Below the pieces are notes generated by a model. The model did no database searches. It was not told the origin of the DNA and was given only the letters and a program-made list of their open reading frames with translations. The position numbers and the translations under genes are program-made. From Isoetes taiwanensis (lineage: Eukaryota; Streptophyta; Lycopodiopsida; Isoetales; Isoetaceae), in the NCBI GenBank assembly GCA_021234155.1, contig JAJEKV010000014.1, positions 21,157,513 through 21,221,512 of the forward strand: 64,000 nucleotides of DNA, written 5' to 3'. Below are positions 1-64,000 of this stretch, piece by piece. Each line of letters begins with the position of its first letter. The first letter of the stretch is position 1.

Positions 1-593
1 CATTTGTTTGGTCCATTTTTTGTATGATGCCTTCTCCATGTCGCCATTGCACTTCTATATATTTTGTTTTTTCTATGCTAGGTTTTTTATTCATATGTGG
101 TTTTGCTTCGCACGTCATGGCTTTTATGCTTGTCAATGGGATTCGCCATTTGTTTGGCTATATTTATTTGCTGGCTAGTTTTCATCTCACTGGTTTTACA
201 TTTGGACAAGCCCATCGGGATGGGGTATGTAGTTTTCCAAAAGTTCTGGCTTTGAATGTTGGCTCTTCATCTCATCCACATTTCCTCGAGCACTTTCCTC
301 CTCCAATTCTCTATATTTTTCCTTCTTCCCCTCTCTTAGGATGAAATTAATGAACGCAATTTTGGCATCATATGGGGGCTACGCTATTTGTATAGATACA
401 TGCCTCTTTTCTTTACGTTTACTGATTTTTATTCTATTGGAATTGGCAGGAGTAAGATGTTAATTTTGACGTTCATCGTTTTTGAAGGGGTACAAAATGT
501 TGTTGTAAGCTGGTGTAGATACCTTAGAAGGCTACGATTCATCTTGTTACATATTCAATTTTGTCTGGACATGTGTCATTCCTGTTGGTTTGG

Positions 594-1815
594 AATTTCT
601 TTAGGACGATGGGAGAGCAGTAGCCCTTTGACCTTATGGGTGCATTTGTATGGGTTTAACTTGGTCATTAAAGTGTTTTTTCCATAAGGTGTGTTTTTGC
701 ACGTGTATATTGCTTTTAGCATAGGGGGCGCATCTGGTCCGTGTGGCATATTATTCTACATGTATTGTCCTTTTCATCTCTGGCACCTTATGTTTTCGTC
801 ATTCTTGTTGTTTACCTTGATATTATCCCTATGTTGCATTCACGTGATCTATTTTGACTTTTTATGTTCGGCATCATTCGAATTTGCCTTTTTTCCTATA
901 TACGATGTCTCCACTTGGTTTCCACGTTGTGCTTATTATGCACTATGAGGGTTGATTTTCTTTTTCATGTTCTTGAACGTTGTTCTCCTCTTTTTAGGCG
1001 GGCGGGGCATTACCATGGTTGCATTTGCTTTTTCACGTTATTGCCTCTATATGTTTCCAGATGTTTCATGGTTGTTATCTTTTTTGCGTTATGGTTGACA
1101 ATATGGTTTCGCTTTATGTTGGCATGTTTTTGCGGTATATGCGTTTACATGGTTGTTTGACTTTTTATGTTCGGCGTCATTTGAATTTGCTTTTTTTCCT
1201 ATATACGGTGTCTCAACCTAGTTTCCATGTTATGCTTATTATCAGGTGGTATACGTTATTCGGGTGGTGTTATCTTCCACATTCTAGGTTTCCCATTGGT
1301 GTCGGGTTCTATTTTTTGCACTTGTGGTTTATCTTGTTTTTTGATGCCCCGTGGTTTCGAATTTCTTTAGGATGATGGGAGAGCATTGGCCTTTTGAACT
1401 TATGGGTGCATTTGTCTGGGTTTAGCTTGATCATTAAAGTGTTTTTTCCATGCGGTGTGTTTTTGCACGAGTATATTGCTTTTAGCATCGGGGGGCATTG
1501 GCTTTTTCACGTTCTTGCCTCTATCATGTTTCCAGATGTTTCATGGTTGTTATCTTTTTTGCGTTATGGTTGACAATATGGTTTCGCTTTATGTTGGCAT
1601 GTTTTTGCATTATATGCGTTTACATGATTGTTTGACTTTTATGTTCGGCATCATTTGAATTTGCTTTTTTCCTATATACGGTGTCTCAACCTAGTTTCCA
1701 TATTATGCTTATTATCAGGTGGTATCGTTATTGAGTTATTATCTTCTACATTCTTGGTTTCCCATAGTTGTTGGATTTTATTTTTTGCATTTGTGGTTTA
1801 TCTTGTTTTTGATGC
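594..1815. repeat. Tandem imperfect duplication (about 760-bp unit)
   Basis: The stretch beginning 'aatttctttaggacgatggg' near 594 recurs near 1355 with the same downstream order (tgggtgcatttgt, cattaaagtgttttttcc, tttttgcacg). The block at about 1019-1350 (gatgtttcatggttgttatc, ttgacaatatggtttcgc) recurs at about 1497-1815, closer to its neighbour, so the second copy has an internal deletion of roughly 280 bp. A third partial copy of the 'tttatgttcggcatcatt' part lies near 855-945. Confidence 0.75.
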
Positions 1816-2029
1816 CCCGCACTCTTTAACGGTTATGCAGGTTATTCGGTTGATCTACTTGTTTATGTTAAATTAGTGCATTTTTTACTTTATTTACGTG
1901 GCCTATCGTTGTTTCCTTGAGCTTATCGTTTTTAAGTTCGCCTCCTTTTTTTAGTTTCCTTGTGCTCCGAATTAACTTTAGTTTACGTTTCTTTCTCGAC
2001 CATTCTTTTTTTAACTTGGCGGTCTTTGG

Positions 2030-3175
2030 GGTGTCTACATTCTCTTCCTCAATCTAAGTCCCTCGTTTGCCCAAGTTTGTTTTTTTCCTATTGAGGCCTT
2101 TATTCATGGCTTTATGCATATGGTATTTGTCTTACCTTCACCACACATTTCTCCTATGCTACCACGAACCGGACCTTAGTATTACCGTCATTTGTATCTC
2201 ATGCTCTTTATCGCATATTGCATTTGGCACTTCCTTATACTCATTCGATTCTTCTTTTTGCCATGGTTTTTGCACTTTGTCTGTTTTGCTTTTGCAAGCT
2301 CTTTTTGCTCTATATTTCTCCTTTGAACCCTATTCACCTCGTCGGTTTGGTCTTCACAATAAATTATTTTCCTATTGTATATCCGTTATGGGGAGCTTAG
2401 TCCATTGTTTTGCTTTCTGCTTTCGCTCGATCATTTTTTATTCTATTTTACGTAGGCATATAATCGATGTGGTTTTGGGGGCTTCTAGCATTGTTCGGGG
2501 TTGTTATTAAAGGCGATCGTGTTTTACACTTTCTCGGCCGTTGGGCTCTTGTGCGTGCTTGTTTTCTCGTGGATTGGTTCATTGGCTTGCATTCCTCTTT
2601 TCATTATTTATGCTTGGGCTTAAAATATACATTATACATTGTGCTACCATTATACATCATATTTGCTATTGTTGCCGCCAATTTTTGTTTATCATGTTTT
2701 TTCTTCCACCGTTGGGTGATGCTTTCAACCCACGGGTGATGCTATCCTCTCTTTTTCCGCGAATTGTTGATTTTTTATCATTTCTAATCGCTCCGTCATT
2801 TTGCATGCTTGTCGTCTTCTGACTTGCCGCTTCACTATTATGCGTTTTTTTCTTCTTTTTAACGCTCATGGGGGCCTTTGTTCCCGTTCTTCTTTCCTTC
2901 GATTGTTGGTGCTCCTCTTAGTCTCACCCTAATTCACGTTAGCCGTGCCCGACTTCGACACACTGGCGGTCGCTGGCGGCGGTGGGCTTCTAGTTTATCT
3001 GCGATTCACGTTAGTATGTCTACATTCTCTTTATCAATCTAGTCCCTCGTTTGCCTTGATATGTTTTCCTATTGGGGCCTTTTTTCATGGATTTATGCAT
3101 AGGGTATTTGTCTTCTGACGGCACCACACATTTCTCCTATGCTACCTTGCGCCCGGACCTTAGCATTTTCATTCT
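2030..3175. repeat. Pair of about 160-bp direct repeats (2030-2190 and 3010-3175)
   Basis: Both copies run from 'gtctacattctctt' through 'ccctcgtttgcc', 'catggctttatgcat' or 'catggatttatgcat', and 'cacacatttctcctatgcta' to 'ggaccttag'. They lie about 980 bp apart in the same orientation, inside the T-skewed field. Confidence 0.7.
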
Positions 3176-3339
3176 CCTCATCTTGTTTCCCCTTTTTACA
3201 TCCTTATGAACCTTCTTAAACTTTAGACTTCTTGTTGACGACATATGTGGGTTGCACTTTGTCTTCTTTATGTCTATGCATTTTACATTCCTATCGTAAG
3301 ATTTTTCCTCCTTGCCTTTTTTTTATCTCGGTTACTTGT

Positions 3340-3475
3340 TATTAGCTCTTGGCCCACGGGTTGGAAGGACTCATAGCCACATTCCGCGGACTTGATCCGT
3401 AGCCACGATCCACGAGCTTTGGTCCGTAATCGTATTCAAATAAGACAACTATCTACGGACTTCAGTCCGTGATTT
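3340..3475. repeat. Cluster of short CCGT-containing repeats with a hairpin
   Basis: Three imperfect units alternate 'gccac' with 'cggacttgatccgt'-like sequence. The last unit, acggacttcagtccgt (3454-3469), is a perfect short hairpin. No function can be assigned. Confidence 0.4.
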
Positions 3476-4116
3476 GCATCCATATCATATATGCATTGTA
3501 TGTATTAACGTGGTTTGTTTTTGTCCTCGCCTTGTTGCCGTTCTCGTTGGCATGCCAGGGCGTTTCCTTCGATTCATCATCGTAGCGGTGTCCCTTCCTT
3601 TTCGTTGTTTTTGTTCTCTAATGTGCTTCCTTTTTTCAGGTCATTGCGCTACTGCCGTCCAGTCGGGGCACTTCCTTAGATTCATCATCGGGGCGGCGTG
3701 CTTTTCTTCTCATTGTTTTTTCTCTAATATCCTTTCCTTTTTCAGGTCATTGGTGATATCGTCCGTAACCGGTGCTTCCGCTCTTCTTCTTCAGCCGTTT
3801 TCTCCCCCACGGCTTTCGCTTCCTTGCTCTTTGGTTTTAAATTCGTCAATGTGTAGTTTTCTTCGGATCTTGGTTTCCTTTCTTCCCCTGCCCGCTTGCC
3901 TTCATTCGCATGCCCTGCCACTATCCTTCAACGCCGAATTTCTGCCGGTTCCTTTCCTCGCTACTCCGTCTGGTGGCCCTCTTTTTCGTTCCTCTCTTTT
4001 TTCTCTGCGTCCTGTCCGACTGCTCGGGGGTGGTGGCGGGAGTGTCTTCTTGCTATCGGTTTAAGCTGGAGGTTTTCGCGGCGACTGGGCTTATAGTTGA
4101 GGAAGTCCTTTGGTAG

Positions 4117-5191
4117 TCGGCCGGTTTTGTGTCTCTCGCGAGTCCCTTCCCAGAATCCCATGATCCGAGCCATCGGATCGCCATTCTGGGAAGGGACGAG
4201 CGCCTATATTAGGCCTTTTCTGTTTTGGCTCGGTTATCGGCGTCTTCTCACAGCAGCTCTTCTTATCATCTCGTAGCTTCCCTCCCGTCCCGCCCTGTTC
4301 ACGGTGGCGCATGCGTCTTTTTCATTTGTATTTTTTTGTTGTTCATGCCTCTTTGTTGTTCTCCACACAGCGAGTGTTGCTATTCTTATATTTACGTTCC
4401 ATCGCCCTCTGCTTTGTTGTTCTCCACTGCTTTGGTGATCTGTTTATTTCCACCTCGAGGGTGTGGCATATTTTTACATAATGGTTCTCCACCCGCTGGG
4501 TGATGCTTTATGCTGTTTATTTCCACCTCGAGGGTGATGCATATTTTTACATAATGGTTCTCCACCCGCTGGGTGATGCTATCTTTTTCTGTTATGTTCT
4601 TTTTTCCTCTGTTTTCATTTTCGGACCTTCTTGGTGCAGCTTGTGCTATTTATTTTCTCTGACCATTCACGGGTGTTCTTTTTGGGAGTTTTGTTGGTAT
4701 TGCTTGCAGGATTCCGCCGTTTTCTGCCGTCTGCTGGGGTCTTGCTCTATTTCTGTTCGCCATCACCCCTCTCCTTTGGTTCTCCATGGATACATGCGGG
4801 GGAGGCTTTTGCCGTTTGCTGGGGTCGTGCTCTATTTTGCGTTCGCCATCAACTCGTTTTGCTGGGGTCGTGCTCTATTTGCGTTCGCCATCAACTCGTT
4901 CCTCTTCGTTTTCCAGGCAACACATTCAAGGTTGTTGGCGACCATTTCTCATTAGGGTTTTCCTCGAAAACCCGAAAGGGCGGGGTTTTTTATCCCGATG
5001 AGAAGTTGTCGCCATTACCCTTTTATTTTGCCTTGGCACATTTCTTTTTAGGGGGTAGTCCGATATTGTTCCTATGGTCGGCTATCCCCTCTCTCTCTCC
5101 CTAGTTTTCCACACATTGTATACTGCTGCTGTGATGAATGACAAGCCTATCTCGGCCGGTTTTGTGTCTCTCGCGAGTCCCTTCCCAGAAT
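4117..5191 (+). mobile_element. About 1.07-kb non-coding element with 40-bp terminal direct repeats and a 5' hairpin
   Basis: An identical 40-bp sequence (from tcggccggttttgtg to cttcccagaat) lies at 4117-4156 and 5152-5191. Just inside the left copy, 4183-4197 (attctgggaagggac) is the exact reverse complement of 4142-4156, around a loop that itself holds gatccgagccatcggatc. Near the right end, at about 4954-5000, there is a motif (aaaacccgaaagggcgggg then tttttt-atcccga) that recurs in other elements here, including LINE 3' ends. No protein is encoded. I read it as a non-autonomous retroelement, but the class is uncertain. Confidence 0.55.
4441..4905. repeat. Two short tandem duplications (73 bp x2; about 45 bp x2-3)
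   Basis: A unit of about 72-73 bp beginning 'tgtttatttccacctcgagg' occurs twice at 4441-4584, each copy ending near 'ctgggtgatgct'. A 45-bp unit 'gctggggtcgtgctctattt' plus 'gcgttcgccatcaactcg' occurs twice at about 4817-4905, with a degenerate earlier copy near 4733. Both sit inside the 4117-5191 element. Confidence 0.75.
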
Positions 5192-5990
5192 GAATCAATC
5201 AACTCTCAAACTTATTCTTTATTGAGACATTTATGCAAGTTCCGAGTACCCAGTACTGGGTACTTTTCTGGGTAGTTTTGCACTCCCTAAAAAGTTATTT
5301 ATATGGTACACCCTAGCATGCTTTCACCCTAAAGTAACATAAGTTCTGTTGGCTAAATCCAAGATACTATGGTTTATTTGAAAACCTAGCATAGCTATGA
5401 AATACACTCTAGCTAAGTTGTAGTGGTTGCTGGTGTATGGACACCCTAGATATGATCTCCAAGTTGTTCTTCTAATGCCCTTAGCAAATATGAGCTAAAC
5501 CTATTATATAGATCCTGGACTTGTAGTTGAGAACCACATTGTGGCAACATATAGAACTGGATGCATTTCCACTTGTAAATGTGTATATCCTCAAACATTT
5601 CGTCTCCTGATTAATGTAGGCTAAAGGATATTCCCTGCTATAACACCCTTTTCTGTTGTATCTAATTTGCATTAAGTAATCAATCCAATTATTTTGTGTT
5701 CTAACAACCTTTTTCCTTCTATTGTTCAAACTCCAAGTATACTTGAAAAAAAAAAAAAAAAAAAGTAATGCAGTAAGCTTTTATGAAGATATTGAATTTA
5801 AGGCAGGTATATTGGGCAATTTATTTTTTGGACCTCTTTCATTCCTTACTTTGGGAAATGATGTTATGGTGGCTGGCTTTATTTTATTGCATGTGTTTTG
5901 TATCAAAAAAAAAAAAGGAAAAAGAAATTTTAATTTTGGTGTGTTATGGAAGATGATGTTTACTTGGTTTGGGAAAAAAAATAGCAACTG
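5192..5990. other. No gene; poly-A runs and a 20-bp palindrome
   Basis: The segment is AT-rich and without a supported gene. It holds the perfect 20-bp palindrome agtacccagtactgggtact (5245-5264), a run of about 20 A at 5744-5764, and a shorter A run near 5905. Confidence 0.6.
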
Positions 5991-6429
5991 TGGCTTCAAT
6001 CTGAAATGCAAAGGATTCCTCCCAAATTTAAGAACCTGTTAAACCTATTGGTTAAACTCTCTAGGATTTTCAAGATTGTGTGCTAAGGCTCTTATAAGGA
6101 TTTGGCTGAAATTCAGCAAAAGATTCAGGAACAAACTCTTATCTAGCTTCTAGGCGTCGCTTCCACAAATCGATTGCTTCTTATATAGTCTTTCTTTTCA
6201 AAAAGATCTGCCTTTAGCCGTGTTTGGATTACCTTTTGCTTAAATTAGGCTAACTATCTAATTCAATTTGTAACTAAGTCTATCGACCAATTTCTGAACC
6301 ATACCGGATTCTTTGCTGGATTATGGATTCTTTTGCTGGTTTATGTTTTTTCCATAGATCACTACTCTGTAGCGACCAACTATTTTTGTTTTAGAGTTCA
6401 ATTGCTTAACTAAGGTTCATAAATAATTA

Positions 6430-7550
6430 TGCCATCGATCCGAGCCATCGGATCGGAATTCTCGAATGGGCGAGCATGCATCTCTCCTATGCATGCATGA
6501 TTGCATACATTTTTTGGAGCTCTGGTTCATTTAGGGATCATTATTTTTTGCAATTTCTTCATCGACTTCTCATCGGCGTTTTCTCCTCTCTCAGCAGTTC
6601 CCTTGACTCTCTTTCTTTGATACCAGGTAGGGGAAGGGCTTCTCCCTGCTTGGTTTGCCAGTTTGGCGTCTTTTTCCATGTTGTGACATGTTCTTCCCCG
6701 ATCTCGTCCCCTTTTTGGCCATCATTCAACCTTCGACCTCAATCCCGTTTTGATAAGGAAGATCTCATTTTGTCGAAAGCTTTTGTCTGTTTTCATGTGA
6801 GCCCTTATTCAAGAATGCAATCGATCCGAGCAATCAGATCGATATTCTCGAATGGGCGAGCATGCATCTCTCCCATGCATGCATGCATTGCATGCATTTT
6901 CTGGGGCTCTGGTTCATTTGAGGATCGTTATTTCTTGCAGGTTCTTCATCGACTTCTCATCGGCATTTTCTCCTCTCTCAGCAGTTCCCTTGACTCCTCC
7001 CCACCCTCCCTTAATGTATATATTATTGTAAATGTTGTTTTTTGTTGCGTGGCACGCGTGACCAGCCCCTCGCATTTTCGAGGTGTAAATGTTATTTTTT
7101 ATCGCGTGGCACGCGTGACCAGCTCTTCACTTTTCGAGGTTTTTCTCTATTATTTTATTCTTGGTGATATGCAGGTCTAGGGGTAATGCACGACTTTGGT
7201 ATTCTCTGTGGAGCGTGGGGTTTTTTTTTGTGGGAACGTTTAGCAACCTCGCATTATCCAAGCCCTTACCGAGATTTTATCGCTAGTGTTTTTCCTCGAA
7301 AACCTGAAAGGGCAGGGTTTTTTAATCCCGACGATAAGCTCTCGGTAGGTACACTAGCCAATATCTGTAGCACACAATTTTATTTGGGGTCCAGGTGTTA
7401 TAACTGGATATTCTCTATGTTTTTCATTTTTTGGATAGCCTGCGATGTGCAGCTACCCACTCTATAGCATTGTAGAAAAACTGCTGACATGAATGAAAAG
7501 CCTACTTAAAGAGCTTTTGTCTGTTTTCATATGAGCCCTTATTCGAGAAT
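6430..7550 (+). mobile_element. Two related non-coding repeats nested in the left LTR
   Basis: A block of about 185 bp starting atcgatccgagc and containing attctcgaatgggcgagcat occurs at about 6431-6615 and 6820-6995. The second copy belongs to an element flanked by 39-bp direct repeats, 6778-6816 and 7512-7550 (agcttttgtctgttttcat to agaat, two mismatches). It ends with the motif gaaagggcagggttttttaa (about 7305-7325). The layout matches the element at 4117-5191. No protein is encoded. Confidence 0.55.
7015..7150. repeat. Short tandem duplication of about 60 bp
   Basis: The segment taaatgttgttttttgttgcgtggcacgcgtgaccagcccctcgcattttcgaggt is followed by a near copy (taaatgttattttttatcg, then gtggcacgcgtgaccagctc). 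Confidence 0.6.
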
Positions 7551-9602
7551 CTAGTGCTTTATTTCAATTCTCAAGTGTTCCTTTGCCAAGTTTTCAATTC
7601 TAGATTTGCATATGTGTCCCTTTTGCAAGTCTCCGAACTATACCCCAAAGTTTGTGCCATAACAATTTCTTCCCTTCCCAGGAATGGTAGCTCTCAATCT
7701 TCTGCCTTGCTATAATAACAATCTTTTCCCAAAGTAGTCACCTAACTCTCTGCTTTGAAGGGATTTTCTAGGCTGGTAATCTTACCATTTGCTTGTTAGC
7801 CATTATGCTTAGGATCTGACTTCTGCGTTGCAGTCACAATTACCTCCTTACTTCTTTACTCTAAAGCAATATTTGATTGAAAAGAAACTCTTCCATTAAC
7901 CCAAATCAAATGAATCAATGCTCAGTCAAACTAACACTCAACACATACAAATTTCTTTAGTTTAATCTTCAGATAACCAATATGAGGTCGTTCTGTCTCG
8001 TAGGCTTCTACCTTTTCTTTATCAAATTCGATATGGAACTTTCAGATACAGCATCAACAACAGGTGCAATCTGTATAGTAGATTGCGCTTTTGCTCCTCA
8101 ATAGCTTCAATTACCCTTTAGTTATGTGGAGCCTCAGCTAGTTCAGGACAATCCTTTCTAGTTCTTATCCTTTCTTACTTTCCTTGTACCTGCAAGTTTT
8201 CATGTATATGCAATTGAAATCAATCTAAAAAGGAAGTTAAAGCTTCACAAAGCAAAAAAATTGCATGTCTTCTCTAGCTTGTTATAATCCATCTATCTCA
8301 AAGTTGCCAAAAAATAAAGGCAAGATATTGGCCTTGCTACCACAACTTAAGGAAGAATCTAGACAGGAGTAGCATGTCTTCAATCATGTTAAATGCAGGA
8401 ATTTCCATTAACACTATGGAGCTTCAAAGTACAACTATCCTTTCCAATTATGATTTGTTCTCTATTCCCGGAAATAGTAGTTCACATAGGTTTTACAACC
8501 CGTTTTCATAATTTTGTAGAATGAGTTACTACAATTTAACTCCAAGGTTAGTAACCCCCCCCCCCCCCTCTTCCCTTCTTTTTTAAGAACTACAATTTAC
8601 ATCATTTGCTTGATCCTTTGCAGTTTTCCTTCTTGTATCCAATTTTCTTTTCCATAAATGTGTAGCATAAAAACAGGGTCCATTAATGCATTCAATCACG
8701 GCAGACAAAAGTTGGAAATAATTCAAGGATCTAACACAAAACCATTGTTTAAGAAGATCAACTTTCGCTCTTATACCAATTGTTACAAATGATATCCTCT
8801 TGTCTGCAAAATTCAACAAAAATAGCTCTAAACTTGATCCTTATGGCACAACTTTGAAACCTAACCGGGCTCAGATTTGCGAAGACTACGAATAGAATCT
8901 ATCTGGTTCTATAAAATTCTGAGAATCTGACAGAAGAATCGCTCTATGTCCTCTGGGTTTCTGCCTTCAATTTAACAAGATATGATATTGGGATCTAGCT
9001 CAAGTTTAGATACTGGAATCTGGATTTAAATTCAAGAGATAGCGGTTTCAATCTGAAATGCAGAGGATTCCTCCCAACTCTGAGAACCTGCCAACTGGAT
9101 AACACCTCTAGGATTTTCAAAAATGTGTACTAAGGCTCTTACAAGGATTCGACATAAATTCAAGAACAACTTTTTATCTGGTTTCTAGACATTGCTTCTG
9201 CGAATCGATTGCTTCTATATATAGTTTTTTTCCAAAAAGATTTGTCTTTAGCCAGATTAGGATTACAATTTGCTTAAATTAGAGTAACTATTTAATTTAG
9301 TTTGTAACTAAGCCTATCGACCAATTTCTGAACCCTTCTGAATTCATTGTTGGATTCCAGATGCTTTTGCTTGTTTATGTTTTCAACATGTCGCCACAGT
9401 AGTGGCGGCCAACTATTTTCAACTTCATTTCCATTATTTGAAAGTTCAATTGGTTAATTAAGGTTCACAAGTTATTCTCTAAATTATTTAATGCTTTATT
9501 TCAATTATCAAGTGCTCCTTTGCCAGGTTATTAATTCCGAGTTTGCATCTGTGTTCTTTCTGCAAGTCCTCTAAGCCACACCCCTGAGCTTGTGTCATAA
9601 CA

Positions 9603-11760
9603 AAATATAAACACAAATACGTGAACTATTGATCATAGAGTCAGAAATGTGCATACCCACACCATTGGAAATGGCCACTAAAAACTCATAAGGAAGTAGA
9701 TCAATAGGCAAGTTGCGAATGGAGAACAACAAGGCATCTTAAGGGCTAAAAGCATACCAATATAAAAATCGGGCGTGTAGTATTGATAAAGAATACACAT
9801 GTTAAACAAGAATTCACTCCTTGAGAAACCAATTTCTCCACTGCCTTAACAATATTAAACATTATAAAAAAGAAACCTTTATCTAATTTGTTCAAGATTC
9901 ATATGCAAGTAACCCGATCTGAGAAATGTGCCATTGAAATAACCTATTGAAATTAAAAAATCCAACAATATAATAACCAATTAGAAATTATATTGTTAAA
10001 TTCTTTGCACACTTAAGATGAGATTCATGGTTAATCTCCATCAAAGGAAGCCATGTGGCACTAACAAAGAAACTTTAATATGTTGCATAGAATAAATCTT
10101 CTGAGGAAAGTTTGGAAGCCTGTTCTGAGCACATCCAAGATTGAATTGAATTGAATATTGAAAACATAGTATCTGCATTTGTAAATTCGAATTCTTTAAA
10201 AGCAAGATCGAGATGGAAACAATTTTTCAAGAAGCTAGTACATGGTAGATGTACCTAAGCTTTTCAGGGCAAGTCAAAACGACTTTTGGTCGGCTTCAAT
10301 CAGTGTAACAAAGAAAAAAGCTAGCGATGTACCATCTGTATAAACACAGATTCGCCATTTCTGTTGGCCATTTTTTGTTCAAAACCGGATCAAATGGCTG
10401 CAAATGTGCTTTGACCACCATCAAGTACATGTGCTTCAATGCCTTCGTTGTGTAAAATATCTAGTATTCCAAGCATTCATCAAGAACAGCTGCCCTCTTC
10501 TTCAAACATGCTTGATAATCTAGACTTTACCATTCGGCCTATGTGATAAGAATATCGCTTGCCAGGACCAGGTTTCCCCAAGTTTCAGAGTATTGGAATT
10601 GCTAAAACCATTTTAGATTATCTCATGAGCATGGAAGCGCTTATGCATAATGATTTTACATCAAACCTATCCTAAGGCAGATACTAACATAGAAAATCGG
10701 ATCGAAATGTAGAATCAAATGTAGAATCGACCATTTCTTTGAGAAACTTTAGGGTAGCCCCAGTGCAAACCTACCCTAATCATTGCCACAAATATAAAGT
10801 GTTGACATAATCAACCAGATATTTATTTTTTATTTCGTATAAAATGCTGTCAATATGAGTACAAATATCATTATTTGTTTCAACTGTCTTGGTAAGAAAA
10901 TTATTTCTTGCTATCTAGACTTGAGTTCAAAACCTCATGCCAATATTTTCGATGTTTTTTGTTATGAATCCTCCATGGGATCAATTCAATTCACTAAGAC
11001 ATTCTTCTCTTTACATGTACATCTATAAAAGGAACAAGTACCCTTGGCCAAATTTTTTATGAGGCTTAACAAGTTTGCCAAGCCTCATCTTGCAAGACAT
11101 GTTTGTATTCCAGTGACATGTTTGCATGCTAGGAGCCCGAATGATTGCAGCAAAACCAATCAGATTGAGCAATACCAACTAGATTAAGGAGCATATGAGG
11201 GGGAGGGCTCCCATTTGGCAACCTATCAAGAAGCGCTGGTCCGGAATCCATGAAAACAGAGGACATGAAGCTGCATCGAGTCGCCCATATATGTTCTCTA
11301 GAATTCTACTCATATTCCAAAAAACTTGAAGTCTGACTTTTTAGGTTTTGTAATTTTCACCTCCATTGCTAAAAAGAACTTATTAGGGCGAGGCTCGGTC
11401 TAAAAATACCGTTTAGCCTAAATCCAAATAACCAATTGTCTATCCACTCTAAGGCAAACAAAGAAATTATTAGGGCAACATGACTTTCCGATCGCCATGA
11501 AAAAAAAATTGACATTCAAAAAGCCTAAAACCATAGGCTCATATTCATGTGGGAAAATACAAAAATATTTTTATCGCCGCCGAAAAAACAATCAGAAATA
11601 AAGCCGTCAGATCATGACACATGCCTATAATATGCCTCAAGGTGCCTAAACCCACGCTCCCCCTAACGAATTGCCCCTTAACAAGGGGCAATCCAATAAT
11701 AAGAACATCACAATGACAAAGATGGTGATGCAATAGATGTCTATAGTAAAAATACATACA
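9603..11760. other. No gene seen; AT-rich intergenic DNA
   Basis: Both strands are riddled with stops, and I see no domain, tRNA or repeat array that I can name. Earlier, at 8553-8567, there is a run of C inside the LTR-element interior. Confidence 0.6.
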
Positions 11761-12290
11761 ATGTCATGTTTATAGATGATGATACAAGCATAAATGAATT
11801 ACATGATATTATATGCCATATACTATAATAATTGATGTAAGTTGTAACACTTGTATGGTCATGTTATAAATGGAATATTTATTGACATTATGAGCGATGC
11901 AAGTGGTGATAATATTCATGATGGTATCGGCAACATACATGATGTCATCTGTGAGTACTGATATAACTATTGCATCACGTGTGATACAATAGATGACGCT
12001 ATAAATGGCCATATAGACGACGTTAAAAATAATTGCTATAACTAATAGCGCCTGTATGGTCATTACTAGAACTATAATAACTATTGATAGTAAGAGTGAT
12101 CTAAGATGTGGTATTAACAGTGATGCTATTGACACTAACTATAGTGTCATTCCTGAGTATTGGTACAATTATTGACGTTAATTGTGACCGTGCATGATGC
12201 TATGGGTGCTACAATTTTCGTCATTAATATAGTCACATGGCCTCAATAGCATTATTAACGTCATACAATATTTTTTTAGATTTTAAGTGA
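11760..12290. repeat. Degenerate AT-rich quasi-repeats
   Basis: Loosely repeated words (gatgatac, ataactatt, tgatgtcat, gacgttaa) recur every 20-30 bp. This opens a minus-strand frame of 108 codons at 11809-12135 composed almost only of Ile/Val/Met/Thr. I regard it as repeat-derived and not a gene. Confidence 0.4.
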
Positions 12291-14090
12291 TACAAAATTG
12301 GCAATAAATGGCTAATCCTCCTGTAGTGCACAAAAAGATCTGTTCTTAGATTCCATCCCTGCGATATGGAGAAGCTGTCCTCTGAAGCATCAACAACATT
12401 TTTCCGAAATGCTCAAACCAGCAGAAGAGTCATTTGCCTGCAACCATAAAATGCTGCAAGCAAATCCACATCTACCAATTTTTTTGCTTTCATCCTGTGA
12501 CACAAAAAGGTTTTTAAAATTTTAACCTTGTGCTTTTTGGAACAAAGCTTTTTGAACATCATCTAGACATGAAACCTATGTTAAGACATTTTTATTGTAG
12601 GTTCGTGATGAAGTTTAGTCTAGGTTGAAAGGAGTGCCCTTTATATAAACCTTATCCATAATCGGAACAAGTATTAATCATGTCCCTTTTGTCACATCAA
12701 TAACAAGCTTTTACAAACTTTGTATGCTTTATATGTGACGCTAGTGAATGCCTGCATCTGCATCTCTCTGGGCCTCGAAATTCATGATGAGCCATTACAC
12801 TTCGTAATTTAGATAGATAGAAATACTTTTCATGAGATTAGAATTTGTGATAAAATATATTATCTAGAAGTGTTGCCAGTTATCTAAGCAAGCCTCATTT
12901 AATAGTTAAGCAATTATCTTAGTTTGGGTCAGTAAGTAGAATAGACTTTAAAGCATATTTGATGGCAAAGTTGTCACACTTCTCTGCACATATATCTTTT
13001 GAGGTCCTAATTTGGTGTCTCTTCAATTATTAGAACCATTATTTTTATATACCTTAATTTGGCATCTCGTTAATTTAAAACCATTGCTATTATATACCCT
13101 CTTGGGCTGGGTTAAAGGGAATACCTTTTATATGGGTTGAAGGGAGATGCCTTTTATATGGCCATTACCTATAATTGGAATGGATGTTCCTTTTAAGTTA
13201 GATTAAAGTACTTCTATAACCATACTTGGTCTCTGTGGACGTTATTCTATTCTATTCTATTCTATTCTATTCTATTCTTATAAATAAGCTATTAAGCTTT
13301 GAAGGTTCATTCCTTGCATTATGTGCTATGTAGCGACCATCTGGCATCTCTCGAAATCTTCCAAATTGCATACTAGAGGGGAGGTTCTTGCATATTACGA
13401 GAGTGTTTGGTAATCAAGCTAAGATCTCAGGTTGGTTTAATTAGAATAGACTTATGAGAATACCCATCTTGACAAAGCAGTAGAGTCTATGTGTATATGT
13501 AACGTACGGAGCAATATCCATAGAATGGAATTGAATTTAATTGAATAGAATAGTGTTGTCTATTAGTCCTATAGGCCAACCCAGTTTTATGCATATATAT
13601 AGCTTTAATTTTAGCCCTCCATTAATTTAAATCGATACTATTTTATGTTGCTTTCTTTATATTCTATGTTGCTTTATTTTATGTTGCTTTCTCCGTGGAC
13701 GCTAAAAAATCTATTCTATTCTATTCTATTTATATTGGCGATTATGACTAATATTTTACGATGTCTCTTTTTAACGTAAAAAGCTTTCATCTAGGCGTAG
13801 ACTTTGTATGCTTTCAGTGTTGTGGAGCTTCAGAATGAATCAAATAGGGTTGAAGTTATACCCATCTTGTGCTTATATAGCATATAGCAGCCATCTAGCA
13901 TCTCACACAGTCTCCAATGCAATAGGTGAGGAGGAACTTTATTGTAAGATGGGCTAAAAGTTTCTGTTACCTACTAGAAACCAAACCCAATGTTGCTGGG
14001 TTATAAGAAGTTTGTGTGAATTCGAGCCTCTGCCTAGCAAACCAAGCCCAATGTTGCTAGATATAATTGATTTATGTGCATCTGACTCAT
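12291..14090. repeat. Dispersed repeat copies ending in (ATTCT)n tails; no gene
   Basis: A phrase close to 'ccctttatatggtcattacctataatt...atgtcccttttaagtta' recurs in degenerate form near 12640-12690, 13145-13200 and 14808-14870. Two retroelement-like 3' ends are visible: 'ggtctctgtggacg' followed by (ATTCT)n at 13225-13280, and 'tctccgtggacgctaaaa' followed by the same pentamer at 13690-13730. The same ending closes the LINE at 19.9-21.2 kb, so these are probably short 3' relics of LINEs or of SINEs that use them. Confidence 0.5.
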
Positions 14091-14093
14091 TTT

Positions 14094-14310
14094 CGCTTCC
14101 CTTTCCCTCTCTTTCCTTTTTTCTATTCTATTTTTCCTTTTCCCATTCCCTGCTTTTCCCTTTTCCTTTTTTTTTCTAATCCTCTCCCCTTTCCGTTTTC
14201 CCTTTTTAGCTTTACTTTTTCCACTTCTATTTTTATATTTTGTCCATTTTCCATCTTCCCTCCTCCCTTTCCCTTTTCCCTCTTCTGCCCTTTTTCCCTT
14301 CCCTTTCACC
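14094..14310. repeat. Homopyrimidine tract of about 215 bp
   Basis: The + strand is nearly all C and T (ccctttccctctctttcc-type sequence). The frames read across it, Phe/Pro/Ser on + and Lys/Arg/Gly/Glu on -, are artefacts of composition. Such tracts can form triplexes. Confidence 0.7.
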
Positions 14311-15480
14311 CTTGGGATGGAAGCGAGTGAATCTCGCCCATCGGATCAAAGCATCTACTCCATCTAAAAGATTAAATTTTGGCACATACACTAAAACTTT
14401 ATAATATAAAGAGGATTTTGAGCTGGTTACGTATTAGGTAATCCTTAGGTAGAGGGGATTACTAATGACTAATCTATAGATGACACTTGCCATGAGCAGC
14501 GTTAGCTGGCTGACTATGTACTACGTAACTCGCTAAGGTAGAGGAAGTTATCCAATGGTCAATCCATGGATGGCACCTGTTGACGAGCGACATTAGTGGT
14601 AGTACGGGTGCCGCTGGGTGACATCCAACATCTAGCTACTACTAGACATAATCCAATGCTTGGTGCAAATTTTGCCACGTGGCAAATGAGGTGGCATAAA
14701 AAACCACCAAAAAGAAGTTACATTTTTATAACTCTATACATGTGCAAAACTTTCTATAGGTATATACCTTTTGTCGCCTTCCCCTTTTAGACTTTGTTGA
14801 AAGCAGGTGCCCTTTATATGGTCATTACCTATAATTAAACCTAAATATATTTTATGTCTCTTTTAAGTTAGGTAGATCCTTACACATAGGTCAACAATCC
14901 ACACATAATAGACATGAGAATGAAATTATGTTCATCTGGCATACCAGGCGTAACGATGCACATGTCATAGGCATGGAGAGGAACCTATGCCTATGTCATA
15001 GACATGAAGAGGAACTTAGGCCTATGTAGTGCGTACATGGTAGCCATTTAACATCAAGAGTCTAAATAGAAGGCCATTATTACACTTTGTATTGGGTTAA
15101 AATTAGTGGTGTTTTCCTTCCCTTGCCTATTAAGATTATGGTTGTCAATGCTCAATCACTTGATAGATTTGAAAGGATATACTTCACAGAACATTCCAAG
15201 TCGACCAATCCGAAAAAGTAGAGTGCACTCCATTCTACACCATTGTGCTTTGAATGCAATTTGTGTGCATAATGCGTACGCGTGCGTGTGCGTGTGTGTT
15301 TGTGTGCACGTATAGGATCAGTATATGGAAGATTTTCTCTACACATACGTTTTATGTACGCCACAAGTATTAGGATACAAATTAAACGAATTGGATTATT
15401 TTTTGGGGTTGGAATTAAGCTGAATTGAATTAAGCTCTTATGTCCAATAATAAGGTACCTAAAAAATTGCAGACTCAAAA
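14311..15480. other. No gene; short alternating GT/GC run
   Basis: Nothing coding is supported. Positions 15274-15310 are an alternating purine-pyrimidine stretch (gcgtacgcgtgcgtgtgcgt, then gtgtgttt) with Z-DNA potential. Confidence 0.5.
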
Positions 15481-16128
15481 CTCCCTCTCACGACAGGGCT
15501 TTGCCGCCATAGCCCAATTTCTTACTAACCTTCCTTGTCTTTCAAATTTTGCTGATCAGGCAACAAAATCCATCATGCATACGCCGGAAATGCTATAGCC
15601 AAGGAGCCCGCCTTAGTTTTCTTCTGCCAGGAGGTAATCCTTTGTCCCGCCTCCTCTTTTCCATGTTTTTGCTTTGTGGGTTATTCTAAATGATATTTGG
15701 CTACTTGTTTCGTAGTTTACTTAGTGGCTGGTGCTCATGTTGGTTCATGGTTGGGTTGGCGAGGGTGCTCGCTGCATCTTGGAAGCTCAACTGCCAAATG
15801 ATCTGCCCTGTAAGGTACATGTCGCTTGCATATTCAAACATGTTGGTGCGGGAAATTTCATCATATCAAATATATTTCCGTTTTGGCTAGTTGAACGTTT
15901 CAATCCGCAAAGTGAACCTGAATTTTTGATGCATTTTTTTCAAGTTTCATCCTTGAATCCACAGGTTTGATAGGAGTTGTATGACGCATACATGAAGAAT
16001 AGATTCTTGAAAAACATGGTGAAAGCTTGATATTCCATTCTTATGCTTGTTCAAATAACTACTAATTTGGCTGTAGTCTGGCTTGCTTTGTCAATGATAA
16101 GTGATTAATGGCATGTTACATGTTACAG
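15480..16128 (+). promoter_or_regulatory. Probable 5' leader and first intron of the ARID gene
   Basis: The first firmly supported coding exon starts after a good acceptor (catgttacag) at 16128. A donor-like caggag-gtaatc at 15634 and another gtaagg at 15809 lie upstream, so a non-coding or short coding first exon probably ends at one of them. I cannot decide which, nor locate the transcription start. Confidence 0.35.
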
Positions 16129-16152
16129 GAGAATATATCATTATCAAACATA

Positions 16153-18722
16153 ATGATTGGCCAGCAGAAGCGCCATCTGGAACATGAATGCTCTCCACAG
16201 CCTGTAAAGTATTTGAAGCCAACCACAAAACTTCACGATGACTCAATTGAGGTGGTAATTGAGTTGCATAAAGAATTACCTAATATATCATCCTTGGAAA
16301 CCTGGGAGGAATACTCATCAAAAGTGAAGGACGTATTAGTGAATCCGACTTTGCCTTCACAAGTGGCATCTGACCCACGTCATGCAAAACATGCTGCAAC
16401 ACCTAGGCTTGAGGCTTTGGGGAATCATAATGCTAGGAATTTTGAAGAATATGACAGGTTGGTTTTACACAACCAAGTACTGTAATCTCAACTAACTTTT
16501 GATAACTCATCTATCCTTGGTAATCTCATTCAGGGCACATGAAAGTCTGCTGGATTTGGAGAAATCAGTAATGGGTGATGCAGAGGATGTGCACTGCTAT
16601 TCTGAGGGATTTCAAGTCCCAAGTACTTGTTTGGACCATGGGAAACCAGCAGTGCACAACCATGTGGAATACAGGACTATTAAAGTGCAGGATGATTGTT
16701 CATATCCTAATACACGTACACTGGAGAATAATAAGAAACAGAAAATTTGTATGCAGAGAAAAAATTTCGAGATGAAGGAGGATCATATTTATGGTTTCCA
16801 TCTCAAGGAATCAAATGCCTTTTTAGATAATATCAAAAAGTTTAGGGAAGCATGGAAACCAAATGGTTTTCGGCCACTTCCTGTGTTTCTTGCTGGACAG
16901 GAAGTTGATTTGTTCGCCATGATGGAAAAGGTAAGGGAACTTGGAGGTTATCATAGAGTAACTAAAGGAGGATATTGGACAGGCATAGCTACTCATATGG
17001 GGTTGAGACTTGAATGTGGGCCAAGTTTGAAGTTAGTTTATATGAAGTACTTAAAGCGCTTGGAAAGTGGCACGCTTTTGGAGTTCAAAGGACAGGCTAT
17101 AGAATCAATTACAGCGAAAACTGAGCAGCCTTTGACACCAGGGCTTGTGGATGCGGAATCTCCTGTACAGTTACAACATCCATCTACAAATAAGTTGATT
17201 AAAAGCGCAACTACAGACAACGTTACTGGAATTGTAACAGGGGAAAATCTTGGCCTGGCTGTTGGAAGGAGAAGTTTAGGTTTTGAAAGTATACCACAGG
17301 ATTCTTGGAATTTGACAAATAATACATCCAGTTCCATTTACAAGAGTGCAGATGGATCGAATAAGGATCCTATGTTTAATCTGTTAATTTGGGTAAAAAG
17401 ATTAGCATTGAATCCTGAAGATCCAAAAAAGGGGCAAGGGCCATCGGGGTCTAAGGAGGATGAAACGTGGGTTGAGGGGTGCTCAAGATTAGCAAGGAAC
17501 ATGAGATCTCTATTCTGGAAGAAAAACCAAGAGTTAACAAACAATCAGGTGAATTGTGTACCTTTTGATCGTTTGTTCATGTTTTCCTAACATTCTTTGC
17601 TTGTTATCTTCATTTATCCATCAAATACCAGTCTCCTTCCTGAAACCCATATGCAATGGTTGTGCATTTTGAGGTTCACATTTTTGCCTGGGATGACTAA
17701 AAGAGGAGGATCTATGCTACAATATAACGTTTTGGTGGGAATAGTTGTATCTGCAGGAGTAGACTGGTTTATAGATAGTCTCTTATGTTTAAAGTATTGG
17801 CTTGATTCATCTTTTCTTTGGATGCCATATGTCATTGCGTGCTGATTTTATATGCTTTATGTTGCAGTTAAGACAACGCACACTGCAACATGATAAAGTT
17901 GTTCGGTTAGAGCAACAAGGTTTGGAGAGGACTGGAGCACGTGAACATCAGACTCGTTATCGTCTTCGGCGTTTCCCAGGTGTTTGGTCCTCATCAACAC
18001 ATCAAATGTCCCCCCAGGAGATGGGCTCTGGCGATGGCACAAATGTGATGCTCCATAAAAGGATTCCAATTGGTCCAGATTTTCAGGCTGTTTTGCCACC
18101 TTTCCATGTGCACAGCAAGAAGAAAGGAAGTGAAACTGGGGAGTTAGATGACGCCCAGAATAAGTGGTTAGGGGTGACCATCTGGTTGGGTCCTGAGGAC
18201 GTGAGTGAAGCAGGGCTTGGTAAGGGGCGATCCATGCAATGTAAGTGTATTTACCCCAAGTCTCAAGAGTGTGTTCGATTACACAACCAAGAACAGAGGA
18301 AACGGCTGAAGCGTGAGTTGGGTGATGCATTTTCACGATTGGGATTTGATGAGATGGGGGAGTGCATTTCTGAAAAATGGACCCATGAAGAACAACGAGC
18401 TTTTAAAAAGCTGGTCAAAATGCACCCAGTATCATTGGGTGAGAACTTTTGGGACTACCTTCCGAAACACTTCTCTCATAAAAATATGCAGGAATTGGTT
18501 AGTTATTACTTTAATGTCTTTGTCCTTCAAAGAAGAGGCGTACAGAATAGAACTGACCTGGCTACAGTCAATAGTGATGATGATGAAGGTGACCTACCTG
18601 GTACTGATGATGAGTATACTGGAAGTTATTATTTTGAGGACGAAAATGAAAAGCGATGGGAGAAAGGGATGCGTCTTCCACAAGTTGATTTAAATCGCAG
18701 TCCTACATTTGATGGTATGTGA
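16153..18722 (+). CDS. ARID-ELM2-SANT chromatin protein (three coding exons)
   Basis: The exons are 16153-16457, 16534-17548 and 17868-18722, joined at GT-AG introns of 76 and 319 bp with frames that fit (phase 2, then phase 0). Together they encode 724 residues. The ARID DNA-binding domain lies at about 16.8-17.07 kb (VDLFAMMEKVRELGGYHRV, then YWTGIATHMGL, ending LKLVYMKYLKRLE). The ELM2 motif is at about 18.06-18.2 kb (RIPIGPDFQAVLPPF, then WLGVTIWLGPED). A SANT/Myb-like domain follows at about 18.37-18.55 kb (KWTHEEQRAFKKLVK, FWDYLPKHF, LVSYYFNVFVLQRR). The C-terminus is acidic. This ARID-ELM2 order matches Arabidopsis At2g46040/At4g11400-type proteins, nuclear factors that link AT-rich DNA to histone deacetylase complexes. 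That function is known for the family and only inferred here. The ATG at 16153 is the first in-frame one after the acceptor at 16128, but an upstream exon could extend the protein. No disabling change is visible. Confidence 0.9.
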
Positions 18723-19920
18723 GATTTCTGAAGCTGGAGAATGATGAACAAAAATTACAGGTGCAGAAAGTCCACACTGCAGGCATGACTTAAAGTTGAG
18801 ATATTGATATTCTTGGGGAAGTCATGTGGCTAATTTTTGCCCAGGTTAAACTTGGTTTTCAGTAGTTCCTTTATCTGGCATCAATGCCTTTGTTTCTTTC
18901 TTGTCCTGGAGCATGCGTAAGGTATGTTTTATGATCGAGATAACTAAAAGCTATGGCAAGTGATACATTGGTTGTGCAAGGCAAGTTTTGTGGTTTGACT
19001 TTGGAACAGGTGTTACTTCTCAGCGTTTATTGTTGAGAGGAAGTGTTGTAACAGAAACCCGACTTGCCAGGCCATTTGTCCTAAATATCTTCTATAGCTA
19101 TGAATTGGCTCCATATCTCGTCCATATCTCGTCATAGAATCCACCAGTGTTGTTGAGGTTGAATTCTTAGAACTTGAATATTTGAAGACAGGTTTTTGCA
19201 ATCTGCACAAGCTTCTGGTTGCGAAGCTTATGTTTGGTTAACAATTGATTGAAAATACACTGAAAAACAAAGACAAAACGACAAAGATTATGACTCGCAT
19301 CTTCGACTTCACTTCTTGAAACGTATTAGCAATTGATCCACAGGAAATGAAGCTGACTGATCACTGCAAACGTTTCAGATGACAACGTTTGCAGTCTGAC
19401 AACCGCCGGGCAATTTGTTTGACTTGACTACTTGCAACATGTCGGCAATTGATCCACAGGAAATGCAGCTGACTGATCACTTGCAAATATTTTGAATGAC
19501 AACGTTTGCAGGCAGATAACCTTTGGAATTTTAACATGTTCAGAATCCAAACTTCAGATGCAATTTAGTTATGGTATTAAATCTTCTAGTTAAAAGTTCC
19601 ATTTCGAGAGTTGCATATTCTGGAAAAGAAAGGGCATTTGTTACAAATTGCTCTTGTTAGGAAATGTAGATATTTGTGGCCAATCTTGTGCTTCAAGTTG
19701 CCTTAGAAGTTATTCAGTTTGAAGTTAAAATGTTTTTCGGTGACTATGGATAGATTAGAGGATAGCATATATGCTTGCATATTGGGTCTCTTCCATTCAT
19801 ATGGGCTTATCTACCTCAATAAGCCAAAGGCTTCTCATAGTGGCGACGACTTTATTGATGAGATGATTGCTATCCTTCTCTTTCAGGCACCACTTGTTTG
19901 TAAAATCCAACATTAGCCAG
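18723..19920. other. 3' flank of the ARID gene and intergenic DNA
   Basis: The segment holds a probable 3' UTR and nothing else coding. A run of short frames has no domain. Confidence 0.5.
19310..19511. repeat. Tandem duplication of about 85 bp, 119 bp apart
   Basis: The segment containing 'gcaattgatccacaggaaat', 'gctgactgatcac' and 'gacaacgtttgcag' occurs at about 19310-19393 and 19429-19511 with scattered differences. Function is unknown. Confidence 0.75.
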
Positions 19921-21170
19921 TTGTGTGTCGTTGGCACGTCAGCCAACGCCTCCAAACCTCACTTATCGTGGCCAAAATGTTGAAGTGGTATCCGCTTACA
20001 AATATCTGGCTGCGAGCCGCACAGGTTGGAAGGCACTCTACGCAATGGAGAACAATAGCCACAAGGCAGAGCTGTATTGGGCCCACCAATCACATCTATT
20101 CAAGGTGCTAGTAGAACCTGTGCTTTTGTACGGGGTTGAGGTCTGGGGCTCAGTGATTTCCCTCGCCACTTGGAACGACTTGGAGCAGGTGTAGAAAACT
20201 TTCTTGGCACGAGCCCTGGGGGTGAAGTCCACAGTCCCATACCAGATACTCTTGCAGGAAACAGGTTTCTTGCCTCTTCAAAGAGGAGCCCTTGACAGAC
20301 ACATCGTCTACTTCCAGAAGGTGGTCACCATGGACGATGCTCGTCTCCCTCACCTCGCTTACACTATGGCAATGGGACCTCAACGCCTAAAAGTCTGTTG
20401 GCAGGAAAAGAGAGCTCAGTGGCGGGCCAGATGGAATGTGCAGGAGCACAGGTGCGTCCACGTGCAAACGGAGGCAGATTGTCGCAGTCTCAGACAGTAC
20501 CTTGACGCATGCTTCCTCAGTAAGCTATGGGATGCCAGCACCCTTGCACAGGTCAAGACGGCACATTATCAACGCCACATAAATCCCAGGTTGGAGCGGG
20601 GCCCGCAATGCTACCTGCGCACTCATCTACCCATGAAAAAGCGCAGATCCATTGCCTCTATCCGCACAGGTGCACACCATCTCCGGATTGAGACAGGGAG
20701 ATGGGTTGGGGAGCTGCGCCAGGAGAGGCTTTGTCAACGCTGCCAGGTTGGAGCTGTGGAAGACGAATGCCACACCCTTCAGAGTTGCCCGGCATATGAT
20801 GACATTCGGACATGCTATGCTGAGCTGGCCCATCCTGGCCAGCCCCTGCATGAGATACTGAACACGAGCTCGGTACGGAGGTTGGGCTCATACATTCAAG
20901 AGATCATGGATCGCCGAGATCAGCTTGGCCCTCGGGCACTTACCTAATGCAGGTATATATTTCTGTCTATATTTGTATTTGTTTTTATATTTGTACAGTT
21001 TGACAGCAAGCCTATTCCTGTCACGGTTTTTCCCCCAAACAAACCTTTAGGGCGGGGAGGGGTTTTTTTAACCCGGACAGTAATATGCTTGCTGCGCCTC
21101 TTATTGGGTCCCATAGGCCAATTGGTCTCTGTGGACGATAGAAACTCTATTCTATTCTATTCTATTCTAT
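19921..21170 (+). mobile_element. 5'-truncated LINE: end of reverse transcriptase ORF, 3' UTR and (ATTCT)n tail
   Basis: A frame from about 19925 to 20947 reads the last part of a LINE ORF2, with the thumb-type motifs SAYKYLA and VEPVLLYGVEVWG. It has a C-terminal zinc-knuckle-like CQRCQ...H...C segment (about 20728-20800) typical of plant and animal LINEs. One in-frame TAG (20192-20194) interrupts it, and the frame is open on both sides. A 3' UTR follows with a conserved block near 21025-21075 (aggg-cggggagg then ggtttttttaacccgg). It ends 'ttggtctctgtggacg' plus ATTCT repeats at 21140-21168. The catalytic part of the reverse transcriptase is missing, so the copy is dead. Confidence 0.8.
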
Positions 21171-21700
21171 TTTAACAGCAAGTACAAGATCACTGCCTTT
21201 TTATATAACCACGGCCGCATAAGTAATCGCTATCGTCCCTTTTTACAATAGTCTTCCAATATAATAGGTGCCTTTAGAATAATGAATGTGAAAATTGAAT
21301 ATCTCTAAAGGTTATCCCTTGGCCTTTATTTCATTTTATTGCTAGGCTCGTCATGGGAATTATGTACATAGCTTTGCCTTAACCGTATAGCACTTTCACC
21401 GTGGACCGTAATAATCATCCTAGTACCAACGCTACAAAACAATTGGTCTGATGTTATGCCACCTGGAATGCCTAAATATGCGACGATGGCGGGATGGCAG
21501 AGACGCTCACCTAGGCGCTAACTAGGGTTCCGAAAAACCCAGATAAGGTTTCTGCCAGATCATTGACTGTCACTTCTCATCCCAACCTGATCTTCGATCG
21601 ATTCCTTCCCCAACCTCGATTCTCCCCAACAGTCACATCCGCAATTGCTCATCTCTTTTCCCCATAGATCTTCCTGCCCTTCTCGCAGCCCTATTTAATT
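21171..21700. other. No gene seen
   Basis: This intergenic stretch has no supported feature. The LINE ORF1 to the right starts at 21710. Confidence 0.5.
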
Positions 21701-21709
21701 CCCTGGCCA

Positions 21710-22593
21710 ATGGCCATACCCACGGTACCCATTTCTCATCATCTCCCCAAAGTGATCCCGGCTGCCTCAAGAGCAACAGCCCCAAATCCAAACCCGAAGG
21801 AGGATTTCATCCAGTTTAGGAGCTTCGACATGGCGGCTTTTACTGCGTGGATGATTCAAAACCAAGGAATTCCAGAATGGGATAACATACTCCGTGAAGA
21901 GGAGCCGAAACTCCCTAGACCTGCAGCACCCATTTTTTCCAACTCAGAATGGATGAATATCCTTCAACAGCAAAAGTTCCTACATGCTCCCGATGATGAG
22001 TTCACTAAAGGTATAAAACTGGACTTCCAATCTGCGGGGACAAATTTCACACACTGGAAAAAAATGCAGTTGTAGGATGGGTGGAAAAAGAAGGTTTCAA
22101 TCTTAATGAAATTGCTAAACAAATTTGCATGCTGAACAGAAACATCCAAATCGCCTCCATGCATTGGTTACATTTTCCCTTCTTCTTGGTTGAACTAACA
22201 TCCTAGGAAGCTGCTCTTGATCTGCTGCAAAGGAGCCGAATCATACACAGAGGGTACCAAATAAAATTTCAAAAGTGGGACTATCACTTTGACCCCTCCT
22301 CCCCCAAATCTCTCCTGATCACAGTCTTTCTGCACCCACATGGCCTCAATTCAGTCTATTGGAATGAAGAGTGTTTTAAGGCAATCTTCAATTCCATCGG
22401 CCAATTCATTTCTGTGACCTTTCGTCCAGACCGACCCCCTGTTGTTTACGTCCAACTTGATCTTCTTAAGCCTATCTCCCGAGAAGTGACTTTCTTTGAT
22501 CTGTTTGGAACTAAATGGGTTTTGCAGTTGAACTGGAGCGGCCTCCCCCCCGAGCTGTGGTATCTGTGGAAAGAGATTTCACGATGGTGGTAG
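21710..22593 (+). pseudogene. LINE ORF1-like (DUF4283-type) fragment, frameshifted
   Basis: An initial frame of 121 codons from ATG 21710 stops at 22075. A second frame opens near 22206 and runs to 22593 (for example LLQRSRIIHRGYQIKF, VVYVQLDLLKPISREV, GLPPELWYLWKEISRWW). The pattern of a hydrophobic RNP-like fold ending in a 'LPxxLW' phrase is what I associate with ORF1/DUF4283 segments of plant L1-type LINEs. It lies directly upstream of an endonuclease frame, which supports this. The two pieces do not share a frame, so it is broken. Confidence 0.5.
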
Positions 22594-22842
22594 TTGCACC
22601 CGAGAAGTAACTTTGAAGAGTCGGAAATGGAATATCAGACTGAACAGGTTAGGTGGTAACAGAAGTCGGTATCCAGAAGAAGCAGAATATCGCCATGGGT
22701 TAAATAAGGGAAGTATGGTATATGGTACAAGCAGAACAAATCAACACACAGAAGACAGAGGAAACTATAAAAAAGTGCAAAGAAAAAGACAAGATAGAGA
22801 GCGAATAAGACAGGCAAATTGGGACTTATCACACACTTTTAG

Positions 22843-23190
22843 ATGAGGATTATTACCTGTAATGTAAGGGGAATCAAAGGCCCTATAAAAAGAAGGAGAT
22901 TTATTGCCCTGGCTAGGGATTATAAAGCTGATCTCCTCATGATTCAAGAGCACCACTTCCCCCATTTTGAGGCCTCAAATTTAGGGGGGTGGATAAAAAA
23001 GGGGGCTGGCTCTGCTTATATAGTTGCTGATGGATCCAAAGGAGTTTAGCTATGATCTGGACCACTCTAAATGTGGTATCCTCTTACTGCAGCCCCTCTA
23101 ATAAGTGGCGCTGTGTTACTATTGATATGCAAGGGCAACTCCTAGGGATAATTAATGTTTATGCTCATACTGAGCCAAATGAAAGAGCCC
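22843..23190 (+). pseudogene. LINE ORF2 endonuclease start, truncated
   Basis: The frame begins MRIITCNVRGIKG and continues with LLMIQEHHF and GIINVYAHTEPNERA, the start of an APE-type L1 endonuclease (the N of the first motif and the E of IQEHH are visible). A TAG at 23047 interrupts it. LINE identity ends near 23190, where the minus-strand H3-tail-like reading frame begins, so a foreign segment appears to have cut or replaced the rest of ORF2. Confidence 0.7.
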
Positions 23191-23191
23191 G

Positions 23192-23871
23192 CTCGCCCAC
23201 CTTATGCTTCTTGATCACCTTAGGTGGCTTGGGCCACTTAGGGTATGGTGGGCGGGCGTCGGGGTTTGAGGGCTCCCAGGCGTCTTCTTCGGGCTCTTCT
23301 TCTGTTTGCCCTGCTCCTTCACTCTCCTCCTCTTCCTCCTCCTCATCGGTAGGGTCCCGACGACGTTCCTGAATGTGGACCGTCCCTCTTGGGCGGTCCT
23401 GGTCCCTCTTGGACCGCTTCTCTCTCCGTCTTGCCTCCTTCTCCCTCTCCCTTTTCTTCCTCTGGGCCCTCTCCTCGGGCCATTCTGCTACCTTCTCCTT
23501 GCCCTTCTTTTTGCTCAATGTGCCAACCTCCTGCTCCTGCTGTTGTTGCTGCTGCCGCTTCCCCCCTGCTGCTCCTCCTGCTGCTGCTCCTGCTACTCCT
23601 CCTCCTGGTGCTCCTCCTGCTGCTCCTCCTCCTGGTCGGATGACTGATCGAAGTGGACGGTCTCGTCCGTCCGCTGTGTCTCCACAAAGGAGCTGCTTTG
23701 GGCTTCCTCCTGGGAGGCGTGGTAGATGTCGTCGGTCGAACTCGACGACTCCTCCTCCCTCCCGGGCTTGAAGTGCTCTGGGATCTTCTTACCAGGACCC
23801 GCTGCTGCTGCTGCCATGGAGGGTGTGCGCCTTGGGCTGTACTTCCTAGCGGTGCATTTGGTGCGCGCCAT
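23192..23871 (-). pseudogene. Open frame with histone-H3-like N-terminal tail, then an acidic/basic linker
   Basis: Read on the minus strand from ATG 23871, the product begins MARTKCTARKYSPRR. This matches the H3 tail at A1-R8, with K4 and K9 kept and Q5 changed to Cys. A Ser/Glu/Gln-rich acidic stretch follows. A TAG at 23593-23595 interrupts a Gln/Glu run, and the frame continues beyond it. After one further frame change, a basic RREKRSKRDQDRPRG segment and a poly-Glu run follow. The last part before the LINE junction (PPKVIKKHK) may be the start of the H3 alpha-N helix (compare REIRRYQK), but the histone fold itself is absent. Nothing is known of its function. It could be a chance tail mimic on a repetitive protein, but the ten-residue match at the initiator Met argues against chance. 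Confidence 0.5.
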
Positions 23872-23879
23872 ATCTTACG

Positions 23880-24438
23880 GTCAGGAAAACTGATTACGTT
23901 AAGCTGGTTATCAAGGAAGGAGGTTTAGACAAGGTTAGGGAGAAATGGGGTGGCAAGAAGTTATTTAAAAAGGAAGATGCTCTAGGGAATATTCTCCTAC
24001 CATCAATAGCCCTATTAATTAGCCCCCCTTATTAAACACCCCACTATACATACTATTAATGTATGTGGTTAATGCTGTATTATACTATGAAATTCGAATT
24101 TTTCCTAATGGTTTGAAGTGTCAATTATAAATTTGCGCCATTTTTCACCCGGGTCTCGGATTGGGATGATTCTTCGACCCCTTTTGGGTGAAATCTGATG
24201 CTGATGCATAATTTCCACTCCAATTTTACTAGAATATTAATTTGACTCATTTTTTTTCCTATCTAACAACTTAGCTTATTCTTACGGACCCACTACCTAG
24301 GAGAAAATTTTTTCCCCCTATTTTCGAGGTTCCATGGTGGAATTTTCATTCCACACTCTATTAGGCCTGTTAGACTACTTACTAGGGATATGGTCAGTGC
24401 TAGTTCTTGGTCAACCAAGAACATCGCTCTGATACTAT
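23880..24438 (-). mobile_element. Remnant leader of the LTR element to the right, plus unassigned DNA
   Basis: From about 24130 to 24438 the sequence lies inside the LTR described next and would be its leader. On the minus strand 24423-24436 reads atagtatcagagcg, a plant initiator-Met primer-binding site, directly next to the LTR end. 23880-24130 holds nothing that I recognise, and no gag is present. Confidence 0.5.
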
Positions 24439-25997
24439 TGTGACGTTCCCTACAAAATATACGGCGCCCGGCCGTACACTTCGTAGGAAATCCCCCATCC
24501 GGTCCATCGACCGCACGGGCCCTCCGTCTATCCCGCACTCCAGGGTATCCTTAGTGCGGGAAGGGGACACGAAGGTGTCTTGCGCACCCTTCCCCTATTG
24601 GCTCCTACCACAGCGGAAGCGTAAACAACGTCAGAACTAGCAATAACAATACATCATACTACCTCGAAGGGTAGCACATCCACATATCCATGGCCACAAC
24701 AGAGATAAACATATGCCGTAAAACACGAGAGCTCCTACCCAAGGCTCAGACTCATGGGGAGGTAGACTGACAGTTAGGCCTCAAGATAGAGCAGACCGAA
24801 CCATAACAATGGCGGGGCTGGCTATAGACAATGGCTAGGGTCGACCACTCCATCCGCACCTCCTGTGCATACTTTGCAGATGGGCATGACTCTAGCCTTC
24901 CAAATACGCAATCTCATAGCATCACCCATCGAGACTACTTCGGGTTGCATCTCCCCCTCCCGGGTCTAGAGGTTCCACGGGCGGCTAGAGAATCGTGGCG
25001 ACACACGATTCGTCCCCGACTTAACCCCCCAAAACAAGAGCCAGGCCATCACCTGCAGCTTCTGAGAGGCAGGGCAACACCATTTCCCCAGGAGGTGTCG
25101 GACCCATGCCTGGCCCACACTAAGTGACTGGCCATAAGCCTAGCCCGCTATGGGGTCCCCAGTAGCCGCGCTCAGCAGGGACCCTCCCTCTGTGTTGAGT
25201 CACGTCATAGCCCCCAAAGCCCGGTGGATTCCTATGCACAGGCCGCATAATAATAGGAACTAAAGGGTCTAACTAGGAGCATCACTAAGTAAGGCTACTA
25301 GGTCTCTACCCCCCTTTCCAATACAAGAGCAAACATGATCAACCATCATCATACAACTTCATATCATGATAATCATCAGAATAATATCTAACCTAATCAT
25401 ACATACCTACCTACAGTTAGGGTTCCTTGATTAGGGTTCAAGATGTTGAATAAGGGTTCTAGGATGGCTCTACTCTAGATACGAAATACTAACTCATCTG
25501 GAGTGCTAACTTTTAGATGAACTACTAAGAGCACTACTCCAAATACCTGCTCCCGAAGCGCTCCCTCCCATTCCCGGCGTCTCCATGGTCCTTGAAGTGA
25601 TCGAAGCCGCGCTCACTCCAAGATCGCACACGCGCTCTGGAGGCTGCTGCACTAGGCTATGCCACAGCAAACGACGCTCGAAACGGGGTTTCGAGTGCGA
25701 AGACGGTTCCCACGGTGTTAGGGCCAGGAAAAGAGGTATAGGATTAGGGTTTAGGTTAATATAGGTTAGGGTCCACATGGGATGCCACGTGGTGCCAATG
25801 GGTCAAGACTGTGTGGCAGTTGCCCAATAGGATAAGGCCATGTGGAAAATGGGCCTTATCCTAAGGTTATCTAAGTTATATACTCAACTTACCTATGCCA
25901 CTTCCTAAGGTATACAAGTCTGCTACGAAGTAGACTTGTTTAGTGACGGACCCAGAAATATACGTATTTATAGCGTATATTTCCTTGGAACGTCACA
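24439..25997 (-). mobile_element. Long LTR (about 1.56 kb) with adjacent primer site
   Basis: The segment starts tgtgacgttcc and ends ggaacgtcaca, the TG...CA short inverted ends of an LTR. An iMet-type primer-binding site follows its minus-strand 3' end. It is GC-richer than its surroundings and has no gene. Frames of up to 98 codons inside it have no domain. With the primer site kept but no second LTR in view, this is the 5' LTR end of a truncated element. Confidence 0.6.
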
Positions 25998-26560
25998 TCC
26001 TTGTTGATGGAAGGATATCACATCTAGCTTTTGACTAACTCATTCTTATATTTGTAGCAATTCCTTGGTCCTTCTTATTGTTCCTTTATTGTTTCGTCAT
26101 TTGTTTGTTGGATGTGTCAGCCGTAGTTTCGAACATGGCCGTTGCTCGTTGCACCAAATTATCAAGGTAGAAAGATGCTTCATTTTCGATCTTCCAAACT
26201 AATCTAACAAATTGTTCAGATGATTTTTATTGCAGATTTAACAATGTAATACCTGAAAGACGGGATCAAACATTGGATGTTTGTCTTTTTCCCTGTCATT
26301 ACTTCGCCTTTATCATCGTATGGTGCTACGTATACACTCTTTTTTCTTGTTATGCCAGACAATGGGTCAAAACCCTATCAGAAAAACTTCGCAGTCTCCT
26401 CAGATTGCCCAATCGTATTATTTATTGTTATTACCAATCATCGACCCTCAACCTGGTTTGCAAAATATCCAAAAATCAAGAAACCCACCATAGCCAGATT
26501 TTGCAGGGGTTTATGTAAAGTCCACTTCTTGTAACCATTGCCTTGTCTTTTCTCGACCTG
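25998..26560. other. No gene seen
   Basis: AT-rich sequence follows the LTR. Three overlapping short frames at 26273-26534 are unconvincing. Confidence 0.5.
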
Positions 26561-26639
26561 CAAATATCCGCAAACAAATTTCGGAAAACCCTTGAAGCAT
26601 ACGACAATCATCAAACATTCTTCACATGCGTCTCCCTAT

Positions 26640-27010
26640 TCTGCATTGCCAGAAGCCTTTTCCATCTCCTCAAAATGGCTGTAATGTCCCCCACAATCCA
26701 TCATTATTATTCTTACCACTTTATTCTCATTTATCACTTTAGATTTATTTTCATGGCCTACTTTATTATTAGTTATCACTTTATTTACATCAACCACTAC
26801 TATATTTTCATTTTCCGCTTTATTATTATGCTCATATAGTCATGCATTTCGATGTTTGTTTTCTTTATACGCAGTTAAGCATGAGAAGAATGGCATGAAG
26901 CAACTGAGGTGGAAGCTCATCAACACGAACAAGAGTGCTGCAAGTAGAAGGCATTAGATATGAGATAAATCAATCAGTACCGGAAAAGAAGCCAAAATCA
27001 ACCACCATGT
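26640..27010 (+). repeat. Dispersed repeat, copy 1 (copy 2 at about 54345-54740)
   Basis: Sequence from 'agaagccttttccatctcc' through 'tttattcttaccactttatt', 'tagtcatgcattt' and 'gatgtttgttttctttata' to 'gaggtggaagctcatcaa' occurs again at about 54345-54740 in the same orientation. It probably belongs to the LTR family that surrounds both copies. Confidence 0.7.
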
Positions 27011-27430
27011 TGAGCTATTTTGCAATGCAATACATTTACATAAATCGTCGCCACATCGAGAGGCATGACCATCTACTAGAGATTCTAATCCTATTAGAGA
27101 ATCTAGTCTGATGAAAAAAAGGGAGGAGGAAAGCAACCCGTTGTTGAAGATAATAACACAGATTTAATTAGCATTCACACATCAAGCCCAAGTGACACAG
27201 ACAATCTTTAACATTTTCAGGAAAATGAAAAAGAGGGAAAGAGCAAGGGAAAAAAAGTAGCATCACAAAACAAAAGGCCCAATTAGTGGATATATATCAA
27301 TTACAATAGGGATTGGGGGTATGGATATTGACTCAAAACTAATAGACAATGTGATTGAATTCTTTATTGTTATGTAGGATTATTTGCCATAGAGCATGGT
27401 TCAAACCTAGATCATCTCCCCTTCCAAGCT

Positions 27431-27780
27431 ATGGACATACTCAAAACAGTAGGAGTCCAAGGTATAGCAACATTACTTAAAGTAGCCATGAGATGGAACA
27501 CCACGAAGCCAGCTGGATCCAAAATAATACGCAGGATGCTCAAGGATACTAAACTGCATTGCTTTGAAGGTATGCTAGGTTATTGCATAAAGGATTTTGA
27601 AAAATCTCATTTCCGTGTGCATATGCATAACGTATCATTTCAGAAGAACTGATGAGAGGCAAAGAAACGTATGTGCTTTATGGAGCAAGTGAAATCAAAG
27701 ATGAGGTTTGTCTAGATCCCAAAATCGTGCTTTTGAAAGTTCGTCATTATGCTAGTTATCAAATGTCCAATCGTCGTAGA
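27431..27780 (+). pseudogene. Unrecognised protein fragment, probably from a mobile element
   Basis: A 73-codon frame (27431-27652; LKVAMRWNTTKPAGSKIIRR, then GYCIKDFEKSHFRVHMHNVS) is followed, one frame away, by ELMRGKETYVLYGASEIKDE and WYIRSQ-like text to about 27790. The GYxxKD...F...HNVS pattern reminds me of replication-type proteins of eukaryotic mobile elements, but I cannot name a family. Just downstream is the LTR of the resident family, so it may be the 3' end of that element's coding region. Confidence 0.3.
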
Positions 27781-27944
27781 CCACATTGATATATAAGATC
27801 ACAATAAAAATATCAACTTTTATCTCAGCACACAATCGGCTATACCTCCCAACAACCAAAAATCTAGATGAAAGAAGAGTCAAAGCAACATACGGTTTAA
27901 TAATTAACCCATTCCAGGCAACCCATGAGAAAGTGTCAATAGTT

Positions 27945-29010
27945 CTTTTGATATGGTGGTGCTCGGGGGAACGGCCATGGAACATGAGAAAGAGAAAGTA
28001 AGCTAGATTATCTATGCCGAGCTCTTTAACAAAGCATCTATCTTAAGGTGGATGGGATGGATGAGCATCGCTTGCCCCCACAGGCCGTGTTGTTAACGCA
28101 GGGCCCCCAGCGGCTGAAGAGGGTATGGCACGAGCACTGTAAGGGATGGTTTAGGAGGTGGTCTATGGATTACCAACAGATGGTGGCACCGGGCGCATTC
28201 TCGATCGCGCAGCAATTGGATGCGGGCTATCTTTGCCACCCCATTGGGATGCCTCTACTCTTGCAAAGCCCAAGACAGAGCACTATCACGCTCAGATTAA
28301 TCCCGCCTTGAGCATGGACCCCATCGGTGCCAAAAGCACACATCTCTGAAGAAACGGAGAGCTATTGCTGCCATAAGGACGGGTTCCCATTACCTCGAAT
28401 TGAAACAGTCATTTGGGGTGAATGGCGGGCACGGGATCCCCGGGGAGGAGAGGATATGTCGGTGTTGTGAGATGCACGTGATAGAGGATGAGCACCATGC
28501 CCTCCAAATGGTGCCCAAAGATATGCCCATGTCCCAGCGGGCACACCGATCTTAGATGCTCGACACACCGCTACATCGATTACTCGCATCACCTATGGTA
28601 GCCTTGACCGGGAGCTTACATCCTGCCGCAGATTTCGGCCGTCAGACTTGCTCTTCAGGGGCATGGTATTTGAGAGCCTACTGTTAGGGTTTTTCCTCCC
28701 AAGTGGGGGTTTTTTCATCCCGGTAGTAGGGTTTTATTGTACAGTTACATTGTTTGTTTTTGGTGTTGGGGTTTTTGGCTTTTTTGCCTGTTCTCTACAT
28801 GTACCGTCTCATAGGCCTCTGGCCTCCGTGGACGTTAAAATAAACTTCCTTCCTTCCTTCCTTCCTTAAAATAATGGGCTAAGTTAGAGAGGATAATCAA
28901 AGCTAAAATTGACCTTTAATAAGTCAGCGGACACTAGCGGACACCAGTGGAGCTTTGGGCGACAATTTCAAACCTGCTCGGATTTGGGTACTATTTTTAA
29001 GGAATACTCC
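27945..29010 (+). repeat. Resident-family LTR fragment, split by a LINE
   Basis: The sequence 'tgatatggtggtgctcgggg' to 'gcatctatcttaa' (27949-28045) resumes at about 28865 with 'aaataatgggctaagttag' and runs to about 29000. It matches an uninterrupted copy at 33776-34156. The LINE between them is flanked by cttaa, a likely 5-bp target duplication. Confidence 0.65.
28046..28867 (+). mobile_element. 5'-truncated LINE end with (CTTC)n tail
   Basis: The protein traces (GPQRLKRVWHEHCKGWFRRW, then in another frame DASTLAKPKTEHYHAQINP, then a Cys/His knuckle near 28455-28500) align with the ORF2 C-terminus of the LINE at 19.9-21 kb, so it is the same family with frameshifts. The 3' UTR has the same block (ggggg-ttttttcatcccgg, near 28702-28722). 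It ends 'ctccgtggacgttaaaata' before a CTTC microsatellite at 28843-28867. Confidence 0.75.
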
Positions 29011-29034
29011 CATTACCGCTAGTGGAAATCCGGC

Positions 29035-29610
29035 CTTATATTAGTATAAAGGCTTTGCCTTTATTAAAGATCAATTTTAGCTTTAATTATCCTCTCTAAC
29101 TTAACCCATTATTTTAACATAGATGCTTGGTTAAAGAGCTCGGCATAGATAATCTAGCTTACTTTCTATTTCTCATGCTCCATAGTCGCTCCCCCGAGCA
29201 CCACCATATCAAAAGAACTATTGACACTTTCTCATGGGTTGCCTAGAATGGGTTAATTATTAAATCGTATGTTGCTTTGACTCTTCTTTCATCTAGATTT
29301 TTGGTCGTTGGGAGGTATAGCCCATTTGTGTGCTGAGATAAAAGTTGATGTTTTTATTGTGATCTTACATATCAATGTGGTCTACGACGATTGGACATTT
29401 GATAACTAGCATAATGATGAACTTTCAAAAGCAGGATCTTTGATTTCACTTGCTCCATAAAGCACATACTTTTCTTTGCCTCTCATCAGTTCTTCTGAAA
29501 TGATATGTATGAAGATATCTAGGACGATCTCGCTGGAGCCGGATTACAGAGTCGACAGTCGCAGATGGAAACTGGATCGGAGGTATTGTAGCTTGACAAA
29601 TTTCCACATC
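29035..29610 (-). repeat. Inverted fragments of the resident LTR family
   Basis: 29100-29480 is the reverse complement of about 27640-28045, and 29515-29605 is the reverse complement of about 30015-30100. The order is scrambled, consistent with nested insertion or inversion. Confidence 0.65.
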
Positions 29611-29682
29611 ACATTCTGTCGTTCTTGCATCTTTCCATTAGCTGTGGTAACTGCATAGGTGGCATTGTTTTTATTGTTGCCA

Positions 29683-29732
29683 TTGAATTTTCATTCTACC
29701 GGGCAATATTGCCCGGTAGAATAAAAATTCAA
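29683..29732. repeat. 50-bp near-perfect palindrome
   Basis: Two 25-bp arms meet with no spacer at 29707/29708. The core is attctaccgggcaat followed by its complement, with one mismatch in the AT-rich outer part. It could extrude as a cruciform. Confidence 0.9.
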
Positions 29733-29929
29733 AGGTAATAGGAAGAACTTTACCTAAAAATAGCTAAAAGTCTTTCCGCTGTTGCCGTTAATGGAAGGCT
29801 TCAAAGTAGAAAATGCCGGCAACTCCGAGTTTTTCGTTATTACTGTCTGGAAGCTACCAGACCACGTCATTTTCAAACCTGCCGCTAGTGGAAATCCGGC
29901 CTAAGCCATCAGGCCTTTATCCCCTGCGA

Positions 29930-30502
29930 CCTCTGTATATATGGCAGAATAGAGTCAGCAGACACTAGCGGACGCCAGCGGAGCTTTGCGCGACAGTTTC
30001 AAACATGCTACAGTAAAAGGCGGACAAGCTACAATACCTCCGATCCAGTTGCCAACATCTGCGACTGTCGACTCTATAATCCAGCTCCAACGACTGTCCT
30101 CAGATATCTTCATCGACTCTTTGATTCCTTATCCCATTTCATTAAGCTGTTGGATAATCTGGCATAACTCATGTTCTAAGGGTTGGATGAATTGTGCGGA
30201 ATTCTGGAATTCTCAATCCTTGTTGATGTTCCTAAGCCAAATTTCATCCTACTCTAGATTCTTGCTTCCTCACCTGAATTTGTGATACTGCTAGCATCGG
30301 GCTCTCTGGTGTTAAATTGGATTTCCCTAAGCCAATCCTTCCCAAAACTCAGTCTTTCTCTGGGTTTCTCTTGCTCAGGATAGCTCGGTTGGGTGGTGAG
30401 CTTAGCCTTGAAGGCTACAATTTGTTATTGGAGTTATCTTTTGCTTGCTGGATCTTACTCAATGACTATTGTTTTTGGCATAAGAATTTTGTACTCGTAC
30501 CA
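29930..30502 (+). mobile_element. LTR (3' part) of the resident family with primer site
   Basis: The segment matches 53755-54138 and ends actcgtacca at about 30502. It is followed by att-tggtattagagcc (30506-30518), a variant of the plant initiator-Met primer-binding site. It is therefore a 5' LTR in + orientation, leading into the gag-like region at right. Confidence 0.65.
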
Positions 30503-30539
30503 ATTTGGTATTAGAGCCTCTCAACCCTAAAACCAATCC

Positions 30540-31965
30540 TTTACATATGGCTACCAATTGCTTCAGCATACATGAAGAATAATATAACCAAGTAGCAATG
30601 CCAGCTACATAGCAGATCAAATGGTTACTCTCGCCTCTTCCAATCAGGCAGAATGCCAAAGACAACTAGAATATTTATGTTTAACCTATAAATTTCTGCC
30701 TGAGCCCCCCATGCGAATGAAAACACTGCAGAATCAGCAACAGTCTGCAACACAAGTCAACGTACTGCAACCTTCAATTGCATCATCATATGGTTGATAA
30801 AAGTTATAGGCTTACCTACATTCTCTTGTGAAAAAAGAAACCTGCCTATAGTTTTTGGATTTATTTCCACATGGGAAAGCTACTTCGAATTGGTAAAAGC
30901 TACAGAAAAAACAGAAGCTTCAAGCCATGGATAAATATTTTTTTGATGAACGTGGACCTTTATTACTCAAAAGAAGACAAAGAGTACATGCGAGACTCAA
31001 AACCCAGTGGAGAAGATGTTCACTAGAGCAAAACTACCACCATATACATAACACAGAAAAGCAGAAAATACATATCACCACGAGCACAACTGGCTATGAA
31101 TAAGTCTGAATTTAAAGATATCGCTTCCAAATGATGCTCTTGACGTCAACCTTTAACGAAGAACATTTGTATGATTTCACAATGCGACTACAAGCATCGC
31201 TGAGCACTGACATGGCTAGAACTTGGTGGCAAGGAAGAAAAAGAATGGATCCAAGATTTTGACATATGGAAGCTTTAGAAACGAGACGAGAATGGGACCT
31301 CTTCAAGCAATGTGACAACCAATCAGTTTATCAGTATACATCAAAGTTCCAGTACCTCTCTACTCAAATGGATGGATCGAAAGAGAAAGAACTGCTACAT
31401 AAATATATAGCAGGGCTTAAAAATTCCTAATATTATTGAGTTTTATGGACCCTCAGACCATAAAAGAGGCCACAAAGAAAGCCATCAGTGTGAAAAGAAA
31501 GTTAAATCTAGATTCAATAAATTGTAGTATATGGGCGAATATCCTGATGATAAAGGCAACGATAAAACAAGTAATGACAAACAATAGCAAGACTTCAGAT
31601 AAAGGGAACAAGAGACCCATACCTACTATGGGAGACAACAAAGATCAACTGCAGAAAATAAGATGGGACAATCCATATAATAATCTTCATGAAAGAAAAG
31701 CGGATGTTTCTATTGTGGAGGACCACATATTAAAGTAGACTGTCCGAAATTAAATGCAAAAGGAGACCAAAATGACTGAGGCATCAAAGAAGAACAAAGG
31801 AATCAAGACAGAATAGAATATAGAATCAATCCTTGTCCTAATAGATCCTCGGTCCAAGTGTTTCAGATCGAAGAACTTCCGTCTGAACCCAGCACCAAGA
31901 CGAATAAACAAGTTACGTTCAGGGATGAAGTTCAAAAGGATAAGGCGAAGTTGTAGATTGCCTAC
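30540..31965 (+). pseudogene. Decayed LTR-element gag with a zinc knuckle
   Basis: Downstream of the primer site, fragments in several frames read gag-like text. Near 31703-31745 is CFYCGGPHIKVDCPK, a zinc-knuckle-like CX2CX3HX4C that is one residue short of the usual spacing. A Lys/Glu-rich tail follows (for example KTNKQVTFRDEVQKDKAKL, ending about 31955). Many stops and frame changes are present and no pol follows. Confidence 0.5.
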
Positions 31966-32079
31966 TTAAAGTAGTTTTAGTTAAGTTGTTAAATGTGCCT
32001 GTGAAGGAGGTAGGTGAATTCTTAGGAATAATTTTGTTTGCAGTATGTTTTAAGAAAACAATTATGTCTGCAACATAAT

Positions 32080-32120
32080 TATTATTTGAGAGAGAGAGTT
32101 ATGTCTGCAGCATAATTATT

Positions 32121-32160
<40 letters not shown>
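32080..32160. repeat. GA microsatellite
   Basis: (GA)n runs at 32089-32098 and 32126-32158 flank two copies of a 20-bp phrase (tatgtctgcagcataattat). They lead into the first SINE tail. Confidence 0.8.
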
Positions 32161-32162
<2 letters not shown>

Positions 32163-32374
32163 TAGTATTTTAATGTCACGCCACTAGGCAGCATCCAACT
32201 GGACATGTGACCACACACCACACTACATTGCTTGGTTGGGCCCTGCCCCCAACCACTTTACATTGCGTCTGTGGGTTTTGACACCCAACAGTTCAGAGTG
32301 CGATTCTGGGCAGTCTCGAACTCGAGACCTATAGTTGCTAGATCTAGTGTGTTACCACTAGACTAAATGCCCAG
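32163..32374 (-). mobile_element. tRNA-derived SINE, copy 1
   Basis: Read on the minus strand it begins gggcatttagtctagtggta (A box) and carries tcgagttcgagac (B box), i.e. tRNA-like promoter elements. A body of about 140 bp follows, and it ends gtgacattaaaatacta before a (CTAT/CT)n run. The ending resembles the end of the local LINE (gtggacgttaaaata). Confidence 0.75.
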
Positions 32375-32395
32375 AGAGAGAGATAGATAGATAGA

Positions 32396-32586
32396 TAGTA
32401 TTTTAACGTCACGCCACTAGGCAAAGATCCAACCGGACATGTGACCACACACCACACTACATTGCTTAGTTGGGCCCCTCCCCCAACCACTTTACATTAT
32501 TATGCGTGGGTTTTGACACCCAACAGTTCAGAGTGCGATTCTGGGCGATCTCGAACTCGAGACCTATAGTTGCTAGACCTAGTATA

Positions 32587-32592
<6 letters not shown>
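32396..32592 (-). mobile_element. tRNA-derived SINE, copy 2 (head-truncated)
   Basis: The same SINE as its left neighbour in the same orientation, about 90% alike by eye, but the head is lost within the tRNA-like part (it keeps the B box and ends at ctagtatagttg). Its tail reads gtgacgttaaaatacta, even closer to the LINE end. Confidence 0.75.
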
Positions 32593-32642
<50 letters not shown>

Positions 32643-32653
32643 TATTTTAACGT

Positions 32654-32713
<60 letters not shown>

Positions 32714-32732
32714 TAGATAGTATTTTAACGTA
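32593..32732. repeat. GA microsatellites with two SINE-tail stubs
   Basis: (GA)n runs at 32591-32639 and 32656-32709 are punctuated by tagtattttaacgt at 32640-32653 and 32718-32731. Only the last 14 or so bases of the SINE end are present, so two more tails exist without a body. Confidence 0.8.
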
Positions 32733-32739
32733 GAGAGAA

Positions 32740-33161
32740 TGTAAGGGCATATCCCCGTGTGCAAGAAAATACAGAACCATAGCAACTGCTTTCCTGGGAT
32801 CAACAGGGGGCCTTACTTTAATACCAGGCCTGACAAGATAGGGCACAATTAAACCTACCAATCTCTCAAATGTGGCTCTCTTCATCCTGTAAAATTGGTG
32901 CCACATATCATCTTCAAAGGAAGCTATACAATTCCATGCGTGGTTATCAATATTATCCCATTGTGTTCTCTGCCTTGGAGCAATCCAAAATCTTCTTGGT
33001 GGTCTTCTAACCCTGCTGGAACCCGCAACCATTAACGCTGCAGATGCGCAAAAAAACATACCATTGTTGTCTTCTAAAACATCGTCATCGAACAGGGTCA
33101 TTGGATCTTCGAGCTCATTGAGTTCCAATAGCTGCAAACAGCGATATCTCTCAGAATGCAA
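32740..33161 (-). pseudogene. HARBI1/PIF-Harbinger transposase-like N-terminal fragment
   Basis: The minus-strand frame from ATG 33161 has an acidic start, then RRPPRRFWIAPRQRTQW, HQFYRMKRATFERLVGLI and VDPRKAVAMVLYFLAHG. This is the helical N-terminal part typical of HARBI1-like nucleases, which resemble PIF/Harbinger transposases. The frame runs straight into the GA/SINE array, so the catalytic DDE part is missing. It is a truncated copy or a 5' exon cut by the SINE array. The call rests on remembered family patterns. Confidence 0.55.
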
Positions 33162-33549
33162 ATCCGAGTGTCAAAGCACGAAAAAGCATGGCAATCATAC
33201 CAAGAATGACCGGATCCATGGTTTAGTGGCCGGAATCGAAAGAAAGGGGAGGGAAAACTAGAAATGAATTATCCCACATAGCCCGCCGAACCAAGAAATA
33301 CAGGCTTGAATATCCCACAATTTGGCGCCCGAATTGAACGTTACGATCGAATTATCCCACATTTTCTCTCGTCGGCCGGAATTGATGCGTGATCGAAAAT
33401 CCGGCAAACAGCACAAAATCTGCCAATAACAGAGGCTGTTAAGCCTCGAGAGACAATCGTCTCTCCTCTCCTCCCAAAAAAATACGTACATTTCGGGGAG
33501 GAACCGTATGTGACGAGAGATGGATTTTTTTACGAGCATGTGGCCGACG

Positions 33550-33551
<2 letters not shown>

Positions 33552-33640
<89 letters not shown>
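33552..33640. repeat. (GA)n microsatellite of about 88 bp
   Basis: An uninterrupted GA run, the longest in the window. Confidence 0.95.
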
Positions 33641-33643
<3 letters not shown>

Positions 33644-33775
33644 TTTAGCCTAAAGGTTGGACTTGATTATTTTTAGTTGTGGACTCAACTAGGGTTGCAA
33701 TCATAGACTTGGTTGTATTAAATTTGCCATAAAATTTCTTGATAAAAAACGATCAATCCTGGGAAGGGGAGGAAT

Positions 33776-34156
33776 TGATATGGTGGTGCTCGGGGAAGCG
33801 GCTATGGAGCATGAGAAGAAAGAAAGCTAGATTATCTATGCCAAACTCTTTAATCAAGCATCTATGTTAAAATAATGGGTTAAGTTAGAGAGGATAATTT
33901 AAGCTAAAATTGACTTTTAATAATGGCAAAGCCTTTACAATAATATAAGCCATCGGGCCTTTATCCCCTGCGACCTATATATATATAATAGAGGCAGGAT
34001 AGAGTTGGGGACACCAGCAGACACTAGCAGAGCTTTGGACGACAGTTTCGAACTTGCTGTGGTAAAAGGCGGACAAGCTACAGTACTTCCAATCCAGTTC
34101 CCAACGTTTGCGACTGCCGACTCTGTGATCTGGCTCCAACAAGACCGTCCTCAAAT
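33776..34156 (+). mobile_element. Resident-family LTR, 5' part, interrupted at 34157
   Basis: It starts tgatatggtggtgctcgggg and runs to 'gtcctcaaatc'. The expected continuation (compare 30095-30120, 'gtcctcagatatcttcatcg') is found about 19.6 kb away at 53752, which locates the insertion of the large element. Confidence 0.75.
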
Positions 34157-34157
34157 C

Positions 34158-34187
34158 ATTAGGGCGGATTTGGGGTCTGAAAATGGC
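34158..34187 (+). repeat. Left terminal inverted repeat
   Basis: ATTAGGGC then GATTTGGGGTCT, ending aaatggc. Its inverted partner is 53722-53751. Similarity fades after base 30, apart from a shared ccacgtca. Confidence 0.8.
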
Positions 34188-34845
34188 TCATATCTTGGGT
34201 TAAAGATTTCCACGTCAGATTCGCCAGGACCAATCAGGTTTGCGCCTTTTTTACGAAAGTCAGTATTACTTGGCAGGTAGAAGGATGAGCAGGCTTACTT
34301 GGCATCCACATGGCGTATTTTCATAGGGGATGCCTGCACTTTTATTGCAACCATTTTAATGGGCCGTATTTTTCGGGAATCGCTTCACCGCCCAAAATAA
34401 TGGTGACTTTGACCGCCTACTGTCAGCGTCACCAAGTCCCTTGTCAAATTTTGGTGCCAAACTTCTGTACTGTCACTCCGGCGCCTCTATGTACATCCTC
34501 TCCGCCTTCACTCCTCATCTGCAATCCATGTCTCCCCGTAATTTTACGTGTTCTTGCCCCATTTACGAGAACTCCCAAGGTCAAGAAGTGGGAGGTTTTG
34601 TCTCAATAGGTTCGTGGGTGAGTATCTTTGCCATCAACGAGGGGCGAGCATAGAGTTAGCGACAAAAGCGTCATCGACGCGGACACATTGGATAGGTAGG
34701 GTAAAAGAGTTCAAGTTGAATTCTAGCGGCCGGAAAGTGGAAAGTATAACAATACGACATGCATATACCCCTTCTGAGGCCAAAGAGCTAATCTCCACCA
34801 AAAACAGCTTCCCAAAATTGCCCGCAAATGGTAACCACCTTAATC
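34188..34845 (+). other. Left-end unassigned open frames of the large element
   Basis: Overlapping + frames at 34310-34609, 34441-34653 and 34548-34892 suggest one frameshifted gene that ends near the first long hairpin. Parts such as WIGRVKEFKLNSSGRKVESI and AYTPSEAKE look protein-like. They vaguely recall a BAH-type domain, but I would not call one. No start is convincing. Confidence 0.25.
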
Positions 34846-34914
34846 GGATCACACGACGCCGAAGCTATCACGTCGACTACTTAACTGCGTAGAGATAGTT
34901 TGGCGTCGTGATCT
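34846..34914. repeat. Long inverted repeat 1 of the recurrent family
   Basis: The left arm 34847-34869 (gatcacacgacgccgaagct...) pairs with 34894-34914 (gatagtttggcgtcgtgatct), leaving a loop of about 24 nt. It lies at the end of the left-end frames. Confidence 0.75.
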
Positions 34915-35589
34915 CCTTTATCTTTCATTTCTTTCGTTGACACATGTTTATAAACAAATTTATTGTGCGGGTTTATGTTTATCGGGCGTCGTGGATGTCA
35001 TTCCGGCCGAAAGTATTAGTAGTGTACTTGTCGTGTATCACATAGACATCGGAATTGTCCTTTTCAAGGTATGGATGCCGTGACCTTGCGGGGTATAGGC
35101 ATCCGGTTTTACTGGACATGATTATAACGTAAAGGTCGAAACCGAGCTTGAGGCCTATTGAATTGCCCTTTAAGTGAACTTTGTAAACCACGGACTAATG
35201 AGAACAATGTAATTGCAATGAAGAAATGCATGGCTGACGAGGTGCAAGCGAATGTCTGAAAAACGGAGGGCGTGAGGATGAGTTTCAAAATCTTCACACC
35301 GCTTTGAGGTATTTGCTAACATATTCGGATAAATGCGCAGGAAGTTCGAAAAGCTCAGAAGACATATAATGCTTTCTCCCCCTACTTGGATTTTGTGGAT
35401 GGCTTATTTTTGGTTCCGACACAGGGATGTTCGATTCCACGAATCATCCGGTCAACTAACAGAGGTCCGCGTAGTTAAGTCCTCCCTTTAAGTTCGATAC
35501 TTTCTTCCAAAACAATATTTATAATGTTAATTGTCAACTAGAACGAAGGAAACAGAAAAAGAGAGGTTGCGCAACTTTTTGGGAGCCAT

Positions 35590-35772
35590 TTGAGGACCAT
35601 AACGAGTTACTCCGTCACGGTGGATATTCGAGTATGGAGAGGGGAGGAAGTCATTTATACAGCCACCATGGAAAGCGAATGGTCATTATCAGAGCTAAGA
35701 GTGCTAATGGAGACAGAGGAGATTGTTGACGACTTTCATTATTTCATTGATGGCATTAGGGTTGGTTTCTGA
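35590..35772 (+). CDS. Small unknown frame (no ATG at its start)
   Basis: A 60-codon frame (VDIRVWRGEEVIYTATMESE, then DFHYFIDGIRVGF) ends TGA at 35772. The only in-frame ATG is internal (35668), so it may be an exon or a decayed gene. I recognise no domain. It sits between the first hairpin and the H3-like gene. Confidence 0.25.
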   Translation: MRTITSYSVTVDIRVWRGEEVIYTATMESEWSLSELRVLMETEEIVDDFHYFIDGIRVGF

Positions 35773-36044
35773 GCAAGAGGGAAATGTAAAGTTTAGTGAG
35801 TTCGCGATCAACGAGAAATTGTCTATCGCTTAAGCGCTTTGAATCTCGGTTTTTTATTTGTGTTTTTGTCCGATGTTTTTTTAGGGTTCCGTATTTTGTC
35901 CGATATTTTTTTAGGGTTCCGTACAATTATTTAAAAACGTTACCATCATATTTTACTTTAACTTCTATTTTTTACTATTTATCTCTTGCCAGTTGTCTAT
36001 TTTTGTCGGTGTTAAGTAGTATAAAGCCCATCCGCCGAGAAGCC

Positions 36045-36936
36045 ATGGCAAGAACTAAGCAAACCGCAAGGATCCATCCAGTGGTGTAAGGCCGTGATTA
36101 CATTAGTCCGCCTCCTTCATCCGAATCAAGTCTCGATAGAGATTCTCCTCCTCCGACCATGCCTAACAGAAGACCCAGAAAAGAAATCCACATGACAGAC
36201 GGCGGGAGAAGCAGCTCCGGAGTAAGTAGGGAGGTGCACTCCGGTTCGGAGATGGAGGATGAAAATGTGAGAGACCGGCCGTGAGCGAATATGGCGGGAT
36301 TAATTATTGGGCAGCCGCCTCTTTCTTGCTCTTCTCGCTCCTCCCGCCCTCCCGTGGAGGTGCGGGACCTTCAAATCAAAGGAGGAGGCCCAACGCCAGA
36401 AAGGGGAAGGCGACCAGAAATGTGAGGAGACGGCCGGAAGAGTCGGCCGAGCAACAGCCTGCAAATGCTGGGGTGAGGAGACGTCCGGAAGAGTCCAAAT
36501 GCTGGGGTGGGTGAGGGTAGTGGCGAGAAGCGGAAGACGAAGCCTGGCATTAAAAGCTTCCAGAGATTAAGAAGTATCGAAGAGCACCGAGATGGTCATT
36601 CCGCGTCACACATTTGCGGGCTCGTGAAAAGAGATTCTCGCAAGAGTGTGGTGCGATACATCATACCGATTCTGAAATTCAAGCAACCGCCTTAAATGCT
36701 CTTCAAATGGCTTCGAAGCGGTTGGTGTCGGTCTGTTCGAGGACTCGCAGCCTTGCAAAATACATGCCAAGCGGGTGGCCCTCATGCCCAAGGACATGCG
36801 CCTCGTCTTACACATAAGGGATCCCCATTACTATGGTCAAAATTTTATGGCTGAATACAACAAGAAGAAAGACCCCGGAAAAAAAGGCCGTGAAGTGCCT
36901 TTGTGTTTTTTCATATGTATTGTAATGGCTTTATAA
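36045..36936 (+). pseudogene. Elongated, frameshifted histone-H3-like gene
   Basis: The product starts MARTKQTAR, the H3 tail through R8 with K4 kept and K9 replaced by Ile. TAA (36087-36089) and TGA (36282-36284) interrupt an otherwise open Ser/Pro/Arg-rich linker. A frame change leads to a basic repeat (VRRRPEES twice) and then KRKTKPG, the H3 'RPG' region. The fold follows in two frames: EIKKYRRAPRW to [19 protein letters not shown], and [20 protein letters not shown] then [11 protein letters not shown]. The latter is plainly the H3 alpha2-alpha3 region (GLFED...IHAKRV...MPKD). A Lys-rich extension ends at TAA 36936. Canonical H3 is 135 residues; here about 150 residues separate tail and fold. 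It looks like a once functional divergent H3 that has decayed. A TATA-like tataaag lies at 36020, and the inverted repeat at 37018-37086 follows. Confidence 0.75.
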
Positions 36937-37017
36937 GCAATCTCTTAGTCCATTTCTTTCTTAGAAGCCTAGGTTAAGCACTTTGTATTTTTTTTTTTTT
37001 TTTTTAATGTTATAATG

Positions 37018-37086
37018 AGGATCACCGACGGCCAGACAAGCATTGTGCTTTTGTTGCACATAGTAATCTTCGGCGTCGTGTGATCC
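37018..37086. repeat. Long inverted repeat 2 of the recurrent family
   Basis: The right arm ttcggcgtcgtgtgatcc (37069-37086) is intact. The left arm (ggatcaccgacggcc, about 37018-37032) has lost a few bases. It lies 82 bp after the H3-like stop. Confidence 0.7.
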
Positions 37087-37113
37087 AACCCTAACCTAAC
37101 CCTAACCCTAAAA
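37087..37113. repeat. Short telomere-like CCCTAA run
   Basis: Four CCCTAA-type units (aaccctaacctaaccctaac, then cctaaaa) directly follow inverted repeat 2. The run is too short to call a telomere relic. Confidence 0.5.
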
Positions 37114-37240
37114 TGTAATGGGACAAATCTCCCCACAATGGGTCGTGTCCCCTTTCATAATCGACAACGGCTACTTGAGTTCGAAGTGGCGATGACTTAC
37201 CGCTCCTAAACATCTTCTTGCTTTAAAAAATGCCTTCACC

Positions 37241-37669
37241 ATGGATTGTTATGTGAAGTTCCTGGAATGGTATGCATCCGCCCCACATGACAACGAGGAA
37301 GTTGCGCCGACTGCGATTTATCCATTCTATTGCAAGGAGTTGGACATCATGGCAAACAGTAGCGAGCTTGGATGCTATCGCGAGGTTGCCTTAGCTTTCA
37401 CCCGGACCGCTTGGTCTCACCGCACGTCCTTTGCAGATGTCCCTGGCTCGTGGATTCCAAAACCAGCTCTCGAGGAGGCGGCTTCCCATTTGCAAACAGC
37501 GAAGATGTTTTTCAAGAATGCTGCACAAAGGGTTGCGTCCTTGTACTTAAGAAGGTATCTTATTTCTCTTTGCCGTTTGCATTTGCTAGTTATTGCATTC
37601 TGCTCGGCCAAACCGAAGATACACTGGAAACATGAAATCTTTAAGCCAAGGGGGGTCAGTTATGTGTGA
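37241..37669 (+). CDS. Unknown protein, 142 codons, or first exon of the next gene
   Basis: The frame starts MDCYVKFLEWYASAPHDNEE and includes YREVALAFTRTAWSHRTSF and LEEAASHLQTAKMFFKNAAQ. I recognise no domain. A donor-like aagaag-gtatct at 37555 and acceptor-like tgctag at 37589 bracket 35 bp, but splicing them does not put this frame in phase with the following gene. I therefore list two overlapping genes (37-bp overlap) and note a frameshift as the alternative. Confidence 0.45.
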   Translation: MDCYVKFLEWYASAPHDNEEVAPTAIYPFYCKELDIMANSSELGCYREVALAFTRTAWSHRTSFADVPGSWIPKPALEEAASHLQTAKMFFKNAAQRVASLYLRRYLISLCRLHLLVIAFCSAKPKIHWKHEIFKPRGVSYV

Positions 37670-38486
37670 TGATGCTGACTATGACGTAGAAATGGAGATA
37701 GATCTACAAGAAGAAGAGCAAGAATGTAGGAGTTTTAGCCCGGCCTTGGCCTTGGGTGAACGGGAGGAGGGAGATGATTACGAAGGTGATGAGGATGGGG
37801 ATGAGGATGAAAAGAAGTTGTCTGACATAACGCCAATTTTAGTGGAAGGCAAAGAATACCTATTGCTAAGTGATATACTGAGGAACCCGTCTTTGTTACG
37901 AATGTGTGCTAGGAAAGATGAGCTTATCAGTACCTTGGCCGAATGGGTAAACCTAGGCCTAGATTTTGAAGAGGATTTGGACAAAGAGATGTTTGAAGTG
38001 TCTTCTTATACTGGCAATGCTATAAAGCTTAAAGAAGCCTATGAGAGGCTGGAGTCTCGATTTGCTCAAGAGGGCGAATCTACCAACAGAAGAAGAATTC
38101 CAGCGTCTCCGTGCAAAGCTGCCAATAGGATCTACAGGTTTGGCAAGCCCTTCAGTCAATCGCGGCAGCATAAGCCTCATAATGAGGAGAAATGTGAAGA
38201 AGATAAGCTTGACGTTTCTTATTTGTGGGAAGTAGATGATTTTTCTTGCCGACATGCACGCGGGGGACAGGAAAGATTGAAGGACTCTACATTGTTACGA
38301 TATATCTCAAGATTCGTTAATGGGGAGATAATCATCTTCAACAGAACTTTCAGTCCAAAGGGTGCAGAGTTTGTCTATTACATCCGTGCATTATGCATGT
38401 TCGGGAACCATTCCCAATTGGCATCAAACACTGAAAGGGTGATAGCAATTCGGCGGGATGTTGTGCTACAATATTTTGACGACTAA
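37632..38486 (+). CDS. Unknown acidic protein with a continuing frame after its stop
   Basis: From ATG 37632 (MKSLSQGGSVMCDDADYDVE) 284 residues are read to TAA 38486. There is an acidic region (EGDEDGDEDEKKLSD), then KEYLLLSDILRNPSLL and LSTLAEWVNL-like helices. The C-terminal part (LLRYISRFVNGEIIIFNRTF, FVYYIRALCMFGN) could fold as a globular domain, but I know no family. After the TAA the same frame stays open for exactly 50 codons to TGA 38639 (NMLNFLAAGLTHPRLEAG and so on), so the TAA is likely a nonsense mutation or a read-through site. An inverted repeat follows at 38742-38804. Confidence 0.6.
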   Translation: MKSLSQGGSVMCDDADYDVEMEIDLQEEEQECRSFSPALALGEREEGDDYEGDEDGDEDEKKLSDITPILVEGKEYLLLSDILRNPSLLRMCARKDELISTLAEWVNLGLDFEEDLDKEMFEVSSYTGNAIKLKEAYERLESRFAQEGESTNRRRIPASPCKAANRIYRFGKPFSQSRQHKPHNEEKCEEDKLDVSYLWEVDDFSCRHARGGQERLKDSTLLRYISRFVNGEIIIFNRTFSPKGAEFVYYIRALCMFGNHSQLASNTERVIAIRRDVVLQYFDD

Positions 38487-38741
38487 GCCGGTCTGCGGGC
38501 GAGCAATATGTTAAATTTTTTAGCTGCTGGCTTGACTCACCCAAGGCTGGAAGCTGGGGTCGATAACATGGAAGACATTGCCTTGTTGGATCAGTGCGGC
38601 AAAGGATTGAAAGAGCATGAAATTGACGACGAAGCTTGAAAAATTGGAAGTTATATATTTTCCAACTTGTATCAATAAAATTATTTATGTACAGATTGTC
38701 CTTCCGAAATTCCTAATAAAAATTATTTTATTTGTATTTAT

Positions 38742-38804
38742 TCACATCACGCGAAATACATCAGTCTGATTTTCTGTCATATCTAGGTTTTCGCGTCGTG
38801 TGAT
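38742..38804. repeat. Long inverted repeat 3 of the recurrent family
   Basis: The left arm tcacatcacgcgaaa (38742-38756) is paired with gttttcgcgtcgtgtgat (38787-38804). A weaker relative of one arm (tcatacgatgcgag) lies at 38861-38874, just upstream of the next promoter. Confidence 0.75.
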
Positions 38805-38913
38805 ATTTATCTCGAAGAAATGAAATATTATTAGAAAAAAACAATTAATTTATTTATTCCTCATACGATGCGAGAAGCAACTCGTGTGACTCAAGCTACT
38901 ACGAAATCTATGT

Positions 38914-38921
38914 TATAAATA
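38914..38921 (+). promoter_or_regulatory. TATA box of coiled-coil gene 1
   Basis: TATAAATA lies 110-117 bp before the ATG at 39031 and is followed by a CT-rich leader (cttctccgccttctccgcct). The same layout precedes the two paralogues. Confidence 0.6.
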
Positions 38922-39030
38922 GAAGACCTTCTATCTTGCCTTCGACCTCCGATCCTCTTCCGCTCATCTTCTCCGCCTTCTCCGCCTTCTGCTCATCTTC
39001 TCCGCCTTCCGCCTTTCGCTTTCTGCTCCG

Positions 39031-39405
39031 ATGGCATCTTCATCCTCCTCCAGCAAGCGACCACGCCCAGAGCTGCCTGCGGACATCACCCTTGCAGTGG
39101 TGATGAAGAGATTCAAGGAGGTTCACGACGAAAACAGCCGTCTCGTCCCCGAGAAGATTGAGGTGGTCGACAGGTTAGAATTCACGAGGGGGCTACTGCA
39201 TGAGCGAGACCTTGAGCTCGCGGCAACATTAACCAGGTACCGAGAGGCCAATAGCCGTAGGGTCGAGGCAGTTTTAACTGCCCACAATATTTCGCAGACG
39301 TTAGAAGATATGGAGAAGAAGCTTCGAGCTGCGGAGGATGAGAACGCAGCTTTACGGCTTCAGCTACAGGATCATCAAAATCAGGAGGATCATGAAGATC
39401 CCTAG
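39031..39405 (+). CDS. MASS-type coiled-coil protein 1
   Basis: 124 residues. The start MASSSSSSKRPRPELPADI is followed by TLAVVMKRFKEVHDENSRL and long heptad-like helices rich in Glu, Arg and Leu (LHERDLELAATLTRYREANS, then EKKLRAAEDENAALRLQLQD), with an acidic His/Asp tail. The N-terminus closely matches the gene at 46961 (ELPSDIVLGVLMKRLKEQHD), so they are paralogues. No known domain is seen. It is probably an oligomerising coiled-coil protein of unknown role. TATA box, CT-rich leader and a following inverted repeat (39491-39559) are all present, and the frame is intact. Confidence 0.75.
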   Translation: MASSSSSSKRPRPELPADITLAVVMKRFKEVHDENSRLVPEKIEVVDRLEFTRGLLHERDLELAATLTRYREANSRRVEAVLTAHNISQTLEDMEKKLRAAEDENAALRLQLQDHQNQEDHEDP

Positions 39406-39490
39406 CCATTGTATCTATATATTTTTTATTTCAAAGAAAAGTTTTCTCTATTTCTTGCTTCTATCTGTTCTCTTGTTTTGTTTTATTAAA

Positions 39491-39559
39491 AGATCACACG
39501 ACGCGAAATGCCATGCTTGCAATTAGGTAGCAATCAATGGATTTCGCGTCGTATGATCT
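39491..39559. repeat. Long inverted repeat 4 of the recurrent family
   Basis: Arms agatcacacgacgcgaaat (39491-39509) and atttcgcgtcgtatgatct (39541-39559) pair at 18 of 19 positions around a 31-nt loop. The repeat begins 85 bp after the stop of coiled-coil gene 1. Confidence 0.85.
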
Positions 39560-39910
39560 CCATAACGTACACCTCATTGTATGTATAAATTCCTAATTTA
39601 TTAATGGAAAACTATATGTAACACAAATATCTAGCTAGATTATGTGATAACTTGCAGGTAAATGCGAATTAGTCATATCTAGGATTGGCAAGCGCCAGCA
39701 CCCAAAGCACGTGGCAAGGACGTGGCATGCGCTGCCACAATAACACTGTCTTTTGTACGGCCTGCATACAGTACGGCTAGGATATGACGGATCCCATGAT
39801 GCGAACATAGGCTACCGTTGCCTAATTGCATGCTATAATTTCGCCTCGTAGAATTATTACACAACTTTATCGGTACTCGCAACCGTAGATTCCAACGTAT
39901 CTCTAGTTTC

Positions 39911-39918
39911 TATATAAA
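39911..39918 (+). promoter_or_regulatory. TATA box of coiled-coil gene 2
   Basis: TATATAAA lies 98 bp before the ATG at 40009, with a CT-rich leader between them. Confidence 0.6.
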
Positions 39919-40008
39919 ACGTCGGAGGTCTTTGTCTTCTCCTATCCGCCATCTCCTGTTCTACCACATCCGTCCTCAGCCATCTCTCCTGTTCTCCCAT
40001 CACTTTCA

Positions 40009-40111
40009 ATGGCCTCCAGCTCCAGTTCCATCCCTGCCGAGATCTTGTCTCAAGTTCTGGTCAAGGAAATTAAGAACATTCGTGCTGAAGCGGAGGAACG
40101 GATCCGCCTTC
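40009..40111 (+). pseudogene. MASS-type coiled-coil gene 2, 5' part (interrupted)
   Basis: MASSSSSIPAEILSQ and 18 further residues are read before a Ty3/gypsy element inserts at 40112. The remainder is at 45960-46273. Removing the element and one copy of its 5-bp target duplication joins the halves in frame as a 138-residue paralogue of genes 1 and 3. The insertion is thus the visible lesion, and the gene was otherwise intact when hit. Confidence 0.75.
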
Positions 40112-40629
40112 TGTCATGAACCTACTCGAAAACAAGGAAAATATGTGGAACATACGCAAGAAATACGGAAGAAATACGCCAAGATCGGCAAAGAATCTGA
40201 TATATGAGCAGGAATCAAGAATACAATAGCCCGAAGGCAAGCAGGAATACGAGATAGATGCCTAGAAGGCTCAAGACTGGCGTTGAACCGGAATGGTTTT
40301 GACAAGAAGGAGGTGCCTCCTTATATATCTAGACCAACGGTCAGGATCGCGCCACTCCAATGGATGAGATCGCTAAGTGTCGCTAAGATGCATTTAGGTT
40401 CTAGAACATTCTAGAACCTTCGAGATAGTCCCACATATGAGGAAGACGTGAAGGAATGTCTTCAACAAATATTGATAGCGCACTTGGCAAGGGTGTGTGA
40501 CTCGCAACTGGAAGGTTGCGAGTTCAAACCCTGTCTTGTGCAACTACCCTTTTGCATCCGTGTGACGACCATCTTTTGTACATAGGAGTATAATGTTCGT
40601 ATGATACAAATATCCGTATGGTCGCCACA
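40112..40629 (-). repeat. Ty3/gypsy 3' LTR
   Basis: About 518 bp, differing from the other LTR by small indels and substitutions. On the + strand 40473-40545 holds a tRNA-like segment with an A-box-like tagcgcacttggcaagg and a B-box-like gcgagttcaaaccc, suggesting a SINE or tRNA remnant inside the LTR. Confidence 0.9.
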
Positions 40630-40945
40630 CCATCCCTCTCCCACGATGGCGACGAGTCCTCGGCCGGGCGAGTACTCGGACTTGGCTTATGCGTAACGCG
40701 TCGGTGAAACTCCGCAATTTTGTCGCATTAGTCGATTCTCGCAGGGCTCCCGTGTTTACGTCACTTGGCGAAGTAACCTTCCCAATCGACAAAGTAATAC
40801 AATCGTCGGCGAAGAAACTTGAGTCCGTAATCTCTCGAACCTCAAACTCCTCATGATCATCAATCTCGACTGGTGGTGGAGGTGGAGGTACTCGATCCGG
40901 AAATGGATTCGCTATATAGGGTTCTAACAAAGGCACATGAAACAC
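40544..40945 (-). pseudogene. Integrase C-terminus with chromodomain remnant
   Basis: FHVPLLEPY and a Pro-rich spacer precede EFEVREITDS. In the next frame LYYFVDWEGY follows (near 40785-40815), the core of a chromodomain. This marks the element as a chromovirus. A frame change and a stop disrupt it. Confidence 0.7.
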
Positions 40946-41249
40946 TGGGTGAAGCCGGACCGATGGCGGAAGCTCCAGACGAAAGCAAAGATCACCAACT
41001 CGCTCAATGATCCGATAGGGGACCTAAGCCCGGTAGTCGAGCTTGTTACAAGGGCGAGCTGTCGGCAAATCCCGACGCAAGAGCCAAACAAGATCACCAA
41101 CTGCAAAATGGGGAGCGTCCTGACGATGCTGATCTGCATGATGACGATAACGTGCTTGGGCCTGGAGAAGATGGTGCTGAAGATCATCACGGCATGCGAG
41201 CTTCTCGAGCTCGTCCTCGGCGACTGATTGATCGAGTCATATCGAGCAA

Positions 41250-41860
41250 TCAAAGACTACCGGGATGCATGCCGAAATTAATCTGAGTCCGGCCTGTGGA
41301 GGCATGGATAGAATTATTATAAGCAAATTCGCGCCACGGTGAGCCAATCAACCCGTCATCCTGGCGATAATTGATGAAGCATCGCAAATCTTGCTCAAGG
41401 GTTTGATTAATGCGCCCACCGCCCATTGGTCTCTGGATGATGTCCGGAAGAGAGCGAACGTTCCACATGCAAGAGTTGCAATAGACGCTTCCAAAAACTG
41501 GCAACAAATTGAGGGCCGCGGTCACTGACAATATTATCTGGTAAGCCATGGAGTCGAACCACCTCTCGAAGCAAGAGAACCGTTGTGGCTTCACTAGAGA
41601 TAGAGGTGCTGCAAGGAATGAAATGTGCCATCTTGGAAAAACGGTCAACAACAACAAGGATAGCGTCATGGCCCTGGGAAGATGGAAGCTCGACAATAAA
41701 ATCCACTGAAATACTCTTCCAAGGACCGGCTGGAACTGGTAAAGGCTGAAGCAAGCCATGAGGAAGATGCCTTGAGAGTCTTGGCTACTCCAAAGTGTCC
41801 GGCCAGAGGTGAATCATGGCAAGCCTGAAGAACCTGAAGCCTAGAAGCACCATCTGGCAC
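41250..41860 (-). pseudogene. Ty3/gypsy integrase
   Basis: The zinc-binding CHDSPLAGHFGVAKT is followed by the DDE core: ISVDFIVELPSSQG, then GLPDNIVSDRGPQFVASFW and SSGHHPETNGR. The catalytic D, D and E positions are visible. Frames change near the end. Confidence 0.8.
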
Positions 41861-41898
41861 ATATAGAAGCCCATCACGGAGCAGAGTCCATCTCAACC

Positions 41899-43562
41899 TC
41901 AAACGATCATAGTCCGATCCCATCTGGCGAGAAGATGATGCAGCGCCAATGTGTGAGAATACATCTTGAGCCAATGGATCGGAGGGCGAGATGCTCGAAT
42001 GCACTCCAACAAGATCAGATCATGAGGCCTCTCGAACAAAGTGAGAGCCATAAAACGGAACCGATCGAGCCCTAAAATAACCTGTGATTGCCGATCATAT
42101 GCGGGATCACCTAGTTTGGGCTCAAGGTAGGAGCGTCCGAGACAAGGCATCGAGGCTTTCCTTGGAGGGATCCGGGCGGTACTTGATGACGAAATCAATC
42201 CGAGATAATACTTGAGTATGCCACCGGGACTGGCGGCGGTTGAGCACTCGAAAGCGGTGAAAAATATTCGAGATTTCGGTGATCCGTGTAGACTGACCCT
42301 TATAAGGAGATCCCTCCAGAAACGTCTCCACTCCTCGAAAGAATCCACTATCGCCAACAACTCCTTGTCATAAATGGGATAGTTGATTTTAGCAAACAAA
42401 CTTTTAAGTGAATGATAGGCGATTGGATGCAATTCATGATCATCCCCTCCCCGTGATGATCCCACCAAGCGCCAAAATCAGAAGCATCTGCTTCAACAAC
42501 ATATGGGCGCAAAGGATGCATGAGCAAGAACCGGGCGCCCGTGGTGAAAGCATGCTTCGTGGCAACAAAAGCGATTCCGCTTCCACAGTCCATTCGAATG
42601 GCACGTCCTTGACAGTGAGGCGTGTTAAAGGAAGAGCAATCTCCGAATAATCCCGGATGAAACGCCGATAGAAATTGGCAAACTCAAGAAAACACTGAAC
42701 ATCTCGAACGGATGAAGGTGTTTGCCACTCGCAAAAAGATCTTGACCTTTTCGGGATCCATAGAGACTCCATGTGGTGTGATGCGATAACCAAGGAACTC
42801 CACATTATCCTGTTCGAACTGGCATTTCTCAAGTTTGGCATATAATCCATGCTCACGAAGCTTTTGAAGGACCTGTCGAACATGTCTTGCATGTTCTTCG
42901 AGAGTCTTAGAATAAATAAGGATATTATCCAAATAGATGATAACAAAAGTGTCTAAGAACTCTCGAAAAACATCATTGGCCATATCTTTGGAATATCTTG
43001 CGAGCATTGGTAAGTCCAAACGGCATAACTGTGTATTCAAAATGGCCATACCGAGTACGAAAGGCTGTTTTCCACTCATCACCCTCCCGGATCCGAATAA
43101 GATTATAGGCACCCCGAAGATCAATCTTCGTAAAATAGTGTGCACCTTGGAGTCGTTCCAACAACTCTGGGATCAGAGGAAGTGGATACCGATTTGGCAC
43201 TGTGATTTTATTGAGGCCACGATAATCAACGACCAGACGCAGCGAACCATCCTTATTTTTGACGAAGAAGATAGGCTCCCAGCCAGGATCGAGAATGTCG
43301 AATGAAGCCCGATTGGCTAAATTCTCTTCAATATAATCCCGCAAAACCTTCAACTCAGCGGGAGATAGACCATATATCGGACCATATGGCGCGTGGTCCC
43401 CGGCTGCAAATCAATAGGACAATCATATGGACGATGCTCTGGGAGTTTGTTGGCCTTGACTTTGTCAAAAACATCAGAGAAGTCGCCATATTTATCTGGG
43501 AGCATTGGAGCAGACTTCGCTGATGCCGAGCTAGCCGATGGGTGAACCTGGATTGCAAACAC
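41899..43562 (-). pseudogene. Ty3/gypsy reverse transcriptase and RNase H, frameshifted
   Basis: In order: [60 protein letters not shown] and [12 protein letters not shown]. The YLDN shows Asn for the second catalytic Asp. Then comes RNase H ([21 protein letters not shown]). At least three frame changes occur, so no active enzyme can be made. Confidence 0.85.
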
Positions 43563-44089
43563 TGAACTTGGATCTTACCTTCTAGATTTATCAAACTCGC
43601 GAAGAGAAATCTTCGAGATACGAAACTGAGGGCATGAAGAAACCTCCACAAAAGCATGAGCAGGAACATGAACATGAGCAGGAGCAATTGGAACAGGAAC
43701 TGGATCAAGAACTGGAGCAGGAACAGGGACTGGAGCAAGAACCGGAGCAGAACTGAACCGAGCAAGAACCGAGCAGAAATGGGACTGGAGCAAGAACCGA
43801 GCAGGAGCGTAAACCGAACCGAGCAAGAGCAGGAACTAGAGCCGAGCTGGGACATCATCAAGAACATGATCGGAATCCGGGGCATGAACCGGAGCAGAGG
43901 CAAGAGGCGGATCGAACATGGAACAAAGAAGGACGGAGTCGGGGGCCCACGATATCGCACGGATCGGTCGGGTTGGTGTAGAGACCTGACCGCAGATGAA
44001 CCGAACTAGAGCTAGAACCAACAAATCGAAATGATCTAGTACGCCAATCAATCATGGGTTATGTAGCTCGAGCCGTGGGCACTCCAAGA

Positions 44090-44500
44090 CTATTGGCGCA
44101 TGAGGGCTAGTAATGAGGAAATACTACAAGAAACTCCCTCGAACAAAACCTGAAGAGGCGCAGTACATTCTGTGACTGCACCTGAGGAGATCTCCCGTCC
44201 ATCAATCACTTCGACAGAAGCAGGATGCTCAACCTTGCTTCTAGGGATGGCATGCTTACTGGCAAACGCACTATCCATAAAGCAAGCATTTGCACCACAA
44301 TCAAGTTGCGCCAACACTTGCAATTCTCCAACTTCTGATTTCAATGATATAGGGATGAAGAATGCCTTGTCGACCTTATCCGATGGAATAAACATGTCGA
44401 AAATGTGGAAGGAGTCCGAGAAAAGCGGCCAGCCCGACGAGAGACTCCTACTACTCGGACCGCCCCTCGAAGTTTTCTCGGACGATTTAAGGCGCTTCAC
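44090..44500 (-). pseudogene. Ty3/gypsy protease region
   Basis: The frame contains LAQLDCGANACFMD, with D-C-G-A in place of the usual D-S/T-G-A aspartic-protease motif, near 44285-44310. It lies downstream of the CCHC knuckle. Confidence 0.7.
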
Positions 44501-44859
44501 AAGGCATCCACGAGCGATATGGCCAGCTCCTCCACAAGAGAGGCAAAGATTAGCCTCTCCGACGCCGCTTCTCGGCGGCGGATAAGGGGTCCTCGAACTG
44601 CCTCGATCAATGCATAGGCTCAGTCCGGATCCGCTAGATTCTACGAGATAAAATGGGAAGGCGTAGCTATAGGCGCTGTGTAATTGGAAAGACCTTACTA
44701 CGCTCTCTCTTGCCTACGCTCAAGAGCCGATTATCACATCGAACCGCAAATCTGATGGCTTCTTCCAAACTCGGGATCCTCCATAGACAACAACATATCT
44801 TTGACATCCTCTCGTAACCCCTTCGAAAACAATCTCGGTGCAATATCATCCCGTAGTAT

Positions 44860-45381
44860 CTACGCAATTTGACGAAATTCTCGATGCATATACCGGCCGG
44901 GCGAGAGCCTTGCCTTAAGTTGCAAAGTTTTGTGATCGGCTGCTTGTCTTGTTGACGACGGTGTCTCCAAAGCATGCTTCGAAGTTAAGCAGTGAAAGCA
45001 AAGAAAATCTTGCAACTCTAGGGCTCCTTTCTCCAATAAAGGAGCAAACCAACTTAGAGCTGGCCCTGTGAGAAGAGAACCAATCAGCCCCACTTGTTCT
45101 TGAGCTGTGGGATATCTATGAGGATGGAGCTGAATCACAAACCTGATCTGATTCAAAAAACCGCGGAGCTTGGACCGAGTGCCGTCAAACTTTTCTGGCA
45201 GGCTGATCTTAGGCTCTGATAGCCTCAATCCCGAGCTAGAAGCGGATTCTTGTGAAGCAATATGTTCCTTAAACTCTTTATTGTCCAACTGCAACTGCTG
45301 GCATACTTGAACAAGCTGCTGGACCTGCTGTAATAAAGTCGGAACCTCCTCCATAGATATAAAATCACCAAATATGAGCAA
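44860..45381 (-). pseudogene. Ty3/gypsy gag
   Basis: A 173-codon frame with an N-terminal coiled coil and SLPEKFDGTRSKLRGFLNQI, then VGLIGSLLTGPALSW. This is the capsid-domain signature of Ty3/gypsy gag of the sushi/chromovirus type. The frame breaks before the zinc knuckle, which is found at 44504-44545 (CLSCGGAGHIARGC, CX2CX4HX4C). Confidence 0.8.
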
Positions 45382-45436
45382 AAAAAATGCTTAGGATCGG
45401 AGCAGACAAGAACCGGTAAGCGATTCCGGTTCAAAC

Positions 45437-45954
45437 TGTCATGAACCTACTCGAAAACAAGGAAAATACGTGGAACATACGCAAGAAATATGGAAGAAAT
45501 ACGCCAAGATCGGCAAAGAATCTGATATATGAGCAGGAATCAAGAATACAATAGCCGAAGGCAAGCAGGAATACGAGATAGATGCCTAGAAGGCTCAAGA
45601 CTGGCGTTGAACCGGAATGGTTTGACAAGAAGGAGGTGCCTCCTTATATATCTAGACCAACGGTTAGGATCGCGCCACTCCAATGGATGAGATCGCGCTA
45701 AGTGTCGCGCATGCATTTAGGTTCTAGAACATTCTAGAACCTTCTGGAGATAGTCCCACATATGAGGAAGACGTGAAGGAATGTCTTCAACAAATATTGA
45801 TAGCGCACTTGGCAAGGGTGTGTGACTCGCAACTGGAAGGTTGTGAGTTCAAATCCTGTCTTGTGCAACTACCCTTTTGCATCCGTGTGACGACCATCTT
45901 TTGTACATAGGAGTATAATATTTGTATGATACAAATATCCGTATGGTCGTCACA
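45437..45954 (-). repeat. Ty3/gypsy 5' LTR
   Basis: The partner of 40112-40629, with the same tRNA-like insert at about 45801-45872. The minus-strand sequence right after it (gtttgaaccggaatcgc, 45436 downward) is where the primer site should be. I cannot match it to a tRNA from memory. Confidence 0.9.
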
Positions 45955-45959
45955 CCTTC

Positions 45960-46273
45960 TAAAAAAAAAGAATGATGAAGACGTCACCAAGCTGGTTGCG
46001 GCAAAGGACAAGGCCGCCTTCTATAGGGAGGTGATTTTAGTGCGTGACAATCAGCGGGCTGCCTTAGACCGCGAATTGCGCGCCACGAGATATAACCTCC
46101 AAGAGAGGCTTAGGGCCGCAATCGAAGCGGGAGAGGCTGCCCGAGCTCAACTCGATGAGCGGGAAGATAAGGTTGCGGAATATGAGAACGTGGTTGCGGG
46201 GCAGGCAATCATGTTGGAGGAGCAGAAAAAAATTATCACTGCCCTCCAGGAAGAGCTTGCCCGGCGATCATAG
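45960..46273 (+). pseudogene. MASS-type coiled-coil gene 2, 3' part
   Basis: The continuation starts in a short poly-Lys stretch and reads heptad-rich helices (DELRATRYNLQERL-type text, AAIEAGEAARAQLDERED, EEQKKIITALQEELARRS) to TAG 46273. No stop lies within it. Two inverted-repeat structures follow at 46374-46592 and 46668-46732. Confidence 0.75.
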
Positions 46274-46373
46274 GCATCGGGCTCCTCCTAGAGGGGCCCA
46301 TTTTTTTTTTTTTAATGTTTCTAATTATTTTGTTTCTCAATCGGAAAAGTTTTTGAGAAATGTGCCGAATATT

Positions 46374-46592
46374 ACGTCAAGGCAAGTGGGTCTGCCTTCC
46401 GGAAGATTTTCCATCCATTCATATCAAGAATAGCAAATCGCTATCCAAAACCTGTAGAATCAGGTTAACAGCTTGCCTTGACGTCATGGAACAAGAAGGG
46501 GTCAGCCATTCTTGCTTCCCCCTGACCTGCAGAATTCGGTCGCGCCTACACGGCACTCCCGGATTCTGCAGGTCAGGGGGAAGCAAGAATGG
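46374..46592. repeat. Nested hairpins with a perfect 30-bp stem
   Basis: 46506-46535 and 46563-46592 are perfect reverse complements (core cttgcttccccctgacctgc) around a 27-nt loop. Left of it, acgtcaaggcaag (46374-46386) pairs with cttgccttgacgt (about 46474-46486), enclosing a small aacctgtagaatcaggtt hairpin. All lie in the 3' flank of coiled-coil gene 2. It could be a fold-back element or a small-RNA precursor. Confidence 0.85.
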
Positions 46593-46667
46593 ATTCCCCC
46601 TTCCCATTCCACATAACGTTTCCTATTTTTAATTTTCAATATCCGTGGTAGAGAGAATGACAAGACA

Positions 46668-46732
46668 GATCACACGAAGCGAAACCCTTCATAGGGTTTT
46701 AAAGCTCGTGTGCAGATTTCGCGTGGTGTGAT
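46668..46732. repeat. Long inverted repeat 5 of the recurrent family
   Basis: Arms gatcacacgaagcgaaac (46668-46685) and gatttcgcgtggtgtgat (46715-46732) pair, with a small extra palindrome (aaacccttcatagggttt) in the loop. Confidence 0.8.
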
Positions 46733-46867
46733 ACAGTGTAGTTAGAATAGTTATTAATGTGTTCCAGCGGACAGTACCATTATTGTGTTCTAGCGGACAA
46801 CCGACAGAATCCGCTCGACACTTGCGACAGCAGCCGACTGTGTTTAATATGTTCAAGCGCTAATATG

Positions 46868-46874
46868 TATAAAT
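46868..46874 (+). promoter_or_regulatory. TATA box of coiled-coil gene 3
   Basis: TATAAAT lies 93 bp before the ATG at 46961, matching the spacing at the two paralogues. Confidence 0.6.
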
Positions 46875-46960
46875 TGAGGTCCTTGCATTGTGCTCCTTCT
46901 GCCGGTTAGAGTCTTTGCTCCTCACTTCTATAATCTTAACGTCCCTCCCATTTGTCATCT

Positions 46961-47431
46961 ATGGCCTCCACATCCTCAATCGCTGATAAGGAAAAACGCA
47001 AGAGGATAGAACTCCCTTCTGACATAGTGTTGGGTGTTCTAATGAAGAGGTTGAAGGAGCAACATGATCTTCTAAAGGAAAACGCCGTTACAATTCAGCA
47101 GAAAGAAGAAGAGAATGAATTCAACCTTCTCATGCTTCGTAGCCAGGAGAGGCAAATCAGGCGGTTGAATAGAAGGCTGGAAAGGAGGGGATGCCCCAAC
47201 AACTGCACTGAGGTGGTTATGACGGCAACGAGGTTGCTAATTCAGGCAGAAGAACACGTTGTGCTATTGGGACAGGAGCGGGACATGTACAAAGAGATGG
47301 TCAACAGATTGGAGGAACGTTTGGATAGGGTGATTGCTCGCTTGAGGAGAAGAGATGAAGACGAAGACGAGGACGGAGCTGATGATGATGATGAAGATAA
47401 TGAAGAAGAGCTCGCATTGGAGCAACAATGA
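46961..47431 (+). CDS. MASS-type coiled-coil protein 3
   Basis: 156 residues from ATG 46961: MASTSSIADKEKRKRIELPS, then DIVLGVLMKRLKEQHD, heptad-rich Arg/Glu helices (RQIRRLNRRLERRG, EMVNRLEERLDRVIARLRR) and a strongly acidic tail (DEDEDGADDDDEDNEEE). It is a paralogue of the genes at 39031 and 40009 and is intact. Frame-extending codons upstream start with TTG, so I chose the ATG that gives the family's MAS start. Inverted repeats lie between its stop and the convergent gene at right. Confidence 0.75.
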   Translation: MASTSSIADKEKRKRIELPSDIVLGVLMKRLKEQHDLLKENAVTIQQKEEENEFNLLMLRSQERQIRRLNRRLERRGCPNNCTEVVMTATRLLIQAEEHVVLLGQERDMYKEMVNRLEERLDRVIARLRRRDEDEDEDGADDDDEDNEEELALEQQ

Positions 47432-47513
47432 GTCGTTGTATTTTGTTTTTCAATGTAACATTTTTCACAACTTTAATCAAAAGTAACCTTTTTTTATTAT
47501 TATCTTGTAAAGC

Positions 47514-47633
47514 TTCACACGACGCGAAGCCACATAAATGCAAGCAATAGCGAACTCCACTACAAATAAGATCACACGACGCGAAGCTACAGTTGTGCAA
47601 ACAAGGTTGGAGGCAAGTACTTCGCGTCGTGTG
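47514..47633. repeat. Long inverted repeat 6 (two left arms, one right arm)
   Basis: ttcacacgacgcgaagc (47514-47530) and gatcacacgacgcgaagc (47570-47587) both face acttcgcgtcgtgtgaac (47618-47635). It sits between the convergent stops at 47431 (+) and 47647 (-), so it may serve both genes. Confidence 0.85.
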
Positions 47634-47646
47634 AACATGCTACACA

Positions 47647-50185
47647 TTACAAGTATACTTTACCGATTCTTTGTCTCTTAGATCTCCACTGTTGTGATGC
47701 TAGTGGGGCCCTAGAATTTTGCCAAGCAACTTTCTCGCTTTTTCTCTTGACATTATGCCAATGGTGTTTACGACTTCTGGGTTGCTCCTTAAAGCGACCT
47801 TCTTGTCGTGATTTAGCCATCGCCCTTCTATAAAACCACTCATCATCTGTCTTTAGAGGGTTGGTTCCCACATTTCCACCCCCTCTTTGAGTGTTACGAT
47901 GAAAGGCTATTTTAGCTTGTTTATGCGACTTCTCCATGCCTTGTGCACTCCACACTGCTAGGCTTCCATACTTCCTAAAAAACCAAGGTGCATGAGCCCA
48001 AAAGATGTGCAAGTAGTGCGTGACTTCACTCTCTCCCCATGCGTCTATGAAAGCTCTAATAAATTTGTTATTCGCTTGCACGAACATTTCTGCATCTTCT
48101 CTTGTGAGGTCCATTCTCTGACTGTATGGGAACAATTCAGACAATACATCCCATGCTTTTTTTTCCTCAATGCCGAACGAACGCCATCTGTGCGGTCCTG
48201 CTCCGCATCAACCAGCAATTTTCCAAATTCATAGACCTTTTCTCCCATCTGGTTTCCGTTCAGAGCCTCTCTATGATTCTTTATGAAGCGTCGAGCTTTC
48301 ACCCCTCCAATTGACACCTTACGAGGCACACTTGTTCTTCCTGCCTGTTTCTCATCGAGCTCTAATCTTACATTGCCACCATCCAAACCTGCTTCTGATA
48401 GAACATGTTCAACTCTACGAATTCCTTCCTCTCTTCTCTTCTTGTTTGAAATGTTCCACACGAATCTGCAGCTCAAAAATATCATCTTGTCGATGATTCT
48501 CACAAAGCCGTGCAAAGTGCAGATATGAACCCTCTCTAATGGAATGGGGAAAATGCCATGGAACTTGGGATCTTCTTCTCCTCTATTAGGAGCATTTGCT
48601 TGGTTAAGGGACAAGGTTGAAACAGTCTTCCCAGTACTTGACTTCCTTGCATGATTGCAGTACAGACAACTTTTGCATGTTCCTTGTCCTCCTGTTGTAC
48701 ATTGCTTTCTCAGTTTTTAAATCAGACGCCAAGTGAAAAATTACTTTGTAAGATCCATAGTGATCTACTTGCAATTTTTCCCCTCCCTCGAATCTAGATA
48801 TTAGACTCGTGATGTCAGTTTGATTGAACACCCATTTCAATACCTCGTGGGTTTCTTTCTGAACTTTAAAGAGACCTAACCACTAGGTGTCATCTTTAGA
48901 TTGACATGAGAACCATTTTTCGGCACGCTTCTTCTCCTCGTCCGTCACCTCTACATCATTTTTATTATTCTTGTTGCTCTTTGATTTAGCATGTGCAATT
49001 GCATTCTCAATTGCTCTATTCATGATGACAACGGATACCCTCTCATACTTCTCAAACTTGGTCAGTTCCATTTCATCCAATTTTATGCAAACTTCAATCT
49101 CACCATTAGTTTCTCGAATCATTAAGTCATAATATTTGACAAGGAATTGTAAGAGAGTAACCAGGTCAACCCAAAGATTATTATGTTCATTCATTCCAAC
49201 CATATCACAACAATCCTTGCCATTCTTATCTTTTATGGCTATGGCGGGACCAAAGACATTCAACGTGGTGCATCTCTCCAAATATGGCATACACCATCTT
49301 TGTCCTAGTAACCCTTGTATTCTCGACAATTTGTGGACGTGGAGCGAATACTTTTTTTGTGCCCATTCTTTTCAACGCTTTGTGGAATGGCTTGAATAGA
49401 GAACGGTAACCAAGCCTACTGATGCCTACATCATCACAAACAGTCTGTACATCTGTCGCTTCTAGCTTCTTGTAGATCTCTCCTAGTACCATTTCCAATA
49501 CCATCTTCTTGAGAGAAGAGTTGTAGGGCTGACAAATCATGTCCACTATCTCCCTGTTTGTCGCTAGGTTCTTCACTACGTAACCAAGATTGCTTCTAGT
49601 TTCCCCAGATCTTAATAGGCCTTTGCTAGTGTTGTAAATGGACCTTGTGGCCGTGACCCTGCGTCTGAATGCACCTGATCCAAACTTTAGTTCCTCTATC
49701 GGTTGAAAGTGCTTCTTCCTTTCTCGCAAGCCAAGGGGTGTTTTCTTCAAATTCTTTAACCTACATTGAAGCCCAAAGTTTGCTCTTTCGAGCTCTTGGA
49801 TGATCTTTTCTTGCAGCTGCCCTATCACCAATTTGGACTTGTCCACTTCATATCTCAAAGAAGTTTCCCTCCCCAAGCCGTCATTCCTTTCCTTCATTAC
49901 AATGGAGTAATGAAGCGAGAGAAAAAAGAGCTGCTGGTTTAAGTTATAATTCTCTTGTGACAATCGGAAGCAGCTCATCTCAAGGAACTGTATTCGATTC
50001 CGAATGCCTTCATCCTCTCTCAATCTCTCACAATATCCCAAGAGGCCAGAGTTATCGTCACCACAAAATCGGACTAAACTTGAAACGTCCCGAAATGACG
50101 GTTTCTTGCCACTCAACGGATCCAATAGATATAAACTGCCATCCGCCCAGATGTCGACACTTTTTGAGCCTGTAAGATGCAACAT
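47647..50185 (-). pseudogene. Broken unknown gene of about 840 codons
   Basis: Five consecutive minus-strand frames read as one protein. 50185-49226 is coiled-coil-rich (MLHLTGSKSVDIWADGSLYL, KLVIGQLQEKIIQELERANF). After a frame change, 49329-48604 follows (ERCTTLNVFGPAIAIKDKNG) with an in-frame TAG at 48883-48885. A one-base shift near 48610 leads to 48614-48045. Another shift near 48140 leads to 48144-47647, ending with the conserved-looking VTHYLHIFWAHAPWFFRKYG, SLAVWSAQGMEKSHKQAK and a basic tail. The last part resembles multi-copy uncharacterised proteins I remember from plants and invertebrates, but I cannot name the family. As the largest gene of the element it is the best candidate for its mobility enzyme, by position and size only. 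Confidence 0.6.
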
Positions 50186-50283
50186 GTCGAGGTCTAAGTT
50201 CTTATTTTTTAGACCTCCTTTTTTGCGATTGAAGACTGGAGCATATTCGGAGTCGGGCTTGGATCCTTATCCACACATCATTT

Positions 50284-51015
50284 GGAGCTTCCATATCATG
50301 CGGGATCGCCGCGGCGAAAATGAAGGTGTACAATTTGTATGCCCCAAAGACAATTAAACCCGTGTGAGCCGAGCGTCCGTGCATTACTAACCTCGTTTTT
50401 GAAATTTGCAACGTGCATATGGAAATCGAAAAGTCCATTCTCCTACAATCCATGCTTTTATACATAAGCAAATTCAAAATTCGAATTGTAGGGGGCGGGA
50501 AGCCCAGATTGGGATGAAGTAAAGATCCCGCTACTTAACTTTTAAGGTGCAATCGCCTCCTGAAATGAAAGTCTGATACAAAGCTTCAACCTACACATTC
50601 AAATTTTGAAATGTAGAAGGCGGGAAGCTTGTATGGCCATGGCCTCTAAATGAAAATAGCGCAAGACAAGAATCGGTGATGTGCATGCTTGGTATCTGAC
50701 AAACCAAGAGACACCGTCATGAGTTGCCGGTATGCTATAATGCAAGTGGCTTTCTAGAAGTGCCACGTGTTGCATCAATCTGTCTGACAACCAACAGAAT
50801 TAAATACATATGGCGCCATAAATCTGTGATCCCCTTATTTCGGGAGAATATTCCAAGCAAATCTGTAATTATGAGAGTTTGGTATCCTAGGTGGCATGGG
50901 AAAAAAGGAGCGGAAATATGACGTGGAATGGCTGATAGGAGGCCATTTTGAGACCCCAAATCCCCAAGGAGCAGAAATATGACGTGGAATGGCTGATAGG
51001 AGGCCATTTTAGTTC
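50284..51015. repeat. Direct repeat, left copy (right copy 53147-53740)
   Basis: About 600 bp match the right end of the large element, including 'gaaatttgcaacgtgcatat', 'catgcttttatacat', 'gccggtatgctataatgcaa' and the terminal gaccccaaatc. The left copy ends with an internal relic of the terminal repeat and a tandem duplication of about 61 bp (ggagcggaaatatgacgtgg..., 50909 and 50970). Confidence 0.8.
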
Positions 51016-51111
51016 ATAAAACATAATATAACTTGGAATATTTTATATGCAAATGGGAGACTATTGATGAGGGACTTGGTGTTATTATCTATTGACAACA
51101 AACAAGAAAGT

Positions 51112-51707
51112 GGATCACACCATGTGAATTTAGTATATTCCAACCTTTTAGCTTATACAAAATTCGCTTGGTGTGATCTTTTTGGAAAAAGATGACTTCC
51201 TATAGTAAAATTACTTTGATTATCTTTTAATAAAAGAAATATATATGTGTCTTATTTGAAGTTAAGTGTGGATATGTGACGTGCTCATTTATTGATAAAG
51301 TGTTTGCTTTTTGAAAAAGGCTAATAACTTTATGTACTACTAGAGTTGGTTGATGTGATCCTTCTTAAAAAAAGATCTGCTCTTTGAAAAGGACTAACAA
51401 CTTTATGCACTTATGGTGGTAAAGCATTAAATGAGAAGGGGTACTTGTGTTTAATTTTAATTTGACAACAAATAAGAAAGTGGATCACACGATGCGAATT
51501 TAGTGTGTTCCATTTTTGTTGCACATGTACTATTCGCTTGGTGTGATCCTTCTTGAAAAATAATATGCTCTTTGAAAAGGGATAATGACTTATGTACTTA
51601 AGAGTGGTAAAGCATTTTAGATACAAATAGGAATTTTACGTACGCTAAGTTGTAAGTTCAATATTTGTGTTTCTATTTACTTTTTTACGCAAGGATCACA
51701 CCAAGCG
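51112..51707. repeat. Recurrent inverted repeats 7-9 in a locally duplicated block
   Basis: Arms 51112-51131/51161-51178 (ggatcacaccatgtgaattt and aattcgcttggtgtgatc) and 51482-51500/51532-51548 form two hairpins. A lone arm ggatcacaccaagcgaatcc lies at 51692-51711. Flanking phrases (gacaacaaacaagaaagtgg; ctttgaaaagg) recur with them, showing local duplication of about 370 bp. No gene lies here. Confidence 0.75.
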
Positions 51708-51711
51708 AATC

Positions 51712-52240
51712 CTCTTTAAACAAGGATGGCTTTGACCTTCAATGTTCATAAATTTTATGAATGTTTGCATATAAGAATGTCACATATCATATTTTCTTAA
51801 AAAATAATCATCAAATGGATAACTAGTCAAAGAGTTCTTCTACTACTTAAAGAGTTTCAAGACTCGTTTTTGCTATAATTTAAACAGCAATAGATTTTTA
51901 AAGGAATCTGTTGTGAAAAGTAGTCAAAGACTTCTTGTATTAGAGGTATCTAAACACAAACACCATAACACAGTACAATAAAAAAACACATGTACAGTAA
52001 CACATGTACAGTAAAAAAAACAAGTTGGGTATTCAAATGGAATTAGAAGCAAAAACTTTTTACATTCAAAATTTTTTATGGCCGTATGGCTTTACATCAG
52101 AACATCATTTTGTAAATTTAAATGCCCGGAAGCTTCAACTATTCACAACAAAAAAGCCCAGAGGCTTGCAGTCATATGGTAAGAAGCTGGAGGCAAGCTG
52201 GAGGCTAAGAACAAGGAAAAAAAAAAAGAGGTGCTCTGCC
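51712..52240. other. No gene seen
   Basis: AT-rich DNA with poly-A runs. A 99-codon frame at 52004-52303 has no recognisable content and lies antisense to the small acidic gene's end. Confidence 0.5.
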
Positions 52241-52250
52241 CTAACAAATT

Positions 52251-52674
52251 TCATTCATCTGCTTCACCATCTGCAAAACAAAAAAATAAGAAATAACTGT
52301 TAGTTGAATGCTTAAGAAAAGAAAGAAAACATGCATGTACCATTTAGCAACGCCATGAGCTCCTCGAAGTCAGCGGATTCATCTTCAACTTCTTCATCTT
52401 CTTCATCATCTTCGACTTCTTCTCCTTCGGTAGACCACTCATTCTCTGAAGAATCTCCTATCCAGCCTTTAAGAACACCTATGATGAACTCCTGCTCCGA
52501 AATTTCCTCTGATTCCTCATTCTCTGATTCCTCGTCAAAGGAATCAGAGGAATCAGAGGCATTCAGAGCAAGAACCGTGGGCAGCGGAGGGAACTACGGA
52601 GGGAACACCTCTTCCAGCCGTAATAGGCGCCTCTTGGAGGACACCTCCGGCTCTTCCGTAGCTGATCTCTTCAT
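52251..52674 (-). pseudogene. Small acidic protein gene with one intron and one in-frame stop
   Basis: The minus-strand ATG at 52674 starts MKRSATEEPEVSSKRRLLRL. TAG at 52594-52596 lies within a 12-bp near-duplication (ttccctccg-tag, ttccctccg-ctg), and the frame then stays open through an acidic Ser/Glu region (EEEVEDDEEDEE-type) to 52341. A GT-AG intron (52271-52340, with a tttttttgttttgcag acceptor) leads to a short last exon ending TGA at 52251 (NDGEADE). The intron shows this is a eukaryotic-type gene. The TAG may be a mutation. The + strand Ser-rich frame across the same DNA is its shadow. A tatatctat lies upstream, near 52760. Confidence 0.5.
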
Positions 52675-52864
52675 GGCGATGGACTAGCGAAATTGGGCGA
52701 AGGATCTAGCGAAGATTGGGTGGAGATTGGGGGGAGAATGGGCGCCAATCTAGGCTGGATAGATATAGGCTGGATTAGACGTGAAAATCGTAGGAATGAT
52801 TCAAATTCCAGTCCTATCAACCATCATTACATGCCATTATGTGCATGTCTCGAAATTTGAGCCA

Positions 52865-52936
52865 TATCCAATATCTTCCTTTTTTAACCTTATTCCTAAA
52901 TATCCAATATCTTCCTTTTTTAACCTTATTCCTAAA
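52865..52936. repeat. 36-bp tandem duplication
   Basis: The unit tatccaatatcttccttttt plus taaccttattcctaaa occurs twice in a row. Confidence 0.9.
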
Positions 52937-53144
52937 CCTATATGATTTGAGTTTAACCTGAAAATGAACACCGATATAATTCGAATTTAACATATTATTT
53001 AATACCAAGATGCTACGTCACACTATGTCGATAATTGGGATTTAAAAAAAAAACACTCCAAACCCTCCTCGAGAAAACCACGTAAGTGCCGACCTCACTT
53101 GTGTTTAAGTTTAATTTGACAACAAGCAACTTCCATACTGCGTG

Positions 53145-53215
53145 GATCGCACAGCGCGAAATGAAGGTGTACAATTTTTATGCCCCAACACAATTCGCTT
53201 CGTGTGAGCCGAACG
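53145..53215. repeat. Long inverted repeat 10 of the recurrent family
   Basis: ggatcgcacagcgcgaa (about 53145-53161) and ttcgcttcgtgtgagcc (about 53193-53209). The equivalent place in the left direct repeat (about 50299-50370) is present but mutated out of pairing. Confidence 0.7.
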
Positions 53216-53740
53216 TCCGTAGTAACCTCATTTTTGAAATTTGCAACGTGCATATGGAAATCGAAAAGTCCATTCTCCTACAATCCATGCTTTTATACAT
53301 TAAGCAAATTCAAATTTCGAATTGTAGGGGGCGGGAAGCCTGTATTAGGATGAAGTGAAGATCGGTTAAGGCGCAGCCGTAGCGCCTCGAAATGAAAGTC
53401 TGATCTGATACAAAGCTTCAACCTACACATTCAAATTTTGAAATGTAGAAGACGGTGACGCGCACGCTTGGTATCTGACAAACCAAGAGACACCGTCATG
53501 AGTTACCGGTATGCTATAATGCAAGTGGCATTTTAGAAGCGCCACGTGTTGCATCAGTCTGTCTGACAACCAACAGAATTAAATACATATGGCGCCATGA
53601 ATGTGCAATCCCCCTTATTCCAGAAGAATATTCCAAGCAAATTTGTAATTATGAGAGTTTGTTATCCTAGGTGGCATGGGAAAAAAGGAGCGGAAATATG
53701 ACGTGGAATGGCTGATAGGAGGCCATTTTGAGACCCCAAA
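53147..53740. repeat. Direct repeat, right copy, ending at the right terminal repeat
   Basis: Same orientation as 50284-51015 and about 2.86 kb from it. This copy carries the true right end of the element. Confidence 0.8.
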
Positions 53741-53751
53741 TCTGCCCTAAT
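53722..53751 (-). repeat. Right terminal inverted repeat
   Basis: gccattttgagaccccaaat then ctgccctaat, the inverse of 34158-34187 with two mismatches. An internal relic of the same end (gccattttgagacccc...) lies near 50943-50965. Confidence 0.8.
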
Positions 53752-54138
53752 GATCTTCATCGACTCTTTGATTCTTTATCCCATTTCATTTAGCTGTTAA
53801 ATATTTTGGTATAACTCATGTTCTAAGGGTTGGATGAATTGTGCGGAATTCTCAATCCTTATTGATGTTCCTAAGCCAAATCTCATCCTATCCTTACTTC
53901 CTCACCTGAATTTGTGATGCTGCTAAAGTCGAGCTCCCTATTGTTAAATTGGATTTCTCTAAGCCAATTCTTCCCAGAATTCAGTCTCTCTCTGGATTTC
54001 TCTTGCTCGGGATAGTCTAGTTGGGTGGTGAGCTTAGCCTTGGAGGCTGGACTTTGTTATTGGAGTTATCTCTTACTTGTTGGATCTTACTCAGTGACTA
54101 TTGTTTTGGCATAAGAATTTTGTATTCATATCATCTTT
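53752..54138 (+). mobile_element. Resident-family LTR, 3' part, resuming after the large element
   Basis: It matches 30105-30502 and ends tattcatatca. With 33776-34156 it makes one LTR split by the 19.6-kb element. Confidence 0.75.
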
Positions 54139-54760
54139 ATGGACCACCTTCAAATGACACAAGATGCCCTTCAAGAGCTCAAGTATTCCATTTGCAAACC
54201 CCCCTAGGTACTTTCATGAGCACCAACCTGTAAACAAAGACCGAGACAAGTTGATCAAAGCATATGTTATAGACATATTCCAAAACACTATTGTAGTTCA
54301 GGATTTGGGTGATGATTCTCTGCATGTGCCTCTCTGTTCTACGTCCCCAGAAGCCTTTTCTATCTCCCTAAAATGGCTATAACATCTCACGCAATCCATC
54401 GTTTTATTCTTACCACTTTATTCTCGTTTAGCACTTTGATTTGATTTATTATCATGCCTTACTTCATCATCAGTTACCACTTCATTTACATTAACCTCTA
54501 CTATATTCTCATTTTCCACTTTATTATTATGTCTTTATAGTCATGCATTTGGATGTTTGTTTTCTTTATATGTAGTTAAGCACGAGAAAAATGGCACGAA
54601 GCAAATGAGGTGGAAGCTCATCAATACGAATCTAAGTGCTGCAAGAAGAAGTTATCACATATGAGATCAATCACCCAGTACAGGAAAATGTTGCAGCAAT
54701 AGAAGAAGCCAAAATCAACCACCATCTTGAGGCAATTCCAAAATTGTAATAGCAAACTAT
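54139..54760 (+). repeat. Downstream part of the resident element, including dispersed repeat copy 2
   Basis: A short protein-like stretch (HQPVNKDRDKLIKAYVIDIF, QDLGDDSLHVPLC; 54164-54382) is followed by the repeat shared with 26640-27010 (54345-54740). No complete gene is present. Confidence 0.5.
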
Positions 54761-55423
54761 GATTGAAATTTCAACAATGTAGATTCAAAACAAAAATCAA
54801 TGCAAATGAGTAATCGCCATATAGATTTGAAAGACTTCTTCCAAGTCAGTATGGCAAAACACGATATAATATGCCAATGTTACATGTGCTTTTATGCATA
54901 TAATTATAATGCAACATTTGTAGAAGGACATTGTTCAAAATGTTGCGATATGCTTTTGGCATAATTGTAAGTGAACATACTGTAAAATTTGATCGAAAGT
55001 TAAGGTATCCAAATTTTTTGCTTACATCATTTCAAGGTGTTATTATTATTACATTATAAGAATTTGTCTGCTTATGCATTAGACAGTTAAATGGAATTTA
55101 AAAATGTTCAATTAAATCCCCAAATCCAAAGGTTGTGATAGCTTTTCAAATATCACAGTTCAAATATATAGCAAAATAACAAGGAGTTTCCTTTGCGTTT
55201 TTTGTACGCTTTTCAATATGGTTTTGCTATGATTTGGTTGATGTATTCGATTGACTGTACTAAATAATATTTCTAGAGTGCACCTTTTCTTAACTGTCAA
55301 AAAAAAAAAAAAAAAAAAAAAAAATGATTATATGGTTGTATGTGAATATTAGATAAAGGCTAAAAAGAGAGAGATTGTGTGGTTATATGTGAATATTAGA
55401 TAAAGGCTTGGCTGATTTGGTGA
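54761..55423. other. No gene; poly-A run and short tandem repeat
   Basis: AT-rich. A run of about 25 A lies at 55300-55324. 'atatggttgtatgtgaatattagataaaggct' is repeated with changes across 55326-55408. Confidence 0.6.
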
Positions 55424-55800
55424 TGGCGCAGCTCACTGGGGCTAGGGTTTTAGCGCTGCTTCAATCTCAGATATCTCCCTCTTCGGGTGTCCGTTTTGAG
55501 CGATTTTTGGTGCGTTGGAAAACCCTTGCTGTAAGCTTCCCAAGGGTGTATGGCATCAGGTGATTTTCTCTCTATTTCAGTCCCAGTATTGGGATCATCT
55601 ATTTTGGCCTCCATGTTACCGTCAATTTTGGCATTGCTTCAATCTCAGATTTCTCCCACCTTGGGTGTCCGTTTTGAGCGATTTTTGGTGCTTTGAAAAG
55701 CTCTTGCAGTAAGCTTTCCGATGGTGTATGGCATCAGGTGGTTTTCTTTGTAATTTAGTCTTGTAATTGGGATCATGCACTTCGACCTCCATGGTTACCA
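55424..55800. repeat. Tandem duplication of about 178-bp unit
   Basis: 'gcttcaatctcagatatctc', 'gggtgtccgttttgagcgat' and 'gtatggcatcaggtg' occur at about 55457-55562 and again at 55633-55740. The first copy could be read as a short exon (MAQLTGARVLALLQSQISPS..., 55424-55556, ending at a cag-gtgatt donor), but nothing confirms it. Confidence 0.6.
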
Positions 55801-56012
55801 CCACCGACATGCAATCTTGCTCTCAGTTTCCTAATTCTATGGCCTCTTCAACACTGCCTCTTAATTGTCATCTCAATTTTCTTGCTCATTCCCTTGCTTC
55901 CATGGATTTGTAGCAAACTATATTATTACAATATCTATTTTATTAGATGCTTTGTGTACATCTAATGCTTTGTAGTTTCTAACTAAAAATGAAGGATTAT
56001 AAAATATATGCA

Positions 56013-56130
56013 GGTCCACGGCATGATATCTGAAGCAACCTTCAATTCTCACCCCTTTATTATAATATCTACAGATTCTATAAATCCATCTAAGATGCTT
56101 GTCGCATTCAAATATCTCAGAGTGATCAGG
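56013..56130 (+). other. Possible orphan exon
   Basis: Between atatgcag (acceptor-like, ending 56012) and atcag-gtttgg (donor-like, 56131) an open frame reads VHGMISEATFNSHPFIIIST and then SKMLVAFKYLRVIR. It looks protein-like and is bounded by splice signals, but I know no family and find no certain neighbouring exons. Confidence 0.25.
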
Positions 56131-59039
56131 TTTGGCATGTGCAGTGCTGAATAAAGCTTGTTGGTTGTTTGTTTACTTTGTTAAAAAATTTTAAATTTAT
56201 TTGATGAAAATCGATGGCTGGCTTCTGCATGACATATGGTACTCTTTCCCATCCTTGCAGTTTGCAAGGGCTTGGTATACAAAGGAGATTTTTGCAATGG
56301 GAAGCTTAATTGGTCAATAACGTCTTTTATATCAAGCTTGTAAACTATGGTGGTTTTTAATGCCAATAGTTCTCTTAAATGTTATATTTTGACATTGATA
56401 CTCAAATGTTATATTTCTGAATTTGGAAACCACGTGTGGACGTATTATGATTTAACCCTTAAATACGGGTCGTGTAAAACTTCAATGTCAAACTTGCAAA
56501 ACTATTTTGTATTGCTCGAGATATTTTTTTATTGTTTCTTTCCTGTATTTCATTGGTTTTTTTTATAAGTTACAAGATGGTAATGCGGCGGCGTTGGCGC
56601 CGCTATGCTTCGACGGGTTTTTTGAAGTAGCCCAAATAGATCAACGGGTAGAACTTGGGGTTAGAATGTTGTTAGTTATATGTTGAAGGAAATAATAAGG
56701 TGCCCTGACGGATTGGATTTAGCTTAGTACTCCTTCCTTAGTCAGAAGGAATTTCTAACATTTGCATGAAATCTTGGAAAAGTTTTTAAAAATATGATTT
56801 ATTCTAATGCTCTTGCCCTAACGATAATGTTGCCTCCCATGAAGTGTGAATTAGAAGTTGTCTTTCGTACTTAATCTTTATTGCATTTTTTATTATGAAG
56901 TGTGATTCAGCATACACACACTTTCCATAGTCAATACTCATTGCATTGTTCAATTCTTTCTTCTTGAAGTTCTCACTTCATCAACTTCTCTTCCTTAAAG
57001 ACGCAATACATTGTGTGTAGAAAGTTGTGGGCGACGTGTAGAGGGACCCGGCGCTCTATGCACCCCTAGGATCGAATTGAAGTGCGCGACGTGTAGACGG
57101 ACGAGCATCGATCCTTACATTCCAATAGCAAAGAAAATTGTGATAGTAAACGTGTTAAATATCCTTACATTGCAATTATGATCTAGTTATGGCCAACAAT
57201 CATCTGCCCTAATTCCATATAAAGGATCCAATTGCCATCAAATGCAAGATCAATTTTGACCATGGCATCGGCAACACATTACATGCACACTCTGTTAAAC
57301 ATCATTGGACTTTGAGCGAGGATTACTGTATATAGTCCTATGATCGACTTTATTTAAGCTCCAATATATTCATGGAAAAGGCTAAAAGTAAAGTTAAGGT
57401 TTTGTGGTTCGAAAATTAGATGTTGGACAGGTAGCATCCAAAAGTGCCTGCATGCTTTAATGTTGGTGTTTCTTACGAATACATCCTCCAAATGTGTGCG
57501 GTTCGAAAAAATTCCCCCAATTTGCCCATGAATAGCATTATCCGAATGCAGAATAGCCATCCAAGAAAGACCCTTTATCAGCATTCTGTTGAAATTGTTA
57601 TGACAGATTAAGGTTGCCTATCTCCACCATTTCAATAATTTCTTCTTTCCATCTCCCATCTCTTAGCCTTCCTGTAATGTCCTGCAAATAGGCAACTTAT
57701 TGGACTCAAGGCAATTTATAGACCATTTGACTCAAACAACAATTTATTGGGTGGAATATAGGCCTTTAGCTTGTAAGAAGCAGAGAAAATCTTCCGCTTC
57801 AACAAAAAAAAAATTTCAAGCCCACTCCAAAGATCAAGACTCGAGCAGTTTTGGAAGTCTATGGCATAGCGATATGGTAAAATGCATAGGTAGATAGATA
57901 TTTTGAAGACAGGTTTTGAAGATAGACATTTTTCTATTCAGAAAATGAAGTTCACAGTTTTTCTAGGTGGATCAAAAAACCTATGCTAATTGTAGACAAA
58001 GCTTCTGCGTTTCTGATCACAGATTCAGCCGTAACCCTTCTATTTTGTGCCCCAATCTGATTATGAGCTTATAGAGAACGATTTCACCATAGCCATGCTC
58101 ATGTGTTGCTCGAAAGGAGCCATGTTAATCTTGGGTCATAGTTCCCCTGATTTTTTCTCTTAGATTTGTCGCAATAAACTGCTTAAACTCTAACAGAACC
58201 TAGAACAACAAAATCCCTTCAAATCTGAGAGATGCTAAATTTGCAGGGATCCAAGTTACACAGAGCCCAACTCCAGTTTTTCCAGTAAATCCCTCAATGG
58301 ATGCTCCTTATTTGAGCTCCAATTTACTTCCATGCATGTAAAGACCTTTGGCCCCTTCATATTTCTTATCTTCAGAGGATTAAGTGATTTTAAAGCAAGG
58401 AAGGCATGTTTAGCAACGTAAAAGCTTCAAAGATCTGCAGATAGGCCTACCGCAGCTTCAGAAACACCTGTTTTCACGCATAAGAAGGCCCTGCTCTGAT
58501 TTAACCATGGTGACGGAGATGGGCTTGATGGGGCAGGGTTTTGTCTGACAATTTAGGCAGATATTGCTCCGTTCCATCTATTCACACTGCTTAAATTTAC
58601 TTCGGCAATCAAAAATATTTAAGAGTGGCATACCGTTGAAGCAAGCATCCCCAAATCGCCACAAGAAGCCTGCATCCCATTGTTGGCTGAAAGAACAGAT
58701 ACGCCATATTATTGTGGTCGCCAAAACGCCGATGTACATGCACAATCAGCAGTCAGGACTCAAAGCTCTTGTCGGAATGGCCCAAACCCTACCTTGCCTA
58801 AAGAAATCCTGGCCCTTCATCTCAATCTGATGTGGAATTAATTCCCTCATACACGTCACCTTCTTCTTGCCACGTCAGCAAAAAAAAGATACATAATTTT
58901 ATATGATGAGAAGATATTGTTTCTTTGCTTATTCTAGTATTTTCATGGCTATTTTTGTATATCATTATATTTATAAAATTACTTTGGACGCCCCCATGGA
59001 ATAGATTGTTGATATATTCAAATCGATCCTGACCATTCG
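56131..59039. other. No gene seen
   Basis: Scattered short frames only. At 57022-57110 a phrase containing gcgacgtgtagagg recurs as gcgacgtgtagacg. Confidence 0.5.
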
Positions 59040-59084
59040 TTTGAAATATGGTGAGGTGGCACACTTACAGCCATTGGAGATCCA

Positions 59085-59112
59085 TGGGGGCATGCATGGG
59101 GGCATGCATGGG
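59085..59112. repeat. Short ATGGGGGC/ATGC tandem
   Basis: Three units of about 10 bp (catgggggcatgcatggggg) near the start of the duplicated block. Confidence 0.7.
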
Positions 59113-59134
59113 GCATGCTCCACATCCCTGGACC

Positions 59135-61540
59135 GTTGGATCGAAAGGGGAGGATAAATCCTGGCCCTTGATTTTTGTGAGGAAGGTGCAAGGAAGGTGC
59201 CAAAAAGTGAATTTGGTGTAGCAGATCTCAACCGTTAGATTAAAAGGTGAGCATAAATCATAGCCATTAACTTTTTAATTATTAAATTAGTTTTTTTTTA
59301 AAGGAGATGAGGTGGCATCCTCATTGATAAAGAAAAGTAGGGAGGTGGCAAAGTATTTATGAATAGACTTTCTAGGAAGCTTCCTTTTATTTAATCGACT
59401 TCAAATGCACGTAGCTTGCAGTAGAAAGGTCGGATGAAGGTGGGATCTATGCCATTGGATTCTTCTCATTGAGAGCTTTTCAATGAGTGGTGGTTTGGCA
59501 CTTATTTTATCACAGTTGGAGCCAATGTGATCGAATACTAAGAATCTTCTTAGAATCTTCGCGTTTCAAGGAATCTATGGTAAGTTGAGGGAATCTAGGA
59601 GAATCTTCATAGGCTCTTAGAGAATCCAGAGGAATATCATGAGCATCTTAGAGAATCTATGGGAATCTCAAGAGAGCAACTTTGAGAATGTAAGGGAATC
59701 TAAGGGAATCTTGATAAAATCTTTAAGGACCTAGAGGAATCTTGAAAGAATCTTGGGGAGTCTAGGGGAATCTTCATAGAATCTAGGGGAGCTAGAGGAA
59801 TCTCAAGAGAATCTATATGAATCTCAAGTGATCCTTTGGGAATTTAGGGGAATATTCCTAAAATCTTTGAGAATTTAGATAATCTAGAAGAATCTTCATA
59901 GAATCTTGGACAATCTAGAGGAATCTTGAGGTATTCTTTTGGAATCTAGGAGAATTTTTATAGAATCTAGAAGAATCTAAAGGAATCTTCATAAAATATT
60001 TAGAAATCTATGGGAATCTAGATGGAATCTTGGAGAATCCTAGGGAATCTTAGTAAAATCTAGGGGAATATCCATAAAATCTTAAGAATTTAGAAGAATC
60101 TTTGTAGAACTTTAAGAATCTAAGAGAATCTTTGAGAATCTTGAAGAATCTCAGAGAATCTAGCAAATCTCAAGAGAGTCTTTGGGAATCTAGGGGAATC
60201 TTCCTAAAATTTTTGAGAATCTAAGTGAATCTCAATGGAATCTTAGAGAATCTAAGAGAATCTTCATAGAATCTTGTGAAATCTAGGAGAATCTTTATAG
60301 AATCTTGGGGAACCTAGAGGCATCATGGGATAATCTTTGGAAATCTAGGGGAATGGTAGGGAATATTAAGAGAATCTATGGATCGAACGTTGGATCGAAA
60401 GGGGAGGATAAATGCTGGCCCTTGATTTTTGTGAGGAAGTGCAAGGAAGGTGCCAAAAAGTGAATTTGGTGTAGCAGATCTCAACCGTTCGATTAAAAGG
60501 TGAGCATAAATCATAGCCATTAACTTTTTAATTATTAACTTAGTTTTTTTTTAAAGGAGGTGAGGTGGCATCCTCATTAATAAAGAAAAGTAGTGAGGTG
60601 GCAAAGTATTTATGAATAGACTTTCTAGGAAACTTCCTTCTATTTAAGAGGTCGGATGAAGGTGGGACCTATGCCATTGGATTCCTCTCGTTGAGAGCTT
60701 TTCATGAGTGGTGGTTTGGCACTATTTTATCGCAATTGGAGCCAATGTGATCGAATACTAAGAATCTTCTTAGAATCTTCGCGTTTCAAGGAATCTATGG
60801 TAAGTTGATTAATCTAGGAGAATCTTCATAGGCTCTTAGAGAATGCAGAGGAATATAATGAGCATCTTAGAGAATCTATGGAAATCTCAAGAGAGCAACT
60901 TTGAGAATGTAAGGGAATCTAAGGGAATCTTGATAAAATCTTTAAGGACCTAGAGGAATCTTGAAGGAATCTTGGGGAGTCTAGGGGAATCTTCATAGAA
61001 TCTAGGGGAGCTAGAGGAATCTCAAGAGAATCTATATGAATCTCAAGTGATCCTTTGGGAATTTAGGGGAATATTCCTAAAATCTTTGAGAATTTAGATA
61101 ATCTAGAAGAATCTAGGAGAATCTTCATAGAATCTTGGACAATATAGAGGAATCTTGAGGTATTCTTTTGGAATCTAGGGGATTTTTTAGAGAATCTAGA
61201 AGAATCTAAAGGAATCTTCATAAAATATTTAACAATCTATGGGAATCTAGATGAATCTTGGAGAATCTTAGGGAATCTTAGTAAAATCTAGGGGAATATC
61301 CATAGAATCTTAAGAATTTAGAAGAATCTTTGTAGAACTTTAAGAATCTAAGAGAATCTTTGAGAATCTCGAAGAATCTCAGAGAATCTAGCGAATCTCA
61401 AGAGAGTCTTTGGGAATCTAGGGGAATCTTCCTAAAATTTTTGAGAATCTTAGAACTGAATCTCAATGGAATCTTAGAGAATCTAAAGAGAATCTTAAGA
61501 GAATCTATGGAAATCTAAGAGAACCTATGGGAACTTATAT
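59135..61540. repeat. Tandem duplication (1254-bp unit) containing a GAATCT-rich repeat field
   Basis: 'gttggatcgaaaggggagg' at 59136 recurs at 60390, and the order of sequences after it is kept to about 61500 with small indels. Each unit has about 380 bp of unique-looking DNA, followed by about 850 bp in which GAATCT recurs every 10-15 bp (aggggaatcttcatagaatc and variants). The field holds no gene. Confidence 0.85.
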
Positions 61541-63000
61541 AGATTCTTGGAGAATCTAAGGGATATATATAAGAGAATCTAAGAGCTATATCTCTGTATT
61601 TGGCTTCTAGTTGGATTTGTACAGTCCCTAACTCGTACAGGCCCTACATAGTATAAAGACTTGTCTATATATACACTTTTCTCTAATTTGTACACCTTTT
61701 CCTAGGCCCTGAAGGGGCCAAATTTTTTTTTTTGAATTAATATAAACCATTATATCCAACACTTAAAAATTAAATTCTCCCTGAAACCCCCTTTGATTTG
61801 GGTATATATTCACACATAGGTGACGTAGGCAGCGAGAGCCCCTAAAATCGTATAATACGTATAAAATCAACACCATTTAGTACATTGCCTCAAATTTTAT
61901 AGTATTTTGCAAACCTCGTTGTACAATATATCAAAATTTGTACAAGAATACCCCACGAATGAGGATCGCTATCTACGGTCTAGATCAAGGAATATTGAGT
62001 AAATATGCCCATCTGACAGCTCTCGATGCCCGGAGTCAAGAGACACCCAAACCAACACCAAATCGCTCACATAGGTAAGGGGCATGAAGTCATTATGCTA
62101 GCACATTCCCATGATCTATAAATGCACAGAATAATTTCAATGACATGAACGATCGTTTTGCCTTTCATTCTCCCTCCTGTCTAAATCCCCAAGCCCAAGC
62201 CTGCCCTACTGCCCCTTTTTTTGTGACTTGACAATATTCATTATCACTTCTATAATACTGAACTAATAGCCAAGAACTAGAGCTAATTGGTTTGTCACAC
62301 AAGACATGATAACAAAGATGTCTAAATAAGACTTTTATTGCGGCATAAAAAAAGAAAGTATTAAAAGAAAATATGTAAATAAGAAAGGAGATCTTGCACT
62401 TAGCAACCTTCAAAGACATCTAGTCGACCATCACTAAAACCCATAAACTACGGCTTATCGTGGATGTTAGAATTCCATCATCATCATAAAACCCTTATCT
62501 TAATCCATTTTATAAAAAGCAAGACACCAATTGCAATGGGTTTGTTCGAGAAAGATTGGCATGCAAATGCCATGCCCAAAGAACTCCACTTATTGTTACG
62601 AAAGATGGATTGGAAGCCTCTCAATTGAATGACTAGGTGTCAGCATCAGGTCCAAGCCTTGCTTGAAAAAAGGAGCTCTCGGAAATAAAATGCCAAGGAG
62701 GAGCCCCAACCCTACTTCATAACATAAATCTCTATGTACGTCTTCCCTGGCTTTGGGCACCAGAGGAATCTCGACGACAGGTTGGGTCAACAATTTTCAA
62801 AAATTTTGTATCTGGAAGAACACATGGACAGTCTAGAAATGAAGGAAATCATTCACATGGTTTAGGCAAGTGTGCTGACTACTAGATTTTAACGATATAA
62901 GAATACATATTCGTTGAATGTTTGGTAAACAAACGTGTTTTACAAGGTATGATTTGAAGGCTTGTAAGAATGATAGGAATTTTACATGCCTTAAGTTGGA
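61541..63000. other. No gene seen
   Basis: AT-rich intergenic DNA without supported features. Confidence 0.5.
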
Positions 63001-63043
63001 CGTTAATTTCGTTTATCCATGCCGTTAGTAAACGAAATTAACG
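63001..63043. repeat. 15-bp perfect inverted repeat near a gene start
   Basis: cgttaatttcgttta (63001-63015) and taaacgaaattaacg (63029-63043), with a 13-nt loop. It lies about 70 bp before the likely first exon of the RanBP2-type gene. Confidence 0.85.
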
Positions 63044-63111
63044 CCTTTACGGAACCCTAACTACCTGTAATCTTTTTTGAATTAGCACTCCGTGCAGGCA
63101 GCGCCTCCTCG

Positions 63112-63801
63112 ATGTTCGCGGGCGATGATTCTGCCTGCCATTCTACTCGCATGCCCAAGCACCCTAGAACCTCCCGGTATGTTTCCATTGGGATGCATTC
63201 ATCCGTTTTTTTCCCTCGTATTCTTTTGTGCTTTACCAATTGCAGCTATCATCCCATTGCTTCATCTCTTGTTAAATTTCAAAGCATATACTTGTATTCT
63301 CTAAACATGAACTTCGGCATGAATCAATTAATATATTATCCTAATGATGCTGTCTTTGAAATATTAACAACAATGTGCTATGGTCGGAGAGTTAACAGCA
63401 TTCTCTTTCATATGAGATTTTATATTTCATAATTGAATCACTCTTAGTTTAGCTTTTCCAAATGGGCCCTGAAATTGTGTTTCTTCCATCTTGAATAACA
63501 GAATGCCGAGGGACCATGTAAATGGGGACCCGCGAAGCAAGCAGCCACGTGCCTTAGAGGATGGGAACTGGGTCTGTGAGGACCCTGGTTGCGGAAATGT
63601 GAATTATCCTCGACGAACTGAGGTATGCATTGTATGCCAATTATTCACTGACACTGTTTTCTAATGTTTTTGTTGCAAATGCAGTGTAATAAATGTGGAA
63701 GAAGGCGTGGCCAGCTTGGTGATGCTGTCGTACAAGCTTACATGGAAAGTATGAAAATTGTGAGGAGGGACGTACATACACCAACAGTTCCATCATCAAT
63801 G
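63112..63801 (+). CDS. RanBP2-type zinc-finger protein, 5' exons (continues beyond 64000)
   Basis: The exons are 63112-63176, 63502-63622 and 63685-63801, joined by GT-AG introns with fitting frames (phase 2, then phase 0). The zinc finger spans exons 2-3: NWVCEDPGCGNVNYPRRTE then CNKCGRRRG. This is W-x-C-x4-C-x3-N-x6-C-x2-C, the plant RanBP2-type pattern known to bind single-stranded RNA or ubiquitin in different family members. The region after it (MESMKIVRRDVHTP) is not diagnostic. A donor at 63802 shows that more exons follow, but I see none before the window ends. The ATG at 63112 keeps the frame through the first intron; the ATG at 63503 is an alternative start that leaves exon 1 non-coding. 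Confidence 0.75.
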
Positions 63802-64000
63802 GTAAGATATCTATGTCGCAGATAATGCCTAACTTAAAGTGATACCTTGCATGTAATGCATTGAAGAGAAATACTGTCTAGGTTATCCCATTCCATTTTT
63901 TCAATAATAACCTAAGGCCTAAGGAGGTTTGTTCAGCATATCCTGGTTCCTTGATTTTTTTCTCGTGGTTAACAAACCACTTCACAATAATGATAAGGAA

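Follow-up and report, generated by a model that had tools for sequence, protein, structure and literature searches.

The window analysed here is a 64,000-nucleotide stretch of the Isoetes taiwanensis genome, in which an initial annotation, made from the sequence alone, distinguished a 19.6-kb segment (34158..53751) with inverted ends, caught inside an LTR and carrying cargo that was said to fit no element class. Is this segment a genuine transposable element and, if so, how did it insert and to which class does it belong?

Ends, copies and insertion sites

Positions 34155-34187 and 53722-53754 are 94% complementary across 33 nt, which bears out the inverted match of 28/30 originally reported for the termini. 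Comparison of copies places the element's first and last bases at C34157 and G53752, respectively, so that two bases on each side of the 33-nt match fall outside the element. The segment is thus real, with each end extending one base further than first described: the whole element (CATTAGGGC..GCCCTAATG; 34157..53752, no strand assigned) was delimited by end comparison, copies and the LTR junction. Its termini are of the CA..TG type (CATTAGGG to CCCTAATG), and complementarity and copy comparison define inverted ends of 31 bp (34157..34187 on the plus strand and 53722..53752 on the minus strand). Helitrons are without long terminal inverted repeats, and the 31-bp ends do not fit this group.

Alignment of the joined flanks revealed the left (33776..34156, +) and right (53753..54138, +) halves of one interrupted LTR. 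They align through the junction to an uninterrupted sister LTR (29900..30500, +), i.e. an empty site; this alignment spans 29880-30520 and reaches 84.1% in 610 columns, the gaps lying away from the junction. Around the junction they also align to an inverted sister LTR within 29035-29610 (56 columns, with a single-base gap shortly to the left of the insertion point). No bases were gained or lost at the insertion point relative to either sister, and the LTR sequence expected across it at a duplication-free empty site is ..GATATCTTCAT... Both halves fit sister LTRs of the window with an exact junction, as had been proposed, and the scenario in which they align to different LTR copies was not encountered.

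A genome search with the two ends identified further copies, and supports a transposable element with inverted ends that lies in one LTR here and has many copies elsewhere; the case of no other copy did not arise. Left (443 bp) and right (621 bp) end queries were each found in at least 40 places of the 1.66-Gb genome, window included, at 93-100% identity (40 places scored of 1,355 and 1,522 first-look candidates, respectively). Some left and right ends are paired about 14 kb apart, and the left ends differ by 2.0% among copies, which indicates that they are young. The element, about 14 kb in length, thus forms a high-copy family with one copy here, and the many young copies make a direct look for empty alleles and expressed genes feasible.

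Target-site duplications were sought in 16 of 41 copies, those in which both ends could be matched up; for the remaining 25, the sequence piece examined contained no second end. Fifteen of the 16 have no identical flanking repeat of at least 3 bp. The remaining one, C908, is flanked by the 5-bp direct repeat GCTTG, equal in length to a Transib duplication, for which mismatched pairs give an expectation of 0.00; repeats of 2 bp occur in 2 of the 16 pairs versus 1.5 expected from mismatched pairs. Maverick/Polinton elements generate 6-bp target duplications, and no exact 6-bp repeat was present in any of the 16 pairs. Duplication is also zero at the two sites with a known pre-insertion sequence, namely the LTR and a satellite, whose flanks are in phase. 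Imperfect in-register repeats flank copies C1103 (9/11 bases) and C948 (28/51 bases); they were discounted because about 148 lengths were tried for each of 12 pairs, yet they are not explained.

These data could also be produced by an ordinary transposon of the Transib/RAGL type, or another member of the CACTA-Mirage-Chapaev-Transib (CMCT) clade, whose short duplications were lost through recombination or imprecise insertion. The repeat of C908 and the imperfect 11-bp repeat of C1103 are in line with such a transposon, and more than 1,000 first-look candidates make recombination possible. However, the exact join of LTR flanks that fit one site, the phase of the satellite insertion and the youth of the left ends argue against this explanation, which we regard as rather unlikely.

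Cargo genes, later insertions and paired sites

The element carries the H3-like gene and the tandem coiled-coil-like genes that had been noticed at the outset. The H3-like gene, a remnant with a broken frame in the window (36045..36936, +), was recognized from its frames and histone matches. It starts with MARTKQTAR, followed by a long stretch ahead of the histone core; in other copies 4 residues are inserted into the core, and copy C1040 shows a C-terminal extension. The gene is present in 10 of 10 copies searched, while an eleventh, C1088, is without that region. Among the 60 PDB matches shown of 175, all have H3 or general histone names and none is called CENP-A or CENH3; the best 120 of 6,443 protein database matches share 38-64% identity, and two of them are named CSE4. 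A CENH3 identity is not claimed for this histone: the loop-1 insertion is present, but none of the PDB matches shown bears that name.

One or two open frames of 157 and 298 aa (37196..38486, +) were not assigned a function; folding of a 283-aa part of the latter gave a pLDDT of 33.5 and was not used. Coiled-coil-like gene 1 (MASSSSSSKRPRP..; 39031..39405, +), distinguished by its open frame and copy comparison, has two tandem counterparts of its type in other copies. Gene 2 (40009..46273, +) is split by a nested element, gene 3 (MASTSSIADKEKRKR..; 46961..47431, +) is an open frame, and a short acidic open frame lies on the minus strand (52312..52593). In most frames, third codon positions show no excess of the substitutions that separate the copies, and many indels break the frame, so there is little sign of selection; some of these indels may be assembly errors. 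Elsewhere in the window there is an ARID/Myb-type gene, and Rfam gave no match within the window at gathering scores.

The insertion that splits gene 2 is a Ty3/gypsy LTR element (40112..45955, -), recognized from Pfam matches (RVT_1 and SH3_Tf2-1 above the cut-off, a Ty3 capsid-like match below it), an LTR pair with 3.8% difference and copy comparison. It was rejected as a component of the transposon, because the site is covered by 8 of 10 copies, all of which continue through it uninterrupted. Two small insertions without an assigned strand, 46377..46613 and 51610..51997, are absent from 8 of 8 and 4 of 4 copies covering their sites, respectively. Because these three segments are missing from the covering copies, the family element is taken as about 14 kb, its length in several other copies, versus 19.6 kb here. 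The original description therefore holds for the transposable element itself, but not for its length, about 6.5 kb of which consists of later insertions that had been overlooked. Repeat and copy comparison further revealed a truncated inner copy of the right end (50288..50963, +), at the equivalent of which copy C1018 terminates, giving an 11.7-kb version.

Between the genes lie nine pairs of 16-bp sites (no strand assigned), the two members of a pair being separated by about 34 bp at near-fixed spacing. The first module is left subterminal (34847..34915) and the ninth right subterminal (53145..53209), with modules 2 to 8 at 38740..38805, 39492..39558, 39790..39855, 46668..46733, 47570..47636, 51113..51178 and 51483..51548, respectively. 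Module arms match their own partners at 13.0/16 and the arms of other modules at 12.4/16 (permutation p 0.029, 9 modules). Since the match to the own partner is only slightly better, we think that what had been described as repeated hairpins, although present as inverted-repeat pairs, is better read as paired DNA sites; an RNA structure is also possible.

Its size, the histone-like gene and the hairpin-like repeats between genes might point to a large DNA virus or a Polinton-like element of which this would be a remnant. Such an origin appears very improbable: the ends are of the CA..TG type, no viral polymerase or packaging match was obtained in 20 Pfam-scanned frames (three of them in the nested gypsy), and of 174 stretches in viral contigs that fit a pattern none was confirmed as a relative of the transposase-like gene described below. 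Among the 17 frames scanned outside the gypsy, no B-type polymerase, integrase or capsid gene was recognized.

A transposase-like gene on the minus strand

The large gene reported in the initial annotation is present on the minus strand (47647..50266) and, judging from its frames, relatives, a structure model and motifs, most likely encodes a DDE transposase with a RAG1/Transib-type fold. It is broken into five open frames in the window. Seven relatives were identified in databases, one of which (P0005), sharing 30-34% identity with the transposase pieces of the window, was modelled at low confidence (pLDDT 55.1). RAG1, RAG1-like and Transib structures rank ahead of all other matches to this model; the match takes in most of the RAG1 core, and the model has an RNase H-like strand order. 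Sequence similarity is marginal: Pfam RAG1 was matched in 1 of 12 members scanned (E 0.012), hhalign against RAG1 gave E 0.013-0.037 with a probability of 1-3%, and no PDB sequence was matched in a profile search. A RAG1/Transib placement by sequence is therefore tentative: the fold match is clear (for the relative's model, pLDDT 55), the sequence match marginal. A RAG2-like partner gave no match in the Pfam scan of 20 open frames, which was the extent of the search.

Of the seven relatives, six share the C(2)C motif with the window piece (FLYC in P0001). H(4)H occurs in the window, as it does in the two relatives of the seven whose sequence extends that far. Both motifs lie between the second D and E, in keeping with the C(2)C and H(3-4)H arrangement of the CMCT clade. 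A DDE catalytic domain is indicated by the fold of the relative (pLDDT 55) and an aligned final acid, and we infer DDE chemistry from fold and motifs. Together with the CA..TG termini (CATTAGGG..CCCTAATG), these features do not bear out the view that the cargo fits no element class: the element fits the CMCT clade, save for the absent duplication.

The frame of this gene is disrupted in 6 of 6 copies read and substitutions look neutral in most frames, as would be expected if it were dead cargo of a non-autonomous passenger family moved by the enzyme of another element. Yet the gene is common to the copies, and some of the relatives elsewhere keep long frames of up to 857 aa; we consider the passenger model unlikely.

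Proposed mechanism and comparison with known systems

As a whole, the observations are probably best explained by a family of cut-and-paste DNA transposons of about 14 kb that insert flush. The predicted DDE transposase, whose gene lies on the minus strand close to the right end, would cleave at the inverted CA..TG termini and join these to a new target without staggered cleavage, hence the lack of a target duplication as a rule. The H3-like and coiled-coil-like genes and the other frames would be cargo. We hypothesize that a protein encoded by the element, most likely a dimer of the coiled-coil type, docks at the paired 16-bp sites, while the idea that the element-borne histone may help to assemble or escape host chromatin is guesswork.

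The RAG1 family includes the human enzyme that shuffles antibody genes, and duplications made by RAG1-like and Transib elements are short (about 5 bp). It is conceivable, but doubtful, that the element represents a separate RAG1-like lineage with flush joining similar to V(D)J end joining instead of staggered strand transfer, in which an H3 variant of its own and an array of coiled-coil cassettes, divided by the paired sites at near-fixed spacing, handle its own chromatin. If true, a flush-inserting RAG1-related family would be a natural bridge between transposition and V(D)J cut-and-join chemistry.

With Transib/RAGL transposons the element shares a transposase fold that spans most of the RAG1 core (in the weak model of a relative), C(2)C, H(4)H and ends starting with CA. 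It differs in that an exact 5-bp duplication was found in 1 of 16 pairs and not in the other 15, its ends begin with CATTAGGG, it is about 14 kb long with histone and coiled-coil-like cargo, and the sequence similarity is marginal. Spy transposons, which are placed with the PHIS group, likewise insert without duplication, as seen here in 15 of 16 pairs and at two known empty sites. In contrast to Spy, the element has a predicted RAG1-like fold: RAG1/Transib heads the fold list of the weak model, and the scanned frames gave no Pfam match to a PHIS-type transposase.

According to the accessible part of PMC12730594, the CMCT clade comprises EnSpm/CACTA, Mirage, Chapaev, Transib, Plavaka, ESTA and Lanisha, has C(2)C and H(3-4)H motifs and makes 2-5 bp target duplications. 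Points of resemblance to this clade are the CA..TG ends and a predicted transposase of the DDE type in which both zinc motifs occur. Such duplications are not its rule, as judged from 16 pairs and two empty sites (none of at least 3 bp in 15 of 16 pairs), and histone cargo is not described for the clade in that part of the source.

The element could be the same as Lanisha, a superfamily proposed in 2020 (Repbase report) and a little-described CMCT member. This is a question of naming that overlaps the main reading, as the class would already have a name. In the accessible text of PMC12730594, a 2025 paper, Lanisha is grouped with EnSpm, Transib and others that have C(2)C and H(3-4)H in common, and the element has both; the 2-5 bp duplications ascribed there to the clade are lacking in 15 of 16 pairs (exact, at least 3 bp). 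We regard identity with Lanisha as a serious possibility, albeit not the probable one.

Chromatin-related genes are also carried by TET/JBP-bearing DNA transposons of fungi and by SET-bearing transposons, as described in the available sections of PMC12730594, but their cargo is a modifying enzyme and that of the element a core histone. A core histone as transposon cargo would indicate a chromatin strategy unlike the demethylases and methyltransferases presented in those sections. Among the papers listed on transposons with histone H3/CENH3 cargo and on RAG1/Transib relatives, including the accessible parts of PMC9435367, PMC8355894 and PMC12730594, none was recognised as describing this element. 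With its predicted fold, the element looks like a relative of RAG1-like transposons that is distinguished by histone cargo and mostly duplication-free insertion.

Element boundaries and genomic copies

The transposon occupies window positions 34157-53752. The inverted ends recognized in the initial annotation were retained, but its limits (34158..53751) were each moved outwards by one base, the outermost bases, C and G, being set from other copies. The inverted match comprises 33 nt (94%), including two flanking bases on each side, which leaves 31 bp within the element (termini CATTAGGG..CCCTAATG, with CACTAGGG as a variant left end in one case). The proposal that the flanks (33776-34156 and 53753-54138) are the two halves of one LTR was borne out: joined by a script, they align with the uninterrupted sister LTR at 29880-30520 (84.1% over 610 columns), and the alignment spans the junction. 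The junction region also aligns with an inverted sister LTR over 56 columns, the single gap, of 1 base, falling a few bases to the left of the insertion point. No bases were gained or lost at the junction relative to either sister LTR.

The surrounding DNA contains long runs of GA (32125-33640) and a large inverted pair (27630-29508; arms 95-97% complementary in three pieces, spacer of approximately 1.1 kb), which resembles LTR pieces that are nested or arranged head to head. A tandem duplication of approximately 1.2 kb (59000-61600; pieces 97-99% identical) contains arrays of short AGAATCT-like repeats. Two adjacent plus-strand frames at 16496-18722, with matches to ARID (E 1.1e-11) and a Myb-like domain (E 0.00011, just below the cut-off), resemble a plant-type host gene, a weak indication that the host is a plant.

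The genome search for the element ends, which had been suggested as a check, revealed further copies. At least 40 places, the window included, were scored for each end, among 1,355 first-look candidates for the left-end query (443 bp) and 1,522 for the right-end query (621 bp). Ten copies were fetched (20 kb each) for comparison with the window element. Eight of them span the site of the Ty3/gypsy element (40112-45955, minus strand) and all eight run uninterrupted across it; the window copy has therefore acquired the gypsy element by insertion. The same eight lack the insert at 46377-46613, while that at 51610-51997 is missing from all four copies covering it. Judged from end-match positions, four copies (C1089, C948, C1103 and C1035) are approximately 14 kb long; C1067 is longer (17.6 kb), and others are longer or interrupted. 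Copy C1018 (approximately 11.7 kb) terminates at an inner right end, equivalent to a truncated remnant at 50288-50963 of the window. Within 50288-51010 the truncated right end is followed by an additional 45-bp right-end fragment, which suggests stacked ends. We infer that the longer form arose by addition of a second right end outside the first, and such outward addition is one possible route to cargo gain.

Target site flanks

Target sites were sampled in 41 copies (the window plus batches of ten, twenty and ten). Sixteen of these could be read at both ends, and the remaining 25 (5, 14 and 6 by batch) were dropped, as the second end was absent from the fetched piece. In 15 of the 16 two-ended copies, no flanking sequence of 3 to 12 bp is repeated exactly. 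The exception, C908 (L079/L080), has GCTTG as a perfect direct repeat of 5 bp on the two sides of the element, where mismatched pairs give an expectation of 0.00. Matches of 2-mers were observed in 2/16 copies (1.5 expected). At the two sites with known pre-insertion sequence, the LTR and the 26-bp satellite that received copy C1046, there was neither duplication nor loss; the C1046 flanks are in phase at 26 bp (21/26 matches) and 52 bp (40/52), and out of phase at neighbouring offsets. Since eleven left ends differ by only 2.0% on average (pairwise range 0.5-3.6%), we do not think, from these sequences, that erosion would explain the missing duplications.

Imperfect repeats were also found, in register in C1103 (L047/L048; 9/11 bases) and, more weakly, in C1035 (L049/L050; 7/12), and as a long weak repeat in C948 (28/51). 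These were not counted, because the test went through approximately 148 lengths per pair in 12 pairs, and they are so far without explanation. The GCTTG repeat of C908 and the imperfect repeat of C1103 weigh against duplication-free insertion. A slight excess of T immediately left and A immediately right of the element (7/16 paired copies each) comes from a sample too small for a claim of target preference.

Cargo genes and paired sites

The H3-like gene starts at 36045 (MARTKQTAR) and its frame is broken in the window. H3 matches were found in all ten copies searched; C1088 lacks this gene region. The C1040 core shares 57% identity with H3 residues 41-132, is extended at the C-terminus and has a loop 1 longer by four residues; five stops in its frame separate it from the start, which may reflect either an intron or breakage. 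Coiled-coil-like genes, so labelled from sequence judged by eye, occur in tandem, four per copy in 4/5 copies searched; the fifth, C1075, has three in the searched piece and the fourth in the next. The window copy has three, and single genes look open in some copies (e.g. 172 aa in C1067). A Pfam scan of a 298-aa frame gave no matches. Among 17 frames compared between copies, most show no enrichment of differences at third codon positions, and many indels have lengths that are no multiple of three, so there is little sign of selection after insertion; one transposase frame is a possible exception (13, 15 and 28 changes in three copies).

When up to 4 mismatches are allowed, the element contains 24 occurrences of the 15-bp motif ATCACACGACGCGAA; the remaining window has 3, and 20 mononucleotide shuffles gave 3.4 on average and at most 6. 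In ten fetched loci, 49 of 73 head-to-head pairs within 200 bp have a start-to-start distance of 49 or 50. All nine well-formed modules of the window lie inside the element, none outside; they are subterminal at both ends and otherwise mostly intergenic, and the 33-37 nt between their arms have no evident common sequence.

Comparison with known transposons

A probable DDE transposase gene lies at 47647-50266 (minus strand). A plant Transib-like enzyme is not new in itself, because 39 such proteins are already reported from plants in PMC9435367, which also describes a protist RAGL element with 5-bp duplications. As characterized in PMC12730594, the CACTA-Mirage-Chapaev-Transib (CMCT) clade has C(2)C and H(3-4)H motifs, mostly CA..TG ends and duplications of 2-5 bp; of these listed traits the element lacks only the duplication, sharing both motifs and the CA..TG ends. 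It may be the same as Lanisha, a little-described member of this clade; we provisionally place it as a variant inside the CMCT group or close to it, rather than with Transib.
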